DNA of 64,000 nt from Marasmius tenuissimus (lineage: Eukaryota; Basidiomycota; Agaricomycetes; Agaricales; Marasmiaceae), in assembly GCA_029532415.1 (NCBI GenBank), contig JAQOTA010000065.1, positions 1,054,001 to 1,118,000 on the forward strand, written 5' to 3'. Within the stretch, counting starts at the first letter, position 1, and the number at the start of each line of letters is the position of its first letter. A program made the position numbers and the translations under genes. Below, piece after piece: positions 1-64,000 of the stretch. The notes under the pieces are model-generated. The model had not been told where the DNA came from, made no database searches, and saw only the letters and a program-made list of their open reading frames with translations.

Positions 1-125
1 TTCGGATGCTCATTAACATGCCTGATAGCGACATGCATTCAACCACGGCGGGGTTTCAACGGCCCTCCAAGCCACCTCAAAAAGCTGAGAGATAAGACTT
101 GCCCCGGTTCCCCATTGTCTTTGTC

Positions 126-1005
126 ATGCCTCTACAAGCGTACTATCGCGATTCGAATGCTGGGGACTTGAGTTTGCCTTTGGACTCTGGACGCCCCGTA
201 TCAGAGGAGAAGCTGCGTGCTCTGGGGTTGAAGTGGTGGTCGGTGGAAGGGTCCCCGGACGAACGATTGAAGAGGTTCAAGGAGCTCTCCAAAAGCCTCG
301 GGTTCGAGGATGGAGATTATGAGCACGTCTATGATCTGAGCAAACAGATTGGGTCGCCGTATGACGCTGCGATGGTGAACGTTTTGGTCTACATCTGGAA
401 TACATCGTTGCTGAAGGTATCAATCCTTTTTCTTCATTCAATTCACCAGACGCCCCAAGACCTATTAAAGGCATGGGCACAGGAGTGCGTTACGCTCATT
501 TTTTATGTTGTTTTTCTGCACGATTGACAAAACCCCTTGCTTTATAGAAGCCTATTTCCACATCCCATTATTGTCTTGTATCTCTGCGGTACTGTGTACA
601 TCGACCTCAAAGGTAAGCACTGTCTTTGTTTTTGCCGTTGTCTTAAATGTGTCTTCTTATCGACCCATTGTTGACCAAGAACCCGGCACCAACTCCTTCA
701 TCAGACTTGTAATCCCGCCAAAGTACGCTATCTCTTACCCGGCCGGCGCACTTTGGCAAGCATCCAGTCGCAAAGACACCCCGCTCGACTTCGCTGCTCG
801 GATCATTTTCAAGGTGAATTGATCGCCCAAACAAGTTTGCGAACCTTGGGATTGTGATTGACCTTCACACGTGCTGTAGGCTACGGACCCTGCCTCCGTT
901 CACCTCATCGGCGATGGATTGGACAAGCACCCCGCCAGGATGGAATATGCGCAAAGCCTTCTCAGCGGCGCTGTGAACTTGGCCCAAATCAAATCTTTCA
1001 AATGA
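126..1005 (+). CDS. ARD-like cupin paralog 1 (metal ligands lost)
   Basis: Exons 126-374, 450-484, 548-612, 680-813 and 880-1005 join in frame to 202 residues. Seen: the N-terminus reads ...AYYRDSNAGDLSLP then GRPVSEEKLRALG and KWW. The middle ends VYIDLKG, followed by FIRLVIPP, YPAGALWQ and, near the C-terminus, DKHPARMEY. Known: acireductone dioxygenases of methionine salvage begin M-R-A-Y-Y, have a P-V-S...L..LG..YW segment, an EHxHxDEE metal motif, FDVRD, P-A-G-x-Y-H (fourth ligand) and a late NPYRxEYL. The landmarks match in order and length. Inferred: the HxH...E segment falls at the exon 2/3 junction, where this protein has AQESLFPHPIIV, and the fourth His site is Trp. It should therefore not bind the catalytic metal. 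I chose the ATG at 126 because it aligns with all paralogs; an upstream in-frame ATG at 99 is not conserved. The gene converges on the peroxidase gene at 1486-2676. Confidence 0.8.
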
Positions 1006-1485
1006 AAACCGGAATATCAATGTACAACAAGTTTGGGTGTTTGAGTCTAATTCGGTAGTACAGAATGAAACCGAACTATTTCTACGATCGTATGCGGCCC
1101 TCGATTCTCTCCTGCTGTCATGTATGAGATCGATCGATGTGAGCTTTCAAAACCTAGAGCCATCGGAGTAAGCGTATATTCTTCGGATCGTGGAAGAACG
1201 GATGGTCAGTGCCCAAACAGATGAGCACACCAGGGCAATCACTGGTTCAAAAACAATTCTTGCGGATGTGTTGAATGTCAGTGTCACAGGGAGGTATGTA
1301 TTGAACGTAGTATCCATTTAAAGAACTGGCGCACAATGTGCATACGGTTCAGTATCTTGCGGTAAGTAGTCCGCATTAGAACAAATATGGTGATCGTGAA
1401 AGGCTCGGGAGGAGAGGCTCAAAAGTCCTTGGAAGTAAAAAGAAAAAAAGGCCGAATTCCAACTCAAAAAAAAGGCAAGTTTGTA
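1006..1485. other. Convergent spacer, duplicated at 9.1-9.6 kb
   Basis: No gene seen. The stretch from about 1,000 to 1,480 resembles 9,115-9,597, for example the shared AAGTTTGGGTGTTTG and AGTACAGAATRAAA blocks. The ARD-like gene and the peroxidase gene were therefore duplicated together as one unit, spacer included. Both 3' untranslated regions must lie here. Confidence 0.7.
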
Positions 1486-2676
1486 TCACTTCCTCGTATA
1501 CCCTGGGAACTTCTCCAACAACTGCGTATTGAACTCCCCCAAAGCTGGGCAATTACGGCCCTTCATCGAAGACCTCAACCGTTCAAGCGCCCCCAACACA
1601 TCTCCACCCAATCCTATCAAGATATCCGGTGTGAGTGCCTGAATAGCAGCCTGCACAATAAAGCACAACAAGTTGTCACCCCGCAACAAGCTCGCCGCAT
1701 TGAGCACACCTCCTGTGAAATCCTCGAGAGACACTCCAGTGAAGGAATCTACCGTTCCTGTGTTACCCCCGACGGACAGGAAGATAGGGTACTCCAGTGC
1801 GGCGGCGAGAAGGTCGACGTTGAAGGGCTCTAACCCGTAGTCATCCCCCACGGAGCGTTTGTACCAGTTGTCTGGAATGCGTTCCCAGCCCTCCTGATAG
1901 ACAAAGTCCGAGGGAGTATCTCCGGAGACGGCGAAGAAAGATTTGAGAGTATGTCGATCGAGAATTCCCTCTGGATGTTCCGCAGACCTGTTCGCCATGA
2001 AGCGTTGTATGAAAAGGGACCCAGCTGCTTGAACGGCTAGGCCACTGAACGCGCCGTTGAAGAAGTTGGGATTGTGATGGATACTCTCGTGAAAACGTTC
2101 GTTGCGGAATTGGTTCAACAAGGGCACGTCGTAGTTAACCTCGGAGTCAGGTTTACCGGCTTGTTTGTTGTATAGGGATTTAAACTGGGTCATGTTGAGA
2201 TGGACGTCGTCCCCTGTCTCGTACAAATCGCCTCTCGTGGTGGAAGCGTCCGTCTCGTATTTGTTGTGGCTCCCGGAGAGGCCCAAAGGATGTCCGAGGA
2301 TGGGACCGATGGGGGGAGGACCGCCGATAGAGAACGTAGTAAGATCGCCGGTCATGAGCGAGCCATATACGGAAAGGAATGTCCCCAAGTCCAAGCCCAT
2401 CCCAAAGACGTCATGGGTAGCTGAGACGAACTCGTCTACAGTCGCGACGCCATTGTGGGGAAGGTAGTTGTGATTGGCGAGAGCGTTGAGACCCGGACAG
2501 GGACCTCGTATGTCTCCATGACCAGGAGGAATGAATTTGTGTTGTCCTCCAACATCGATGCGTTGGGTGTGCGGGTCAAAATCAGGACTGCGACGCATTG
2601 AAGCCGAGGATGAAGACACGACCGTGCATTGGCTGATCACGGTGATGAGAGCTATGAAAAAAGAGTGAGATAACAT
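1486..2676 (-). CDS. Secreted heme-thiolate peroxidase (unspecific peroxygenase-like), copy 1
   Basis: An intronless frame of 396 residues from the ATG at 2676. An in-frame ATG 28 codons upstream is ignored because copy 3 starts at the equivalent position. Seen: a hydrophobic signal sequence (residues about 3-25). Next comes PGHGDIRGPCPGLNALANHN (about 50-70), the Cys-containing PCP motif that ligates heme in this family. KYETDASTTRGD follows at the place of the EHD/EGD motif, then a run containing ERFHESIHHNPNFF. Known: Peroxidase_2 / UPO enzymes use the PCP cysteine as axial thiolate and a distal Glu acid-base, and are secreted oxidants using H2O2 for oxygen transfer or halogenation. Odd: the middle motif is ETD rather than EHD or EGD, and the distal Glu position looks like Gln (AVQAAG). 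Activity may therefore differ. N-X-S/T sequons fit secretion. About 90% similar by eye to the gene at 9598-10785. Confidence 0.85.
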   Translation of the reverse strand: MLSHSFFIALITVISQCTVVSSSSASMRRSPDFDPHTQRIDVGGQHKFIPPGHGDIRGPCPGLNALANHNYLPHNGVATVDEFVSATHDVFGMGLDLGTFLSVYGSLMTGDLTTFSIGGPPPIGPILGHPLGLSGSHNKYETDASTTRGDLYETGDDVHLNMTQFKSLYNKQAGKPDSEVNYDVPLLNQFRNERFHESIHHNPNFFNGAFSGLAVQAAGSLFIQRFMANRSAEHPEGILDRHTLKSFFAVSGDTPSDFVYQEGWERIPDNWYKRSVGDDYGLEPFNVDLLAAALEYPIFLSVGGNTGTVDSFTGVSLEDFTGGVLNAASLLRGDNLLCFIVQAAIQALTPDILIGLGGDVLGALERLRSSMKGRNCPALGEFNTQLLEKFPGYTRK

Positions 2677-3613
2677 TGTTGATGGTTTCGGGGGTGAAAG
2701 AATCGCAGCCGACCTGGGTTGATATAAGTACTGAGGCTCGACTTGCACAGCGGGCCTCACTAATCTAAATGTAGCTGGGAAGCTCAGATAGCCATCGTCA
2801 GGTGAGCGACACTAGGCTGATATATTAGGGATCCTTCAGACTGGAAATGCCATCTCCGCCGGCCTCACACCTTGCCATATGGACAATGGTAAGTAGGGAG
2901 ACCTTGTCAAGCAAGCTGTAATTTCTTCATTATTTTATCCTATCATTCTGATCAGCAAAGCCTCGCGATCTGGTAGTTAAGATTCAGAATATGATGAATA
3001 TACTACATACCTCAAAGTCTGTCAATATTGGATCCTAATGGTCGAATATTGATCTATGACAAAATGATGAGAAATTAATCACGAGAGTGGGGCTTTTTCA
3101 GCCAGTTTTGAGCGACGGCATTCGAGATCTTCAAAGGGTTTCAAAAGAATACGGGAGGAAGGAACAAGGGAATAAGTGTCAATAGGCGCTAGAGGGGAGC
3201 CATGTGCGCGCTTTACGCTTGATCCCGCACTACTACCAGCACGTCGTTCAAGCCAGCTCATGCAATTCTCTAGAGCTTCCGGATGTACTAGACCCCTACG
3301 CGAACACCCTTTCACGACCATCTTCTGGAGAATGAGCACAAGTCATACTCTACGCTGTGTTATCGGAACAGTTATCAATGATTCGAAGCAGGCTTCAGCC
3401 CGAGAGAAGTTTGGTGGATGTTGACGCCGGCGAGGATATGTGCAGTAAACCGTCGGGACGTGCTAGCGATTCCGAAGAAGGGCGTCTGGATTATGATAGG
3501 GTGTGATCACCAGCCAAGGGATTTCTGAGACTCGATAAAAGTCAACGCGTCAGTCAAGTTCAGGTCAAACTCCAACCCCCTTTCCCTCCTACAATTAAGC
3601 TGAATTATCCACG
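2677..3613. other. Spacer between divergent peroxidase genes
   Basis: This holds the upstream regions of peroxidase copy 1 (minus) and the broken copy 2 (plus). Bases about 2,770-3,430 are duplicated at about 10,860-11,560 next to peroxidase copy 3; shared blocks include AGCCTCGCGATCTG and GGAACAAGGGAATAAG-like sequence. A TATA-like TATATCAA (minus strand, near 2,720) lies about 45 bases before the copy 1 ATG. I see no supported coding region. Confidence 0.6.
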
Positions 3614-4778
3614 ATGTTCACTCGCTCTTTCCTCATCGCGCTCCTCACCGTTGCCGTGTCTTCATCCTCCAATTCGACGCGTCGTAGTCCATACGCCGAA
3701 CCCATCGATGTTGGAGGACGACACAAATTCATCCCTCCCGGTCACGGCGACATTAGAGGTCTATGTCCAGGCCTCAACGCACTCGCCAACCATAATTATC
3801 TCCCCCACAACGGCGTAGCAACCGTAGACCAATTTGTCTCCGCTACACACGATGTCTTCGGGATGGGTTTGGACCTAGGCATATTCCTCTCCCTCTTCGG
3901 TTCACTCACTTCAGGCGATATTGCTACATTCTCCATCGGTGGTCCTCCTCCCTCCACTCTCCTACCTCCACTTCTCGGCTATCCGCTAGACCTCTCCGGA
4001 AGCCACAACAAATACGAAACGGACGTCTCCCCCACCCGAGGCAACTTGTACCAAACAGGAGACAACTCGCGTCTCAACCTCACCTAATTCAAAGCTCTAT
4101 ACGACAAACAAGCCGGCTTACCGACTCCCAAGTCAACTTCGACGTGCCCCTCCTTAACCAGTACCGCTACGAACGGTTCCACGAGAGCATACATTCCAAC
4201 CCTTACTTCTTCAGCGGCGCATTCAGCGGCGTAGCTGTCCAACCCGCTGCGTACCTCTTCATTCAACGATTCATGGCGAACAGATCCACAGAGCACGGGC
4301 CGGATGGAATCCTTGACCGTCACATTCTCAAATCCTTCTTCGGCGTCTCCGACGATTTCGTCTACCGTGCGGGATGGGAACGGATCCCAGAGAACTGGTA
4401 CAAACGTGCTGAGGGCGACGATTACGATCTGGTGATATTCGCGCTTGAAGCTACGGCGGTTTCACTCAAGTATCCTATTTTCCTTTCTGTTGGGGGGATA
4501 CGGGGACGGTGGACTCGTTTATGGGAGTTTCGTTGGAGGATTTGACAGGTGGGGTGTTGAATGCGAAGACGTTGGTGGAGGGGGATAATTTGTTGTGTTT
4601 TATGGTGGAGGCGGCTGTTCAGGCTGTTACGCCGGATTTGGTGAAGGGTGTGGTTGGGGATGTGGTGGGAGTGATTCGAAGGTTGAGGTCGGCGGTGGAT
4701 GGACGCGAGTGTCCGTCGTTGAAGGAGTTTGATACGCGCTTGTTGGAGAGGTTTCCGGGGTATGTCGTGTGTAAGTAG
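3614..4778 (+). pseudogene. Broken heme-thiolate peroxidase, copy 2
   Basis: Homologous along its full length to the peroxidases at 1486-2676 and 9598-10785, but on the opposite strand and damaged. It keeps the ATG, a signal-like N-terminus, the heme-Cys motif (LCPGLNALANHN) and the ETD motif. Breaks seen: a TAA stop at 4085-4087 where the intact copies have Gln, a one-base deletion near 4118-4124, and a second frame change near 4497-4501 in a G run. Homology resumes in another frame to the C-terminal FPGY region and a stop at about 4776. Its intact relatives have no introns, so splicing is an unlikely explanation. The copy appears dead, and several independent breaks suggest it has been so for some time. 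Confidence 0.85.
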
Positions 4779-6068
4779 ATGTGCCATATCCCCCAGTTAG
4801 ATGCAACCCTCCTGTGTACCTCTCCCTTTATGATACCCACTTTACATAACGGACTCTGGTGCGAGTCTGCCTTGTAGACTATAGTTAATCAGTGCCAATG
4901 CTTGGTAGCATCTCTCAGCTCTGGAATCGAGAGTTCTGGAACGTAGTACGTACTAATGCTCAAGTGCGAAGTCGGCGCCTCAGCCAATTGTTTAGGGATT
5001 GAGGTTTTGACTGTATCAAGGTGCTTTTTGGGTCAATTCTGGGCAAGTTGAACCATGGAATTCGGATTCTGGGAGGTAAGAGGGATTTGGAGAAAGTTGG
5101 CGCCGGAGCAAGCGCCGATCCACAAGTCTTTTGCCCATGAGCGCTTCTCGCTCCTGGTTTTCATTCAACCACCACGGTCCAACCCCATTCTAAAGCACGC
5201 GAAGGGAAAATCCTCAGAAATACTTAGTGGCCCCGGTACGTCCTCAGAAGATCTCATAAAGCATGAATTAGCCTCTCATATATAACGTGTACTGCTTTCT
5301 CTAGTACAGAACTACCCAAGGCTCATATTGAACACTCCCACCTCATATGATCATAGAGGTTCATCTTCTCGACTCTCCGCTCAACTTGACAATCATTCCA
5401 GATGCGTTGCCTTGATGTGGGACACAGTCAGCTTGCCAGTGCGTCTTGTGACCCTTGGGAGTCTAAGGCCTACAGGGCCTCGATAGTTCACTTTAAAAAG
5501 CGGTTTACTTAGGCGGCTGATATCCGGCTTTCGATCACGATGACACGGTAATTAGTATTGGGCGAGCGGAACGAACGAGAATTGGGGATTGAAGGCGCCG
5601 GTGAAGCTCGAAGCTCTACTGGCCAGGACACTGTAGCTTCTGACTTCCGAGCCCAATACCACCCATTCGCGACCTTCTTTTGAAGAACGGGAAAGAACAA
5701 TAGAGAACGATCTTACACAATCCAATATTCACAGCGGTTTTTCCCTCGGATCGATCCAAGAATTTTCGAAGCGGATCAGGCTGGGGAAGGTGGTTTTACC
5801 CCCACGGTCTTGCAACGTGAACGTCATCGAATTCCCTCTCACCAACCTGACCAACTTCCTCCGTTCTCAGTTCCTTTCTAAGAAGATCGAAGCTGTTCCG
5901 AGAGTCCCCATATTTTGGCGTATCGATCCCCTCCCTCAAACACGCGAACCATTGTTTCTTTTTCCGGCCCAGCGGGGATTCAACGGCGTTCCAAATCATC
6001 ACAAAAAGCTAATGCCTATAGCCTATCAGAGGAACCTACTCTGGTGCTCTCACGTTCCTATTCCCGTC
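4779..6068. other. Spacer with array-wide repeat blocks
   Basis: No supported gene. About 4,920-5,190 resembles 13,395-13,650 and 16,040-16,290 (blocks around GAGTTCTGGMACGTA, GAAGTCGGC, GAGAAAGTTGGC and GCGCTTCTCGCTCC). In the copy at 16,130 the sequence includes a clean TATATAAAGG TATA-like box, degraded here to GTATCAAGG. A short frame starting at 5055 is not preserved in the other copies, so I do not call it a gene. The last 100 bases carry the upstream block shared by the MSLRAYY-type genes. Confidence 0.6.
5965..6068 (+). promoter_or_regulatory. Conserved upstream block of the ARD-like genes
   Basis: About 100 bases directly before the ATG of the MSLRAYY-type genes are conserved. They share GGGATTCAACG, TTCCAA, a CACAAA run, an ATAC/TAATAGATCATC-like stretch and CTCNCRTTCC close to the start. 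Related blocks precede the ATGs at 126, 12440, 15114, 17939, 19114, 26081 and 42575; the last contains a partly repeated version. It is probably core promoter plus 5' leader kept through duplication. Whether it is conserved by selection or only by recent copying cannot be told by eye. Confidence 0.55.
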
Positions 6069-6923
6069 ATGTCTCTGCGAGCGTACTATCGCGATCCAAC
6101 CGCTGGGGATTTGAGTTTGCCTTTAGACTCTGGACGCCCCGTCTCAGAGGGGAAGCTTCGTACTCTGGGAATGAAGTGGTGGTCGGTGGAAGGTTCTCCG
6201 GATGAACGCATGAGGACGTTCAAGGAACTTTCCAAGAGCCTCGGGTTTGAGGATGGACATTATGAGCATGTTTTTGACTTGGGCAAACAGACCGGGTCAC
6301 CGTATGACCCTGCTATGGTTCGTGTTTCAGTTTCAACGCGCTCAAAAGATATGGTCGCTGAAGGTATCGTGTGTGTGTTTGTTCCTTTGCCAGGCGTCAA
6401 AAGACTTATTGGAGTCATGGGGACAGGAGTGCGTCACGTTTATTTTTTTTCACTGTGTAATAAACGAACACTTATTGTCTCGGTTATTGGTTTGTAGCAA
6501 CTTATTCCTAGCTCCCACCTTTATCTTGTATCTCTGTGGTAATGTGTACATTGACTTCAAAGGTATCGGCGTTTGCCCTTGTCTCGACTCTCGTATATGT
6601 TCATTGACCTGTTATTGACAAAAGAACCCGGCACCGATTCATTCATTAGGCTTGTGATTCCACCAAAGTACGCTATTTCTTACCCGGGCGGTGCACTCTG
6701 GCAAGCGTCCAGCTGTAAAGACACCCCGCACGACTTTGCAGTCCATATACTTTTCAGGGTGAGTCACTCATCCGAACTTCACGAAATCTGCCACTAAGCT
6801 CCATATGTACCGTAGGCTATGGACCCCGCCTCCGTTCAACTCATCGGCGAGGGTTTGGACAAGCACCCCGCAAGGATGGAATATGTGCGAAGCGTTCTCG
6901 GCGACGCTGTGAACTTGGCCTAA
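6069..6923 (+). CDS. ARD-like cupin paralog 2
   Basis: Exons 6069-6317, 6394-6428, 6498-6562, 6625-6758 and 6816-6923 give 196 residues with intron phases 0, 2, 1, 0, identical to paralog 1. Exon 3 encodes NLFLAPTFILYLCGNVYIDF, where an active ARD would have its two His and Glu ligands; none is present. The fourth ligand region is YPGGALWQASS. Intron 1 uses a GTTCGT donor, shared by most copies. The upstream block at 5965-6068 supports this ATG over the longer in-frame start at 5790. Nothing is broken. Confidence 0.8.
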
Positions 6924-7588
6924 TTTGAGTCTCGTTTCCTGTCCGAGTACATAGTTGTCTGTATTACAATGCTGAGCCTTTAGTTTTGGCCGCAGATGTG
7001 CTTTCAACCGTTCGATTCTTGGTAATAAGCGGGTGGGACTACAGATATCGAGATTGGAAAGGAAGAGAATTCGAATGATCCGGATGAAGAGAAAAAGCAA
7101 GCGCTGGATCTTGTCGTGCTTTGTTCCGTTCAACCACCGTCAAACATTCGAACCAGCTGACGCAGCTCTCCAATCTTTTCATACAAGCGACTCAATCAGG
7201 ACCTTGGATTCCTCAGCATGATCTCGACAGCATCCGTTCACGGCCCTCTTTCGAAGAACGGACCAAGAATTTCTTACAACATCACCATCTTCAACTTGGA
7301 ACAGTGAAATAAACGAGGGAGGCTTTAGCCCAATAGCGGGCCAAGCTAATGATGGAAGATATGTCCCAACGGATGTGAATGTGATAGGATTTCCTCTCGG
7401 CAACGTCCCCCCTCCCCCCCTTTCGAAGATCGAAGACGTTCGGGTCACCTTGTGTGTTAGTACATCTGACACTTATCGATCGCCCTAAAACATGCGAATC
7501 ATTCTTTTCGGTCCATAAATGGCCCTCTCAATCAGTTCAAAAATCCAACGAGGTCCTGCTCTGGTTTCCTAACGCTTCCATCTTCGTC
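6924..7588. other. Spacer between ARD-like genes 2 and 3
   Basis: No gene seen. About 7,040-7,330 is a diverged relative of the spacers at 3,170-3,430 and 11,300-11,570 (blocks around GTTCGA-CCAGCT, CACGAC-ATCTTC and AAGAACGGACMA). The array thus repeatedly copied gene plus downstream flank. Confidence 0.5.
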
Positions 7589-9107
7589 ATGTCTCTACAA
7601 GTGTACTATCGCGATCCAAATGCTGGGGACTTGAGATTGCCTCAAGACTCTGGACGCCCCGTCTCAGAGGAGAAGCTCCGTGCTCTGGGATTGAAGTGGT
7701 GGTTGGTGGAAGGGTCTCTGGATGAACGTATGAAGACGTTCAAAGAGCTTTCCAAGAGCCTTGGATTCGAGGACGGAGACTATGAGCACTTATTCGATCT
7801 GAGCAAACAGACTGGGTCGCCGTACGACCCTGCTATGGTTCGTATTTCAGTTCAGGTTTGAAAAAAATTATCACTGAAGGTATCGTGTGTGTGTTTGCTC
7901 CTTCCGCCAGCCGCCAAAAGACGTATTGGAGTCGTGGGGACAGGAGTGTGTCGTGTTCTTCGTTCTCTGCATAATTGACAGAAATGCTTACTGCCACCTC
8001 GTCCATTGCTCAACAGCAACCTATGCCCACCTCCCACCTTTGCCTTGTATTTCGGTGGCAACGTTTACGGTGACATTAAAGGTATCGACTTTTGCTGTCG
8101 CCCTGGATGATTTGTTTTAAATGGCCTGTTGACAAAGAACCCGGTACCGAGTCCTTCATTAGGCTTGCGATCCCGCCGAAGTATGCTATCTTTTTCCCGG
8201 GCGGTACAGTCTGGCAAGCATTCAGTACCAACGACTTGTCGGAGCTTTCAGTACACGTGCTTTACAGGGTGAGCCAATCATCCAAAGATCACGAATCCTG
8301 GCACTGATCCTGACATGTAGAGTACGGACCGCGCCTCCGTCAACCTCGTCGGCGACGAATAGGCCTGTAACCGACCTGACTGTGACGATGGCAAGCATGT
8401 ACAGTCAGGCCTGTAAAACGGAAGTTTCCGGTCGCAGAAAGTTTTTACGATCGAGCGGTGTCGCGGTCCGCCCATCCGCTTCCCTTTATGGACACCTTGC
8501 CAAATACGGCGATTCTTCCTGAATCCCCCCGTATGAAGCAGAACTGGTACCAAGGGCACTCAAGGCTAGTTAGTGCTATTGCTTATGACGGCTCTGCTCG
8601 TATAAAGCCTTTCGAAGTAGTAATCAGCCCGAGAGGACTCGAATTCCAGCCAAACCGCTCAATGAGCAAGGCTGCCAGCCAACCTGCCTTATCGGGAAGG
8701 CAATGACGTATCTCAGGCAGCGTTTGAGGGCTTGCAGAGGTTTGCGAACCTCTGAGTGCACTACACACTCAGATTTCTGGTATATAGTATATGCGAAGAC
8801 ACATGTTATCTTTAGGCAGCATTTGGAGCTCAGGTTTGTGGGACAAGAGGCAATAATCAGAGTGAAAAGGAAGAATCGCCCAATTTGGCAAGGTGTCCAT
8901 AAAGGGAAGCGGATGGGCGGACCGCGACACCGCTCGATCGTAAAAACTTTCTGCGACCGGGATCTTCCGTTTTACAGGTCCCTACATACATGCTTGCCAT
9001 CGTCAGGTAGGGATACTGCTTCAGGTCTAGGCGACGAACTGGACAAGCACCCCGCCAGGGTGGACAACGTGCGAAGCGTTCTCGGTTCTGACGCCGTAGA
9101 GGCCTGA
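7589..9107 (+). pseudogene. ARD-like cupin paralog 3, last exon split by a transposon
   Basis: Exons 7589-7837, 7911-7945, 8017-8081, 8138-8268 and 8321-8359 are intact. Inside exon 5, after GGCGACGAA, a 670-base inverted-repeat element begins (8360). Its first bases create a TAG stop at 8360-8362. The displaced 3' part of exon 5 resumes at 9030 after a copy of the same nine bases and runs to the normal stop at 9105-9107 (DKHPARVDNVRSVL region). The truncated reading frame would give 173 residues, lacking about the last 25. The core cupin strands would remain, so a shortened product is possible. Ligand-region sequence is NLCPPPTFALYFGGNVYGDI and FPGGTVWQAFS. Confidence 0.85.
8360..9029. mobile_element. 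Mutator-like TIR element, copy 1 (non-autonomous)
   Basis: A 670-base element with long inverted arms (about 8,360-8,520 and 8,869-9,029), starting TAGGCCTGTAACC and ending CAGGTCTA. It is flanked by a perfect nine-base target duplication GGCGACGAA (8351-8359 and 9030-9038). No coding capacity for a transposase is visible in the roughly 350-base interior. Nine-base duplications with arms over 100 bases are typical of Mutator-like elements; that superfamily label is inferred. A second copy in opposite orientation lies at 21,965-22,802. Confidence 0.9.
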
Positions 9108-9597
9108 TTGAAACCTTACAATGAAAACTGGAAGTCTTGAATGTACAAGTTTGGGTGTTTGTTACCATTTTGATAGTACAGAATAAAAGTGAACCGTTTC
9201 TCCGACCCACCTCAATCTCATGCACCTCTTAATCTTCTCCCGCGAGGATATATGAGAACCTCCAAAACCTAGAGCCATTGGGGTGAGCGTATGTTCTTCG
9301 GATTGTGGAAGAACATTCAACAGACGGTCAGCGCCCATCTAAAGGACGAGCGCAACAGGGCGATCACTGGTTCAAAAACAATTTGAACAATGTGTTGAGT
9401 ATAAGAGTAGTAACAGAGAGGTGCGTTGGACATAGTATCTGTTTGCAGAAAACTAATGATAGGATATAAGTAGCGCACAATGTGCATACGGCTCAACGTC
9501 TTGCGATAAGTGATAGGCCTAAGAATAAATCTGTGACCGTGAAAGGCTTGGAAGGAGAGGTTCAAATTTGACTGAACGAAATTGAAAGAAGGCGATA
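9108..9597. other. Convergent spacer, copy of 1.0-1.5 kb
   Basis: Spacer between ARD-like gene 3 and peroxidase copy 3, clearly homologous to 1,006-1,485. No gene, RNA or repeat other than this duplication is seen. Confidence 0.65.
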
Positions 9598-10785
9598 TCA
9601 CTTCCTCGTATACCCTGGGAACTTCTCCAATAACTGCGTGTTGAACTCCTCCAAAGGTGGGCAATTACGGCCCTCCAACGGAGTCCTCAACCGTCGAAGC
9701 GCCCCCACCACATCCCCAACCACTCCCTTCAAGATGTCCGGCGTGACTGCCTGAGCGGCAGCCTCCACAATAAAGCACAACAAGTTGTCACCTTCCAATA
9801 AGGTCTCCGCGTTGAGCACGCCTCCCGTGAAATCCTCGAGAGACACTCCAGTGAAGGAATCTACCGTTCCTGTGTTACCCCCGACGGACAGGAAGATCGG
9901 GTACTCCAGTGCGGCGGCGAGAGCGTCAGCCGTGTAGGGCACTATACCATAATCATCCCCCACAGAGCGTTTGTACCAGTTGTCTGGAATGCGTTCCCAG
10001 CCCTCCTGATAGACGAAATCCGAGGGAGTATCTCCGGAGACGGCGAAGAAAGACTTGAGAATATGTCGATCGAGGATTCCCTCTGGATGTTCTGCGGACC
10101 TGTTCGCCATGAAGCGTTGTATGAAAAGGAACCCAGCTGGTTGAACAGCTACGCCACTGAACGCGCCGTTGAAGAAGTTGGGATTATGATGGATACTCTC
10201 GTGAAAACGTTCGTTGCGGAATTGGTTCAGCAAGGGCACGTCGTAGTTGACCTCGGAGTCAGGTTTACCGGCTTGTTTGTCGTATAGGGATTTAAACTGT
10301 GTCATGTTGAGATGGACGTCGTCCCCTGTCTCGTACAAATCGCCTCTCGTGGTTGAAACGTCCGTCTCGTATTTGTTGTGGCTACCGGAGAGGCCTAAAG
10401 GATGCCCGAGGATAGGACCGATGGGGGGAGGACCGCCGATAGAGAACGTAGCAAGATCGCCGGTCATGAGTGAGCCATAGATAGAAAGGAATGTACCCAA
10501 GTCTAAGCCCATGCCAAAGACGTCGTGGGTAGCTGAGATGAACTCGTCTACAGTGGCGATGCCGTTGTGGGGAAGGTAATTGTGATTGGCGAGGGCATTG
10601 AGACCTGGACAGGGACCTCGTAGGTCTCCATGGCCAGGAGGAACGAATTCGTGTTGTCCTCCAACATCGATGCGTTGGGTGTGCGGGTCAAAATCAGGAC
10701 TGCGGCGCGTTGAACTCGAGGATGAAGACGCGGCCGTGCATTGGCAGACGGCGATGAGAGCTATGAGGAAAGAGTGAGAAAACAT
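9598..10785 (-). CDS. Secreted heme-thiolate peroxidase (unspecific peroxygenase-like), copy 3
   Basis: An intact intronless frame of 395 residues. Signal sequence is about residues 1-20, then a Ser-rich stretch, the heme-Cys motif GPCPGLNALANHN, ETDVSTTRGD, and AVQPAG at the distal acid-base position. It differs from copy 1 mainly by scattered substitutions in the C-terminal 130 residues (for example EAAAQAVTPDIL). It is convergent with ARD-like gene 3, reproducing the arrangement of gene 1 plus copy 1. The two ARD/peroxidase units are therefore a segmental duplication of about 3 kb. Family assignment is secure from the Cys motif and overall layout; substrate is unknown. Confidence 0.85.
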   Translation of the reverse strand: MFSHSFLIALIAVCQCTAASSSSSSTRRSPDFDPHTQRIDVGGQHEFVPPGHGDLRGPCPGLNALANHNYLPHNGIATVDEFISATHDVFGMGLDLGTFLSIYGSLMTGDLATFSIGGPPPIGPILGHPLGLSGSHNKYETDVSTTRGDLYETGDDVHLNMTQFKSLYDKQAGKPDSEVNYDVPLLNQFRNERFHESIHHNPNFFNGAFSGVAVQPAGFLFIQRFMANRSAEHPEGILDRHILKSFFAVSGDTPSDFVYQEGWERIPDNWYKRSVGDDYGIVPYTADALAAALEYPIFLSVGGNTGTVDSFTGVSLEDFTGGVLNAETLLEGDNLLCFIVEAAAQAVTPDILKGVVGDVVGALRRLRTPLEGRNCPPLEEFNTQLLEKFPGYTRK

Positions 10786-12439
10786 TGCCGATGGTATCAG
10801 GGGTGAAAAAATGGCAGTCGACCTGGATTGAAGTACTGAGGCTCGATTTGCTCAGCGGACCTCACGAATCTATATGTAGCTTGGGAGCTCAGATGGCCAT
10901 TGTCAGGTGGACGACACTCTGCAGATATTGGGTCCCTAACCGTCCCTTAGACTTCTTCATCAATTCATCCGGTTCTTCTGGTCACCAGAGCCTCGCGATC
11001 TGCATGGTATCTTCCAAAGTAGTTAAGATTCAGAAGATGATGGATACTACATACCCCCAACATACCTCATCGTCTATAGAGGAGCATGTCGACAGATTCC
11101 AGCAGTCGACTCATAGTGATCTGTAATAGAACGGCGGAAATTTGATCACGAGAATGTGCCTTTTTTCAACCAGTTTTAACTTTTGAGCGAGCTGAACGAC
11201 GGCATTCGAGAGAATACGCGGAATTGAAGGAGCAAGGGAATAAGCGTCAATAGGTGCTGGAGGAAAACCATTTGTAATTAATATAATTTATAAATATTCG
11301 CATTGTCATGCGCGCTTCGCGCTTGATTCCGCCCTACCACCACGTCGTTCGAGCCAGCTTATGCAGGTCTCTAGAGCTTCTGAATCTAGTGGACTCCCAC
11401 GCGAACACCCCTTCACGACTATCTTCTGAAGAACAAACAAAAGTTGGACTCTGTGCTACCCTATCGGAACAGTCATCAAATATTCGAAGCAGGCTTCGAC
11501 CTGAGAGCGGGTCAGGCTTGCAATGGTGGAAGGTGTCCTTACGGTCGTGAGTCAAAGAATTTCTCGCTAGCGTGCCTAACAAACCTTTTCTTCTGGATTT
11601 GAGAGTTCAAGCCAGTCGTCCGATGAAACCTGAAGGCCTGAATCTAGGCTATCTACCTTTACTTTACCTCGATTTTCGACATACGCAGCCTTGAAGCCCT
11701 AAAATTCTAGCGCAGACGTCCCAGTACTCAATAATGTTTGTCCACCACCGCTACAACTACCGTCCACGCCAGCGACTTGATTGCTTTCCAAGACTCCAAT
11801 TGACTTACAATTGACTCGTCTCCAACGAAAAAATTCGCGCTCTGAAAGTCAACCATCGGGCCCTCAGGTCTCAACGGTAGCCGCGCTCAAGGACCTGTTC
11901 AGGACTCAAACTCTGCTTACGGACAGTCTCAAGGAAGCCTGAACGACTTCACACGGGAGGGTATTCTGGGGTTGCTGGCATGGTGTGTGACCTCGCTTCT
12001 CGCGTGGACGTTGAGGTCCACTGACGATATTTTTCGAAGATCATTGGCGCAGCTTGAAAAGAGCATTCTGAACAAACGAGAGGATAAATTACGGGAATAC
12101 ATTCAACGCAAAATAGCTCAGCCAATCATGCATCATGTCTTGTACCATAAGGGCTTATCCTTTGTACTTCCCATTGCGCTATACTAGCATGATAACCGAC
12201 GTATGTCTCCCGTTCTTGGACTCCTTTTGATAAAAAACTGATGACATACGGGTCTTCAGGCCTCACGTTAGGCCTCACGTTGCGATATATGTTGCTTACC
12301 GATGGTATTTCTAGCTTGTGGCGGGCATGTGAACTCGTTTTTCGATCCAGCGCCGAGCGGGGATTCGACGGTCTCCCAAACTGTCACAAAATATATCGTC
12401 AGAGGACCTGTTCTCGTGTTCTTTCCTCCCAATCTCATT
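10786..12439. other. Spacer with duplicated flank and an ARD-like relic
   Basis: About 10,860-11,560 repeats the flank of peroxidase copy 1. From about 11,700 there is a decayed segment annotated separately. About 12,345-12,439 is the shared upstream block of ARD-like gene 4. No intact gene is seen. Confidence 0.55.
11734..12187 (+). pseudogene. Decayed relic with ARD-like start and hydrophobic segment
   Basis: Weak relative of the relics at 14,034-14,900 and 16,486-17,640. It begins near ATGTTTGTCCACCACCGCTAC, followed by a stop-containing stretch and a hydrophobic run (ILGLLAWCVTSLLAWTL, about 11,955-12,010) leading into a charged helical-looking tail (LEKSILNKREDKLREYIQRK). I cannot assign a function. 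The connection to the two better copies rests on position and partial similarity only. Confidence 0.35.
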
Positions 12440-13279
12440 ATGTCTCTACGAGCATACTATCGCGATCCAATCGTTGGAGGCTTGACTTTGCCGCTAGACT
12501 CTGGGCGCCCCGTTTCAGAACAGAGACTTCGGGCTCTGGGATTGAAGTGGTGGTTGTTAGAAGGATCTCCAGATCAACGTATGAAAACATTCAATGAGCT
12601 TACCAAGAGCCTTGGGTTTGTGGACGGAGACCATGAGCACGTCTTCGATCTGAGCAAACAGACCGGGTTCCCGCATGATCCTACTATGGTTCGCGTTCAA
12701 TCTTGTTTGGCGGTATATTCAGATCGCTCAAGGCTTCGTTTCTTGTATTCCGCTAGGAGCCAAAAGCCGCGTTGGAATCGTGGGGGCAGGAGTGCGTATC
12801 AATTTGTGTTTTTGCTCTCAACAGAAATCTTACTGACCCGACCCGACCATTTCCCATTAGTATGCTGCTACCCTTTCCCAACTTCACTATGTATGTCGAG
12901 GGTAACATGTACGTCGATATCAAAGGTATCTACTTTTGCCCTTTTCTTGAACAAACAAAGTCTAAAGGTTAGTTTACCTGTTAACACAGAACCTGGCACC
13001 GACTCCTTCATCCGGCTCGTGGTTCCCCCAGAGTTCGCTATTTTCTACCCAGGCGGTACGATCGCCCAAGCTTCGAGTCATCAAGATACCCTACTGGGCA
13101 TCACAGCCCATTCACTATTCAGGGTGAGCCAATTCTTCGGAAACCTCACGAGGCTCGCCACTGACATGAATACTTAGGGCACGGACCCTGCCTCCTTCTT
13201 CGTCTTTGGTAAGGAAGTAGACAAACACCCCGCGAGAGTAGATTATGTGCGAAGTGTTCTCGACGGCGCGGAGGCCTAG
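12440..13279 (+). CDS. ARD-like cupin paralog 4
   Basis: Exons 12440-12688, 12757-12791, 12861-12925, 12990-13123 and 13178-13279 give 194 residues. Exon 1 is more diverged than in neighbours (DPIVGGLTLPLDSGRP, WWLLEGSPDQRMKTF). The ligand region reads MLLPFPNFTMYVEGNMYVDI and the fourth-ligand site YPGGTIAQASS. All splice sites are GT-AG and all phases match the family. The longer upstream in-frame start at 12302 is not supported, because it lies in the conserved upstream block. Confidence 0.8.
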
Positions 13280-15113
13280 TGGAAGCCTCTCCCTCCTCAA
13301 TCAATAGTGAATTTGGGCGTATAGGCGTTCGGTACAAACTTCGTAGTACAAAATACAGCGAACGGTCTCCGAGTCCTGGCCCACAAGCTCACACCTGCTG
13401 GCACCTCTCAAACCGAGAGTTCTGGCACGTATGCTTGAGTGTGACGTCGGCGCATCAGCCATCAACGTTTGAAACAGAGTTGGTTTCGGTCGTGATGTGA
13501 TTGGCTATTGCTGAACTCTTCATATGTCGGGTGTAGGAGTCTGGAGCCAAGGTTTAGAGAAAGTTGGCACCGGGGAGTAAGCGCTAAGCGATGAGGCACC
13601 CCATGAGCGCCTCGCTCCCTGTTCCGATTTAACCGCCGTCAAACCATCATTCAAACCAGCTCTCCAACCTCTGACATAGCGGCTCAGAACCGGCCTCAGT
13701 ATGAGATCAAGAACATATTATCTTTTCATGGATTTTCGAAGATTAGGAACAGACAAGACTTTCTTCATTATGCAACCCTGGCAGCTATGGGAGGAGGCTT
13801 CAGAGCTGGCTAAGCTTGCGATCTGAATCGTGCACTGGAAGGTGTCCCCACGATCGTGGATACCCATCAGTCTGAAAAACTTTTCTTCTAGTTCCGAGGG
13901 TTCAAACCAGTCATCCAGTAACAACCAAATCTCAATTCCGGCCAACTGTCTTCAATCCACTTCGATCTTTGACACGCACAAGGGCATAGAAATTCCGAGC
14001 TTGTAACGCGAACATCCCCATACTCCTACAACATGCGTGCTCACCACCGTCTCACCACCGTGACAAGCTCAACAACGTCAGCTACCTGGCCGCTTCCTAA
14101 GACTGCAATTTGCCCGTCTCCGACATCAGCGATCACAGGGACGCCGCCCTCAAGTTGAACGGTGAGCACGCAGTCGAATAGCTGTGTTTTCTTTTCTCCC
14201 ACTAACATCTACCAAGTTTTCCCCTGAACATTCTCACTCACTTTCCGACCGACTATGTGTGTCTATCATTGCGGGCATAATGCAAGCGACTTATCCATCC
14301 CTTATAACCCCAACTGACCTGTCTCTGACGGGAGACTACGCGTTCTCAAAATCAACCGTCAGACGTCTGTCCTCTCGTTGGCACCGACGCACAACATCAG
14401 GCCAGGCTCAACGGCCTGTCCGAGAGCTTAAGCTTTGTTTCTGGATGGTCTCAATCAAATTTGCGCGACAGTGGGATGGGGTGGGGTGGGGTGGACGTGG
14501 TTTGTGCTGAGTACTCCGCTCCCAACGTTCTAGGTTCGAACTGACGAGAACTTTTGTGCTCTGTTGAGCCCTCCAGGCTTCTCTTACTTCAAGGGAGGTT
14601 GAACTGTATGGACAACGTTTCCCATTCTTCTCTGGCTTCTGCACTATCGCAAGCCAATCCAGGAAACCAGCAAGCTCCGATTGTATATCTGCTTCTGTGA
14701 ATTCATGTCTCGGAATCCAACCGCGCCATGACCATTATTCCGAGGAACCGACTTGAATGCCGCACGATCTTGCCAGGTTCATTGGAGTCTTCAGTGGCAC
14801 TTCCATCTGACCTTGACGCGCCTTTCCTTCCCTCTAGGAACCCCAGAACACCCACGCGTAGTCCTTCCTTGCGATGCCGTTCAATCACGCACTTACAGCT
14901 GTGTTCATTCAGCGCCTAAATCAAGACTTAATGTTCCCCATTCTCAGACTCTTCGAAGATAAACTTATTCGGGCCCCCGTGTCTATTCAAGCCTACGAAT
15001 TGGTGTCTTTTTCGGTCCAGCGGAGATTCAATGTCCTTCCATGCTGTCACAAAGCTCATACTAATAGATCATCAGAAGACCTGCTGTGGTCTTCTCACAT
15101 TCCCATTTTCCTT
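13280..15113. other. Spacer with repeat blocks and relic
   Basis: About 13,395-13,650 is another copy of the 4.9/16.0 kb spacer repeat. The relic at 14,034-14,900 follows, then the conserved upstream block of gene 5 (about 15,016-15,113). A GGGGT-rich run (GGGATGGGGTGGGGTGGGG, about 14,472-14,490) is present. No intact gene. Confidence 0.55.
14034..14900 (+). pseudogene. Decayed ARD-like relic, copy at 14 kb
   Basis: Homologous to 16,486-17,640 but more damaged. An exon-like start at 14,034 (MRAHHR...) is followed by an in-frame stop where the 16 kb copy reads LAAIQYRD. A second ARD-like segment is at about 14,250-14,450 (CAGACGT...GCACCGACGCACAACATCAGGCC block shared with 16,900). The trailing part matches the 17 kb hydrophobic segment with large deletions. 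Codons are interrupted throughout, so this is a fossil. Confidence 0.55.
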
Positions 15114-15937
15114 ATGTCTCTACGTGCGTATTATCGCGATCCAACTGCCGGGGACTTGAGTTTACCCCAGGATTCTGGACGCCCTGTTTCAGAGCAGAAG
15201 CTTCGCGCTCTGGGATGTAAGTGGTGGTTGGTAGAAGGATCTCTGGATCAACGTATGGAAAAATTCAAGGAACTTTCCAAAAGCCTTGGGTTCGAGGATG
15301 GAGATTATGAACACTTCTACGATCTGAGCAAACAGACCGGGACGCCGCATGATCTAGCTATGGTTCGTGTTTCGGTTCAAAATCAAAAGGCATCGTCGCT
15401 AAAGGTGATGTTGTACCTTGTTCTCCACCAGATGCCAAAAGACGTAGCACAGATGTGGGGCCAGAAGTGCGTCGCATTCACTTGTCTCTGCACAACCAAA
15501 GATCTCATTGCCCCTGCCGTTACTCAATAGCAATCTACTTTCATTCAACGTTCTTGTCTTGTATGTCGCTGGTAAAGCGTATCTCGATCTCAAGGGTATT
15601 GACTTTTCGCCTTTTTTTGCGTGATTGTTTGGCTGACCCGTTGGGAAAGAACCCGGCACCGATGCCTTCATCAGGCTTGTAATCCCGCCGAAGTATGCTC
15701 TTTTCTGCCCGGGTGGTACGGTCTTCTAGGCGTCCGGTCATGAAGACGCTCTACTGGACGTCGCAGTCCATGTATTATTCAGGGTGAGCTGATCATTCAA
15801 GGAACCTGAATCTCATTATTGAGGCTGGTGTGTAGGCCACGGACCCCGCTTCTGTCGTCACTTTCGGCGAGGAAGTAGATAAACACCCCACTAGAGTGGA
15901 CTATGTGCAAAGTGTTACCGGCGGCACAGAGGCCTAA
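15114..15937 (+). pseudogene. ARD-like cupin paralog 5, nonsense codon in exon 4
   Basis: Exons 15114-15362, 15432-15466, 15531-15595, 15650-about 15783 and 15836-15937 are all recognisable with the family phases. In exon 4, at 15727-15729, TAG stands where every other copy has the conserved Gln after the P-x-G turn (CPGGTVF then stop). Exon 2 also ends AA instead of GA before its donor. The rest, including the final ATDPASVVTFGEE region, is otherwise undamaged. This suggests recent inactivation. A truncated protein of about 143 residues, lacking the last cupin strands, is the alternative. Confidence 0.8.
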
Positions 15938-17938
15938 CCGAAGCTTCCCTCCCCAACTGAAACCGGAAGTATAATATGTACATATAGGCCTTCGGTACGG
16001 GTTTGATAGTACAGAATAAAGCGAACTGTTCCTCACCTGTCTGTCGGTATTTCGAATGAAGAGTTCTGGAACGTATGCAGCTTTCAAGCGCAGTGAAGTC
16101 GGCACTTAAGCCATTATTTTGACACTGAGGTTTTGACTATATAAAGGTGCTTTTTCAGTCAATTCCGGGAACGTCAGACGATGGAATCCGGAATCTGAAA
16201 GGGAAGGCCAGAGTTGGAGAAAGTTGGCGCCGGAGTGGGCGCTTCTCGCTCCTTGTTTTCGTACAACCGCCATCAAACCGGCGTCCAAACCAGCTCTTCA
16301 ACCATAGCGACTCAGTACTGGTAGAAGCCTCAGTATGAGATCAAGGACATCTCTTCACAGCTACTTCTCAAGATTCAGAACGGACAAGGCTTTATCAAAT
16401 CTCAGCTCAGCCAACTATCTCCAGTTCACTTCGATTCTCGACACGCACAAGGTTGTCGACGCTACCGGCACCCCTGTAACTGACCATGGGTGCCTACTAC
16501 CGTGACAAGTTCAACGATGCCAGCTACCTAGCCGCTATTCAATATCGTGATCGGCCCGTCCCTGATAACAATGGTCACAGGGAGCTCGCTCTCGAGCTAA
16601 ACGGTGAGCACGCGATTGTTGACTAGTTTTTCTCACTAACACGTCCAACAAGCTTTTCACCCGCTAGTCATGAGGCCGTAAGCTTGAGGAGCTTGAGGGC
16701 TTATACTAGTACACTTCATCGGCCCCTTGGTTACGACGAAACGCGTATAAAAAGACCTCAAATCCATGTTGAACATTCTCATATCCTCGCCCACTTTCCG
16801 ACCGATTAGTACGTGTGCCCATTATTGCGACAACAACGCGAGTGACTTATCCATCCGTCATGACTCCAACCGACCTGTCCCTGATGGGAGACTTCGCGTT
16901 TTGAATCATCGGATGTCTGGACTCTCAACGGCACCAACACAACATCAGGCCATGCTCAGCGACCTGTCCCAGAGTTTAAACTCCGTCTCTGGATAGTCTC
17001 GGGACTTCCTGTACGACTCCAAGTAGGCAGAGGGTGGGGCTCCGCGAATGGATGGTGTTATTTGTGCTCGGTGCTCCATTGTCAACGTTCTAGGCTCGCC
17101 TAACGACATTTTTTGCAGTCGGCTGAGCAGCGAATGGCTTATTTTGCGGGGGAGTCAGTACGATAACCCCGATTGTACCGAGAACGACCTTCTCACAGCT
17201 CCTTACCCCAGCGTCGTGATTGCCGTCGAGACTTCACTTATCGTGCTATTTGCGCTCGTCCTCTGGCTCCCTCTCACTCTGTGGGATTTCTTTATGCAAC
17301 GTTCCCAGTCTTCTCTGGCTTCCGCATTATCGCAGACTAATCCAAGAAATCGCCACCATGCTGTGTGACGGTACAACCCCCAAAAAAGCTCCCACCGTGT
17401 GCTTCTGTACCTCTGTATGTTTGGAACGTAATTCTCTTTTTGCGTTACATTCACCGCGTCATGACCACTACTCAGGGAAGCAACTGGAATGCCGCACAAT
17501 CCTCCAATGGCACATGCCATCAGAGTCTTTGGTGGCTCGTTCAACTGACCTTGATGCGTTATTCATGTTCTCCAGGAGCCTCAAACATCCTCGTTGGCAG
17601 TTCAAATACAGGGGTGAGTACTTCCTTTCAACCTTGTGATTATTTGCCGAGCTCACAGCTGCAACGGCCCATAGCATGCTCCTATCACACCAATTCAAAA
17701 TGCACTTCCGTTTATGTTATACCAGTACGGAATCCAGACCCAACATACGTTCCCGGTTCTCAGACTCTTTTCGAGGGTAAGCCTGTTCGGGTCCTCATCA
17801 TGCGACGTGTTCACCCCACAACATATGAACGAGATTTTTTGGTCCAGTGGGGATTCAACGCCCTTCCAAACTGTGGCGAGAGCTCATATTAATAGATCAA
17901 AGAACCTGCTCTTATGCTCTCGCATTCCCATCCTTGTC
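15938..17938. other. Spacer with repeat blocks, TATA-like site and relic
   Basis: About 16,040-16,290 repeats the 4.9 and 13.4 kb spacers and contains TATATAAAGG at about 16,138. The relic at 16,486-17,640 follows. The last 95 bases are the upstream block of gene 6. No intact gene is seen. Confidence 0.55.
16486..17640 (+). pseudogene. Best-preserved ARD-like relic with membrane segment
   Basis: Two successive ARD exon-1-like segments are visible. The first is MGAYYRDKFNDASYLAA...RDRPVPDNNG (16,486-16,603, followed by a GTGAGC donor). The second reads AHYCDNNASDLSIRHDSNRP (about 16,806-16,996) and ends in a stop. Both match the AYYRD...DLSLPHDSGRPVP start of the intact genes. A segment with a strong hydrophobic run (VIAVETSLIVLFALVLWLPL, about 17,215-17,275) lies downstream and is shared in damaged form with 14.5 kb. 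Whether the two parts ever formed one membrane-anchored protein is unknown; no complete model could be built. Confidence 0.5.
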
Positions 17939-18761
17939 ATGTCTTTACGAGCATATTATCGCACTCCAACAGCTGGAGACTTAGGTTTACCCAACGACTC
18001 TGGACGCCCCGTCTCGGAGGAGAAGCTTCGTGCTCTGGGATGTAAATGGTGGTCGGTAGAGGGGTCTCCAGATCAACGTATGAAGACATTCAGAGAACTT
18101 TCCAAATCCCTTGGATTCGAAGATGGAGGTAACGAGCACCTCTTCGATCTGAGCAAGGAGACTGCCGGGTCGCCGCATGATCTTACTTTGGTTCGTGTTT
18201 GATTTGCATTTCAGATACCCCGTTGCTCAACGTCTCATACCATGCTCTGGAATCAGGCGCCAAAAGCTGTAATGGAGTCATGGGGGAAAGAGTGCGTTGC
18301 GTTCACCGTCTTGCTGTATTTCCGAGAGAAATCTGACTGCCTCAACAGCGTCCTAGTCCCCGACCCCATCTTCGTCTTGTATAGGACTGGTAATATCTAC
18401 ATTGATCTCAAAGGTATCAGTTTTTGCCTTTATGATTATTTTGGATGATCACAGATCGGTTGACCTGTTGACGAAGAACCAGACACCGATTCCTACATCA
18501 GACTTGTAATTCCGCCACAGTATGCTATTTTCTACCCGGGCGGCACCATCGTCCAAGCGTCCAGTCATGACAACTCGCTGGACCTCTCAGCCCACATACT
18601 CTTTAGGGTAAGTTGATTGTTTCAGTTTTCACCAGAATTAGTACTTACCTTTACACGAGGGTACGGACCTCGCTTCCGTTCTTGTTTTCGGTGAGGAGGT
18701 GGACAAGCACCCCGCTAGGGTAGATTATTTTCGAAGCGTCCGTAGCGATGTAGAGGCCTGA
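17939..18761 (+). CDS. ARD-like cupin paralog 6
   Basis: Exons 17939-18190, 18257-18291, 18349-18413, 18477-18607 and 18660-18761 give 194 residues. Exon 1 has one extra codon (SKETAGSPHD), shared with paralogs 7 and 11. Ligand region: VLVPDPIFVLYRTGNIYIDL; fourth site: YPGGTIVQASS. The C-terminus EEVDKHPARVDYFRSV aligns with the late NPYRxEYL element of true ARDs. No damage seen. Confidence 0.8.
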
Positions 18762-19113
18762 TCGCCTGATCGGCGCCGCACTAGCGCCCGCCAGAGATGT
18801 GAACTTCGAAGTACTGTTCAAGTTTGTTCCGAGTGGACTTCCGATATCGATTTGATACGACAGAATGAAAGCGAATCCCAAGTCTGTTTCATCAGCGCGA
18901 GAATCAATGTATGTCCCCCGTTCTCAGATAAGCCCATCAAAGTCGTTCGGGTCCTCATCGTGTTTCTAGTCCCAATACCCCCAAATGTAGGAGCTGGTAT
19001 TAAATTTTTCTCGGTCCGGCGGGACTTTAACAGCGTTCTAAAACGCCACAAAAACTGATACTAATAGACCATCGGATGACCTACTCTGATGCTCTCATAT
19101 TCCTATTCCCGCC
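18762..19113. other. Spacer between ARD-like genes 6 and 7
   Basis: 352 bases. The last roughly 100 are the family upstream block. The rest resembles the 3' flank of gene 7 (GATATCGAT...ACGACAGAA block, also at about 20,010). No gene seen. Confidence 0.5.
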
Positions 19114-19948
19114 ATGTCTCTACGAGCGTACTATCGCAATCCAACAGCTGGGGACTTGAGTTTGCCTTTAGACTCTGGACGCCCCGTCTCGGAGGAGAAG
19201 CTTCGTGCTCTGGGATGTAAGTGGTGGTCGGTAGAGGGGTCTTTAGATCAGCGTATGAAGACGTTCAGGGAGCTCTCGAGGACCCTTGGGTTTAAAGACG
19301 GAGACACCGAGCACTTCTTTGATCTGAGCAAGGAGACCGCCGGGTCGCCGCATGATCTTGCTATGGTCTGTGTTCGAACTTGCTTCGTGGATGCGCCAGT
19401 ATTTGCTCAAGGCCTTGTATATTGTTCGGTAACCAGGCGCCAAAAGCTATATTGGAGTCATGGGGGAAAGAGTGCGTCGCATTCATCTCGTCTACTGTAT
19501 TCCCAACAGAAACCTTACTATTGTCGCAATAGCCTCCTTATCCCCGACCCCATCATTGTCTTGTATGTCGCTAGTAACATGTACATTGATCTCAAAGGTA
19601 CTGACTTCAATCTTTTTCTCGGGTGGTACAAGTTAGATTGACCTGTTGATTACTTAGAGCCCAGCACCGACTCTTTCATTCGGCTTGTAGTCCCGCCAAA
19701 GTATGCAATTTTTTACCCAGGTGGTACGGTGTTCCAAGCATCCAGTCACGACGACGACTTGCTAGGTCTTCAAGTCCATGTGCTTTACAAGGTGCGCTTG
19801 TCCGAATGATCATCAACCTCAAATCTAACCTCTCACTCACATGTAGGGCACGGACCCCGCCAATGTTTTCGTCTTTGGCGAGGAAGTGGACAAGCACCCC
19901 GCCAGGGTGGACTATGTTCAACATGTCTGTAGCGACGCCGAAGCCTGA
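19114..19948 (+). CDS. ARD-like cupin paralog 7
   Basis: Exons 19114-19365, 19437-19471, 19533-19597, 19658-19791 and 19847-19948 give 195 residues. Intron 1 uses a GTCTGT donor. Ligand region: LLIPDPIIVLYVASNMYIDL; fourth site: YPGGTVFQASS. Closest to paralog 6 in exons 1-3 and lying next to it, so the pair is probably a recent tandem duplicate. Confidence 0.8.
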
Positions 19949-20582
19949 TCTCTGCCGCACCAGTGGCTGAAAGAACTGTAACTGAGTCTGCGTAGTGTCC
20001 TAGTGGACCTTCGATATCGATACGACAGAAGAAAAGCAAACAATTTCTATGATGACCCACCTCACATCTGCTTAGTATCATCTGCTGAGTCGTATCGTGG
20101 GCCTGAAATGTACGCTCGAGTGGGAAGTTAACCGTCGAGCGCCTCCAGCAGACTGAACTTTGAACGGTGATTGTTGCAAAGGAGGTCATATGATACGTGA
20201 GTTCATTGGATGGAAGTTCAAGCAGTTTCGCGGCAGTTTGGAATCGTTTTGACCTACCCTACACTGGCTTGTCTCCGGGCCGCGTTCCTAGGTGCTCACA
20301 CCGTAGGAGAGTTTCAACGCTTTTCTCTCCTACAAATTCCATCACGTACCCACAACTCTCTCTGAAATCTACACCAGTCTCCATGCATAACTTCATAGCT
20401 CATAGGAACAGATAGACTATGCTCTCAAGGTCCTCTGAAGTTTGTTCTCGTGCTACATGGGTTAGCCTCGGGAAATTATTTGGAGAAAGAACTATGACGG
20501 CTACCTATTCACACACGAAGAACACCTACATACCCACAGGTCAATCGATTATTAAAAACCGCAACCTTTCTTCAGTTCTATC
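19949..20582. other. Spacer, nothing recognised
   Basis: 634 bases separating the MSLRAYY-type genes from the shorter MRAYY-type subgroup. The upstream block of the MSLRAYY genes is absent here. No repeat, gene or RNA recognised. Confidence 0.4.
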
Positions 20583-21444
20583 ATGATCTCTTTCAAGATC
20601 TACAAGCCAACAATACGTGTATACTATCGAGACATCTCGACGTGCGATCTATCGCTACCCCATGACACTGGCCGCCCGGTCTCGGAGGAGAGGCTTCGAG
20701 CTATTGGAATCAAATTTTGGAAGTTCACGAGTTCTGGCGAAGAAGGCAACGCGAAGTTTAGAACACTTGGAGAAGAACTGGGATTTGGAGCGAAAGGCTC
20801 AAGTCAGAGATATTTTGGGGGGTTCGATCAAGTACAAGTTGGGGATATACTGAAGGTCAGTCACCGGCCCAAGATCTCTCTCTTCTGTGTCATTATGATT
20901 ACTGTGTATTTCGATTCTATAGGATGTAAAGCCGGCAATCGGATTTTTCTCTCAAGAGTGCGTTTCGCGCTGCTTTCACGTCACCTTATATGCCCAACCG
21001 TTACGAGCAGTGTTCTGGCCCTTGTGGATGCGCTTTTCCTCGTTAAGAAAGGGGACTGTTATTTTGACTTCAAAGGTCCCAATTCTGGTCTCCCTGAAGC
21101 GCTGAAGCCACTCTCAAACTTCATCCTCTGTAGATCCAGAGACGAATTACTATATTCGCGTACTTGTGGGCCCAGGAGAAATCTACTTTATTCCTCAGGG
21201 AACCATCATGCAAGCCTATCCGATAGCAAACTTGGACACCGACACCGAACATAACATATCTATCGATGAATTATACAAGGTGCTGTCCAGTAGTGTCCGC
21301 GCTCAGCGGTAGGCAAACCAGGCTCACGCAACGGTACAATAGACTACGGAACCTTTGGAAAAGCAGCCGTCACTCGTTCATGGTCGGGATCTTCGCAGCG
21401 AACCTATCCGTATCGCCTACGTTGCGAATATAGGGGCCGTGTAG
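20583..21444 (+). CDS. ARD-like cupin paralog 8 (second subfamily)
   Basis: Exons 20583-20855, 20923-20957, 21011-21075, 21134-21279 and 21343-21444 give 206 residues. The N-terminus has a short extension before RVYYRDISTCDLSLPHDTGR. Exon 2-3 junction reads GFFSQ-D-VLALVDALFLVKKGDCYFDF. The FF-x-Q and YFDF residues align with the FFEEH and FFDVR flanks of the fungal ARD metal motif, giving a confident register with His-to-Asp, His-to-Leu and Glu-to-Asp changes (inferred). The fourth ligand is IPQGTIMQAY (His site Met). The C-terminus EPIRIAYVANIG matches ARD's NPYRVEYLKSI. Intron positions equal those of the first subfamily. Confidence 0.8.
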
Positions 21445-21964
21445 CGCGGTCGCCTATCAACACGATATCTATGAGGTCTTGGATATCTATCTCCTGGTGT
21501 AGTTACGGTCGTACCTCAGCCTTTTGTTCTCTTGTACGGAGCCTGTTTGGTAATGAGAACGATTCTCTTCTTCTTCCTCATCTCCGGTTCAAGAACCTGT
21601 TTCCAATGACGATATGTAATGCAAGTCAGAGCGCAAGTTTTTGCGCTCGGAGTGGTCACTGTAAATCCATATCCCGGGAGTCTGGATCATGAGTGACTAG
21701 TCCTTTCCTGTCCAGGGGCTTTAAGCCACCGTACTATGGCCACTACGCGTCAGTTATGTCGTAGGAGGTGTCGAGGACCTCAGAAAGAGCGAACTTCTGA
21801 ACCTCTATGGGTCACTCTAAATCAATTGGGCTCGTATTTGCGAAAACCTTTGCTCAACTGAGTTAGAATTACACGGAGTCGACCAAGTGTTCACCGGGCC
21901 GCCGGTAGACCGGTACCCAAAGTACGCGGCCTGACACGCTCGTCTCATCAGCGCTGGTACCTTC
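21445..21964. other. Spacer, nothing recognised
   Basis: 520 bases before the second Mutator-like element. Several short frames are present, none resembling a known protein or a neighbouring family. Confidence 0.4.
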
Positions 21965-22802
21965 TAGACCTGAAGCATGTCCCTACCTGACGATGACAAG
22001 CATGTATGTAGGGACCTGTAAAACGGAAGTTTCCGGTCGCAGAAAGTTCTTACGATCGAGCGGGGGCTGCGGACCGTCTATCCGCTTCCCCTTATGGACA
22101 ACCTGCCTAAAACAGAATCGCCAAGACTCGTGTCCTCAGAACCTGACAAGTGTGTTTTTCTCTCTGAACTCGAATCACTGATACAGTTGAGTAGTACAGT
22201 TCGGGTGAATGTCGCGTACGCCAAACGTGCCCACATTATTCACATTCCTCAACGCTTTGACCACAGGCTAATCTCCAACAACATCTCCTCGCCGCTATTC
22301 CATTGCCCTCTGAGTACCTTGACTGGAAGACGTGATGGGGTGAAGGGTTGCCACGAAGGTTGGGTAGATTAAAACCACGGTGTACCATGATGAAGCACAA
22401 CAAACTGTGGACCAAACGAGAAGGTGGCAAGTCTCCCTGTGAACAAGGGAGGTGTCGGGGGGGCTGACGGGGGTCGCGTCGGTTGCATTCTGAAGCTGAT
22501 TGGGCGCAATTTCATGCTGGAACATTGTTTCCAATCTATTTTGTATTGAATAGATGTATGTATTTTACAGGCAGGAGATAGGACGGAGGAAGAGGGCACG
22601 ATAAACTGGGTAGCTGCGAGAGATGGACATGGAGGGCGAGAAATACAACTTCGCTCGATTTGGCAGGTTGGACACAAGGGGAAACGGACGGGCGGACCGT
22701 AACCCCCGCTCGATCATAAGAACTTTCTGCGACCGGAAATTCCCGTTTTACAGGCCTGACTGTACATGCTTGCTCGTCACAGTCAGGTCGGTTACAGGCC
22801 TA
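21965..22802. mobile_element. Mutator-like TIR element, copy 2 (opposite orientation)
   Basis: 838 bases between a perfect nine-base target duplication GGTACCTTC (21,956-21,964 and 22,803-22,811). Arms of about 145 bases match the arms of the 8,360-9,029 element, but left and right are exchanged: this copy starts TAGACCTGAAGC and ends GGTTACAGGCCTA. The interior (about 22,110-22,655) is unrelated in sequence to copy 1 and longer. The copies therefore share mobile ends but different cargo. No transposase frame seen. Confidence 0.9.
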
Positions 22803-23071
22803 GGTACCTTCCTTGACCTCGACTTCTGTCTCTAAGACACGAGTCGATCGTTGTGAATGTGTTCATTGAAACGCGGATGCCTCAGGTACAGCGCGTAAAG
22901 CATGCTCCAAGGGGTCAATTCAACGGATGCAGCGGGAAGAATAGGGTCATGACGACTTATTGTACGCACGAGCCCATTGGCATTTACGAGTACTTAGCTT
23001 GTGCGTATGCTGGCCCACCTTACAAAAACCGCAATTCACTTTCGCCTCCACCTTGATCAAGAAAAGCAGCT
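22803..23071. promoter_or_regulatory. Upstream region of ARD-like gene 9, duplicated before gene 10
   Basis: About 22,880-23,015 matches about 24,290-24,405. Shared runs are GCTCCAAGGGGTCAATTC, GTCATGACGACT-like and AGCTYGTGCG. It is the promoter-side counterpart of the gene 9/gene 10 tandem duplication and is distinct from the upstream block of the MSLRAYY-type genes. Confidence 0.5.
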
Positions 23072-23861
23072 ATGCGTGCCTACTACCGAGACTCGTCGAC
23101 ATCCGATCTATCTTTGCCTCATGATACCGGACGACCAGTTTCGTCGGAGAACCTTCACGCGCTTGGGCTCAAGCTCTGGAAGTTGACAGGATCTGACGAC
23201 AATCCTGAGGAAAAGTTCAGGGCAATTGCAGAGGAAATGGGGTTTATCGAAGGCTCTAGACAGAGATCCCTCCAGGACTTTGCGAAAATTGAGCCAAAGG
23301 TGAGCCAGATCTCCTCCGGGATCATCCCATCGAAGTTCTAAAGGACATTCGTGTCAAGGCTGCCGAATCAGAGGTCAAGTTTTTTGCCCAAGAGTTAGTG
23401 CCATGGCGATTCCGCCTTACTGGATCTCCCGATGAACCATGTCAATAGCATCCTACTTCTCACGGATGTACTCTCCTTCATCAAGAAAGGCAACGTTTAC
23501 TACGATATCAAAGGTTCCCCGATTCGTACCTACCCAGTATTTGCTCTCATGGTTCCCTCCGTACTCTAGATGCACAAACAAATGACTATATCCGCATCCT
23601 CATAGGTTCGGGGGAGGTCTACTTCAGCCCACAAGGTTCCATCATACAAGTCTATCCAGTCGCGGACGTGGAATTGGGCACCTTCTGTGTTGATGAGCTA
23701 TACAAGGTGATTATCAGCGTGCATACATTGTGAAGGCTAGAGGACTTACGGCCTTACAGACCTCGGAGCCGCTCGACAAACAACCACCCTTCCTCCAAGG
23801 ACAAGACCTTCGTAGCAATCCTCTTCGAATTGCTTACCTTACAAGCATTGGGGTCGCATGA
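23072..23861 (+). CDS. ARD-like cupin paralog 9 (second subfamily)
   Basis: Exons 23072-23299, 23359-23393, 23449-23513, 23570-23706 and 23760-23861 give 188 residues, close to the length of true fungal ARDs. The start MRAYYRDSSTSDLSLPHDTG and LKLWKLTG segments are the most ARD-like in the window. Metal region: KFFAQ-D-ILLLTDVLSFIKKGNVYYDI; fourth site: SPQGSIIQVYP. All ligands are absent. The very short exon 1-5 structure is fully in frame. Confidence 0.8.
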
Positions 23862-24475
23862 TACCCTTCTTGGATTTCTGTTTATCTATTCATGGACTTG
23901 GTCTTGAGTACAGAGCTTCTGTGAATTGCTGATCCCGTGGGATGTTTCCAATATCGCTGCCAAATGCAACTCTGCCGTTTTTTCTCTGACTTCTGTTGAA
24001 CTCACTCGATCGCAGGCTCATGCAAGAAGCCCCCACCGTTCAAACGTTCGAGTGCATCTGTGAGTGACGACCCTGTACAAAGTTCAAACGTCCGGTTGCA
24101 GTTGGAACCAGTCTGCCGGACCGTCTGTCTGTACCTGGGTCCTGCCCCCATTTACAAGCAGCGATTTGGCAACGATGATCTTGCTAGCGCCGATCGCTTA
24201 TTCTCGCTCCTCCATGTTACTTTCGAATCGTGGATTCAAGTCGATAACTAGTAACATGGTCGTCGAGCTTCGGGTACCTCGGATTCAACATTCCCAATAT
24301 AGCGCGTGAAGCACGCTCCAAGGGGTCAATTCGACGGAATCGATGGGAACAAGAGGGGTATGACGACTCTTGTTCACACACGAGTAGCTCGTGCGTAGTG
24401 ACTAGTCCACCACTCTTCACCTTTCAAAGGCCGTAACACAATTTCGACTCCGTCTCGCTCAAGAATAAACCAACC
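23862..24475. other. Spacer between ARD-like genes 9 and 10
   Basis: Contains the duplicated upstream region (about 24,290-24,405) and otherwise nothing recognised. The 3' flank (about 23,880-24,060) has a diverged counterpart after gene 10 (about 25,270-25,450). Confidence 0.5.
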
Positions 24476-25266
24476 ATGCGTGCATACTACCGAGACTCAT
24501 CAGCATGCGATCTATCTTTACCTCATGATTCTGGCCGCCCAGTGCCGGAGGAGAAGCTTCGTGCTCTTGGGCTCAAGTTCTGGAAACTGACAGGATCCGA
24601 CGACGATCTCGAGGAGAAATTTGGAGCGATTGGAGAGGAAATGGGGTTCATTGAAGGCTCTAGACAGAGATCTCTTCAGGACTTTGCGAAAATTGAACCA
24701 AAGGTTCGCCATAAATCTCCTCCAGGCCAATCACATCATTCTGACGATCATTCACCTCAAGACTGTGGAAGAGGAAGTCAAGTTTTTTGCCCAAGAGTCA
24801 GTATCTACTCGTCTCCATGGATCTCTCGATGAATTTAGGAGTCAACAGCGTCCTAGCTCTCGTGGATGTGCTCCCGTTTATCAAGAAAGGCAACATCTAT
24901 TATGATATCAAAGGTTCTCCGGTTCATGTCCACCCTAGCTCCGTTTTCATGATTCCCTTTGCATTGTCTTAGATGCGCAAACAAACGACTATATCCGCAT
25001 TCTCGCAGGTCCCGAGGAAGTCTACTTTATCCCACAGGGATCCATCGTGCAAGCTTATCCACTCGTGGACGGGGGTTTAAGCCGCTTTTGTGTCGATGAA
25101 CTATACAAGGTGACTATCAGTGACTTTCCTCATCGTGGAGGCAGCCAGACTTACGGTCTGATAGACTTCAGAGCCGCTCGACGAGCAACCACCCTTCGTT
25201 CAAGGGCAAGATCTTCGTAGCAATCCTCTTCGGATTGCTTATCTTACGAGCATCGGCGCCGCATGA
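24476..25266 (+). CDS. ARD-like cupin paralog 10 (second subfamily)
   Basis: Exons 24476-24703, 24762-24796, 24849-24913, 24973-25109 and 25165-25266 give 188 residues. Near-identical in exon 1 and exon 5 to paralog 9 (SRQRSLQDFAKIEPK and DLRSNPLRIAYLTSIG are shared). Metal region: KFFAQ-D-VLALVDVLPFIKKGNIYYDI; fourth site: IPQGSIVQAYP. Changes between the two copies are substitutions without frame damage, which fits two maintained proteins. Confidence 0.8.
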
Positions 25267-26080
25267 TATTCGTCTTAGGTTTTTGTTCTGTCTGCTCGGG
25301 AACTTGGCCTCATGTACAGTTTTTCTGTGACAATGAGCGTACGGGTATACATTGTTAATTTCGAGGGTCATCTCATTGTCGCTGAACGTCACCTTTCTCA
25401 TCTGGCAAGTTCCGTTGAGTCGCTCTATCACAGGCTAACGTGAGAAACCCCAACCATACCAGCACTCTGGAAGGAGACTGCAACGTCAATGTCCCTCCGT
25501 GAGTGACGAGTCTGTGTGTCTTTCGAGCTGACTACTAGTTTATTTTCGTTCTCCCTTCGTCGTATACTGTACCACGACCGCTCCTCGTCAGTCAATGCTA
25601 TGCGACTTCTCAACTTAGTTGTTCAGTGCTTCGTACGCCGTCTCTGACAGGATTCTGTAGGTCGCTCTAAGTATCAAAAACTCGAGCCAAGTCACATTGA
25701 AGACGCCTTGACCCCGCACACCAGCATGTTCCATGCCAAAGTTCTCTACGCTTCTTCTTCTTCACATGTGCGCCCAAGATAGGAGGATTACAAGCCCCAT
25801 TTCTTGTGAAAGGAATTAAGAATAAGCCGGGCCCACGGCACTTCCCATCACCAAGACTTCGGAGCTCATCGCTACGATGATCGATAGCATACTCCCATCT
25901 TGCATGCCTCCTGGTGCTATACCAGTACAAATGTCAATGTATGTCCCCATTCTTATCATAGACGAACCGGTATCTTTATCCGCCCAGCGGAGATTCAACG
26001 GCTTTCCAGGCTGTCACAAAGCTCATACTAATAGATCGTCCTAGGACCCACTCTGATCTTCTCGCATTCCCATTCTCATT
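25267..26080. other. Spacer carrying the 25.65-25.96 kb duplicated block
   Basis: About 25,650-25,856 matches 40,413-40,604, and about 25,857-25,960 matches 42,252-42,360. This is the intact, uninterrupted version of the upstream region of gene 12. The last 100 bases are the family upstream block. No gene seen. Confidence 0.6.
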
Positions 26081-26910
26081 ATGTCTCTACGCGCATACTA
26101 TCGCAATCCAACCGCTGGGGACTTGAGTTTACCCCAGGACTCTGGACGCCCTGTTTCAGAGAAGAAGCTTCGCGCTCTGGGATGTAAGTGGTGGTTGGTA
26201 GAAGGATCTCTTGATCAACGTATGGAAAAATTCAAGGAACTTTCCAAAAGCCTTGGGTTCGAGGATGGGGACCGTGAGCACTTCTTCGATCTAAGTAACG
26301 AAGCCGCCGGGACGCCGGGAAATCTTGCTCTGGTTCGTGCTCAATCTGCGTTGAAGTATATTATTGTCAAGGTTTCACTCATTGTTCGTAATCAGGCGCC
26401 AAAAGCTATATTGGAGTCGTGGAAACAGGAGTGCGTTATGCTCACTGACTTTACCGAATTCCTGATACTGACAGAAAGCCTATTGCTTTGGTTATTGCTC
26501 AACAGCACCCTAATTCCCTGTCCCGCCTTTGCCTTGTACTACACTGGTGATGCGTATGTTGATCTAAAAGGTTTTTACCTTCAAATCCTGGATGGTTCTT
26601 TGTTTAACCTAGTAACAAAGACCCCGACACCAATTCCTTCATTCGGATCGCAGTTCCGCCGGAGTACGCCATCTTCTACCCAAGCGGTACGATCTTTCAA
26701 GCATCCAGCCATGAAGCCAATCTGCTAGACATCTCATTCTTTGTACTCTTCAAGGTGAGCTTGTCGTCTAGAGTATCACGATCTTTGGTGTTAACCTTGA
26801 TGTAGTCTAAGGACTCCGCGTCCGTTTTCACACCCGGGGAGGAGCTAGACCAGCACCCAGCTAGGGTAGACTATGTGCAACGCGTCCTCTACGGTGACTT
26901 GAAGATCTGA
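26081..26910 (+). CDS. ARD-like cupin paralog 11
   Basis: Exons 26081-26332, 26396-26430, 26506-26570, 26621-26754 and 26806-26910 give 196 residues. Exon 1 is nearly that of paralog 5 (KKLRALGCKWWLVEGSLDQR). Ligand region: TLIPCPAFALYYTGDAYVDL; fourth site: YPSGTIFQASS. Its upstream flank and its downstream neighbour (a truncated nucleoside permease) are shared with paralog 12. The two are therefore units of one duplication. Confidence 0.8.
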
Positions 26911-27179
26911 GCGCAGTCACAGTAATGGCAACCAGAAGCTCAGCGAACAAGCACAATTGAATATTGAATTCTTGCAGGCACTGACTCATTGGGCCTTCGG
27001 TACCAATTTGATGCTGCGGTGTATAACAATCACCAGCCGTTCAATGGCTACCGCCCGCTTATTCTCTCCACATCGACTGACATTCCTCGAAAGTCGGATC
27101 GAGAAATTTAGGTACATGACACACCTTTACTGTGAGTCGCGTTCCCATCGACGGGTATCTCGTAGTTATAGTGTATACT

Positions 27180-27492
27180 ACAGTCGCACTCCCACCTTCG
27201 TCCAAGCGGCTGAGCTGAAGGTGCCTGCCCCCCAAGAAGCACATTTCCTGGTCCAAAGTCTGAGTTTCCACTCGAAGAACAAAGTATATCACGGACATGG
27301 TCTTTGCCTTCACCCGTCTCTCGGAACGTCGAGCACCAGCTCGATACATGCTGGCGATTGGCGTCGATCACGATATCCAACCTAGTCTGAACCGCGAACT
27401 GATCCGCGGCGTCTCGACGGGTTTGTAAAGTTGGAGATCATACTACGATGATCATCCCAAAAAAGTTGGTCAGTCCGGAGATGGTACTATAT
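27180..27492 (-). pseudogene. Truncated purine nucleoside permease fragment
   Basis: About 310 bases match the C-terminal end of the permease at 43,761-45,006. Shared blocks include GGTCCAAAGTC, CTGATCCGCG, AGTTGGAGATC-like and TCGGTCAGTCCGGAKAT. Similarity stops abruptly at about 27,492 (GGTACTA then unrelated sequence), which marks the left junction of the transposon island. Codons are disrupted, so it is non-functional. Confidence 0.7.
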
Positions 27493-27544
27493 AAGCTCTT
27501 CGTCAATCAGTAGTATGCGACCGTCACGAGTCTGCCTATCTTTT

Positions 27545-27700
27545 ACGATCTTTACACACCTTAGGCACCACATGTCACAGGTGAGGTGACCTAATAGGAG
27601 GGGTTCTTTGTACGTGAATAACCCACCTAAAAGGTACACCTCACATGTGAGGTGCCCGACGCCCGTCACGCTTCTTTCCGACCTCCCGCCACTTCCTCGG
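27545..27700 (-). repeat. Dispersed repeat, left member of an inverted pair
   Basis: Matches 40,235-40,375 in reverse orientation (shared GGTTATTCACGTACAAA, CTATTAGGTCACCTC, GGTGCCTAAGGTGT). Each copy is itself partly palindromic (GGCACCTCACATGTGAGGTG against a CACCTCACCTGTG...GGTGCC end), as in a small MITE. The pair brackets the whole transposon island. Confidence 0.7.
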
Positions 27701-27814
27701 TAGCTCCTCCACCCCATATCGGCCGCTGTGCTCAATTGAGATAAAATTAGTTTTGAATAGGCACTTGAACACTCGTATTCAGAAGAGACTCACCAGAACA
27801 CTGAATGTCAGCTG

Positions 27815-27995
27815 TTTCTGACCGCTCATGAGCGCCAAAATCGCTCGTGAGCGGTCATGAGCGCATACGGGACACCTTTTTTTTTATGTGCGCTCGTGAT
27901 CACTGTGAGTCTCACAGCGCTCATGAGCAATTTGGCGCTCCTGAGTATCCATGAGTTTGGTTGTTCTCATATCTGCTCATGAGCATACCACAACA
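27815..27995. repeat. CTCATGAGC palindrome cluster
   Basis: At least seven imperfect copies of the self-complementary GCTCATGAGC in about 180 bases, with irregular spacing. Similar words recur at 29,020-29,100 and 36,365-36,475. Irregular spacing and self-complementarity argue for protein-binding or hairpin-forming sites of a transposon. Confidence 0.7.
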
Positions 27996-28352
27996 CAAAG
28001 AAAAAAAAAGCAATATTCATTCAATGATACCATGCACTAGTCAGGACGTAAACTATCACTAGTTTTGACTAGAACTACCTATAGATACATACAGTTTAAC
28101 AATCTTACAATCTAGTCAGCATACCCAATTCTCAACCCAGAGTCCTGACTCCATCACCACGGCTCGGAGTTCACTACGCTGCTACTTCGATTGGGATTGT
28201 CGGCAAATGGCGTCACTATGCACAGGAATGGTCACTGTTGTCAGTAATTCGTCAAAAAGAGGGACAGACTAAGACATACCTCGGACATAGTGTTATGTTG
28301 CTGACGTCTGGTGTGTACAGTGAACGTCGTTGAAAGGGAGCATTAAGGCCTG

Positions 28353-28390
28353 AGGAGGGGACTGGAGGGGATGGGGATGGGGATGGGGGA
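28353..28390 (+). repeat. GGGGAT purine-rich microsatellite
   Basis: Short run of GAGGGG/GGGGAT units inside the older TIR element. Purine-only on the plus strand. No other role visible. Confidence 0.6.
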
Positions 28391-29243
28391 AATATACTTG
28401 GGAAACAACCAGGTATTTATATGTTTTGAGGGTGGTCCGTGTGCCCTCTTTCCCTTGCCTATAACCAGTAATCTCAGCCAACCGTGTTCATCATGATGTC
28501 GACGACATCGATGGTGCACGGACCTTCATCACACTCTCGTGAGGTGCACGTCCTGCTGTTTGACATTACCCTGGGTGATCCTGGCCAAAACACACCAGCT
28601 AAATAATCAGTTCCAAGATAATAGAGGGTTTACGTACCTTTTCCCTCAATAGCGTCGATTCACCTCCAAAATCTCCCCATGAAACCGCCTATTCTTTGCC
28701 GGCGATGTGAGATTCTGGTCAACTGGCGAACTAGTTATGTATATGTTGTTTTATTGAAGGGTATTTCCGGAGAGCTCAGTAAGATCTGCTGCATTGGTTG
28801 ACGGCAACGGCAAGATACAGATGGTGGTTGCGGTTCAACGGTGGGATAAGGTGGCTGTGTAGTCCACGTGGCCATCACATGTTCCGCGCGATGTCCATTT
28901 CATCTAACGCCCGAAAAATATCAAGCACCGAACATTGCATCCCACCCATAAGACTCACACTGGGCCCGTAAATAAGCCATGGGCTTATATGAAGCAACTG
29001 TGGTGCTCAAGGCAGTTTCTGACGACTCATGAGGTGAATGTGAGGCTCACAGACACTTATGAGCGCTTATGAACCAGCCTGAGCCTCACAGCTCATCTGG
29101 AACTGGATATTTGTGAAATAGTGAGCCCCCAAGTATATAGTTACAGCGCTGCTAAATAGCCCTATATAGTGAACCTCAAACTGTTTAGGACTATATAGCG
29201 ACCACAAACAAACTACATACTCAACCATGGGGGCTGAGGACTG

Positions 29244-29555
29244 TGATGAGCCGGCATGACGCCTAGCGCAGAGGACTACAACATGGTTACACTACTACTT
29301 ACCAGAGAGGAGTTTAGAGAGATAGAGGCGAGACGTAGAAGCTCAAGCACACTGTAGATTCATGTAGAGAACTACGAGCTTATATACATGTAGAGTCAAT
29401 AGTAAATACCATATAAGGATGACAATAGAAATTGTACATATGATCATAAGTAGAAATGATAAAATGGAACAATAGTCCCGCATAATATGATGGCGGGAAG
29501 TATGAACCGGGACTTCGGATATACCGGGATCTAATAATAGTCCACGGATTCAACA
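29244..29555 (-). repeat. 3' LTR of the Copia element
   Basis: 312 bases, TG...CA ends. It differs from the 5' LTR at about 29,382 (CATATA versus TATATA context) and about 29,508 (CCGGGAC versus CCAGGAC). Confidence 0.93.
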
Positions 29556-29564
29556 CACCCCCTC
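29556..29564 (-). other. Polypurine tract of the Copia element
   Basis: GAGGGGGTG on the minus strand immediately inside the 3' LTR, the expected place for plus-strand DNA priming. Confidence 0.7.
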
Positions 29565-29597
29565 GCTAAGTGCAGCTGACAAGCGCATCTGAGCGAA

Positions 29598-32500
29598 TCA
29601 AGTGGACGAATAGAATTCAAGTCCAAGGTGATCTCTGAACCGTAAGAACTTCTCATGTCCGAGATTCTTTGTAAACATGTCTGCGGGATTATAGACTCCT
29701 TCAATAAAGAACAACTCGACTTTGCCATCTTCAACACATGATCGAATGTAATGATATCAAATATCGATGTGCTTGGTTCGGCGTTCTTGAACCGGATTAG
29801 ATGCAATGAAGATAGAGCCTTGATTGTCTCCGCAGATTGGAATAGGACCTAAGTCGATTCCAAGTTCAGAGAGTAGCGATTTTATCCAGGAAGCTTGACG
29901 ACTGCAATCCGACAGTGCCATATACTCAGCTTCAGTGGAAGAAAGAGCTACAGTCTTCTGGGCATGTGATTGCCACGAGAAGATGCCGCCTGCTAACTTG
30001 AAGAAATAGCCAGTAATCGAACGGCGTTTGATGGGATCGGCAGCCCAATCCAAGTCTGTGAACGCAAGAAGACCTCCATCAGAATCACCATCATAGACAA
30101 GTGAATAGTCTGATGTGCCAGCTAGATAGCGGCAGATATACAGAGCTTTATCGAGGTGTTCCTTCGTTGGATTAGAAGAGAACTGGGAAAGCTTCGTAAC
30201 TGCATAGGCAATGTCAGGACGTGTACCCAGCATAATATACAGAAGCGACCCAATCACAGACTGGAATCTGGAGCGAATGGCAGGATTGACTGGACCATCG
30301 TTGGGGGTTGGCACATAGCCAGCAGGTAAGGGCGTAGGAGCACCTTTTGCATTCTGCATCCCAAAACGTTCAAGGACTTTCTTCAGATAATCCTTCTGGT
30401 CAATCATGATCTTATTGCCTTCGCGACGAATGCTCATGCGGAGAAATTCGCTAGCATCGCCCATATCGCGGCATTCCCATCGAGCCATGAACTCAGCTTT
30501 CTTCTTGTCAACAAAAGCTTTGTTAGGACCCATGAAGAGTGCATCGTCAACATAGATGATCGCATACACAACTTCACCACTCTTCGGATCTTTGCAGATG
30601 AAGAGTCCAGCATCAGAAGTCAGGCGTTTGAAGCCTAGTACTTCCATGGACGAGCTGAGGGTTCGCCACCACTCAAGGGCAGCTTGCTTTAGTCCATATA
30701 ATGCACGACGCAGGCGTAGTACCTTACGTTCTTGGCCCTTGACTTTGAAGCCTTCAGGTTGTTCCATGTAAATCTCCTCAACAAGATCACCATAAAGGAA
30801 GGCGTTCTTAACATCAACAGAAGTGATGTACCAGTTTTTGAGAGCTGCGAGAGCAAGCATCATACGAACAGTCTCATAACGAACAACTGGTGAGAAGATC
30901 TCATCAAAGTCGACACCTTCGACCTGAGAGAAACCCTTGGCAACAAGTCTAGCTTTCTTGCGACCATTCGACTTGACGTCGAAGACCCATCTATTTCTGA
31001 TGGCTTTGCGACCTTTAGGCAAGTCACAGAGTTCGAAGACCTTGCGTTTACGAAGTGCCTCAAGTTCTTCGTGGCAAGCGTTCTTCCATTCCTTCTGTTG
31101 CTCAACAGGCAACTTTAGAATATCGCGGAGTGTCCACTCTCTGATATTAGAGAAATCAGGAGTATCGGACGTTGGAAGCGAATCGTGAACTGGAACGGCA
31201 TTGTTCAACAGGTAAATCACGAATCCTACTCCCCCTTCTTGGGTCAGTCTTTCGACTACGCTTTCTTCCTCATGCGACTCAGTGCTTCCACTGGGTTCTG
31301 GAGCAGGCGGAGGCGGAAGTGGACCAGGAATCCCCTTTTTACCACCTTTGTCTTTCCTAGATCGCGAAGAGCTAGGACGATCAACTGGATGTGTAGGTTC
31401 TTTATCTCCAGTGACGTTTCTCCAAGTATTCTTATTTTCTAAGTCGCGAACAATTTCTGAGGGTCTATTTGGGTTCCGCTGTTCACCAAATATGTTACCA
31501 GGTTGCGTTGTACCCTTCCGCTGCCTCGAAGACCGACGTGGACCATCCGCTGCTGGTGCAGGCGGAGGAACGGCAGGTTCGCCTGGAGGCGTCGGAGGAC
31601 CAGATTGAGGGAGTGGCACATCCCCTGGCGCAGGGCCACCTGCAGGTTCGTCAACCTGAGGTTCTGATCTCTTAGAAGGTTCGGAGCGACGTCTGAGATC
31701 TGGTAATGGAGTATCAAAACCGTCATCATCAGAGTCTTCATCTTCCGAAGGAATGTTGGGATTTTCACCCAAAGTAAAAGGTTCACTACCGACAGGTGTG
31801 AAGCCACGAGTTTTGGCATCAGGACACTTATTGTATAGCGTCTCATCGAATAGTGCAGTGCTACCTTTGAATACGGAATTATTACTTCGCATGAACAGGA
31901 AGCCTTTCATCCCATCTTGGTAGCTGATGAAAGTCATCAACTCACTACGAGGAGCGAGCTTATTCTTCCTACGATCTTCAGGAATGAAGACGTAGGCTGC
32001 ACAACCCATAACTCGGAGATGTGAAACATCAGGTGCCTCACCGTAAAGCATTTCGAATGGAGTTTGCCAGCTCAAACGTTGCACAGGAGTACGATTGTAG
32101 AGGTGGACGGCGTGCACATGGCAGAATTCCCACCAGGACTGAGGCATACAAGCTTCAAAGCGAAGAGCTTCAGCCTTCTCATGAATAGTCCTGTTGAATC
32201 GTTCAGCACGACCGTTTTGTTGTGGTGTGTACGGTATGCTTTGATCCCTCTGGATCCCATACTCTTTCAGTACTGCATCGAACTTATCTCCTTTGTACTC
32301 TCCCCCTTCATCGGACATCCAGGTCTTGACAACAGCATTGAATTGTGTCTTGACCATAGTAAGGAAGTCCCTCAAAGCGGGTACTGCCTCGTCTTTCATC
32401 TTGAGCTTGGAGGTCCAAATGTAGGACGTGCAGTCATCGAGAAAAGAGATGTAGTACTTGTACCGGTGATACGATTCAGCCGGGTACGACTTCAAATCCG

Positions 32501-35006
32501 AATGTATGCGTTCAAATGGTTTAGAAGCTCTCGTTGTAGAGTTGGGGAATGATTTCTCATGCATCTTGCCTTCAGCACAACCACGACACAAAGGTGTCTT
32601 CTTAGTAGGCATCTTAAGGTCAAGTGGGAAACCTTGCGTATGTTTCCGAGCTTTATTCAGGGCTTTATCCGATGGATGCCCAAAGCGTCTGTGCTCAATA
32701 TCATAGTCGACGTTGTAAACGACTGACTTGGCCATTAAAACCTCAGCAGATGCTTTCCGCGAGTGTACCCAATAAATGGTTTGACCAGGCATATGAGGGT
32801 AGGAAACAAGCGACTGTCGTCGCTGAGATGAGTAGAAGGCTAACTTTTTCGCGTTTCCACGAATTGATAGACCATCTTGAAGGAACTCTCCCATGGATAG
32901 TAGACGTATGTCCAATTGAGGTATGTAATAGACAGGATAGAGTCGCGAAACGCGCTCAGTAAGTTTCCCGTCATGTCCTTCAACATTATGCTTAATGAAG
33001 ACTGTGCCTTTACCCTTGATCTGTATAGGGTTGCCCTTATTCGCAGTATTTACGATAGGACCATCAAGCGATTCATATTCAGCGAAATCATTCATATCAT
33101 TTGTGAAATGAGAGGAGGCACCAGAATCAAGGAGCCAACCCTGTGCGTTGTTCACACTTTTCTTTCCCTTGCACTGAGTACAACCCACGAAGTGGGTGGA
33201 GATAGCATTGCAATATGATACAAGTGATGCCAGATCACTACGACTACGACGCGAACTACTGATACCAACTAGTTGTGAGCATCGCTGTAAGGTTGCATCA
33301 GATTGGGAAAGCAGGTCAAGGTAAGGAACTTGCCTGTCATTGTGGAACGATCCAAGAGAGACATCATCCGGGACGTCCTCTACCCCTGCAGCTTCGGCAA
33401 TATCGTTGTCAACATCATTACCGAATAGAGAGGTCATGTCTTCCATACTGTCGTCAGATCCCCAGTCCATCTCTACATCTTCATCAGGATCAGCGCTACG
33501 AGAGCGTTTAGAAGAAGTAGAAGAAGGAGATCCGGCTCCCTCATGTCCCTCATCATCCTCCAAAAGACACTTGGACGAGGACGCACGTGGTTGTTCAATG
33601 CGGTCCTGGAGCGAACGATTGGTGGCAGACGTGACGATCTGTTTGAAGGGTTTGAGATACCGCGCCGTCTTAGGGGCACCAAGTCTGTCAGCAAGGGAAC
33701 GCGCTTCACGGACATCATCAAATACTGACTGAGACGGCTTGAAGCCGGTGAAGGACTGCATAGCAGCCGGGTTCTTCTTGACAGCTGGTTGAGGGACAGT
33801 GCTGTCGCAGGACTTGTCCCAGTGACCAGTGAAGTGAGCTGGGGGCGGTGATCCCATAGCGCGAACAGGAGGGGCGCTGGCGATCTCAGCACGCAAGGAG
33901 TTGTTGACCGCGTTCAACGCGATACGTTCCCTGCGGTCGGTAATCGAGGAATAAGGACGGATAGGGGCTGGGGAGGCTACGACAGATGCATAGGATGCCA
34001 GATGGGAGTGACCATGCGACCGTTTGTTACCACCGTTGTTACCGCCGGCGTTGCCGGGACCCTGATGCTGGTTGATACCACCGCGGGTACCACACTGCTG
34101 CTGCTTCTTCTTCTTACCGTTGTTTTGGTTCGAAGATGGGCGTTGCTGCTGCTGCTGTGGTTGACGCTGTTGGCCACACTGCTGCTGTCCACGCTGCTGA
34201 AATTGCTGTGGTGGACGCTGCTGCTGACCAAAAGATGGCTTGCGGTTACCAGCACGCTTGACCGCAGAGAGGCGGTTAGCAAGCTGAGGGTTCTGGTGCT
34301 CGTATTCGATCATGATGGCTTCATGAACGTCGGCGACGGTGAGGGCGCTGGAGCTCTCAGGATCCCTATCAAAGTCATGAAGGGACTTGGAGGAAGTGGC
34401 GTCCCATTCGGGAGGAATAGCTGTGATGAGAAGGAGGGCTTTGATCAACTCCGGGAGTTCAACCCCGACCTCGGCAAGACGTTCAATGTAGTGTTTGAAC
34501 TTAGCAATGCCAGCCTGGGGATGGCTGGTGGTAAGCCGGAAAGACACCAACTTGACGAAGTCACCATAGATGGCAGACAAAGTTGGTTCGCTGTAGGTGG
34601 TGACAATGGTAGACCAGGCTTTGGCAGCGTCCATGTCTTTGAGAGGTTCAAAGACTTCCCTCGTAGAGGTCAACTGAATGATACCCATCAACTGGAGGTC
34701 TTTCTCCTCCCATGCTTCCAGTGCAGTGTTATATGCCGTGATCTGGGCTTCAGTGGGAGGGTGACGATCAGGTTCGTCGTCACTGTCAGTTCCAGCTGTA
34801 GGCGGAGCAGCCGCACCAGGGGAAGGAGTGACTGTGATGGTCGGAACAATGACTTCCCCTAGAGGGTACATAGGCTTCTTGGCTGCACCAATAAGGTGAC
34901 GATAAAGGCCTTGAGCCTTGGTAACAGCTTCCATTTCGCTGTTATAGGTCTGGCGGAATCCAGTGCCGTCGAAGCGACCAGAGAAGAATTTCTTAACGTC
35001 GAACAT
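29598..35006 (-). CDS. Copia Gag-Pol polyprotein with one internal stop near its end
   Basis: The frame runs 1,749 codons from 35,006 to a TGA at 29,757-29,759. Seen, by approximate residue: a Gag-like region (1-600) with a Gln-rich stretch, where no complete CCHC zinc knuckle is visible. Protease LLDSGASSHF is at about 625. The integrase HHCC region is at about 770, with its acidic triad spread over about 839-935 (HSDLK, SDEGGEY, GRAERFNR). Reverse transcriptase DVKNAFL is at about 1,397 and YVDD at about 1,485. RNase H SSTEAEYMAL is at about 1,690. After KHIDI the TGA interrupts the terminal RNase H segment. The same frame stays open for 52 more codons to a TGA at 29,598-29,600. The interrupted codon fits a single C-to-T change from CGA. 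Start by homology to Copia Gag; no frameshift separates Gag and Pol. Confidence 0.92.
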
Positions 35007-35291
35007 GGTAGTAAGAGGTTAGGTTGTTTGGTGTTGGATCTAGAAAAGACAGCATCAGCATGCGTCTAATCAACACAGGGAGCAGCCATTAAGGCGCTAT
35101 GCTCAACGAGGAGCATTTGATCCTTTAGATCCGATGTCGTCGAAGGACATACATCAATGCCATAGATCGAGTACTCAATAAAGAGGTCGATGGCAACATG
35201 CAGGTCTAGCCTAGCTAGCCGATGACAGCAGCCTAGGGGCGCTCATCGCTGACAGCAGCCATTAAGGCGCTCGTCATTGTAGTCGGGCTAA

Positions 35292-35306
35292 CCGGGGCCC
35301 ATAACC
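35292..35306 (-). other. Primer-binding site candidate (initiator Met half-tRNA)
   Basis: On the minus strand the base directly after the 5' LTR begins GGTTATGGGCCCC. Its complement, CCCATAACC followed by TGATG in the LTR edge, resembles the anticodon stem-loop of eukaryotic initiator Met tRNA (GGGCTCATAACCCTGATG). Internal, half-tRNA priming is known for Drosophila copia and yeast Ty5. The match is imperfect, so the tRNA assignment is inference. Confidence 0.55.
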
Positions 35307-35618
35307 TGATGAGCCGGCATGACGCCTAGCGCAGAGGACTACAACATGGTTACACTACTACTTACCAGAGAGGAGTTTAGAGAGATAGAGGCGAGACGTA
35401 GAAGCTCAAGCACACTGTAGATTCATGTAGAGAACTACGAGCTTATATATATGTAGAGTCAATAGTAAATACCATATAAGGATGACAATAGAAATTGTAC
35501 ATATGATCATAAGTAGAAATGATAAAATGGAACAATAGTCCCGCATAATATGATGGCGGGAAGTATGAACCAGGACTTCGGATATACCGGGATCTAATAA
35601 TAGTCCACGGATTCAACA
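35307..35618 (-). repeat. 5' LTR of the Copia element
   Basis: 312-base partner of 29,244-29,555. It would carry the promoter. A TTATATATATG stretch lies near its middle, but I cannot fix a start site. Confidence 0.93.
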
Positions 35619-36505
35619 GACTGTGGTAACTGTTAAATACACATTAAATCCAAATCACGACCCGCCATCGTTGTGACAGACACCCAACAACCTGCTTAGC
35701 ACACAATGGCTCGGGTCCAGGCCCATTCAAACAGGTACTTATCTTCCTTGAATCACTAAGTCCATTCTTCCATATTCAACGGTTGCTCACCTGAGTCGCC
35801 TCTTAAACTAGACAATTGGAGACTCGCCTGGGACCCTAAATAATTCCCTTCCCCCCAACATCAACTCAGGAAGCAGGCCCTTCCTTTGCTCCTCAAGAGC
35901 TGCAGGGTAAGTAAATCCACCCGCCCTCAGTGTCGTCAAATCCTCACATCAATTCTAAGGTCCCCGAGTTCCTGCCGTGTTTTAGGAGGTTCAGTATATA
36001 TTATATCGCACCTTTTATGCTGGTCCAGCTTCATAAATAGTCCTGCTACATGTAATATTGTCCGAATACTAGATCCAGTGAACAATCAAAATGACGGAAG
36101 GACGTTGAGTCGGAGACGTGATAGACGCGATTCCATACCCAATCTGGCAGATTGGAGATTGTTGATCCTGCAGTGTTGTATGGTATTCCCGAGGAATCTA
36201 ATTGGTCAAATCTCCCTTGAACCCTGTCAAACCCTCGGTAAAGAGGCTACTATACAGCACTATATGGTCCTGTATAGGTACTATAAAGTTTCCTGTTAAC
36301 TATTTCACTATTTTACTAACCGTTACTCTCAAGGACTATATAGTAAACATCCAATTTCCAGATGCTGTTCATGAGCGCTCATATACAGCCTGGATGTTCA
36401 CAAACGCTCACATTCATTTCACTTGCTCATATACCATTCCAAACACTGTAAACACTCATGAGCAATCATAAACTGTGGACATATTTTCTGGTGCTTACTC
36501 CTGAC

Positions 36506-39500
36506 AATTCAGGGTTGCAGCTGTAGACATATGAGACCTCCAAGCTTACTAGAGGAGGGGTACACCATCAACCAGATATGTAGGACCTCACCTCTTCTGA
36601 ACAATTAGGCGTTCAAGATACTCTCTAAGGACATCATATCTCAGTTAGACCCGCTGCTCAGGGATCGCGACAGGAGAATTGAAGATATTGGCAGCGGTAA
36701 ATGGGATAAATGGTGCATGGAGGATTAGTACAGTTGGTACGTTGAATGGGCCAATCTTGTGCGATATCTGCTCAAACCTCTTGGCATAAGTGTTCTTGAG
36801 TGAGGGCAGGGGATGCATGCAGCATCATCATGAGGATACGGCAAGGTAGTCTGGAGAGGAAATTAGGTCCATCGTCCATCCGGTATGTATGTCAAAATAT
36901 CCTTTCTCTAAACATAATAGGCGCAAGCTGTTTGCTAAGGTTGTCACAACTTGGCCAAGGTCTTTGTTCGGGATCTGGCCGGCAGTTGTGGGAATATCAA
37001 GTCTACAATGGGCCCCCTGTGCAGGGGGGATGGATGGTATTGCAGGTACGTATGTCAGATTCCATCGTTTTCAAATGTTTGAGCATCTCAAGCACTCTTT
37101 CATCACGGCAAAATCCAGGGAACTTGACCGCTAGAAGCACGCACTTGTGAATATACAAGTTCTATAGCCTACAAGGTGCACAAGGGGTCAGAATTACGGC
37201 CGGTACACTCATTCCTTCTTATCAAGAGAGCCAATACTCAAACTGGCCCCAGAAACTTCGTATCCGTGCAAGCTCCAATACAGTGTATCCAAAACACGGG
37301 ATTTTGCCGTGAAAATGCCAGTTTACAAGGTACTGCTGGCCAGGCTCACATATACCAGGTATGTGAAGTTTTCACATTTCGGACGTGGCAACCGTCTAAT
37401 TACTTGTTTGCAATGTTTATGCCCGCAAATACTGTTGCGATTCCGAATGAGCTCACCCGAGGTGCGGGGTTTCCGTAGTATAGGAAGGACTCTGAGAGGA
37501 TACTACATAGAATATATGTAGAGTTTCAATCACGCTCCCAACGTTACCCATATACTATAGGCCTTCACCTAGTCCGACCTGTAGAAACTGCTCGAGTGTG
37601 ATTCAGCGAGTTTGGACCAGGGTGTGGCCGGAAAAATCCAGGCAAGTCAAGAAATTACGTGATTTCTTAGCCGTTGCAGTAGTTTACTGAGGGAATTACT
37701 ACGCACTTCATCTGTATATCTATCTCTAGAAGCTCAACATGAATAGATGCTTCCAGCAAGACATATGAGCAGGTTACTCGTCACCATGGCCTGTTTTTCT
37801 CCATATATATGATAGAATTTCTGATGGCGTTTATTTTGTTCCCACACTGTCTGCCCCATTCACGATGGCCTATCTGGCTTATCACCCAGTCCCGTGGGCA
37901 TCCACACTACACAAATACCTATTTTAGCTGTTTATCTAGCTTGATAGGACCATATTAATTGCCCTGCGAAGCTCTAGTGTCAATAATGTGTGGTATTGGC
38001 CTGGGGCGGGCTCCCCACACAGGATGCCAGCGCACCACCGGTATCTGATATTGGTATGTACTTATAACATGGTTTTAACACTCTTAAACCTTGAATTGCA
38101 CCTAAATACATTGTTTTTGACCTATATTAGGAGTTGTAGTGACCATCATCTGTGAAGACTCACAACCGGCAAACTACCCCATTTTGCTGAAATTTGGACT
38201 CGCGTCAGCAAAGCAAGCATTTCTTGACCGGCACAACACCCAAGCTCATGAAACTCATACAGTATACACTTCAGATGTCGAAGAGTACTATCAAATCATC
38301 CATTGCCCAAGTGTAGCTGAGTTTACCAAGATAACGGCGTCGAACCGCTTACCTGGCCAACTTCCCGAAAATTATTAGTACAGATATGCTGTGCTTGGAC
38401 AAGTTTTATATCAAACAACTCCATGATGGTTTTGAACGTATACCAAAGTGAACCAGGAAAGAATAAGTAAGAGCTGCAATGATTTTGGGCCGATACTATG
38501 GAGATTGGGAGTAACCAGAGCTCTCGGGGAACGCCTTTTATTTCTCTATACACCATGTCCAAGAATTTCATGAAATAAACTATGAAGTGATCATCTGTAC
38601 GTTGGAAACTACCCACCATATTTTAGTGGGATTTATTGAAACGGTCGCAACAACAAGTCTGTCGAGCAGTCAAGTCAAACTTTATTTCCGCCTCAGTGTG
38701 AGCAGTTTGACTTACATCTTTGTATTACTTAGGATCCAAACACTCAGCCTCTTCTGTACCACAGAATCATGACTGTAGTATATAGTAGAGTACGCAAGAT
38801 GAGTTGTGTATGCAGATATACCAAGATCGGGCTTCAGTGTAATGCCGACTATATGTTTTCCATATGTGTCCGGCAAAATCCGGTTCGCACCGGTCACGAG
38901 TAAAACAAGTTTGGTGCTCCCATTGCTACGCTCGAAACTCATCGGTGATGAGATAAGTGAGAAAAAAACTATTGAGTATTTCAAAGACATTAGAAGCTAA
39001 GGCTATACGACCACTATACGACATGCAGAGGACATCTAGTGGTATATAGGAATCTGCGTGTACAGCAGAATCGGTATTCTCGCCTCTTGGTACGTTTAAA
39101 TCTATAATTGGAGCTTCAGCCGTTCAATGCAAAGAAAGAGAAGATATTGTACATATACCTTCATCTCAGTGCAGAAGAGGAGGATTTTGAACAACTGAGC
39201 TTGATTCAGTATTCTGGGCAAGGGGGCTGGCATGACAGTGAGGAGGCTCCAAAAATCGGACGGTAGCAACACGGAGCCTGGTATGTAGCTAAGCTATTAG
39301 GTGAGTTTAGATGTTGCCGCACAAGCAAGATAGGAATGGATTTGATGAACACTCCTCGGAAGTGTAGGATGTTTCTGAGCATCAGGGAGCCTAGGGAACC
39401 TCCCAGGACCAGAGCAGTACATCTACACACACAAAGTTTGAGTTCTGAGGCTCCTGGAGCCTAGGAAAGTACCTCAAAAAGTTGGAAGAGTCGTCAGGTT

Positions 39501-40234
39501 GGTCTGGAGGAGAGATCAAGGTCCTGAAGTGGAGATTATGTGGCGGAGGTTGTGAGGTTGTGAGGACGTGAGGTTGTGAGGATGTGAGGACGTGAGGATG
39601 TGAGGTTGTGAGGATGTGAGGTTGTGAGGTTGTGTGGAGGTGAGCAGAATCAGTACCCTGATTGAGGTAGAGAGCAAGCTATAATATCGACAAGCAGTTC
39701 AAATAACCTCATCTTGGAGGTAAGCATTCCAGCTGCCAGATGAGCTGTTGGCGGAGGTGAAGTGAGCAACGGTGGACATTGCCAGCATTCTCCACACATC
39801 AGGGGCAAACCTCCCAAATAAACCAAGGTTGAAGGTTGTGATTTCCAATATTTCTGCGTTAATTCAATGTTGTGCGCATGAATTTCCATGATATTAGTTT
39901 CCAGCGCTGAGAAAACCCGAAGAACGGGGAGCTGTAGCACATGCACCAGAATCCCAAGCAAGCGCCTCTCATACCCTCCGAGAACTGAACAAGGCAGCTA
40001 ACAGCCGATCCTTGGTTCATATATGGTAGGAGCGGGGTTTTCGTAAGAATTATTGAGCCTCCAGGAAACTGATGGGGCGGTATTTCAGGGTCTGAGGCCT
40101 TGGTAGCACTTGAATACCCATGCGCGTGGAAAGGAAACCCTGAGAAAAGGTTCGGGAGTGTTTTGGAGAATGTTCCGGGGTGGTTTGATGGAAGGGACAC
40201 ATTATTGACTGCAACAACGACGGCGGTGAGGTGG
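36506..40234. other. Transposon-island remainder without recognisable genes
   Basis: 3.7 kb of AT-leaning, stop-rich sequence. Short frames exist on both strands but none has a recognisable domain. Best read as decayed transposon or pseudogene DNA. The only clear structure is the minisatellite at 39,546-39,649. Confidence 0.5.
39546..39649 (+). repeat. Eight-base minisatellite GAGG(TT/AC/AT)GT
   Basis: About thirteen head-to-tail units of GAGGNNGT, where NN is TT, AC or AT (GAGGTTGT, GAGGACGT, GAGGATGT). Variation is confined almost wholly to positions 5-6 of the unit. Confidence 0.85.
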
Positions 40235-40375
40235 TGGTCAGGAGCAGGGTGATGGGTGCCTGGCACCTCACATCGGAGGGGGACCTTTTAGGTAGGTTAT
40301 TCACGTACAAATAACCCCCCCTATTAGGTCACCTCCACCTGTCACCGGCGGTGCCTAAGGTGTCTTTACACTTGG
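40235..40375 (+). repeat. Dispersed repeat, right member of the inverted pair
   Basis: Reverse-orientation relative of 27,545-27,700. It lies 40-180 bases before the point (about 40,413) where homology to the gene 11 upstream flank resumes, that is, near the right junction of the island. Confidence 0.7.
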
Positions 40376-40611
40376 TCAAGTGAGGCTTCATGCTTCATGA
40401 GCTCTTCCCGGCAGGATTTTGGATTGGTCACTCCAAGTATCCGAGCGAACTTCATGCTGAAGACTCCCTTGATCCCGCCCACCTGATGTATTCCATACCA
40501 AAATTCCTTCTGCTCATGTACGCCCAAGATAGGGGGATCACAGGTTTATGTTTATGTCTAAAAGGAATTCACAACCAGCACCGCGGCACTTCTCATTACT
40601 AAGAGTTTGTT

Positions 40612-42251
40612 CCCAGTGAAAACGAACATAAATTCAGGGACTTTCAGGGCCATTGTCTGATATTGCCAGGTATTAGAATGTGACGTGACGCTATTTTGAA
40701 TATTCCCAGCTATTTTTCCATATTCTAGGACACAATTGTCCCCCGACAACGGCATCTTTGAGTATTCCTAGCTATCCTCTCGTATTCCAGGACAGAATTG
40801 TTTCAAGGCAACAGCATCCTTTGCACGAACAATACAAACAAGGCTCAAGGTGACCCTGGGTGGGTCTGAGGTGAGCTCGCCATTGTATTGAGCCCAAGGT
40901 ACATTCACAAGATATTGTCTGATATCCTCCAGAGACCATCCCAACTTAGCTAGAATGCAATATCACAGTGCCAACAGGATGTACTCGTCTTTACATTATC
41001 CTGGTAATGGTACATTTGGTCTACCATTATAGAGCATTGAGAGTAGGTTTGGTGAGTTTGATAAGAGAATACTGAGACCAGTAACAGTGGTGATTGTGGT
41101 CGTTGTCGAAACTCTGGTCGTTGCCAGTGCTTGTATTCACCTATGCGTGAATAGAGGCGCCGGTGAGCAGCTTTGCCACGTGTCCAAAATTGTCAGATTT
41201 GACACAGCCACCTGCCAGCTCACTCTCTCTTATACCACTATGTCGCCTACTGATTTGTACTGGTCAAGTAGGTTCTTTCAATTCTCTATTCTCACTATCT
41301 TCAACACGCTAACCTTGTCCCGGATACACACATAGACACCACATTCACCCTCCAAACATAAACTCGAGCAGGTCAGGTCTGAGGTCACGCGACAGCGTGC
41401 ATTTTTCTGTATATATGGTGCGTATCTCCAGTCTCGAGTCTGGCGCAGGCTTCTTCTAATTCTCAATTTATTTTATAGCTGGTGTGCACCGTGATGACTT
41501 CCCTTTGAAGGATAGGATTGGTGTGAGAAGGTTCCCTATTCCTGGCTTGCCACCCACTTCACGTCCAACGCAGCAACTAAATACAACAATATCACACCAA
41601 GATACCGAGCAGTCCCCGGAATTATTGAAAGGTACGTACATCTGTGCTGCTGCTACTGGTTCCAGCGTACTAACTGATGTCTGAATATTGCATAGTTCTT
41701 CGGTGTTGGGCGCAGGAAGTGTATGCAGCAATGACACGGTCGTTTTCAGGCTCAGGTATGATGCTCTCCTTCACTTGCTTTACATTTAGATAACTCACAA
41801 TGTCCCAAATAGGCTGGATCAAGACCACGACCATTCATAATGATATGGCAGCAACTGCAGTAGCTACTCCCCCTCCCCATTGATATTTTGTTGCTCTACT
41901 AGTATATTCTGCCCGTTAATACATGTCACTACAGTCTACCATTCACCTAGTCTAGTACCACTGTTGTATTGTATGGTAGATAGTAATGATATTCAATTTC
42001 TGACAATATCTCAATGCGTGCAGTGGAATTTCAAGTAATATGTAGCAATACATGAGAAAAGCCCTGTTGTGGTCACCCGCTCATTTAGGACGTCCATAAT
42101 AGCTGTGAATGGCTGGCAATGTGCAAAAAGGGTTCGATTTTTTACATTGCCAGCTATTGCCAGACAAATGCCAGATATTGGAGCGCGACCCCGCGCTTAA
42201 TACCTGGGAATATCTGACAAATGCTGAGAATATGTGCTCATTTTCACTGGG
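40612..42251. mobile_element. 1.6 kb non-autonomous TIR element with an identifiable empty site
   Basis: Starts CCCAGTGAAAA and ends TTTTCACTGGG. The first and last roughly 80 bases are imperfect inverted repeats (shared GATATT-CCAGGTATTA). It is flanked by seven-base near-duplicates GTTTGTT (40,605-40,611) and GTTCGTT (42,252-42,258). The paralogous region at about 25,840-25,880 reads straight across this position with one copy (CTTCGGA), so the element was gained after the duplication. The interior has no transposase frame and contains CCAGGTATT-like subrepeats. hAT affiliation is possible from the CAGTG end, but the seven-base duplication is not the usual eight. Confidence 0.8.
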
Positions 42252-42574
42252 GTTCGTTGCTCATCACTGTGACGATCGATAGTAGCGTCCTCCTGCCTTG
42301 CGATGCCTCCTGGGACTATTTCAGCACCAAAAATGATGTATACCTCCATTTCTGGACTCTTTCGAACGTCAGCCTTTCGAAGACGTTCGGCCTTATTGTG
42401 TTCAATCAGTATCAATCATCCTAAAACGTACGAGCTACTTAGTATATTTTTCGGTTCAGCGAGGATTCAACGGACCATCGAACCGCCGTAAAATATGGTA
42501 TCATTGGACCGCCACAAAAGCTAATACTTAAAGATCATCGGAGAACCTTCTAGTGCTCTATTTCCCCTCCCATC

Positions 42575-43429
42575 ATGTCTCTACGAGCGTACTATCGCAA
42601 TTCGAACGCTAAAGACTTAAGCTTACCCCACGACTCTGGACGCCCTGTTCCAGAGCAGAAGCTTCGTGCTCTGGGATGTAAGTGGTGGTCAGTGGAAGGG
42701 TCTCCAGATCAGCGTACGAAGGTATTCGAGGAACTTTCCAGAAATCTGGGGTTTGAGGAGGGAGACTGTGAGCATTCCTTTGATCTGAGCAAACAGACCG
42801 GGTCTCCACATGACCCTACTATGGTTCGTGTTCAATGTACCGTGTTGAAAATAAATCGTATGCTCAACGGCTCGTACTTGTTCGCTAACTAGGCACCGAA
42901 AGCCGTATTGGAGTCGTGGGGAAAGGAGTGCGTCGCGTTTACCTGTTATTCTCTTGCATTCTCAACATGAAACTTACTGCCTTGGCCATTCCTCAATAGC
43001 ACCCTTCTTTCCGTCCCCATCTTCGTCTTATATGTCGCTGGGATCATGTACGTTGATCTCAAAGGTATTGACTTTTGCCTTGATCTCGAAGAAAAGTTCG
43101 GTTGACCTGTTGACACAGAACCCGGGACGAATTCCTTTATTCGGCTTGTGATTCCGCCAAAGTATGCTGTCTTCTACCCAAGTGGGACGATCTTCCAGGG
43201 ATCCAGTCATCAAGACAACTTGTTGAGCATCGCAACCCGCGTGCTTCACAAGGTGAGCCCAACTGAGCTCGTCCGAGGAATCACAAACCTCACCAACCCT
43301 GGCATTCAGGGCACGGACCCAGCCTCCGTTTTTGCCTTCGGCGAGGAGATAGACAAACACCCCGCTAGAGTGGGCTACGTGCAAAGCGTCCTCGACGACT
43401 TGAAAGGTCCGATCGAGCCATATCAATGA
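42575..43429 (+). CDS. ARD-like cupin paralog 12
   Basis: Exons 42575-42823, 42893-42927, 43000-43064, 43119-43252 and 43310-43429 give 200 residues. The C-terminus is six to eight residues longer than most copies (DDLKGPIEPYQ). Ligand region: TLLSVPIFVLYVAGIMYVDL; fourth site: YPSGTIFQGSS. It is followed in convergent orientation by the intact nucleoside permease. Despite transposon insertion about 325 bases upstream, the coding region is undamaged. Confidence 0.8.
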
Positions 43430-43760
43430 CGACGAAAGTTTAGTGGACATAATTGAAGATATAACTATTCCCATTCAAGAGCTTCACCGACAGGCGTTGT
43501 GGAAGGTCCCGGTACTGAGAAGAAGTGGCGAACAGTAGCGGTAAAACAGCGCGACCGAATGTGTAATCTAATCTAGGCCGAAGAGAATGAATACACACTA
43601 TATACACTTCTCCCTCACGTCTGTCAAGACTCTCTTGAACTGGATCGTAGAACCCAAGTGCATACGCCTACGCCTCGAGTGAGAACGATATTCGCTTTGA
43701 CTAATATTCACGTACAAGTGCCACTGTGACCCTTGGTGTCAATAAGTTATGCCATATTAT

Positions 43761-45006
43761 CTACCTCCGTCTAACCGACCGAGTGGAAGGTGCCTTTCCC
43801 CCACCAAAGACGTTTCCGGGTCCAAAGTCCGGCTTTCCACCCAAAGAACCCAGGATATCACCGACATAGTTTTTCGCCTTCACTCCTTCTCTGAACTGAC
43901 GGTCCCAACCTTTCACAATCCCTTGCACTACCTGGATCCCAGCTCGATAGATATTGGCGATCCCGATATCAAAGCCAGCCTGATCCGCGAACAGCGATTC
44001 CGCGGCACCTTGACCAGGGAACGGCCTATCAAAGTCGGAGATCGTGCGCATGATGATGATCCGAGAGAAATCGGTCAATCCGGATATTGTACTACGCATC
44101 AGGGTCTCGAGAGTCGCATTGTCCTCTTGCTGCGTCGTGCAATACACGCCTGTCCCGTTCGTCCACAGCCTGGTGGTGTTTTCGAACGCCTCTGATAGTA
44201 GCGTGCCAGCCCAGAAGGCATCCGCTGTGACGGTATCGCATAAAGCGAAGCCTGGCGGCCGAGCAGCGATGGAGAAGGCAGGAGCTTGACTGTAATGGGA
44301 CCGATAGTCTTGGGCTGCCTCAATGTCGTTCAGTCTCGCTTTCCGAGCGAAATCAAAGGCAATGTGGCGAAGAGCATCGTTGACTTCGAATACTTCGGTA
44401 CCATAAAGGGTACGTGGGTACTGATCGGGGGCTTTTGATCCTTGGGGAATGTAGCCTGTGTTGAACCCCGCGGGTATCTCCCTTCCATCAATCTCGTACT
44501 GTAGCCCAACTTGTACGGCGTAGCGAGCAAATGTGACTGCGCCAGTGGTGACAAGCTTGGGGTTGCCTCCTGAGATTCCGCCGACGAGGAAGTAGGTGCG
44601 AGTGAGGTCGAATATGGATGAATAGACAAGGGCGGTGATCGAAACCGCGGCATTGATCTCTGCTTCGCCAGTAATTAACTGGCATATGGCGCCATCCCCG
44701 GTGCAGTGGACACTGGGAAAGAGAGGAGATAAGCCAGGAACTGTGATGTTACGAGCCAAGAGGTTGAATTCTGGGATGTTATACCAGACATTGGCTTCAC
44801 TGTCGAACTATGGAGGCGTGAGGAAAGGGCTATCGCGGGGTACAGCATCTTACCATGGAAAATATGAAGACTTTGGGGGCGATTCTCCCTCCAGGTCGTT
44901 CTTCTCGTGAAGATACTGACTGTGATGACGCGCTCAGTGGCGTGCTCGCCGTAAGACAGGGCACGGAGGACACGAGGGCACCAATAACAATCGAGAGTAT
45001 TCTCAT
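43761..45006 (-). CDS. Purine nucleoside permease (NUP family)
   Basis: Two exons: 45,006-44,854 (51 codons) and 44,807-43,761 (348 codons), joining in phase 0 to give FIFSM-FDSEANVWYNIPEF and 399 residues in all. Seen: an N-terminal signal-like hydrophobic segment (MRILSIVIGALVSSV), then LARNITVPGLSPLFP, CQLITGEAEINAA, FARYAVQVGLQYEID, TGVYCTTQQEDNATLE and KPDFGPGN. These are hallmark stretches of the fungal NUP family (Pfam NUP). Known: family members take up purine nucleosides, and their fold is related to nucleoside phosphorylases. Inferred: a surface or secreted nucleoside transport or binding role. A truncated copy lies at 27,180-27,492 beside ARD-like gene 11, so permease and ARD-like genes were duplicated together. 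Confidence 0.85.
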
Positions 45007-47104
45007 TGTGTACTGGGAGGTAAGAGCAATGAGGTGGGGGGAGTTGTAAGCCCAGATACCAAAGTCTGCGCTCTAAATAGAGCAGCGCGGGAAAAACTGG
45101 ATGCACGATGCTAATCAGGCGGATAGGAACCGATGTTCCAAGAAATGAGAGTAAGTCTGTGGCGTATACCCCCGTCTGATAAGGGCTTGAACACGTTCCC
45201 TATGTGGCGGGTGTCCTGCGTGAGCCTGCGTGATTGCAGTACTGTCGATTGTTCACCGGTCGCGCCAACAGGATAGTTGTACGGGTGCTATGAGGCCGAA
45301 ATCTATACTCTTCGCGTAAGAATCAGCTTGACTTTGTGAAGGCGAAGCACGCGTATCGGGACGTACTGTCACGAGCGCCCCTTTCTCCATGTCATCGTCT
45401 TGTTCCTGCAATAGTCTTTCCCGAACCCTACTTATCGGCGGACTGTTGCGTGTCAGTTGGCCGCGTAATCGAATCTGGCAAAGAGATGTAGCGCGTGATG
45501 AGGAGAGAAAGGTCTTATGAAGCTTCATTAAAGATTTTTTGGGACTACGATAAGCATGAGATGATTCAGACGCCAGACAAAGAGAAACAATAGCAGCCTA
45601 CTTATACCATCAGAATATCCTGAAATATCCATCACTGGCCCTTCTTCTCCCGCGCAGTCTCCAGTAGCCCGTCTATGAATTGAAGTCAGTGATCCAGGTA
45701 CGGGAGCTTTGGTTTTGCCTTCTCACGGAAGATTGCCTCCGTACATAGTCGAACTTTGAGTTCATAGTTCTCGACTTCCAACATCTTCCTCTAATGCTCA
45801 TACTATAGCTTCAGCCAATCGCTGCTTTTTTAACCCCTTCGAGTGGCCATACACTCATGAAGGATCGGGCGTGAAATATATGTAGTGCAGGAACGGGAGC
45901 GTTTCCTGTTGCCATTCTCAAGGACATCAGAACGAGATTCTTCCCTGTCCGCCACACAACCACCATGATAGAAATTCATCCACAGGATGCTGGGGTTGGC
46001 TTGGCATCATTGAAGGCTTGATTCCAGAACTCCAGTGGCGCAAAAACCCCCAGCCACGGTACAATTCTCCAAGGTACGAATTCATTTTCTGTTGAGCATG
46101 CGTCTACGACGCGTCAAGAGATTGCTATCACGCGTCGAAATGAAATCTACTCACCATTACTCCATTCGATTAGATATTTGATATTGGTCTACGCGGATGA
46201 AGACGGGTGGGTAGACTAACATCGATTCCTGAGCCTGGATGAGGACGCGAGTGTTGGACCGAGATGCTGCATGATTTTTCGCATAGCTATCTCTGCTCTA
46301 CAAGGGCTTCGATCCTGCATTCGAACGTAGTCGGTCCGCGCAATGCGAGTGACTATAGATCTTATCAAGTAGGCGAATTGTGGGTGTGAGCTGTGGGCTG
46401 TGAATCGTGATGCACCTGAGAGAGGCGGGGGGAAGTTGTTCGAACGAACGAATTCGATCTCATGTACACGCGCTGGAACATGGCGGCAGTGAGAAATTTC
46501 CCTTGCCTCGCTCCTCACTTTTCAAAGCAAATCGAGGAACTCCGGGGACTTCGGTTGTACGCGACGAGAACGAGATGCAGTTGGAACATTCCGCCTAAAC
46601 GCAGAACGAATAAGTCCAAGAGTCATCATGATCATTGAGGCCGACGAACGCACCAAGATCTGTGGGTCCATAACCGCGTAGTATCCCATTTTCCCCATCG
46701 TGTCCCAGTCTTAATGAGGTGCCAATCCGATTTGAAATTGACAGTGGTACTGGTGAAGGTACGTGACGGTGAGACGACAAAGGCGGGATCATTATGTAAG
46801 CGAGGTCGGCTCGCGGCTGTCGGGGGCCGACGAGGGCCTGGGTTTGCCTTACTACCTCCACTGTCACGCACTATACGCCCGCTGGGCATCCACAGCAACC
46901 CATATCAAACTCACAATCGCGTTTCGCACCATCAAATGGAGCATTGAAAATTCAATGGAGGCAAACCAGGCGCTCCCGGGTCCACGGCGATACGACCTAA
47001 GCATACAGTACAAACACGGCCGAATTCCGAGAGCCCGAGCGTCGAGTTCGGTCAAATAGCAATGCCGACTGAGGAGAAATTCTCTCTTCTTCGTCCATTT
47101 CATT
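45007..47104. other. Spacer at the edge of the accessory region
   Basis: 2.1 kb with no gene I can support. A minus-strand frame at about 46,595-46,867 has protein-like composition (RLGHDGENGILRGYGPTD) but no recognisable family and no clean start. Array repeats are absent, so the duplicated region ends at or before 45.1 kb. Confidence 0.5.
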
Positions 47105-48885
47105 ATGGCTATTCTCCTCTCAAGTCCGAGCACCACACTTTCGCAGAAATTTGGGCGTCGATATCGAGAACAAGGAGCGCACGGCCTCAAGCTACCCTAC
47201 GATATCTTGGTTTACATTTTCGAAAAGCTGGAGGACGACTACAAGGCTTTATTCAGGTGCTCACTGCTGAACTGGGACGCAAACCATGCAGCGACACTAT
47301 TTCTATATCGTTCCGTCGTGTTTGAGCCCACATATTGGTATGGGTATCAGGATAAAGCGATCGGGGAACAGGTGAGTTTACTTGCATTTTTCTTTGTGAA
47401 AGTGTTCCTGAAATTTTTACGTTGTCTGGAAGGACGGTCCCAACTTGTGTTCTGCTTGTTTGCCTCGTCATGCGGTTCACGTTCGACATTTTGAAGTTCG
47501 AGGTGGGTTCTCACCTCAACCCGACCTGTTCAGTCTACAGCTTCACGAGGCCCTCTGATTAGGATATCTTTCGTTGAGCTCCTCGTCAAGAAACCGAGCT
47601 AATCTCACTAGGATCATCTCCAATGCCATCAAATCTTTTCCAAACCTTCGAGCTGTCAAGTTCCTCCCCAAGTCCTACTACCCCGACCTGTTCTCAGAAA
47701 GTCTGCGGGCTCTCAGCGAGAACGCTTGCCCGTATCTGACGGAACTTACCATCGACGAATCCTCTTTTACGGACAAAAACATCCCCGTTGTCCTCAAAAT
47801 TGGTGGATTGCGGAAGCTGGTGATTGAATACGCGTCCGCTGCAGTGGCCGAGACTTTGCGGGAAGGATGGCTGGACATGTCTTCAGAGACTCTGACGGCG
47901 TTGCGCTTCGAGGTAAGTATTCCTGTGAGGTCCCGTACAATTTATTCACAACATGAAAGGGGGTTTGTCTCCCAATCACGGCAGACATCCTGAACTCCCA
48001 GGTGCACAACTTGCAGAATCTACAAGTGTTCAGTTTGGGCTTGATAGAAGACTCAAATGACCCCAACTTGTACCCGTTTCTGGAGAGCTTACCTCGTCTT
48101 CACACACTTTCCCTATACTACAACGAGGTAGGCCTGTTGCACTTACGTTTTGAGTGATTAACCTGATTTTTTGCCCACAGGAACACTTCGACAGTGTTGA
48201 ATTCGAACAACCATGCCGCCTATCCCAGCTCAAGTCTCTCACTATCCGTTATTTTGGTCCGCAAAGTCAAAATGACATCGACAAGCTCTGTCACTGGGTT
48301 CATAGAATGATCGCAGGCTCCCCGCTCGTCGAAGACCTCCTATTAATCGATGACAACGGCGAAAGCATTTATAGCTTTACTCAGCCGTTGGTTGTCGCGA
48401 GCTTTGATCTCCTCATACCATATCTTACCACCAAACCCACGAAACGCCTACGGAAACTCCAAATCCCCAATGGGCACTTGGGACGTATATCGCTCGAGTC
48501 GGTTTGTTCGACGTGCAGTCACCTCGAAGATTTGTCCGTCGCGACGAGTAAAGCCTCGTTGGTCAGTTCCCAACCTTTTTCTTTTGGTTACATCGTACTA
48601 ATGTGAGTTCTCAAATGACAGATGGGCTTTATCCGTTCCTCAAGCTCAGTCCGCCGGCGTTTCTCTATCAAAAAGGCTGTCTTCAACCTACGTCGGACTG
48701 TTGGAATGGAGGACACAGATGTCTCGCTGTCGTTGGTGGAGGCGACTGAAGTCGTCCAGAAATTTCCAAACCTTCGGCAGTTTACTGTCAACAAAACGAT
48801 GTGGGAGGTGAGGTCTTTTGACAATACTAAACTGGATGCGTTGCTCATAGATATTATTCGACCCAGGGACGGTGGGCTAGGCTAG
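47105..48885 (+). CDS. F-box protein with LRR-like C-terminal region
   Basis: Six exons: 47105-47371, 47433-47502, 47563-47912, 48002-48127, 48181-48561 and 48622-48885. All junctions are in phase, giving 485 residues. Seen: an F-box-like start at about residues 30-75 (LPYDILVYIFEKL, FRCSLLNWDANHAA, LFLYRSVVF). Repeated leucine-rich stretches follow (FPNLRAVKFL, YLTELTIDESSF, LQNLQVFSLGLIED, LPRLHTLSLYYN, LKSLTIRYFG, LRKLQIPNGHL). Known: such proteins are substrate receptors of SCF ubiquitin ligases and are numerous in Agaricomycetes. The target is unknown. The start at 47105 is preferred over an out-of-frame ATG at 47062. Confidence 0.85.
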
Positions 48886-49773
48886 ACAATGGAAAGATTA
48901 CGCGAGTGGTTGAGCCAAAGATTGTGGATGCCGTGCTACAACCGTTCGACACGGTGGTTGGGGCGTGACACCCATGCCTTCACGAGTGGCCGCGGAACCT
49001 CTACCGTTATTCCAGGTCCCTGTGCCTGCTGCGTGCCCTCGTTGTCCGCTGCTGCGAGCGAGAGAAGAGTCATTTTCGGTAGCTCTGATCGTGGCTGCGC
49101 TGCCAAAGCTGGTGTCAGAGGCACCCCAGCCCCGCTAATGTATAATATCCGACCCTACCCTCGTTGTTTTCGGAGAGGGGAGTATTGGACTCATTCCCCG
49201 AGGACTCAGTGTTAAGTCCTTCTATGCGACTTACATGTGGTGCCACCTCGTTGTTGCCATCCCCTTCACCTCGTTTTCCGGGTGCTGTAGTCGGTATTTA
49301 GATATTTTTTGTCGACACGACTACTTGAAATAGAGTCTCGCGACTTGGTGTCCCGTACGTTATGATCGTCGCTTCAACATTAAGTCCTCATGAGCGTTTT
49401 ATGACCAGCCAGGGGGTTGCTTGTAGTTTAACTTTAATTTTCCGCAGATCCCAGCGGCCTTCTTTGGGTAATCGTTCGCGATATGTCGTTCCGTTGTACA
49501 TACACGTTCGTTATATATGAGCGATACACTAGTTCGATACACGTATGCTTGCTATGGCCAAGGCCGCTCCTTCATAACAGTTATACAATAAGTTACCGAG
49601 CCAAGGAGCGGGGAGGTACGAATGGTCGATGATGCAGACAAAGACAACAAATGTTCAAAGTCCGAGTCCGACATTAAAACTTCAGCCCTGCATGGTTGCA
49701 CTGTCAATCATTCGCTGTAAGCTGCCGGAACGAGGCTTTATGTCGCAAGTGAATGGCTTGGGGTGTCTGTCCA
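48886..49773. other. Convergent spacer, nothing recognised
   Basis: 888 bases between the F-box gene and the P450 3' end. No coding, repeat or RNA feature recognised. Confidence 0.4.
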
Positions 49774-52031
49774 TCAATCGGCATCAGAAACAGAAACGAA
49801 AATAGTCAGGAGGGGTTGAACGAGTAACCTTATAAAGCCGTTTATGAAAGCTATCTCAGGTGTTATTTCTTTTCCGTCCTTGTCGATCGACTTGGTTATC
49901 TGCATGGTTGCTGCCACAATCGCAAGGGAAAGCCATAGCCCGCTGTCTGCAAAGTATCGACCTGGGCATTTTCTAAACAAAAAGGAACGCATTGGCAACG
50001 ACATTGCTGAACAAGAGTAAGTCGAACACGAACCTGCGGCCGAACCCAAACACCACTTCACAGGGATCGATCAAATCGGGTTCTTCAATATAACGCTCAG
50101 GGTAGAAGTCGTCTGGACGTGAACAACTCCTCAGAATGGAACTGATTGCAAACTCGTCAGATCCACCTTCTCGACTTGAATCTGGACGACATACTATATG
50201 TTGGCGACAACTGTGCTTCCCTGAGGAATGTGATACCCTCGGTAAACATCGTGTTCCATGACACGGTGTGGCATGCCAAGGGGGGCGGGTGGGTTCCATC
50301 TGCGCATCATGAAGATGGATTTAGATATGAAGAAGTCGTTTGAGCCTCACCTGAGAATTTCCTTGAGAACACATTCAAAATAAGGAAGTGATTCGCGGTC
50401 GTTGTAAGATGGAATCGCATCTTTTCCGATAACGCGGTCCATTTCTTCTTGCACTTTGTTGTATACCTTCGGATGCAAAACCATGGCGAGAATAAATGTG
50501 GTTAGGCCACAGATGGTCTAGAGGGAAGAAGTGTTCATTAATACCCTGCTTCCGGCGTGTTTGCAAACCCACGACCTACAGTGTCTTCGGCAGCTGGGGA
50601 GCGATTCATCTCAACAATGGTGAATTTTACGTGTGAAGTTTGCCCTCGTACATACCTGCGAACATGCTTCCGGCGACGCCTTTGATATCCTCTTCGTCCT
50701 CAGATGAAAGGCTCCCGGTTTGAGAGTTCGTAATGCACCGTTCTAAAAGCCTCGAAGTGAGGCAAGGGGGTGCGTTTCCGGACTCCTAACGTCGGTTACA
50801 ATATTAACGATGTGGTAGTGAAGGGGAACGACCACATACCAGCTGCTGTTTCACCATCTCATAAGGGACGTTCATCATACGGTCCACTGCCTCCTTCGTG
50901 ACTGCAGCCTTGCGTTTGAAGCCGGCCAAGGGTGCCCACGAGGGAATGTGCCTACAGACCAGTCTAAGGATAGAAGGTTGACAAAGGGTTGACAAAGGAG
51001 ACGATACCTCATAAATGGAAAGAAATCCACGAGAGTCGCTGCCGGGGTACCTGACTCGACGGTCAGAGTCCCGGCTCGCTCGGCTACCAGAGTAAAGATT
51101 CCTCCAGTTAGAATACGATCGACGAGCAATCTGAAGTTCAAACGAACCTAGCTGGATGAACATGTCGTCGACCGATGTCACATCTGCGCCGTATGTCACT
51201 TTCAGTATCGTTGCCGCAGCAAACCTAATTAGAATGAGCGACAGTGAGAGGTCGAAAGAATAACTGGTGCGACTCACCTCCGCAAATGCTGGGCAAACTG
51301 GTCCGGAGTAGTCATAAGCCCTTTTATTAGGATCAAAGCCTCCCTCTCTTGCACAGGTCTTAGGGATTGTGCTGCCTGTTGGTTGAAGGTCTGGTGGGTG
51401 AACCTACGATGTTTACGGAAACGAGGTCCACTTTTGAGCTGTGAGTAGATCGCCGCTGCTTTGTATCGGGATTACGACTTACTATCGGGCATGAGTAGGG
51501 GCATGTTGCCAACCCATCCTATGGTCATGATGAATTCGTAACGATTGACAGATGTAAGACGAGGAAACGCCACCGACAGTTCAGAGAAGAGAACAAAACG
51601 CGGTCGGTCCGAGTAGGAGGCACTCCTCTTCTCCAGGAGCTCTTGAGCGGCCTCGTAAGAATTGAGAACTATCATCGGTTGATGGAAAATTCGAAGGTGG
51701 ACTATGTCTCCTGCAAGACGATGAGAATTCGCCCGGGGTGCGCGACGCTTCCCGACATACCATATACTGCCGACCAATCTCTAAAAACCTCCTCAGGGCT
51801 GACTGAGGGTATTTGAAGCAGGTTACTGAAACGAGAATGAGTGAGCAATCAAAAAGCATATTGCATGCATTGATCTTGATCCTACCCAATGAATGGAGCA
51901 GGCGTCGGTCCTGGAGGAAGCTGCGGGTTCGGGGAGAACAAACGTCGACGCAGGAGGAAACCGAGCAGCAGAAGTATAGCGGCATAAGGTAACACTGCTT
52001 GGAAAGTGATGGAAAGCATCGGGAAAGTCAT
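49774..52031 (-). CDS. Cytochrome P450 monooxygenase, about 12 exons
   Basis: Start ATG at 52,031. Seen in order: a hydrophobic membrane anchor (about residues 8-28: LPYAAILLLLGFLL), the LPPGPTPAPFIG hinge, and FRKHRRFTHQTFNQQ. Next come AEDT and TICGLTTF (I-helix, split by an intron after a 14-base exon at 50,580-50,593), LKEILR (ExxR, K-helix), FYPERY and the heme loop FGFGRR-KCPGRYFADS. The heme loop is divided by an intron with a GTTCGT donor and ends in the last exon, 49,972-49,774. Known: P450s with this layout hydroxylate secondary metabolites or xenobiotics at the ER. Odd: the segment before the conserved YGPRFRKHRR reads GWQHAPTHAR, where the family usually has a GW...LMP stretch. 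The part around exon 11-12 (NI-YCSRPDD) also looks shorter than usual. Several exon borders are therefore provisional, and the gene could be slightly defective. Subfamily not assigned. Confidence 0.8.
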
Positions 52032-55000
52032 TTTCCTTGCTAGAGGACGGTCAAGAGTGGCAGAAGATAATGTGGCGGAACGATGGCAGGAACTCGTTAT
52101 ATATGGGGGAAGGGATAGGCTGTAGCCTACAACCAATCGGGAGCTTTGTTAAATCTGGTTAGAGAGAATCATCCAAACCAGCCATGATTATGACAGGACT
52201 CCAATCAGGAGGTCTGAGCCCGCCGATAATCCCATCGCATTCACGTATTGTCATTCACACTCGACTGCTGTCAGAATTATCAGCCCATGTGGCAAATGGA
52301 GGACAAGAAAGTGCATCTTGTTGACTTGTGACTATGATGGGCCGTTCGAATATGAATGAAAACCAAAGTTGAATAGGCGGAATACTTACCCGTAAATATC
52401 AGCGTTTCATGCTGGTTTGCACGGTTGCTGATGTTGGCGCGCGTACAGCATGGGGTGCCCAAGGGCAAGGTGTAGGCTACAACAAATACGGGAATATTAT
52501 TGAGGCCGTAGGTCTCAGTATTCGGCTTCTTCTGTTACATGACAACTCGTTAGTAAACGGCAGTTGACAACCTAGAGTAACTTCGATGTAGAAAACTTGC
52601 AATCCGTACCTTAAGATTCAAATGCTTTTGTCTAATAATACCTCTTTCCAATGACTAGGTAAGGAACAGATGTGGACTCGTGAAAGCAGCCACCAGGGAT
52701 TTTTTGGCCCATACCCGACAGGTCGGAGCAGGAAATCCTCGACGGAGTGCGACAGAGTGCGATGCGTCGCCAAATCTTTGGAGTAGAATCGCGAACTGAA
52801 CGTGGGGTTCCGTTCACGCTTGCATCAGCACTGGCAACATTATCGTTCGGAGTGTCATGCGGATGGATATATGCAGTGATCGGCATCATACTGAATGTCC
52901 CAGCCCACCGCACAGGTTTGGCTAAGAGGAGCTAGACCCCAGCGGGATTGGGTGTTGAGTTGTAACTTGATAGAGCCTTTATTGATTCTTGAACTGGGTA
53001 GTCTGGGCTTGCCGTTGTTATTTTGTGGAAATTAAGGTGAGAATATTCTAACACTCGGGAGCGAGGAAATACTTGCATAGTAATAGACAGCCCGGGTCTT
53101 CCAGTCAAAGCGGACTTGACGTGTGATGGACCTCCTGGAATTCGAAGTCAACATGGCTTCCATGCTAGTGGTCAGTGGTGGTGGGAAGTTGTCAAGTCGC
53201 GGACCGGGAGTCACTGGTCGGCAGTCCATTCAGACAACACGATCACGTGGCGTTTCACTTCACGTCCTCGTCACTACTACTGGGACAGTACTGGGCCTCA
53301 TCCTCGAACAAAGAGTGGATAAGTCTAGTATGCTCAGTATGCTCCTGGGATCTGACCAGCAAGGCTCAATCTCAGAGGAAGTTTTGAAGAGTTCGAGGAT
53401 GAATACAAAACTGCATTTGGTATGTCACTACTCCTGAGTGGGTGGGCTCGAATTCCAATATTTCATACTGTATGACTGATCCGTACTTTTTATCGCACGC
53501 AGGAGCTATCTTTCTCTCCATTGATTTGATTTGAAGCTTTCGCCAAAGGCTTGTTTTGCTTAGATGCCAGGTTTGCCCACCTGTTCGCTATCTCTACCCG
53601 CAATGGCTTCAAAGGCTTCATCATCCAAACTGATCTAGCACGGTCTCGGCTAATCCTTGTGTACAGGCGCACAGACTCCGGGACTGAATCCATTCGTCAA
53701 AACTGGTGACCTCTCATATCTAGCTTCACAGCCGCTCATCCATTGGCGTCACATCAAGCATATTACTTCATCGTCCAGGCCGATCCTCCCTCCAGGGAGG
53801 CCCCATTCTACTTCATTGCGGGATTTCAGCCAGTTGGGCGCTCGAATGACAGTGACAGTACTAGTCGGAATAACCTCTTCAGCACAAAATTGCCGGAAAG
53901 GCATCTCTTTGGGTCCCCGGTCCCCGGTCATGCACGATAAATGATTCCTAATATCGTTAAACGGTTCATTCAACTTCATCCAAGTCAAACTAGTACCGAA
54001 TACCCGATCGAGAACTCTAAAGAATCAAGTGAATGGTCCTAAGCTCGACCACGACTCAATGTTCTGCTTGAACGATCCCACGATCGCTCCTTTTTGGCCC
54101 TCCTCAGTCTCCGGTCTTCTTACTAAGTACCCTCATGTTGGTGACCGGGTTTCACCTCGATTGGAGCTCGCGAATAGTATCGCTTCCGGCTTTCTCGTGC
54201 CCACGAACACAACGTATGTGGGGCTACCCGTTGACCTCGTATATTTATCCAGGCGGGACCGAGTGGCCGAGCTCGGATTCATATCAACTAAATGGATATG
54301 TGGACTTAGACTGGAAGCCAAAGCACAATAAAATAACAAGCGATTCTTAGTCACTTGGCTCGACTAGGCAAGGAACGCTCGGGTGTCCGGTGTAATGCTC
54401 ATGGCCATGTCGTAAAATGCGGGGTCACCGGTCAATTGCTCGTCCCAAGGGGATGAGTTTGCGAAATCTATGGCTACAAGTATGTATTCTCGAGGGCGCT
54501 CCCTCGTGTTCCTGACACCGTCAGATAGGCGTACTCAGATAGGCGAGACACCGCATCCGACTGGTTGTGCAATGGACCTAGTTCTCACACACCCCGCCAT
54601 GAAAAGTCTCAAGCGCAGTATCAGTACCAGTCACCGCATCCATATGCAGGCTTCCGCTAGAATCTCGCTCCCTGTCCGGTTTGCCTGGAACCGACCAGCA
54701 AGTCTGATATCTTACCAGGTTCCGTCTTGTGAAATCAAGTCACAACGCCTCGGCCCTCCCCTCTTCGATCCTGCGCGACGCTAATTCCGAATCGACACCT
54801 ACATCGAATGTCATCCCCCGGGTTTGCCCCTTTCTCCCTCGCACCCCTTCATACTCCCCATTACTTTCATGACATGCAGGTTCTTCCGACTCGGAACTCA
54901 AACTTCGCAATTGGCAATGGCACAATTACCTTTGTACGTCTGACGCCACCGCCAGCTATGGGCCCCGGACATACGTTGGCATTGTGGCATCTTACGCGCC

Positions 55001-55353
55001 ATAGCCAGTTACTGGCAAAATGGAAGAGGGCCAAGGTCGTGCATCAAGTGATCAGTTCATTAAACGTTTCATAAGTACCGAATCGCTCCAAATTGTGCTT
55101 ATACCAGGCGTATCGACAAATTCGTAACTCAAGAAGTCTTCCACAAAGTGGACCGTCCTTTGAAGAAAGAAAATTGAAAGGCTGGAAGACACATTCCCCA
55201 CTCGTATGGGTATAAACTGAACGAAGAGGAGAGGGAGAGGGGGGAAATAATCGAACAAACGAGTCCACGACCAACACACTCATCGACGCCACCATATAAA
55301 ACACCAAGATCATGATCATCTGCTACAATGACAACGAAACATCCAAAAACCTC
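52032..55353. other. 3.3 kb spacer without supportable genes
   Basis: Frames of 60-105 codons occur on both strands, but none shows a recognisable domain, conserved splice pattern or repeat partner in this window. About 53,650-54,340 has protein-like stretches (AYYFIVQADPPSREAP; PHVGDRVSPRLELANS) in inconsistent frames, suggesting a decayed gene. I cannot name it. Confidence 0.45.
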
Positions 55354-56301
55354 CTAAGCCCTGCGGCGGAATCGTTGCCAGAATGGGGCCTTCTTCTCCG
55401 TCATGGGGTAGGCGTTGGCGCCAGACATGCGGTCCTTGCGACGGCCGAAGCATACCGTGCATCCAGCCAACAAGAGGAGAATGAGCGACACGAAGGTGAG
55501 CCAGAAGCCTATACAATGATGAGAGAGCGAGAGCGAGATAAGAATTCTAAAACGTTGATTGAAATGATGGGAACAGATACACGCACCTGGGGCCGTTTTG
55601 GTATTCGCGCGCACGTCATTGACCTTTTTGGCCTCATGTTTCAAAAAGGCATAAAGCGCAATGTCCACCGCAAAAGCGATCAGGGTAAGAAGTGCGGCGA
55701 GGAAGGATACAATCGAGGAAATGAGGGTAACAGTTACGTGGGTGGAGAATGAGAGCATGAACGCGATGAACGTCACTGCAGTGGCTGTTATGAGGGTGTC
55801 CGAGTCAGAAAAAAAGCAGACGAGACCCTCGGATTGGCGGGATAACGTACCGACAGGATGAATGGCGAGCCCACGAGTCCAACCAGAACCGATGTTGACG
55901 TTCGAATCCTTGTCGTTATTCGAAATGCTGACCGAATAACCATGATGGGCGTTGGCACAGATTCGGTCGTCATTTCTCGAATAAGTGCATGGTGCCCTAT
56001 AAGAGTAGGACGGTCAGCCACTTAAAAATTGAGTGAGTCAAAAACAAGTGCTCACCAGACTCCAAACTAAGTACGAAAACGAAACAGACGCCATTGTCAG
56101 TGAAGCCCTTTACCTCAAGGCAAAGGCTCGACGTACCCTCAGCTCATTAACAGGCTGTCCGTTGACTATTGCAGTCTCAGCAAAATGTGTTCTCGCCACG
56201 TCCAGAGCAGGTAAGAACGGCAGAGATATCGAAACGAGGAAACTGAGGACGGTAGCACAGAGAAGGAAGATGATTCCAGGGATACAGAAAGCGCGAGCCA
56301 T
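55354..56301 (-). CDS. PalI/Rim9/SUR7-type four-helix membrane protein
   Basis: Exons 56,301-56,137, 56,066-56,056, 55,996-55,851, 55,784-55,587 and 55,508-55,354 join in phase to 224 residues. Seen: an N-terminal hydrophobic segment (about 3-28, IPGIIFLLCATVLSFLVSIS), and an extracellular-looking loop with two Cys (APCTYSRNDDRICANAHHG). Three further hydrophobic segments follow (HPVATAVTFIAFML, TLISSIVSFLAALLTLIAF, WLTFVSLILLLLAGC) and a basic tail ending RRRA. Known: the SUR7/PalI family includes the pH-sensing PalI/Rim9 and eisosome-associated SUR7 of the fungal plasma membrane. Inferred: plasma-membrane protein, with a pH-response role possible but not shown. The second exon is only 11 bases. 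Confidence 0.8.
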
Positions 56302-56840
56302 CGTAAATGGTGAAGGGGGATAGGATAGGATGTGGTGGTGGTTAGGGAAGAAGAGGCGACAGCGTGAGGGAAGAGCGTGTAAAAAGTTTACCTGACAATC
56401 AACCTGCGTCAACCTGACATTAAGGAGGTCAAAAAAAACGTGACGCTGGTCGATCCAGGCGTCACCGCGTCAATGACCTCACTTTCCCACACCACAACGC
56501 TTTGATACTTACCTTTTGTTTCACGCATTCAGGGGCCACTACGTCGATCCAATTTCGGTTTTTTTGCTGTCTCTATGCACCTCTCGAGAGTTCCCTTATA
56601 GGGCAGTGGGTACGCTACAGCGAATACGAGGCAGAGACCAATTACTCGAGCATGACGGTGGTACGATCATTATTTTTGGGTCGGTGGCTATAGTTAGTAC
56701 GTACGTGACTACTGCACCCGCCACAAGGCACCGCTGACATCAGGATAACAACGCGCTCAGACCATGATGATAGAACGCCGTCGTCAACTACATATCGTAC
56801 AGGGGAAACCATTACTTTTAAGGAAAAAATCTTGTGCCTC

Positions 56841-58991
56841 TCACAACAAGAGAGCGCCCACAACCAACGCACCAATCAAACCAACCAAACCAGTCCTAAC
56901 ACTCTGAGCTCCATTTCCCCCTCCCCCACTACCACCCTCAGACTTGATCTCCGTCGCAGTAAACGACCCATTCTGGCATTTAAATCCCAAAGTATCCTGC
57001 TCGCCCTCCACAAGCGTCGCAGGATCACAAATCACCGTGGTCTCGTTAGCTGTCTTGTTAAACGGATGGATGTTGATATCCTGGAATGTGAGGTTCAAAG
57101 CTACGACGCGTGAACAGACCGTAAAGTGATAGAGGAGGGTTCGAACGAGATACTCACCAGTTTCGGGGAACAGATCCATGATGATGGCTTGTGTCGCGTC
57201 GCCTCCAGCGACAAAGTTCCAGCACGGGTTGCTTATACAGGTTCCATCGGCTTTTTTTTGAACCGTTCAGTATCAATGAGGAGGTATGAAAGTCCTTAAC
57301 GTGATCACTCACTCCAGTTGGTACCCAAGCTTCCGGTAAAGTTCTTAAACGTAAAGTTCGATATCTTGGTACTCGTCTGATTTGTGTTCTCCGGACGAGG
57401 TCCTTTATCCTGGTCAAAGTAGCTATCATCGAAGCCCAATTAGTGGACCACCCATAGAGGAAGAAGAAAGAACGAACTTTTGCGTAATAAATACACCCGT
57501 CGACACATTCGTAATCGTAATATCCTCCCAAGTAATATTATCAGCCCACCCCCTCCCTCCCGTCCAGCTCTTAAACTTTCACAACCCAAATCATCATCAG
57601 ACAAAGCAAAGTAAGCGGACGAAATAAACCCCGCACGTACCCTAGCACCGTACACCGCACCCTCCATCGTCCAATTCCTAAACACGACATGCTGAACCGT
57701 CTGTTCCGCGCCGTTTCGTCCGAGTGAACCGATGGACAGTCCGTGTGAGGAGAAACCGCAGAAACCGTTTTGAGCGAGGACGTTGCGGGCGCCGTTGATG
57801 ACTGAGACGCAGTCGTCTCCGTTGTGGCCGTAGTAGCTACAGGGGAGGGGTGAGGGGAGAGTGATAGAAGGTAATAGGATATACTGTAAGGAACGTACCC
57901 GTCGATGGTGATATTGTTCCCGGAGACGTTGATACCTTCATATGAAAGAATAAGTCAAGCAAGTCCCTATCGATATGAGCTGAACGCATTACCATCTCTG
58001 TTGAACGCAGTTACATTGAGTACAAAATCAAACCGGAAGAGTCGAGACCAGACACGACTTACGTGTTAAACGGGAAGCTCTAAAGAAAGAAAGAAAGAAA
58101 CAAAAACACATGAACGATAAGCATCAAAACCACACCACGACATCACGACATACCACAGTATCCTCCCTCGTCCCATTCTCCGGCTTCGCATCCACAAAAT
58201 GATTCTCCACCCTAATATTCCTCCCCGGCAAATTCCACCCCCACGCAACCGGTTTGATCACTTTGAGTCCTCTCAAAAGCCCATTCGTCACGTTGAACGT
58301 CGCTAATTGGGGTCTCAGGATCTACATCATTGTTACTATTAGGAACATCCAGGGAAAGAAGGAAGGAAGGAAGGAAGGGAGACGTACGCGATTCCCAACA
58401 TCCCACCACTGTTGACCGAACCCGTTGAACCGGCCCCATTCGAAGTCGTCGGAACCGTGGATGGAGACGTCTTCTCCTTGGAAGTAGAACCATGGTGTGG
58501 CGTATGTCTGTTGAGGGGTTATAAGTATAGGCTAACACGCGAGAAGGGGAGGGGGAAGACGTACACTCGGTTGATTTTTCGTAACGTTGATAGCTTGTTG
58601 AACCGCTGTCATATTATTGGGAAGATTTAAATTCCCGAATAGATGGACCGTAACGTTCTCTACAGTGTGAATGAAGGGGGAAAAAAGAAGATTCAACGAT
58701 GTTATTCCGAAGGTGATGCGTGATGCGTGATGCGGGGTGTGTAAAGGGGGAGGGGAGAGGAGGGGAGGAGAAGGAAACGAACGTACTCAAACCAGTCAAA
58801 CTAATCGGCGTAAACGCGCTATAGTTCCTCTGTTCGAAATGGATAATCCCGTTCTCCTTGCACGTCTCAAAGGCTCGTAGGATGTGTTCAGAGTCGTCTT
58901 GTCCGTTGTTGTTCGATTCGACCATGCATTCCGCTGCGTAGACCGAAGCGATGGTACAGGCGAGAAGGAGAGTGCGGGGGAATGCCATCAT
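56841..58991 (-). CDS. Glycoside hydrolase family 28 (polygalacturonase-like), GPI-type C-terminus
   Basis: Multi-exon gene starting at the ATG at 58,991. Seen: signal peptide (MMAFPRTLLLACTIASVYA), DDSEHILRAFETC, FEWGRFNGFGQQWW, then the GH28 catalytic set. This is FPFNTDG, NGDDCVSVINGARN, SSHGLSIGSLG and RFKSWTGG, covering the expected Asp, Asp-Asp, His and Arg/Lys residues. The Asp of NTD is encoded by a five-base exon (57,993-57,997) between exons ending at 58,063 and starting at 57,935. The product ends in a Gly/Ser-rich linker and a hydrophobic tail (TGLVGLIGALVVGALLL), typical of a GPI signal. Known: GH28 enzymes cut pectin (galacturonan or rhamnogalacturonan). Exo or endo mode cannot be decided. 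A GGAA microsatellite lies in one intron (about 58,352-58,378). Confidence 0.85.
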
Positions 58992-59363
58992 AGGGAAGAG
59001 GGGGAAGGAAGAGGACCTTACACCATACTTTGGGCGAAATCTTCGTCTTTTATATGACACTGTAGTATGTACCAAGGGTGGATTTTGATGCCAATCTCAA
59101 TCTAGTGTCACGAGAAGTTGGGATGCAGACTACAGCTTTTGAGCGGTCCGCTGGGAGGACCGTCCCGGAAGGACTTCGGGCTCCAGAAGAATAGGAATAG
59201 AATTGAGTAGAACGACCCAGTTTTCGTCGTGTGTGGGAGGAGGGGTTACCTGACAACACGACCCTTACGGGGGGGAACACATGACCAAGGGAGGCACCGT
59301 GATATTGGGAAAGTTTTGAACTTCTGACAAGCATTCGTCAAAACAGCCACACTCTACACGTCT

Positions 59364-61527
59364 CTACTTCTTCCCAGTCAAATCCCTCACCTCCACCCAC
59401 CTCTTCGGAACACCCCTCCCCATCAAATACTCCACCACCGCTTTCGCCTGTTTCCCCTGCACCAACACTTCCATCCCCGCGCCGGCGGGTTTACCGGGTA
59501 CTGGTGATACTATGTCATGAATCGGAAGCATGAGGGGGAGAGAAAATCAGGGGAGAGAAAGATAACCACAAGTACCTGAGGTCGCCCCAGCACAGATCTT
59601 CCTCAAATCCTCCGACATCTCTTCATAATCGATATGGAACGGTTCGAACCCCGTAACGAGCGTGCATGCTTTTCGGCCCTGCCGGATTTTGGTGGTTACT
59701 TCGATTGGTTTGAGTTGGCCTTTCCTACAAAGAAAAAAGAAGGGGGGTTGAGTATGAAGCATGGAAGAAAGACACGCTAAGACGCGCGCGGACGCACTTT
59801 GGTATCAACTCCCTCCCTTCCCCACCAACGGCATACCAACTCTGCATCTTCTCGATCAACTTCTTCGTCGCCTCGTCTCGTCGCATGAATTCCGGTTCGG
59901 GTTCCTTCTCCTCCACTCCCTTCTTATTCTTACTCGACACGCACGACGAGAGCACCGCATCCAAATTGATATACGCCCGCTCGTTCTTGTTGACCAAATC
60001 GTGGGATGTAACGTACGCGTTGAAAAGGTCTCTGACTTCAGCAGGTGTGTAGAGGTTGGATAGGCTTGAACCGTGCATGAGCGAAATAGAAAAAAAAAAA
60101 AAAGCAGAGGAAGAAAGAAAAGTACCTAACACCCATCGCCTCAAAAACCCTCACACTCCCCCCACTCGGCTTCACCAACTCCCTCACATCCAACCCCTCC
60201 CTCTCCCTCTCTCTCTCCCTCTTCCCCTCCTCCTCCCGTTTCGCCTTTTTCAAAGACTTGGCGTCTACTTCACCCACCGTGACATGCGAAACGTGGGTTT
60301 GGACTTGAAGGTGGGTGGGGTTGACGGATGTGATGAGTAGATCCGTTTTGGAGGAAGCTTTGGTGGTGAGGAGACCTGATTTTTCGGCGTGTTTGAGGAA
60401 GGAGGTGAGGGATTTGTGGGAGGATGATTTGATGGTTAGGGTTCGTCCGTCGATGGAGATGGATCGTGGGTCGACGTGTTCTGTAGAGGCGGCGGATGAA
60501 GGTATTAGGACGAGGGAAGGAAAGTTGGGTCGGGCGGGGAGGATGTGGGAGGTGTTGAAGAGGGTGGATGGGATTGGGAAGGAAGATGCTGGGAGGGTTG
60601 ATAGCGAGGTCGTGAGTGCTTGGAGGAGAGATTTGTGTAGTAAGGTAGAAACTTCGTCTGGAGTGTAGGTGTAAGTGGACTCGGGGTCGTCGGTGGAGAG
60701 GTCTTCCAATGCGTTCGTTACTTGAGCGGGGATATCCGAATGCTGCTGCTGTTCTCCTCCTTCGTCCTCTGCGGCGTTGTCTTCCGTTTCCGTTGAGCTC
60801 TGTATAGGCACATCCTCGGGTGGTTCGGCCTTTGATCCCATCGCCCAGAGATGATCCTTCCAAGTATGAAACACCAAAACAGCCTTCCCCTTCTCCTGCC
60901 CGCCCTCAGCTAACCGTTCACCCGAAACCGCCATCCTCCCAACGGCAAGAGGCGGAGACAGCGTAGGTACACCCTCCCGTCGTTCGTACTTGCAAACCGA
61001 CACCAACTGACCCTCACTCAAATTCGTCGTTGAATGGTGTACAACTAGGCTTTGGGGGATAAGGAATTCAAACCAGAACGAACGGTGGGCTTTTAAATTT
61101 TACCTCCGGGTATCATGAGATCAGCGCCTCCGACTAGGATCGGGATGACAGGTTTGGGTGTTGAGAGGAATGGGAGTAGGTTGGGTGATTTCCAGAGTGT
61201 GTATATGGATGGGATTAGGTCTTCGGAGCCTTTGCCGATGGTAAACCATAGTGGGTCGCCGTTTGGTGCGATATACGCTACCTGTGTGTGAGAGTACCAG
61301 TCAGTCAGTTCTCGAAATCGAACCGCCGATGGGCGTTTTCGCGTACTCACACCGAGTTCGTTCAGATGGGTGCTAAACTTGACTGAGAGGATGCCTTCTG
61401 GGACGAGAAGATCGGCAGATTCGTTCTCTATTGAGAAGGAGGAGATGACTCTCTGTTTGAGTTTTTTGCGGTCAGAGTTGCGAAGAGGAGCGGAAGTTTT
61501 GAGATTTCCGAGTGGTTTCTTGAACAT
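59364..61527 (-). CDS. TMA64: Translation factor eIF2D / TMA64-like
   Basis: Start MFKKPLGNLKTSAPLRNSDRK at 61,527; stop at 59,364-59,366. First exons are 61,527-61,351 and 61,281-61,104, then 61,044 onward, in phase. Seen: the N-terminal pre-PUA/PUA region (VAYIAPNGDPLWFTIGKG, PILVGGADLMIPG, LVSVCKYERREGVPTLSPPLAVG). An acidic linker follows, then a winged/SWIB-like middle (LYTPAEVRDLFNAYV), KGQLKPIEVTTKIRQGRKACT and a C-terminal SUI1 domain (VTGFEPFHIDYEEMSEDLRK, VPGKPAGAGMEVLVQG). Known: eIF2D delivers tRNA to the P site independently of GTP and helps recycle 40S subunits. Head-to-head with the DIM1 gene, 87 bases apart. Confidence 0.9.
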
Positions 61528-61614
61528 CGATGGTGGTCGTCAACGGCCAAATGTCGAGGGATTGCCGACGGCACTTTTTTTTTCTGTTTCACTCGCTACT
61601 ACCACGAACGAACG
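61528..61614. promoter_or_regulatory. Short bidirectional promoter (eIF2D / DIM1)
   Basis: Only 87 bases separate the two divergent start codons. The interval includes a run of nine T (about 61,575-61,584) and pyrimidine-rich sequence before the DIM1 ATG. Both genes serve ribosome function, so co-regulation from one shared promoter is plausible (inference). Confidence 0.6.
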
Positions 61615-62883
<1,269 letters not shown>

Positions 62884-62927
62884 CCGGTCTAGTGCCACCT
62901 ATGTAATTCTACATGTACTCTGTATCG

Positions 62928-64000
62928 TCACGAATCCTTCTTCTGTTCCTGTTCCTTCGCATGATCCTCCTCATACCCCTCCACCTTCATATCATTCAAC
63001 CCCAACGACTCATTCTGCTCCCACGTCCTCTCATACACCTCCACCTCCATCCCCGGATCCGCATCCGGCGCATACAGATTCTGAATATACGAATTCGCCA
63101 ACGGATCGTCAAGTATAACCGTAAACGGTCGGTCGCCCGATTTCACCTTACCCCACCCATAAGCATAAACGTAAACATTAACAAGGGGAATGGGACACAC
63201 CTCCTTGAGCTTCCTCAAAAACTCTACAAAACTACTCCTCTCCGTCTCCTCCGTCGAATCCCCACCCATGACGACCTTCTCCGAAAGCTCTTCGTACACT
63301 TGTTCGAGGATACCTTCTAGAGTCGTAAACCGACCCCCCAAAGTCCCGTGTGTCAAGACCAAGTCGATTTCGGGGATCGTTAGGCCGGCGGTTTCGGACT
63401 GCGGTGCAGGGCGTCAGTTCAATCTAACGGAAAAGGGGGAGGAGACTCACTTTGAGAATATCCCGACTCATGTCGTCTTTGTCTTCCACTTTGAGTGTAA
63501 TCTTCTTTCCCTTCTCGGATATGGCTGAACCGGATTTGACTTCGTTGTCTCGGTATCCGCATCGGTCGCAGTTGGTGGACATGATTAGGACGTCCTTTCG
63601 TAGTGGGTTGTTAGTAGAAGGAGGGGAGGAGGGGGGGGCGGTTAAGTACCTTGAAATACGGAATGTTGACTTTTTTCATCAACGTATCGAGGGGATGTCC
63701 ACAACTCGAACATGTACCGTGAAACACGAAGATTTCTTCGTTTTTCCCGTCTGCGCCTCCGCCTACGTTGTCTTCGTCGTCGTCGTCGTCGTCCTCGCCG
63801 ATATCGTCGAGAGAGATTTTAGCTGTTCCTTGTGATGCACCAGCTAAAAACAAAAAAAAAAGTTCATGTTAGATCTACGCATACTATAAAAAAACACACA
63901 CCTTTCGCCTCATCCGGAGCCGCAACAAGCCCCAACGCCACATTCTGCTCCAACGTCCTCGGATACGTCCTCAAATTCCACTGCGGATCAGCCATACTCC
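62928..64000 (-). CDS. ZPR1: ZPR1 zinc-finger protein, partial (5' end beyond window)
   Basis: Only the C-terminal part is present; the reading frame continues past 64,000. Seen: [20 protein letters not shown] at the edge, an acidic Asp-rich stretch ([14 protein letters not shown]), and a C4 zinc finger CSSCGH...[14 protein letters not shown]. After this come [37 protein letters not shown] (ZPR1 signature) and a tail ending EQEQKKDS. Known: ZPR1 has two such zinc-finger/beta modules, binds eEF1A and assists its folding, and is conserved in eukaryotes. What is here is the second module. At least three introns interrupt the visible part. Confidence 0.9.

What the first reader, a model, noticed from the sequence alone, without database searches (positions are those of the whole stretch)
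126..43429. Twelve-gene tandem array of ARD-fold cupins that have lost every metal ligand
Seen: twelve same-strand genes share one five-exon plan (phases 0, 2, 1, 0) and the landmarks of acireductone dioxygenase in order: AYYRD, PV..E.LRALG, FF.Q, Y.D.KG, F(I)RL, P.G, and a late P.R..Y. Known: active ARDs need two His and one Glu from an EHxHxDEE motif plus a later His after P-A-G. Inference: in all twelve copies the three-ligand segment is replaced by hydrophobic sequence (for example D-VLALVDV), and the fourth His site by Trp, Met, Ile, Val, Phe, Ala or Leu. Ten copies show no break, so an array of noncatalytic ARD-like proteins appears to be maintained. I know of no described system of this kind.
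Basis: partly seen in the sequence, partly recalled or inferred. Interest (0 to 1): 0.85.

Follow-up and report, generated by a model that had tools for sequence, protein, structure and literature searches.

The report
Metal-free ARD pseudoenzyme array in Marasmius
A mushroom genome carries a row of twelve copies of a sulphur-recycling enzyme gene in which every residue that holds the catalytic metal has been replaced, yet ten copies are still intact and look protected by selection, so the enzyme's shape seems to have been kept for some job other than its chemistry.

The parts
126..1005 (+). g1, ARD-like pseudoenzyme, group A; exons 126-374, 450-484, 548-612, 680-813, 880-1005
   Evidence: spliced model; identical to NCBI P0009; ligand positions S,F,I,W
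6069..6923 (+). g2, group A; exons 6069-6317, 6394-6428, 6498-6562, 6625-6758, 6816-6923
   Evidence: ligand positions N,F,T,W
7589..8362 (+). g3, group A, truncated in exon 5 by a 670-bp insertion; exons 7589-7837, 7911-7945, 8017-8081, 8138-8268, 8321-8362
   Evidence: truncated model identical to NCBI P0013; ligand positions N,C,T,W
8360..9029 (.). 670-bp insertion in exon 5 of g3 with inverted-repeat arms and 9-bp flanking duplication (8351-8359, 9030-9038)
12440..13279 (+). g4, group A; exons 12440-12688, 12757-12791, 12861-12925, 12990-13123, 13178-13279
   Evidence: ligand positions M,L,N,A
15114..15937 (+). g5, group A, in-frame TAG in exon 4; exons 15114-15362, 15432-15466, 15531-15595, 15650-15783, 15836-15937
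   Evidence: ligand positions N,L,V,F
17939..18761 (+). g6, group A; exons 17939-18190, 18257-18291, 18349-18413, 18477-18607, 18660-18761
   Evidence: identical to NCBI P0003; ligand positions V,V,I,V; modelled
19114..19948 (+). g7, group A; exons 19114-19365, 19437-19471, 19533-19597, 19658-19791, 19847-19948
   Evidence: ligand positions L,I,I,F
20583..21444 (+). g8, group B; exons 20583-20855, 20923-20957, 21011-21075, 21134-21279, 21343-21444
   Evidence: identical to NCBI P0017; ligand positions V,A,A,M
23072..23861 (+). g9, group B; exons 23072-23299, 23359-23393, 23449-23513, 23570-23706, 23760-23861
   Evidence: identical to NCBI P0015; ligand positions I,L,V,I
24476..25266 (+). g10, group B; exons 24476-24703, 24762-24796, 24849-24913, 24973-25109, 25165-25266
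   Evidence: identical to NCBI P0014; ligand positions V,A,V,V; modelled
26081..26910 (+). g11, group A; exons 26081-26332, 26396-26430, 26506-26570, 26621-26754, 26806-26910
   Evidence: ligand positions T,I,A,F
42575..43429 (+). g12, group A, separated from g11 by a region holding a Copia-type element; exons 42575-42823, 42893-42927, 43000-43064, 43119-43252, 43310-43429
   Evidence: ligand positions T,L,I,F
16811..17044 (+). degenerate relic of the same family with in-frame stops
   Evidence: matches C31:1070811-1071044 (E 5e-4 and 0.008)

Best explanation
The array is part of a Marasmius-restricted family of pseudoenzymes made from a duplicated acireductone dioxygenase gene. Step 1 (shown): the ARD gene was duplicated with its introns. 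Step 2 (loss shown by sequence, timing inferred): the metal and substrate residues were lost before the sampled Marasmius species split; the dispersed copy on contig C10, which still has the fourth His, may be an intermediate. Step 3 (shown for two positions, otherwise inferred): the empty metal site became a hydrophobic core, so the barrel can fold without metal. Step 4 (shown statistically): the copies multiplied in tandem and are kept by purifying selection on the N-terminal arm (exon 1), exon 4 and the C-terminus, while in group A exons 2-3, which carried three of the ligands, are much freer to change. Step 5 (inferred): the proteins are cytosolic, judging only by eye from N-termini without an obvious signal peptide, and act by binding, most likely to a protein partner through the constrained outer parts. 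The precedent is human ARD (ADI1), whose reported pro-apoptotic effect survives mutation of all four metal ligands. My confidence: descent and loss of the metal site 0.95; maintained by selection 0.9; cytosolic protein-binding role 0.3.
Against: No expression data. Binding is not tested, and which residues lie on the surface was not measured. The 38% background is for all columns; buried columns would be higher, so the hydrophobic excess is partly expected of any barrel interior. PMC8315008 itself says metal independence of the human effects needs confirmation, and AGB1 is reported to stimulate ARD1's enzymatic activity, so that partner is no metal-free precedent. Per-segment pairwise counts are noisy: exon 5 of g1/g2 and g2/g3 shows few synonymous changes, and group B does not clearly repeat the relaxation of exons 2-3. 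Between tenuissimus and AFHP31 exons 2-3 are still 81% identical against 89% for exon 1, a modest difference.
Confidence: 0.5

Rival explanations
1. Small-molecule carriers: the barrel emptied of metal binds a hydrophobic ligand, and copies differ in what they bind because exons 2-3 vary.
For: Former ligand positions are often hydrophobic and exons 2-3 vary most between group A copies, omega 0.69.
Against: Bulky Trp or Phe sits at the fourth ligand position in 16 of 31 rows, which suggests filling rather than a cavity. omega 0.69 is below 1, though not significantly (p 0.064), so there is no sign of diversifying selection. Cavity volume was not measured.
Confidence: 0.2
2. Regulators of the remaining catalytic ARD or its pathway, as dead paralogues are elsewhere (for example the prozyme that partners trypanosome AdoMet decarboxylase).
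For: A catalytic ARD remains in the genome. A structure of an enzyme with its dead paralogue is in print (PMC5201418, title and start of abstract in the listing).
Against: Twelve or more regulators for one enzyme seems excessive. ARDs are, from memory, mostly monomers, which leaves no obvious hetero-oligomer. No interaction data.
Confidence: 0.15
3. New metal-free catalysis in a cupin barrel, as in the sugar 3,4-ketoisomerases (metal-free from memory).
Confidence: 0.1
4. Abundant storage or defence protein of the mushroom, expanded for dose.
For: Among eight group A genes (g1 left out) the 110 bases before the start are more similar (0.63) than the next 90 (0.45) or the downstream flank (0.46, g3 also left out). 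Seed-storage globulins, also cupins, appear among the group B matches.
Against: Introns are nearly as similar (0.57-0.61) as the proximal promoter. The globulin matches can be the common cupin fold. No expression data.
Confidence: 0.1
5. A decaying family of pseudogenes with no function.
For: g3 and g5 are broken, a relic and a 3' fragment exist.
Against: omega=1 rejected in both groups; ten intact copies of twelve are very unlikely in the drift simulation; predicted proteins for seven counterparts in AFHP31.
Confidence: 0.05

Closest known systems
Acireductone dioxygenase (ARD/ADI1/MtnD, Pfam PF03079)
   Same: cupin fold, N-terminal AYY..D...P.D.GRPV arm, C-terminal P.R..Y, intron phases and lengths of exons 2 and 3
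   Different: all four metal ligands and both active-site arginines lost; none of the five proteins I scanned reaches Pfam's cut-off
Human ADI1 (MTCBP-1) in its metal-independent roles
   Same: same fold; a reported effect that survives mutation of all four ligands (PMC8315008)
   Different: human ADI1 is also a working enzyme; no family of dead copies is mentioned in what I read
Dead paralogues that regulate an active partner (prozyme of trypanosome AdoMet decarboxylase)
   Same: inactive copies of an enzyme kept beside an active one
   Different: no partner shown here; different enzyme
Cupins that work without a metal (sugar 3,4-ketoisomerases, RmlC, seed storage globulins; metal-free from memory)
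   Same: cupin barrel

Membership tests
Acireductone dioxygenase (PF03079) | ARD cupin fold over the whole chain | tested here: met
Acireductone dioxygenase (PF03079) | three His and one Glu that bind the metal | tested here: not met
   0 of 31 family rows keep His1, His2 or Glu; 1 of 31 keeps His4; 6 of 6 catalytic rows keep all
Acireductone dioxygenase (PF03079) | the two conserved Arg of the ARD site (EIR and IRLF; role recalled, not from a call) | tested here: not met
   present in 6 of 6 catalytic rows, 0 of 31 family rows, one gap
Acireductone dioxygenase (PF03079) | Pfam score over the curated cut-off of 27 bits | tested here: not met
   5 of the 12 proteins scanned: g8 23.2, g10 18.4, g2, g7 and g12 no match up to E 1. 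Against this, the protein database lists PF03079 for g9 (P0015), which I did not scan, and for two relatives (P0016, P0019)
Acireductone dioxygenase (PF03079) | common gene structure with the catalytic gene | tested here: met
   phases 0,2,1,0 and exons 2 and 3 of 35 and 65 nt in C25 and in 12 of 12
Acireductone dioxygenase (PF03079) | oxidation of acireductone | not testable with these tools
   needs purified protein
Pseudoenzyme (general kind) | homologue of an enzyme lacking catalytic residues | tested here: met
Pseudoenzyme (general kind) | kept by selection | tested here: met
   omega 0.37 and 0.23, omega=1 rejected; counterparts in AFHP31
Pseudoenzyme (general kind) | expressed protein without activity | not testable with these tools
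   no expression or assay data
Sugar 3,4-ketoisomerase cupins | fold similarity | tested here: inconclusive
Sugar 3,4-ketoisomerase cupins | their catalytic residues | not tested
   no residue mapping was made

The most novel reading that the evidence does not exclude
Marasmius has split the non-catalytic, binding role of ARD from its chemistry: the enzyme was left as a separate gene while metal-free copies were multiplied into a set of binding proteins with a fixed outer surface and a variable barrel, each copy with its own partner or ligand.
Probability: 0.22. Interest if true: 0.72.

Novelty: new variant of a known kind. Interest (0 to 1): 0.55.

Why it matters
Roles of ARD that may not need its metal have been reported in animals and are hard to separate from its chemistry (PMC8315008). 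A natural family that kept the fold and lost the metal site would separate them and could be tested directly. It also looks like a metal enzyme's barrel rebuilt as a hydrophobic core, and it flags a wrong name: many of these proteins stand in public databases as 1,2-dihydroxy-3-keto-5-methylthiopentene dioxygenase although those I aligned lack every catalytic ligand.

Tried and rejected
Splice or frame error hiding the ligands: rejected; no H.H...[ED] in the three + frames of 12 gene spans, control gene positive. The two P.G..H hits of that scan (g9 at 23313, g10 at 24719) lie inside intron 1 of my models.

Pfam as a test of homology: too weak here; introns, PDB sequence search and structure decide.

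Wider distribution: three protein searches (13, 21 and 43 proteins listed, overlapping) found family members only in Marasmius (tenuissimus, sp. AFHP31, crinis-equi, oreades, fiardii) plus one unnamed ENA contig (P0037, an unspliced group-A-like gene by eye). Of the 24 hits not named Marasmius, 20 carry H.H...[ED]; the other four are P0037 and three short entries of 107-135 residues (P0032, P0033, P0053) that by eye end or run into an intron before the motif. The method needs shared 5-letter words, so distant relatives could be missed.

More copies in this genome: searches added none, but they also missed the C10 copy and the upstream fragment, so they are no strong test.

Print: I found no paper on it in seven searches naming ARD, one on cupin pseudoenzymes and one on the species' genome. 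I saw listings (capped), passages of PMC6302742, PMC10707003, PMC3718340 and PMC8315008, and section 7 of PMC8315008; nothing else was read. Subscription journals are mostly not held.

Family rows left out of the ligand table: entries identical to window genes or variant predictions of them (P0003, P0009, P0010, P0012-P0015, P0017) and partial or unspliced ones (P0020, P0035-P0038). Three rows of the table (P0001, P0005, P0008) are near-copies of g7, g5 and g2 from another tenuissimus entry. P0018 and P0034 were left out of the tree, and g3, g5, C10, P0018 and P0034 out of the 26-row counts. C10's place beside the ARDs in the tree rests on long branches and is unsure.

The window was not read by eye between 32001 and 36499.
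Full report
What the window is. The window lies at C31:1054001-1118000 of a 71-Mb assembly in 70 contigs. Six of my twelve gene models are identical to NCBI entries of Marasmius tenuissimus on a contig of 1,221,494 bases, the length of C31. The right part holds ordinary genes: a nucleoside permease (43761-44759) and an eIF2D-like gene (60038-61021) by Pfam, others by eye only.

The genes. I built twelve spliced models from the sequence. All have five exons with phases 0,2,1,0, GT-AG introns of 50-76 nt (48 of 48), and exons 2 and 3 of exactly 35 and 65 nt. Nine form group A (g1-g7, g11, g12), three group B (g8-g10). Ten are open from start to stop. g5 has an in-frame TAG; g3 is interrupted in exon 5 by a 670-bp element with 9-bp flanking duplications.

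Descent from ARD. The genome has a catalytic ARD on contig C25; its spliced model has all ligands (HLHEDEE, PPGIYH), phases 0,2,1,0 and exons 2 and 3 of 35 and 65 nt. An exon-by-exon search of the genome with PF03079 at E 0.001 lists only this locus; such a search can miss others. A sequence search of the PDB with g10 returns four distinct sequences up to E 1, all ARDs, the best at 2.4e-10. Pfam alone is weak: of five proteins scanned, two match below the cut-off and three do not match, although the protein database lists PF03079 for g9 and two relatives.

The metal site. In a 37-row alignment (31 family rows, 6 catalytic) the four ligand columns read H,H,E,H in 6 of 6 catalytic rows. In the family, 0 of 31 keep His1, His2 or Glu, and 1 of 31, the dispersed copy on C10, keeps His4. 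Thirteen columns are invariant in the catalytic rows while no single letter reaches half of 26 family rows; six of the thirteen are H84, H86, E90, R92, H130 and R144, the four ligands and two arginines of the ARD site (Coprinopsis numbering; the role of the arginines is recalled). Thirteen columns are shared by both: A3, Y4, P16, D18, V23, L28, D102, I112, R113, P125, G127, R167, Y170. The family has its own near-invariant letters, among them R6, K104 and Q131. In the 26 rows (g3, g5, C10, P0018, P0034 dropped) the His2 and His4 positions are hydrophobic in 25 each, Glu in 20, His1 in 15, against 38% over all columns; buried columns in general would exceed 38%. The ligand motif H.H...[ED] occurs in none of the + frames of the twelve gene spans; the catalytic gene, run as control, shows it. 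Of the 24 database hits not named Marasmius, 20 carry the motif.

Selection. Pairwise omega has a median of 0.24 over 36 group A pairs and 0.15 over 3 group B pairs. Maximum likelihood gives 0.365 and 0.229; free likelihoods -3630.4 and -1649.2 against best values at omega=1 of -3703.0 and -1691.5 over the kappa values tried. By exon in group A: 0.27, 0.69 for exons 2+3, 0.29, 0.22. Exons 2+3 differ from 0.28 (p 2e-6) and not significantly from 1 (p 0.064); the other three differ from 1 (p 7e-10 or less). So the segment that carried three of the ligands is much freer than the rest in group A. Group B, with three genes, does not clearly show this, and between tenuissimus and AFHP31 the contrast is modest: 81% identity in exons 2-3 against 89% (exon 1), 87% (exon 4) and 77% (exon 5, where truncated or differently predicted ends count) over seven pairs. 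In a drift simulation started from g7 and g10, 3.2% of copies stay intact at 0.1 changes per site without indels, and 0.07% at 0.25; ten of twelve are intact. The simulation assumes drift since duplication and independent copies.

Age and spread. On a 35-row tree, counting only the rows of the three named groups, the six ARDs, group A and group B are each one side of a branch (100/99, 99/98 and 96/91). M. crinis-equi and M. oreades members (P0025, P0024) join the group A side outside the tenuissimus genes (99/98) and a crinis-equi member (P0019) joins group B (94/91), so the A lineage is older than the split from these two species and the B lineage older than the split from crinis-equi. The place of the M. 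fiardii members and of P0021 is open. Marasmius sp. AFHP31 has counterparts of g1, g3, g9 and g12 with good support and of g2 (95/79) and g7 (87/70) with less, and of g8 by identity in exons 1-4: seven of twelve. None was seen for g4, g5, g6, g10 and g11 in the proteins listed. These are predicted proteins; I had no DNA of that genome. In M. oreades the two listed members carry locus tags 38 apart, on contigs of the same length. Within this genome, further copies lie on C23 and C10, both with phases 0,2,1,0, and a 3' fragment lies just upstream of the window.

Regulation and expression. Among eight group A genes (g1 left out) the 110 bases before the start codon are 63% identical, the 90 bases before that 45%, the downstream flank 46% (g3 also left out), introns 57-61%, exons 65-80%. 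This fits a duplicated proximal promoter; it does not show expression, for which no data were at hand.

How it may work. Shown: ARD descent, no ligands, hydrophobic replacement at two sites, purifying selection outside the old site. Predicted: the ARD fold. Inferred: metal-free, stable, cytosolic, and working by binding. A protein partner is my first choice because constraint in group A sits on the arm and outer exons rather than in exons 2-3, and because a review states that human ADI1 with all four ligands mutated keeps its pro-apoptotic and colony-reducing effect (PMC8315008, section 7; passages). The same review says this needs confirmation. Plant ARD1 binds a G-protein beta subunit (PMC3718340, passages), though there the partner stimulates catalysis.

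Comparison and novelty. By its defining chemistry this is not an ARD: the ligand test fails. By descent and predicted fold it is. It is therefore a new variant of a known kind, a pseudoenzyme family, and in the searches named (listings and passages) I found no paper on it. Databases name many members as the enzyme.

Limits. No coding DNA of other species, no expression, no assay, no coordinates of the models for measuring a cavity or a surface. Gene conversion among tandem copies was not tested.

Noticed in passing
window 1486-2760 (-), 3614-4410 (+, stop inside), 9598-10785 (-); C31:1049010-1049684 (-) and 1051336-1052025 (+) upstream: Peroxidase family 2 (unspecific peroxygenase-like) genes are interleaved with the left end of the array and appear duplicated with it (repeat spacing about 8.1 kb between 1484/9596, 2721/10826 and 3233/11334). 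They are the five best-scoring matches of this family in the genome.
   Followed up: partly
window 29244-35606: Copia-type retroelement with 300-base stretches 99% alike at its ends and one 1749-aa open frame on the minus strand: probably a recent insertion between g11 and g12. Observed only.
   Followed up: no
window 8360-9029; similar pieces at 21965-22111 and 22651-22802: 670-bp element with inverted arms (93.5% alike) and a 9-bp flanking duplication in exon 5 of g3; related pieces near g8.
   Followed up: partly
window 14054-14171, 16496-16613 and 16811-17044: Degenerate pieces that resemble exon 1 of an ARD-like gene: the third matches the family, the first two form repeat D19 and were judged by eye.
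   Followed up: no
L024 (C10:2335500-2338500): Dispersed copy that keeps the fourth His (PAGAYHH) but not the other ligands: a possible intermediate in the loss. Its place on the tree is unsure.
   Followed up: partly
window 39530-39657: Minisatellite of an 8-base unit (about GAGGNNGT), eleven overlapping 48-base copies reported.
   Followed up: no
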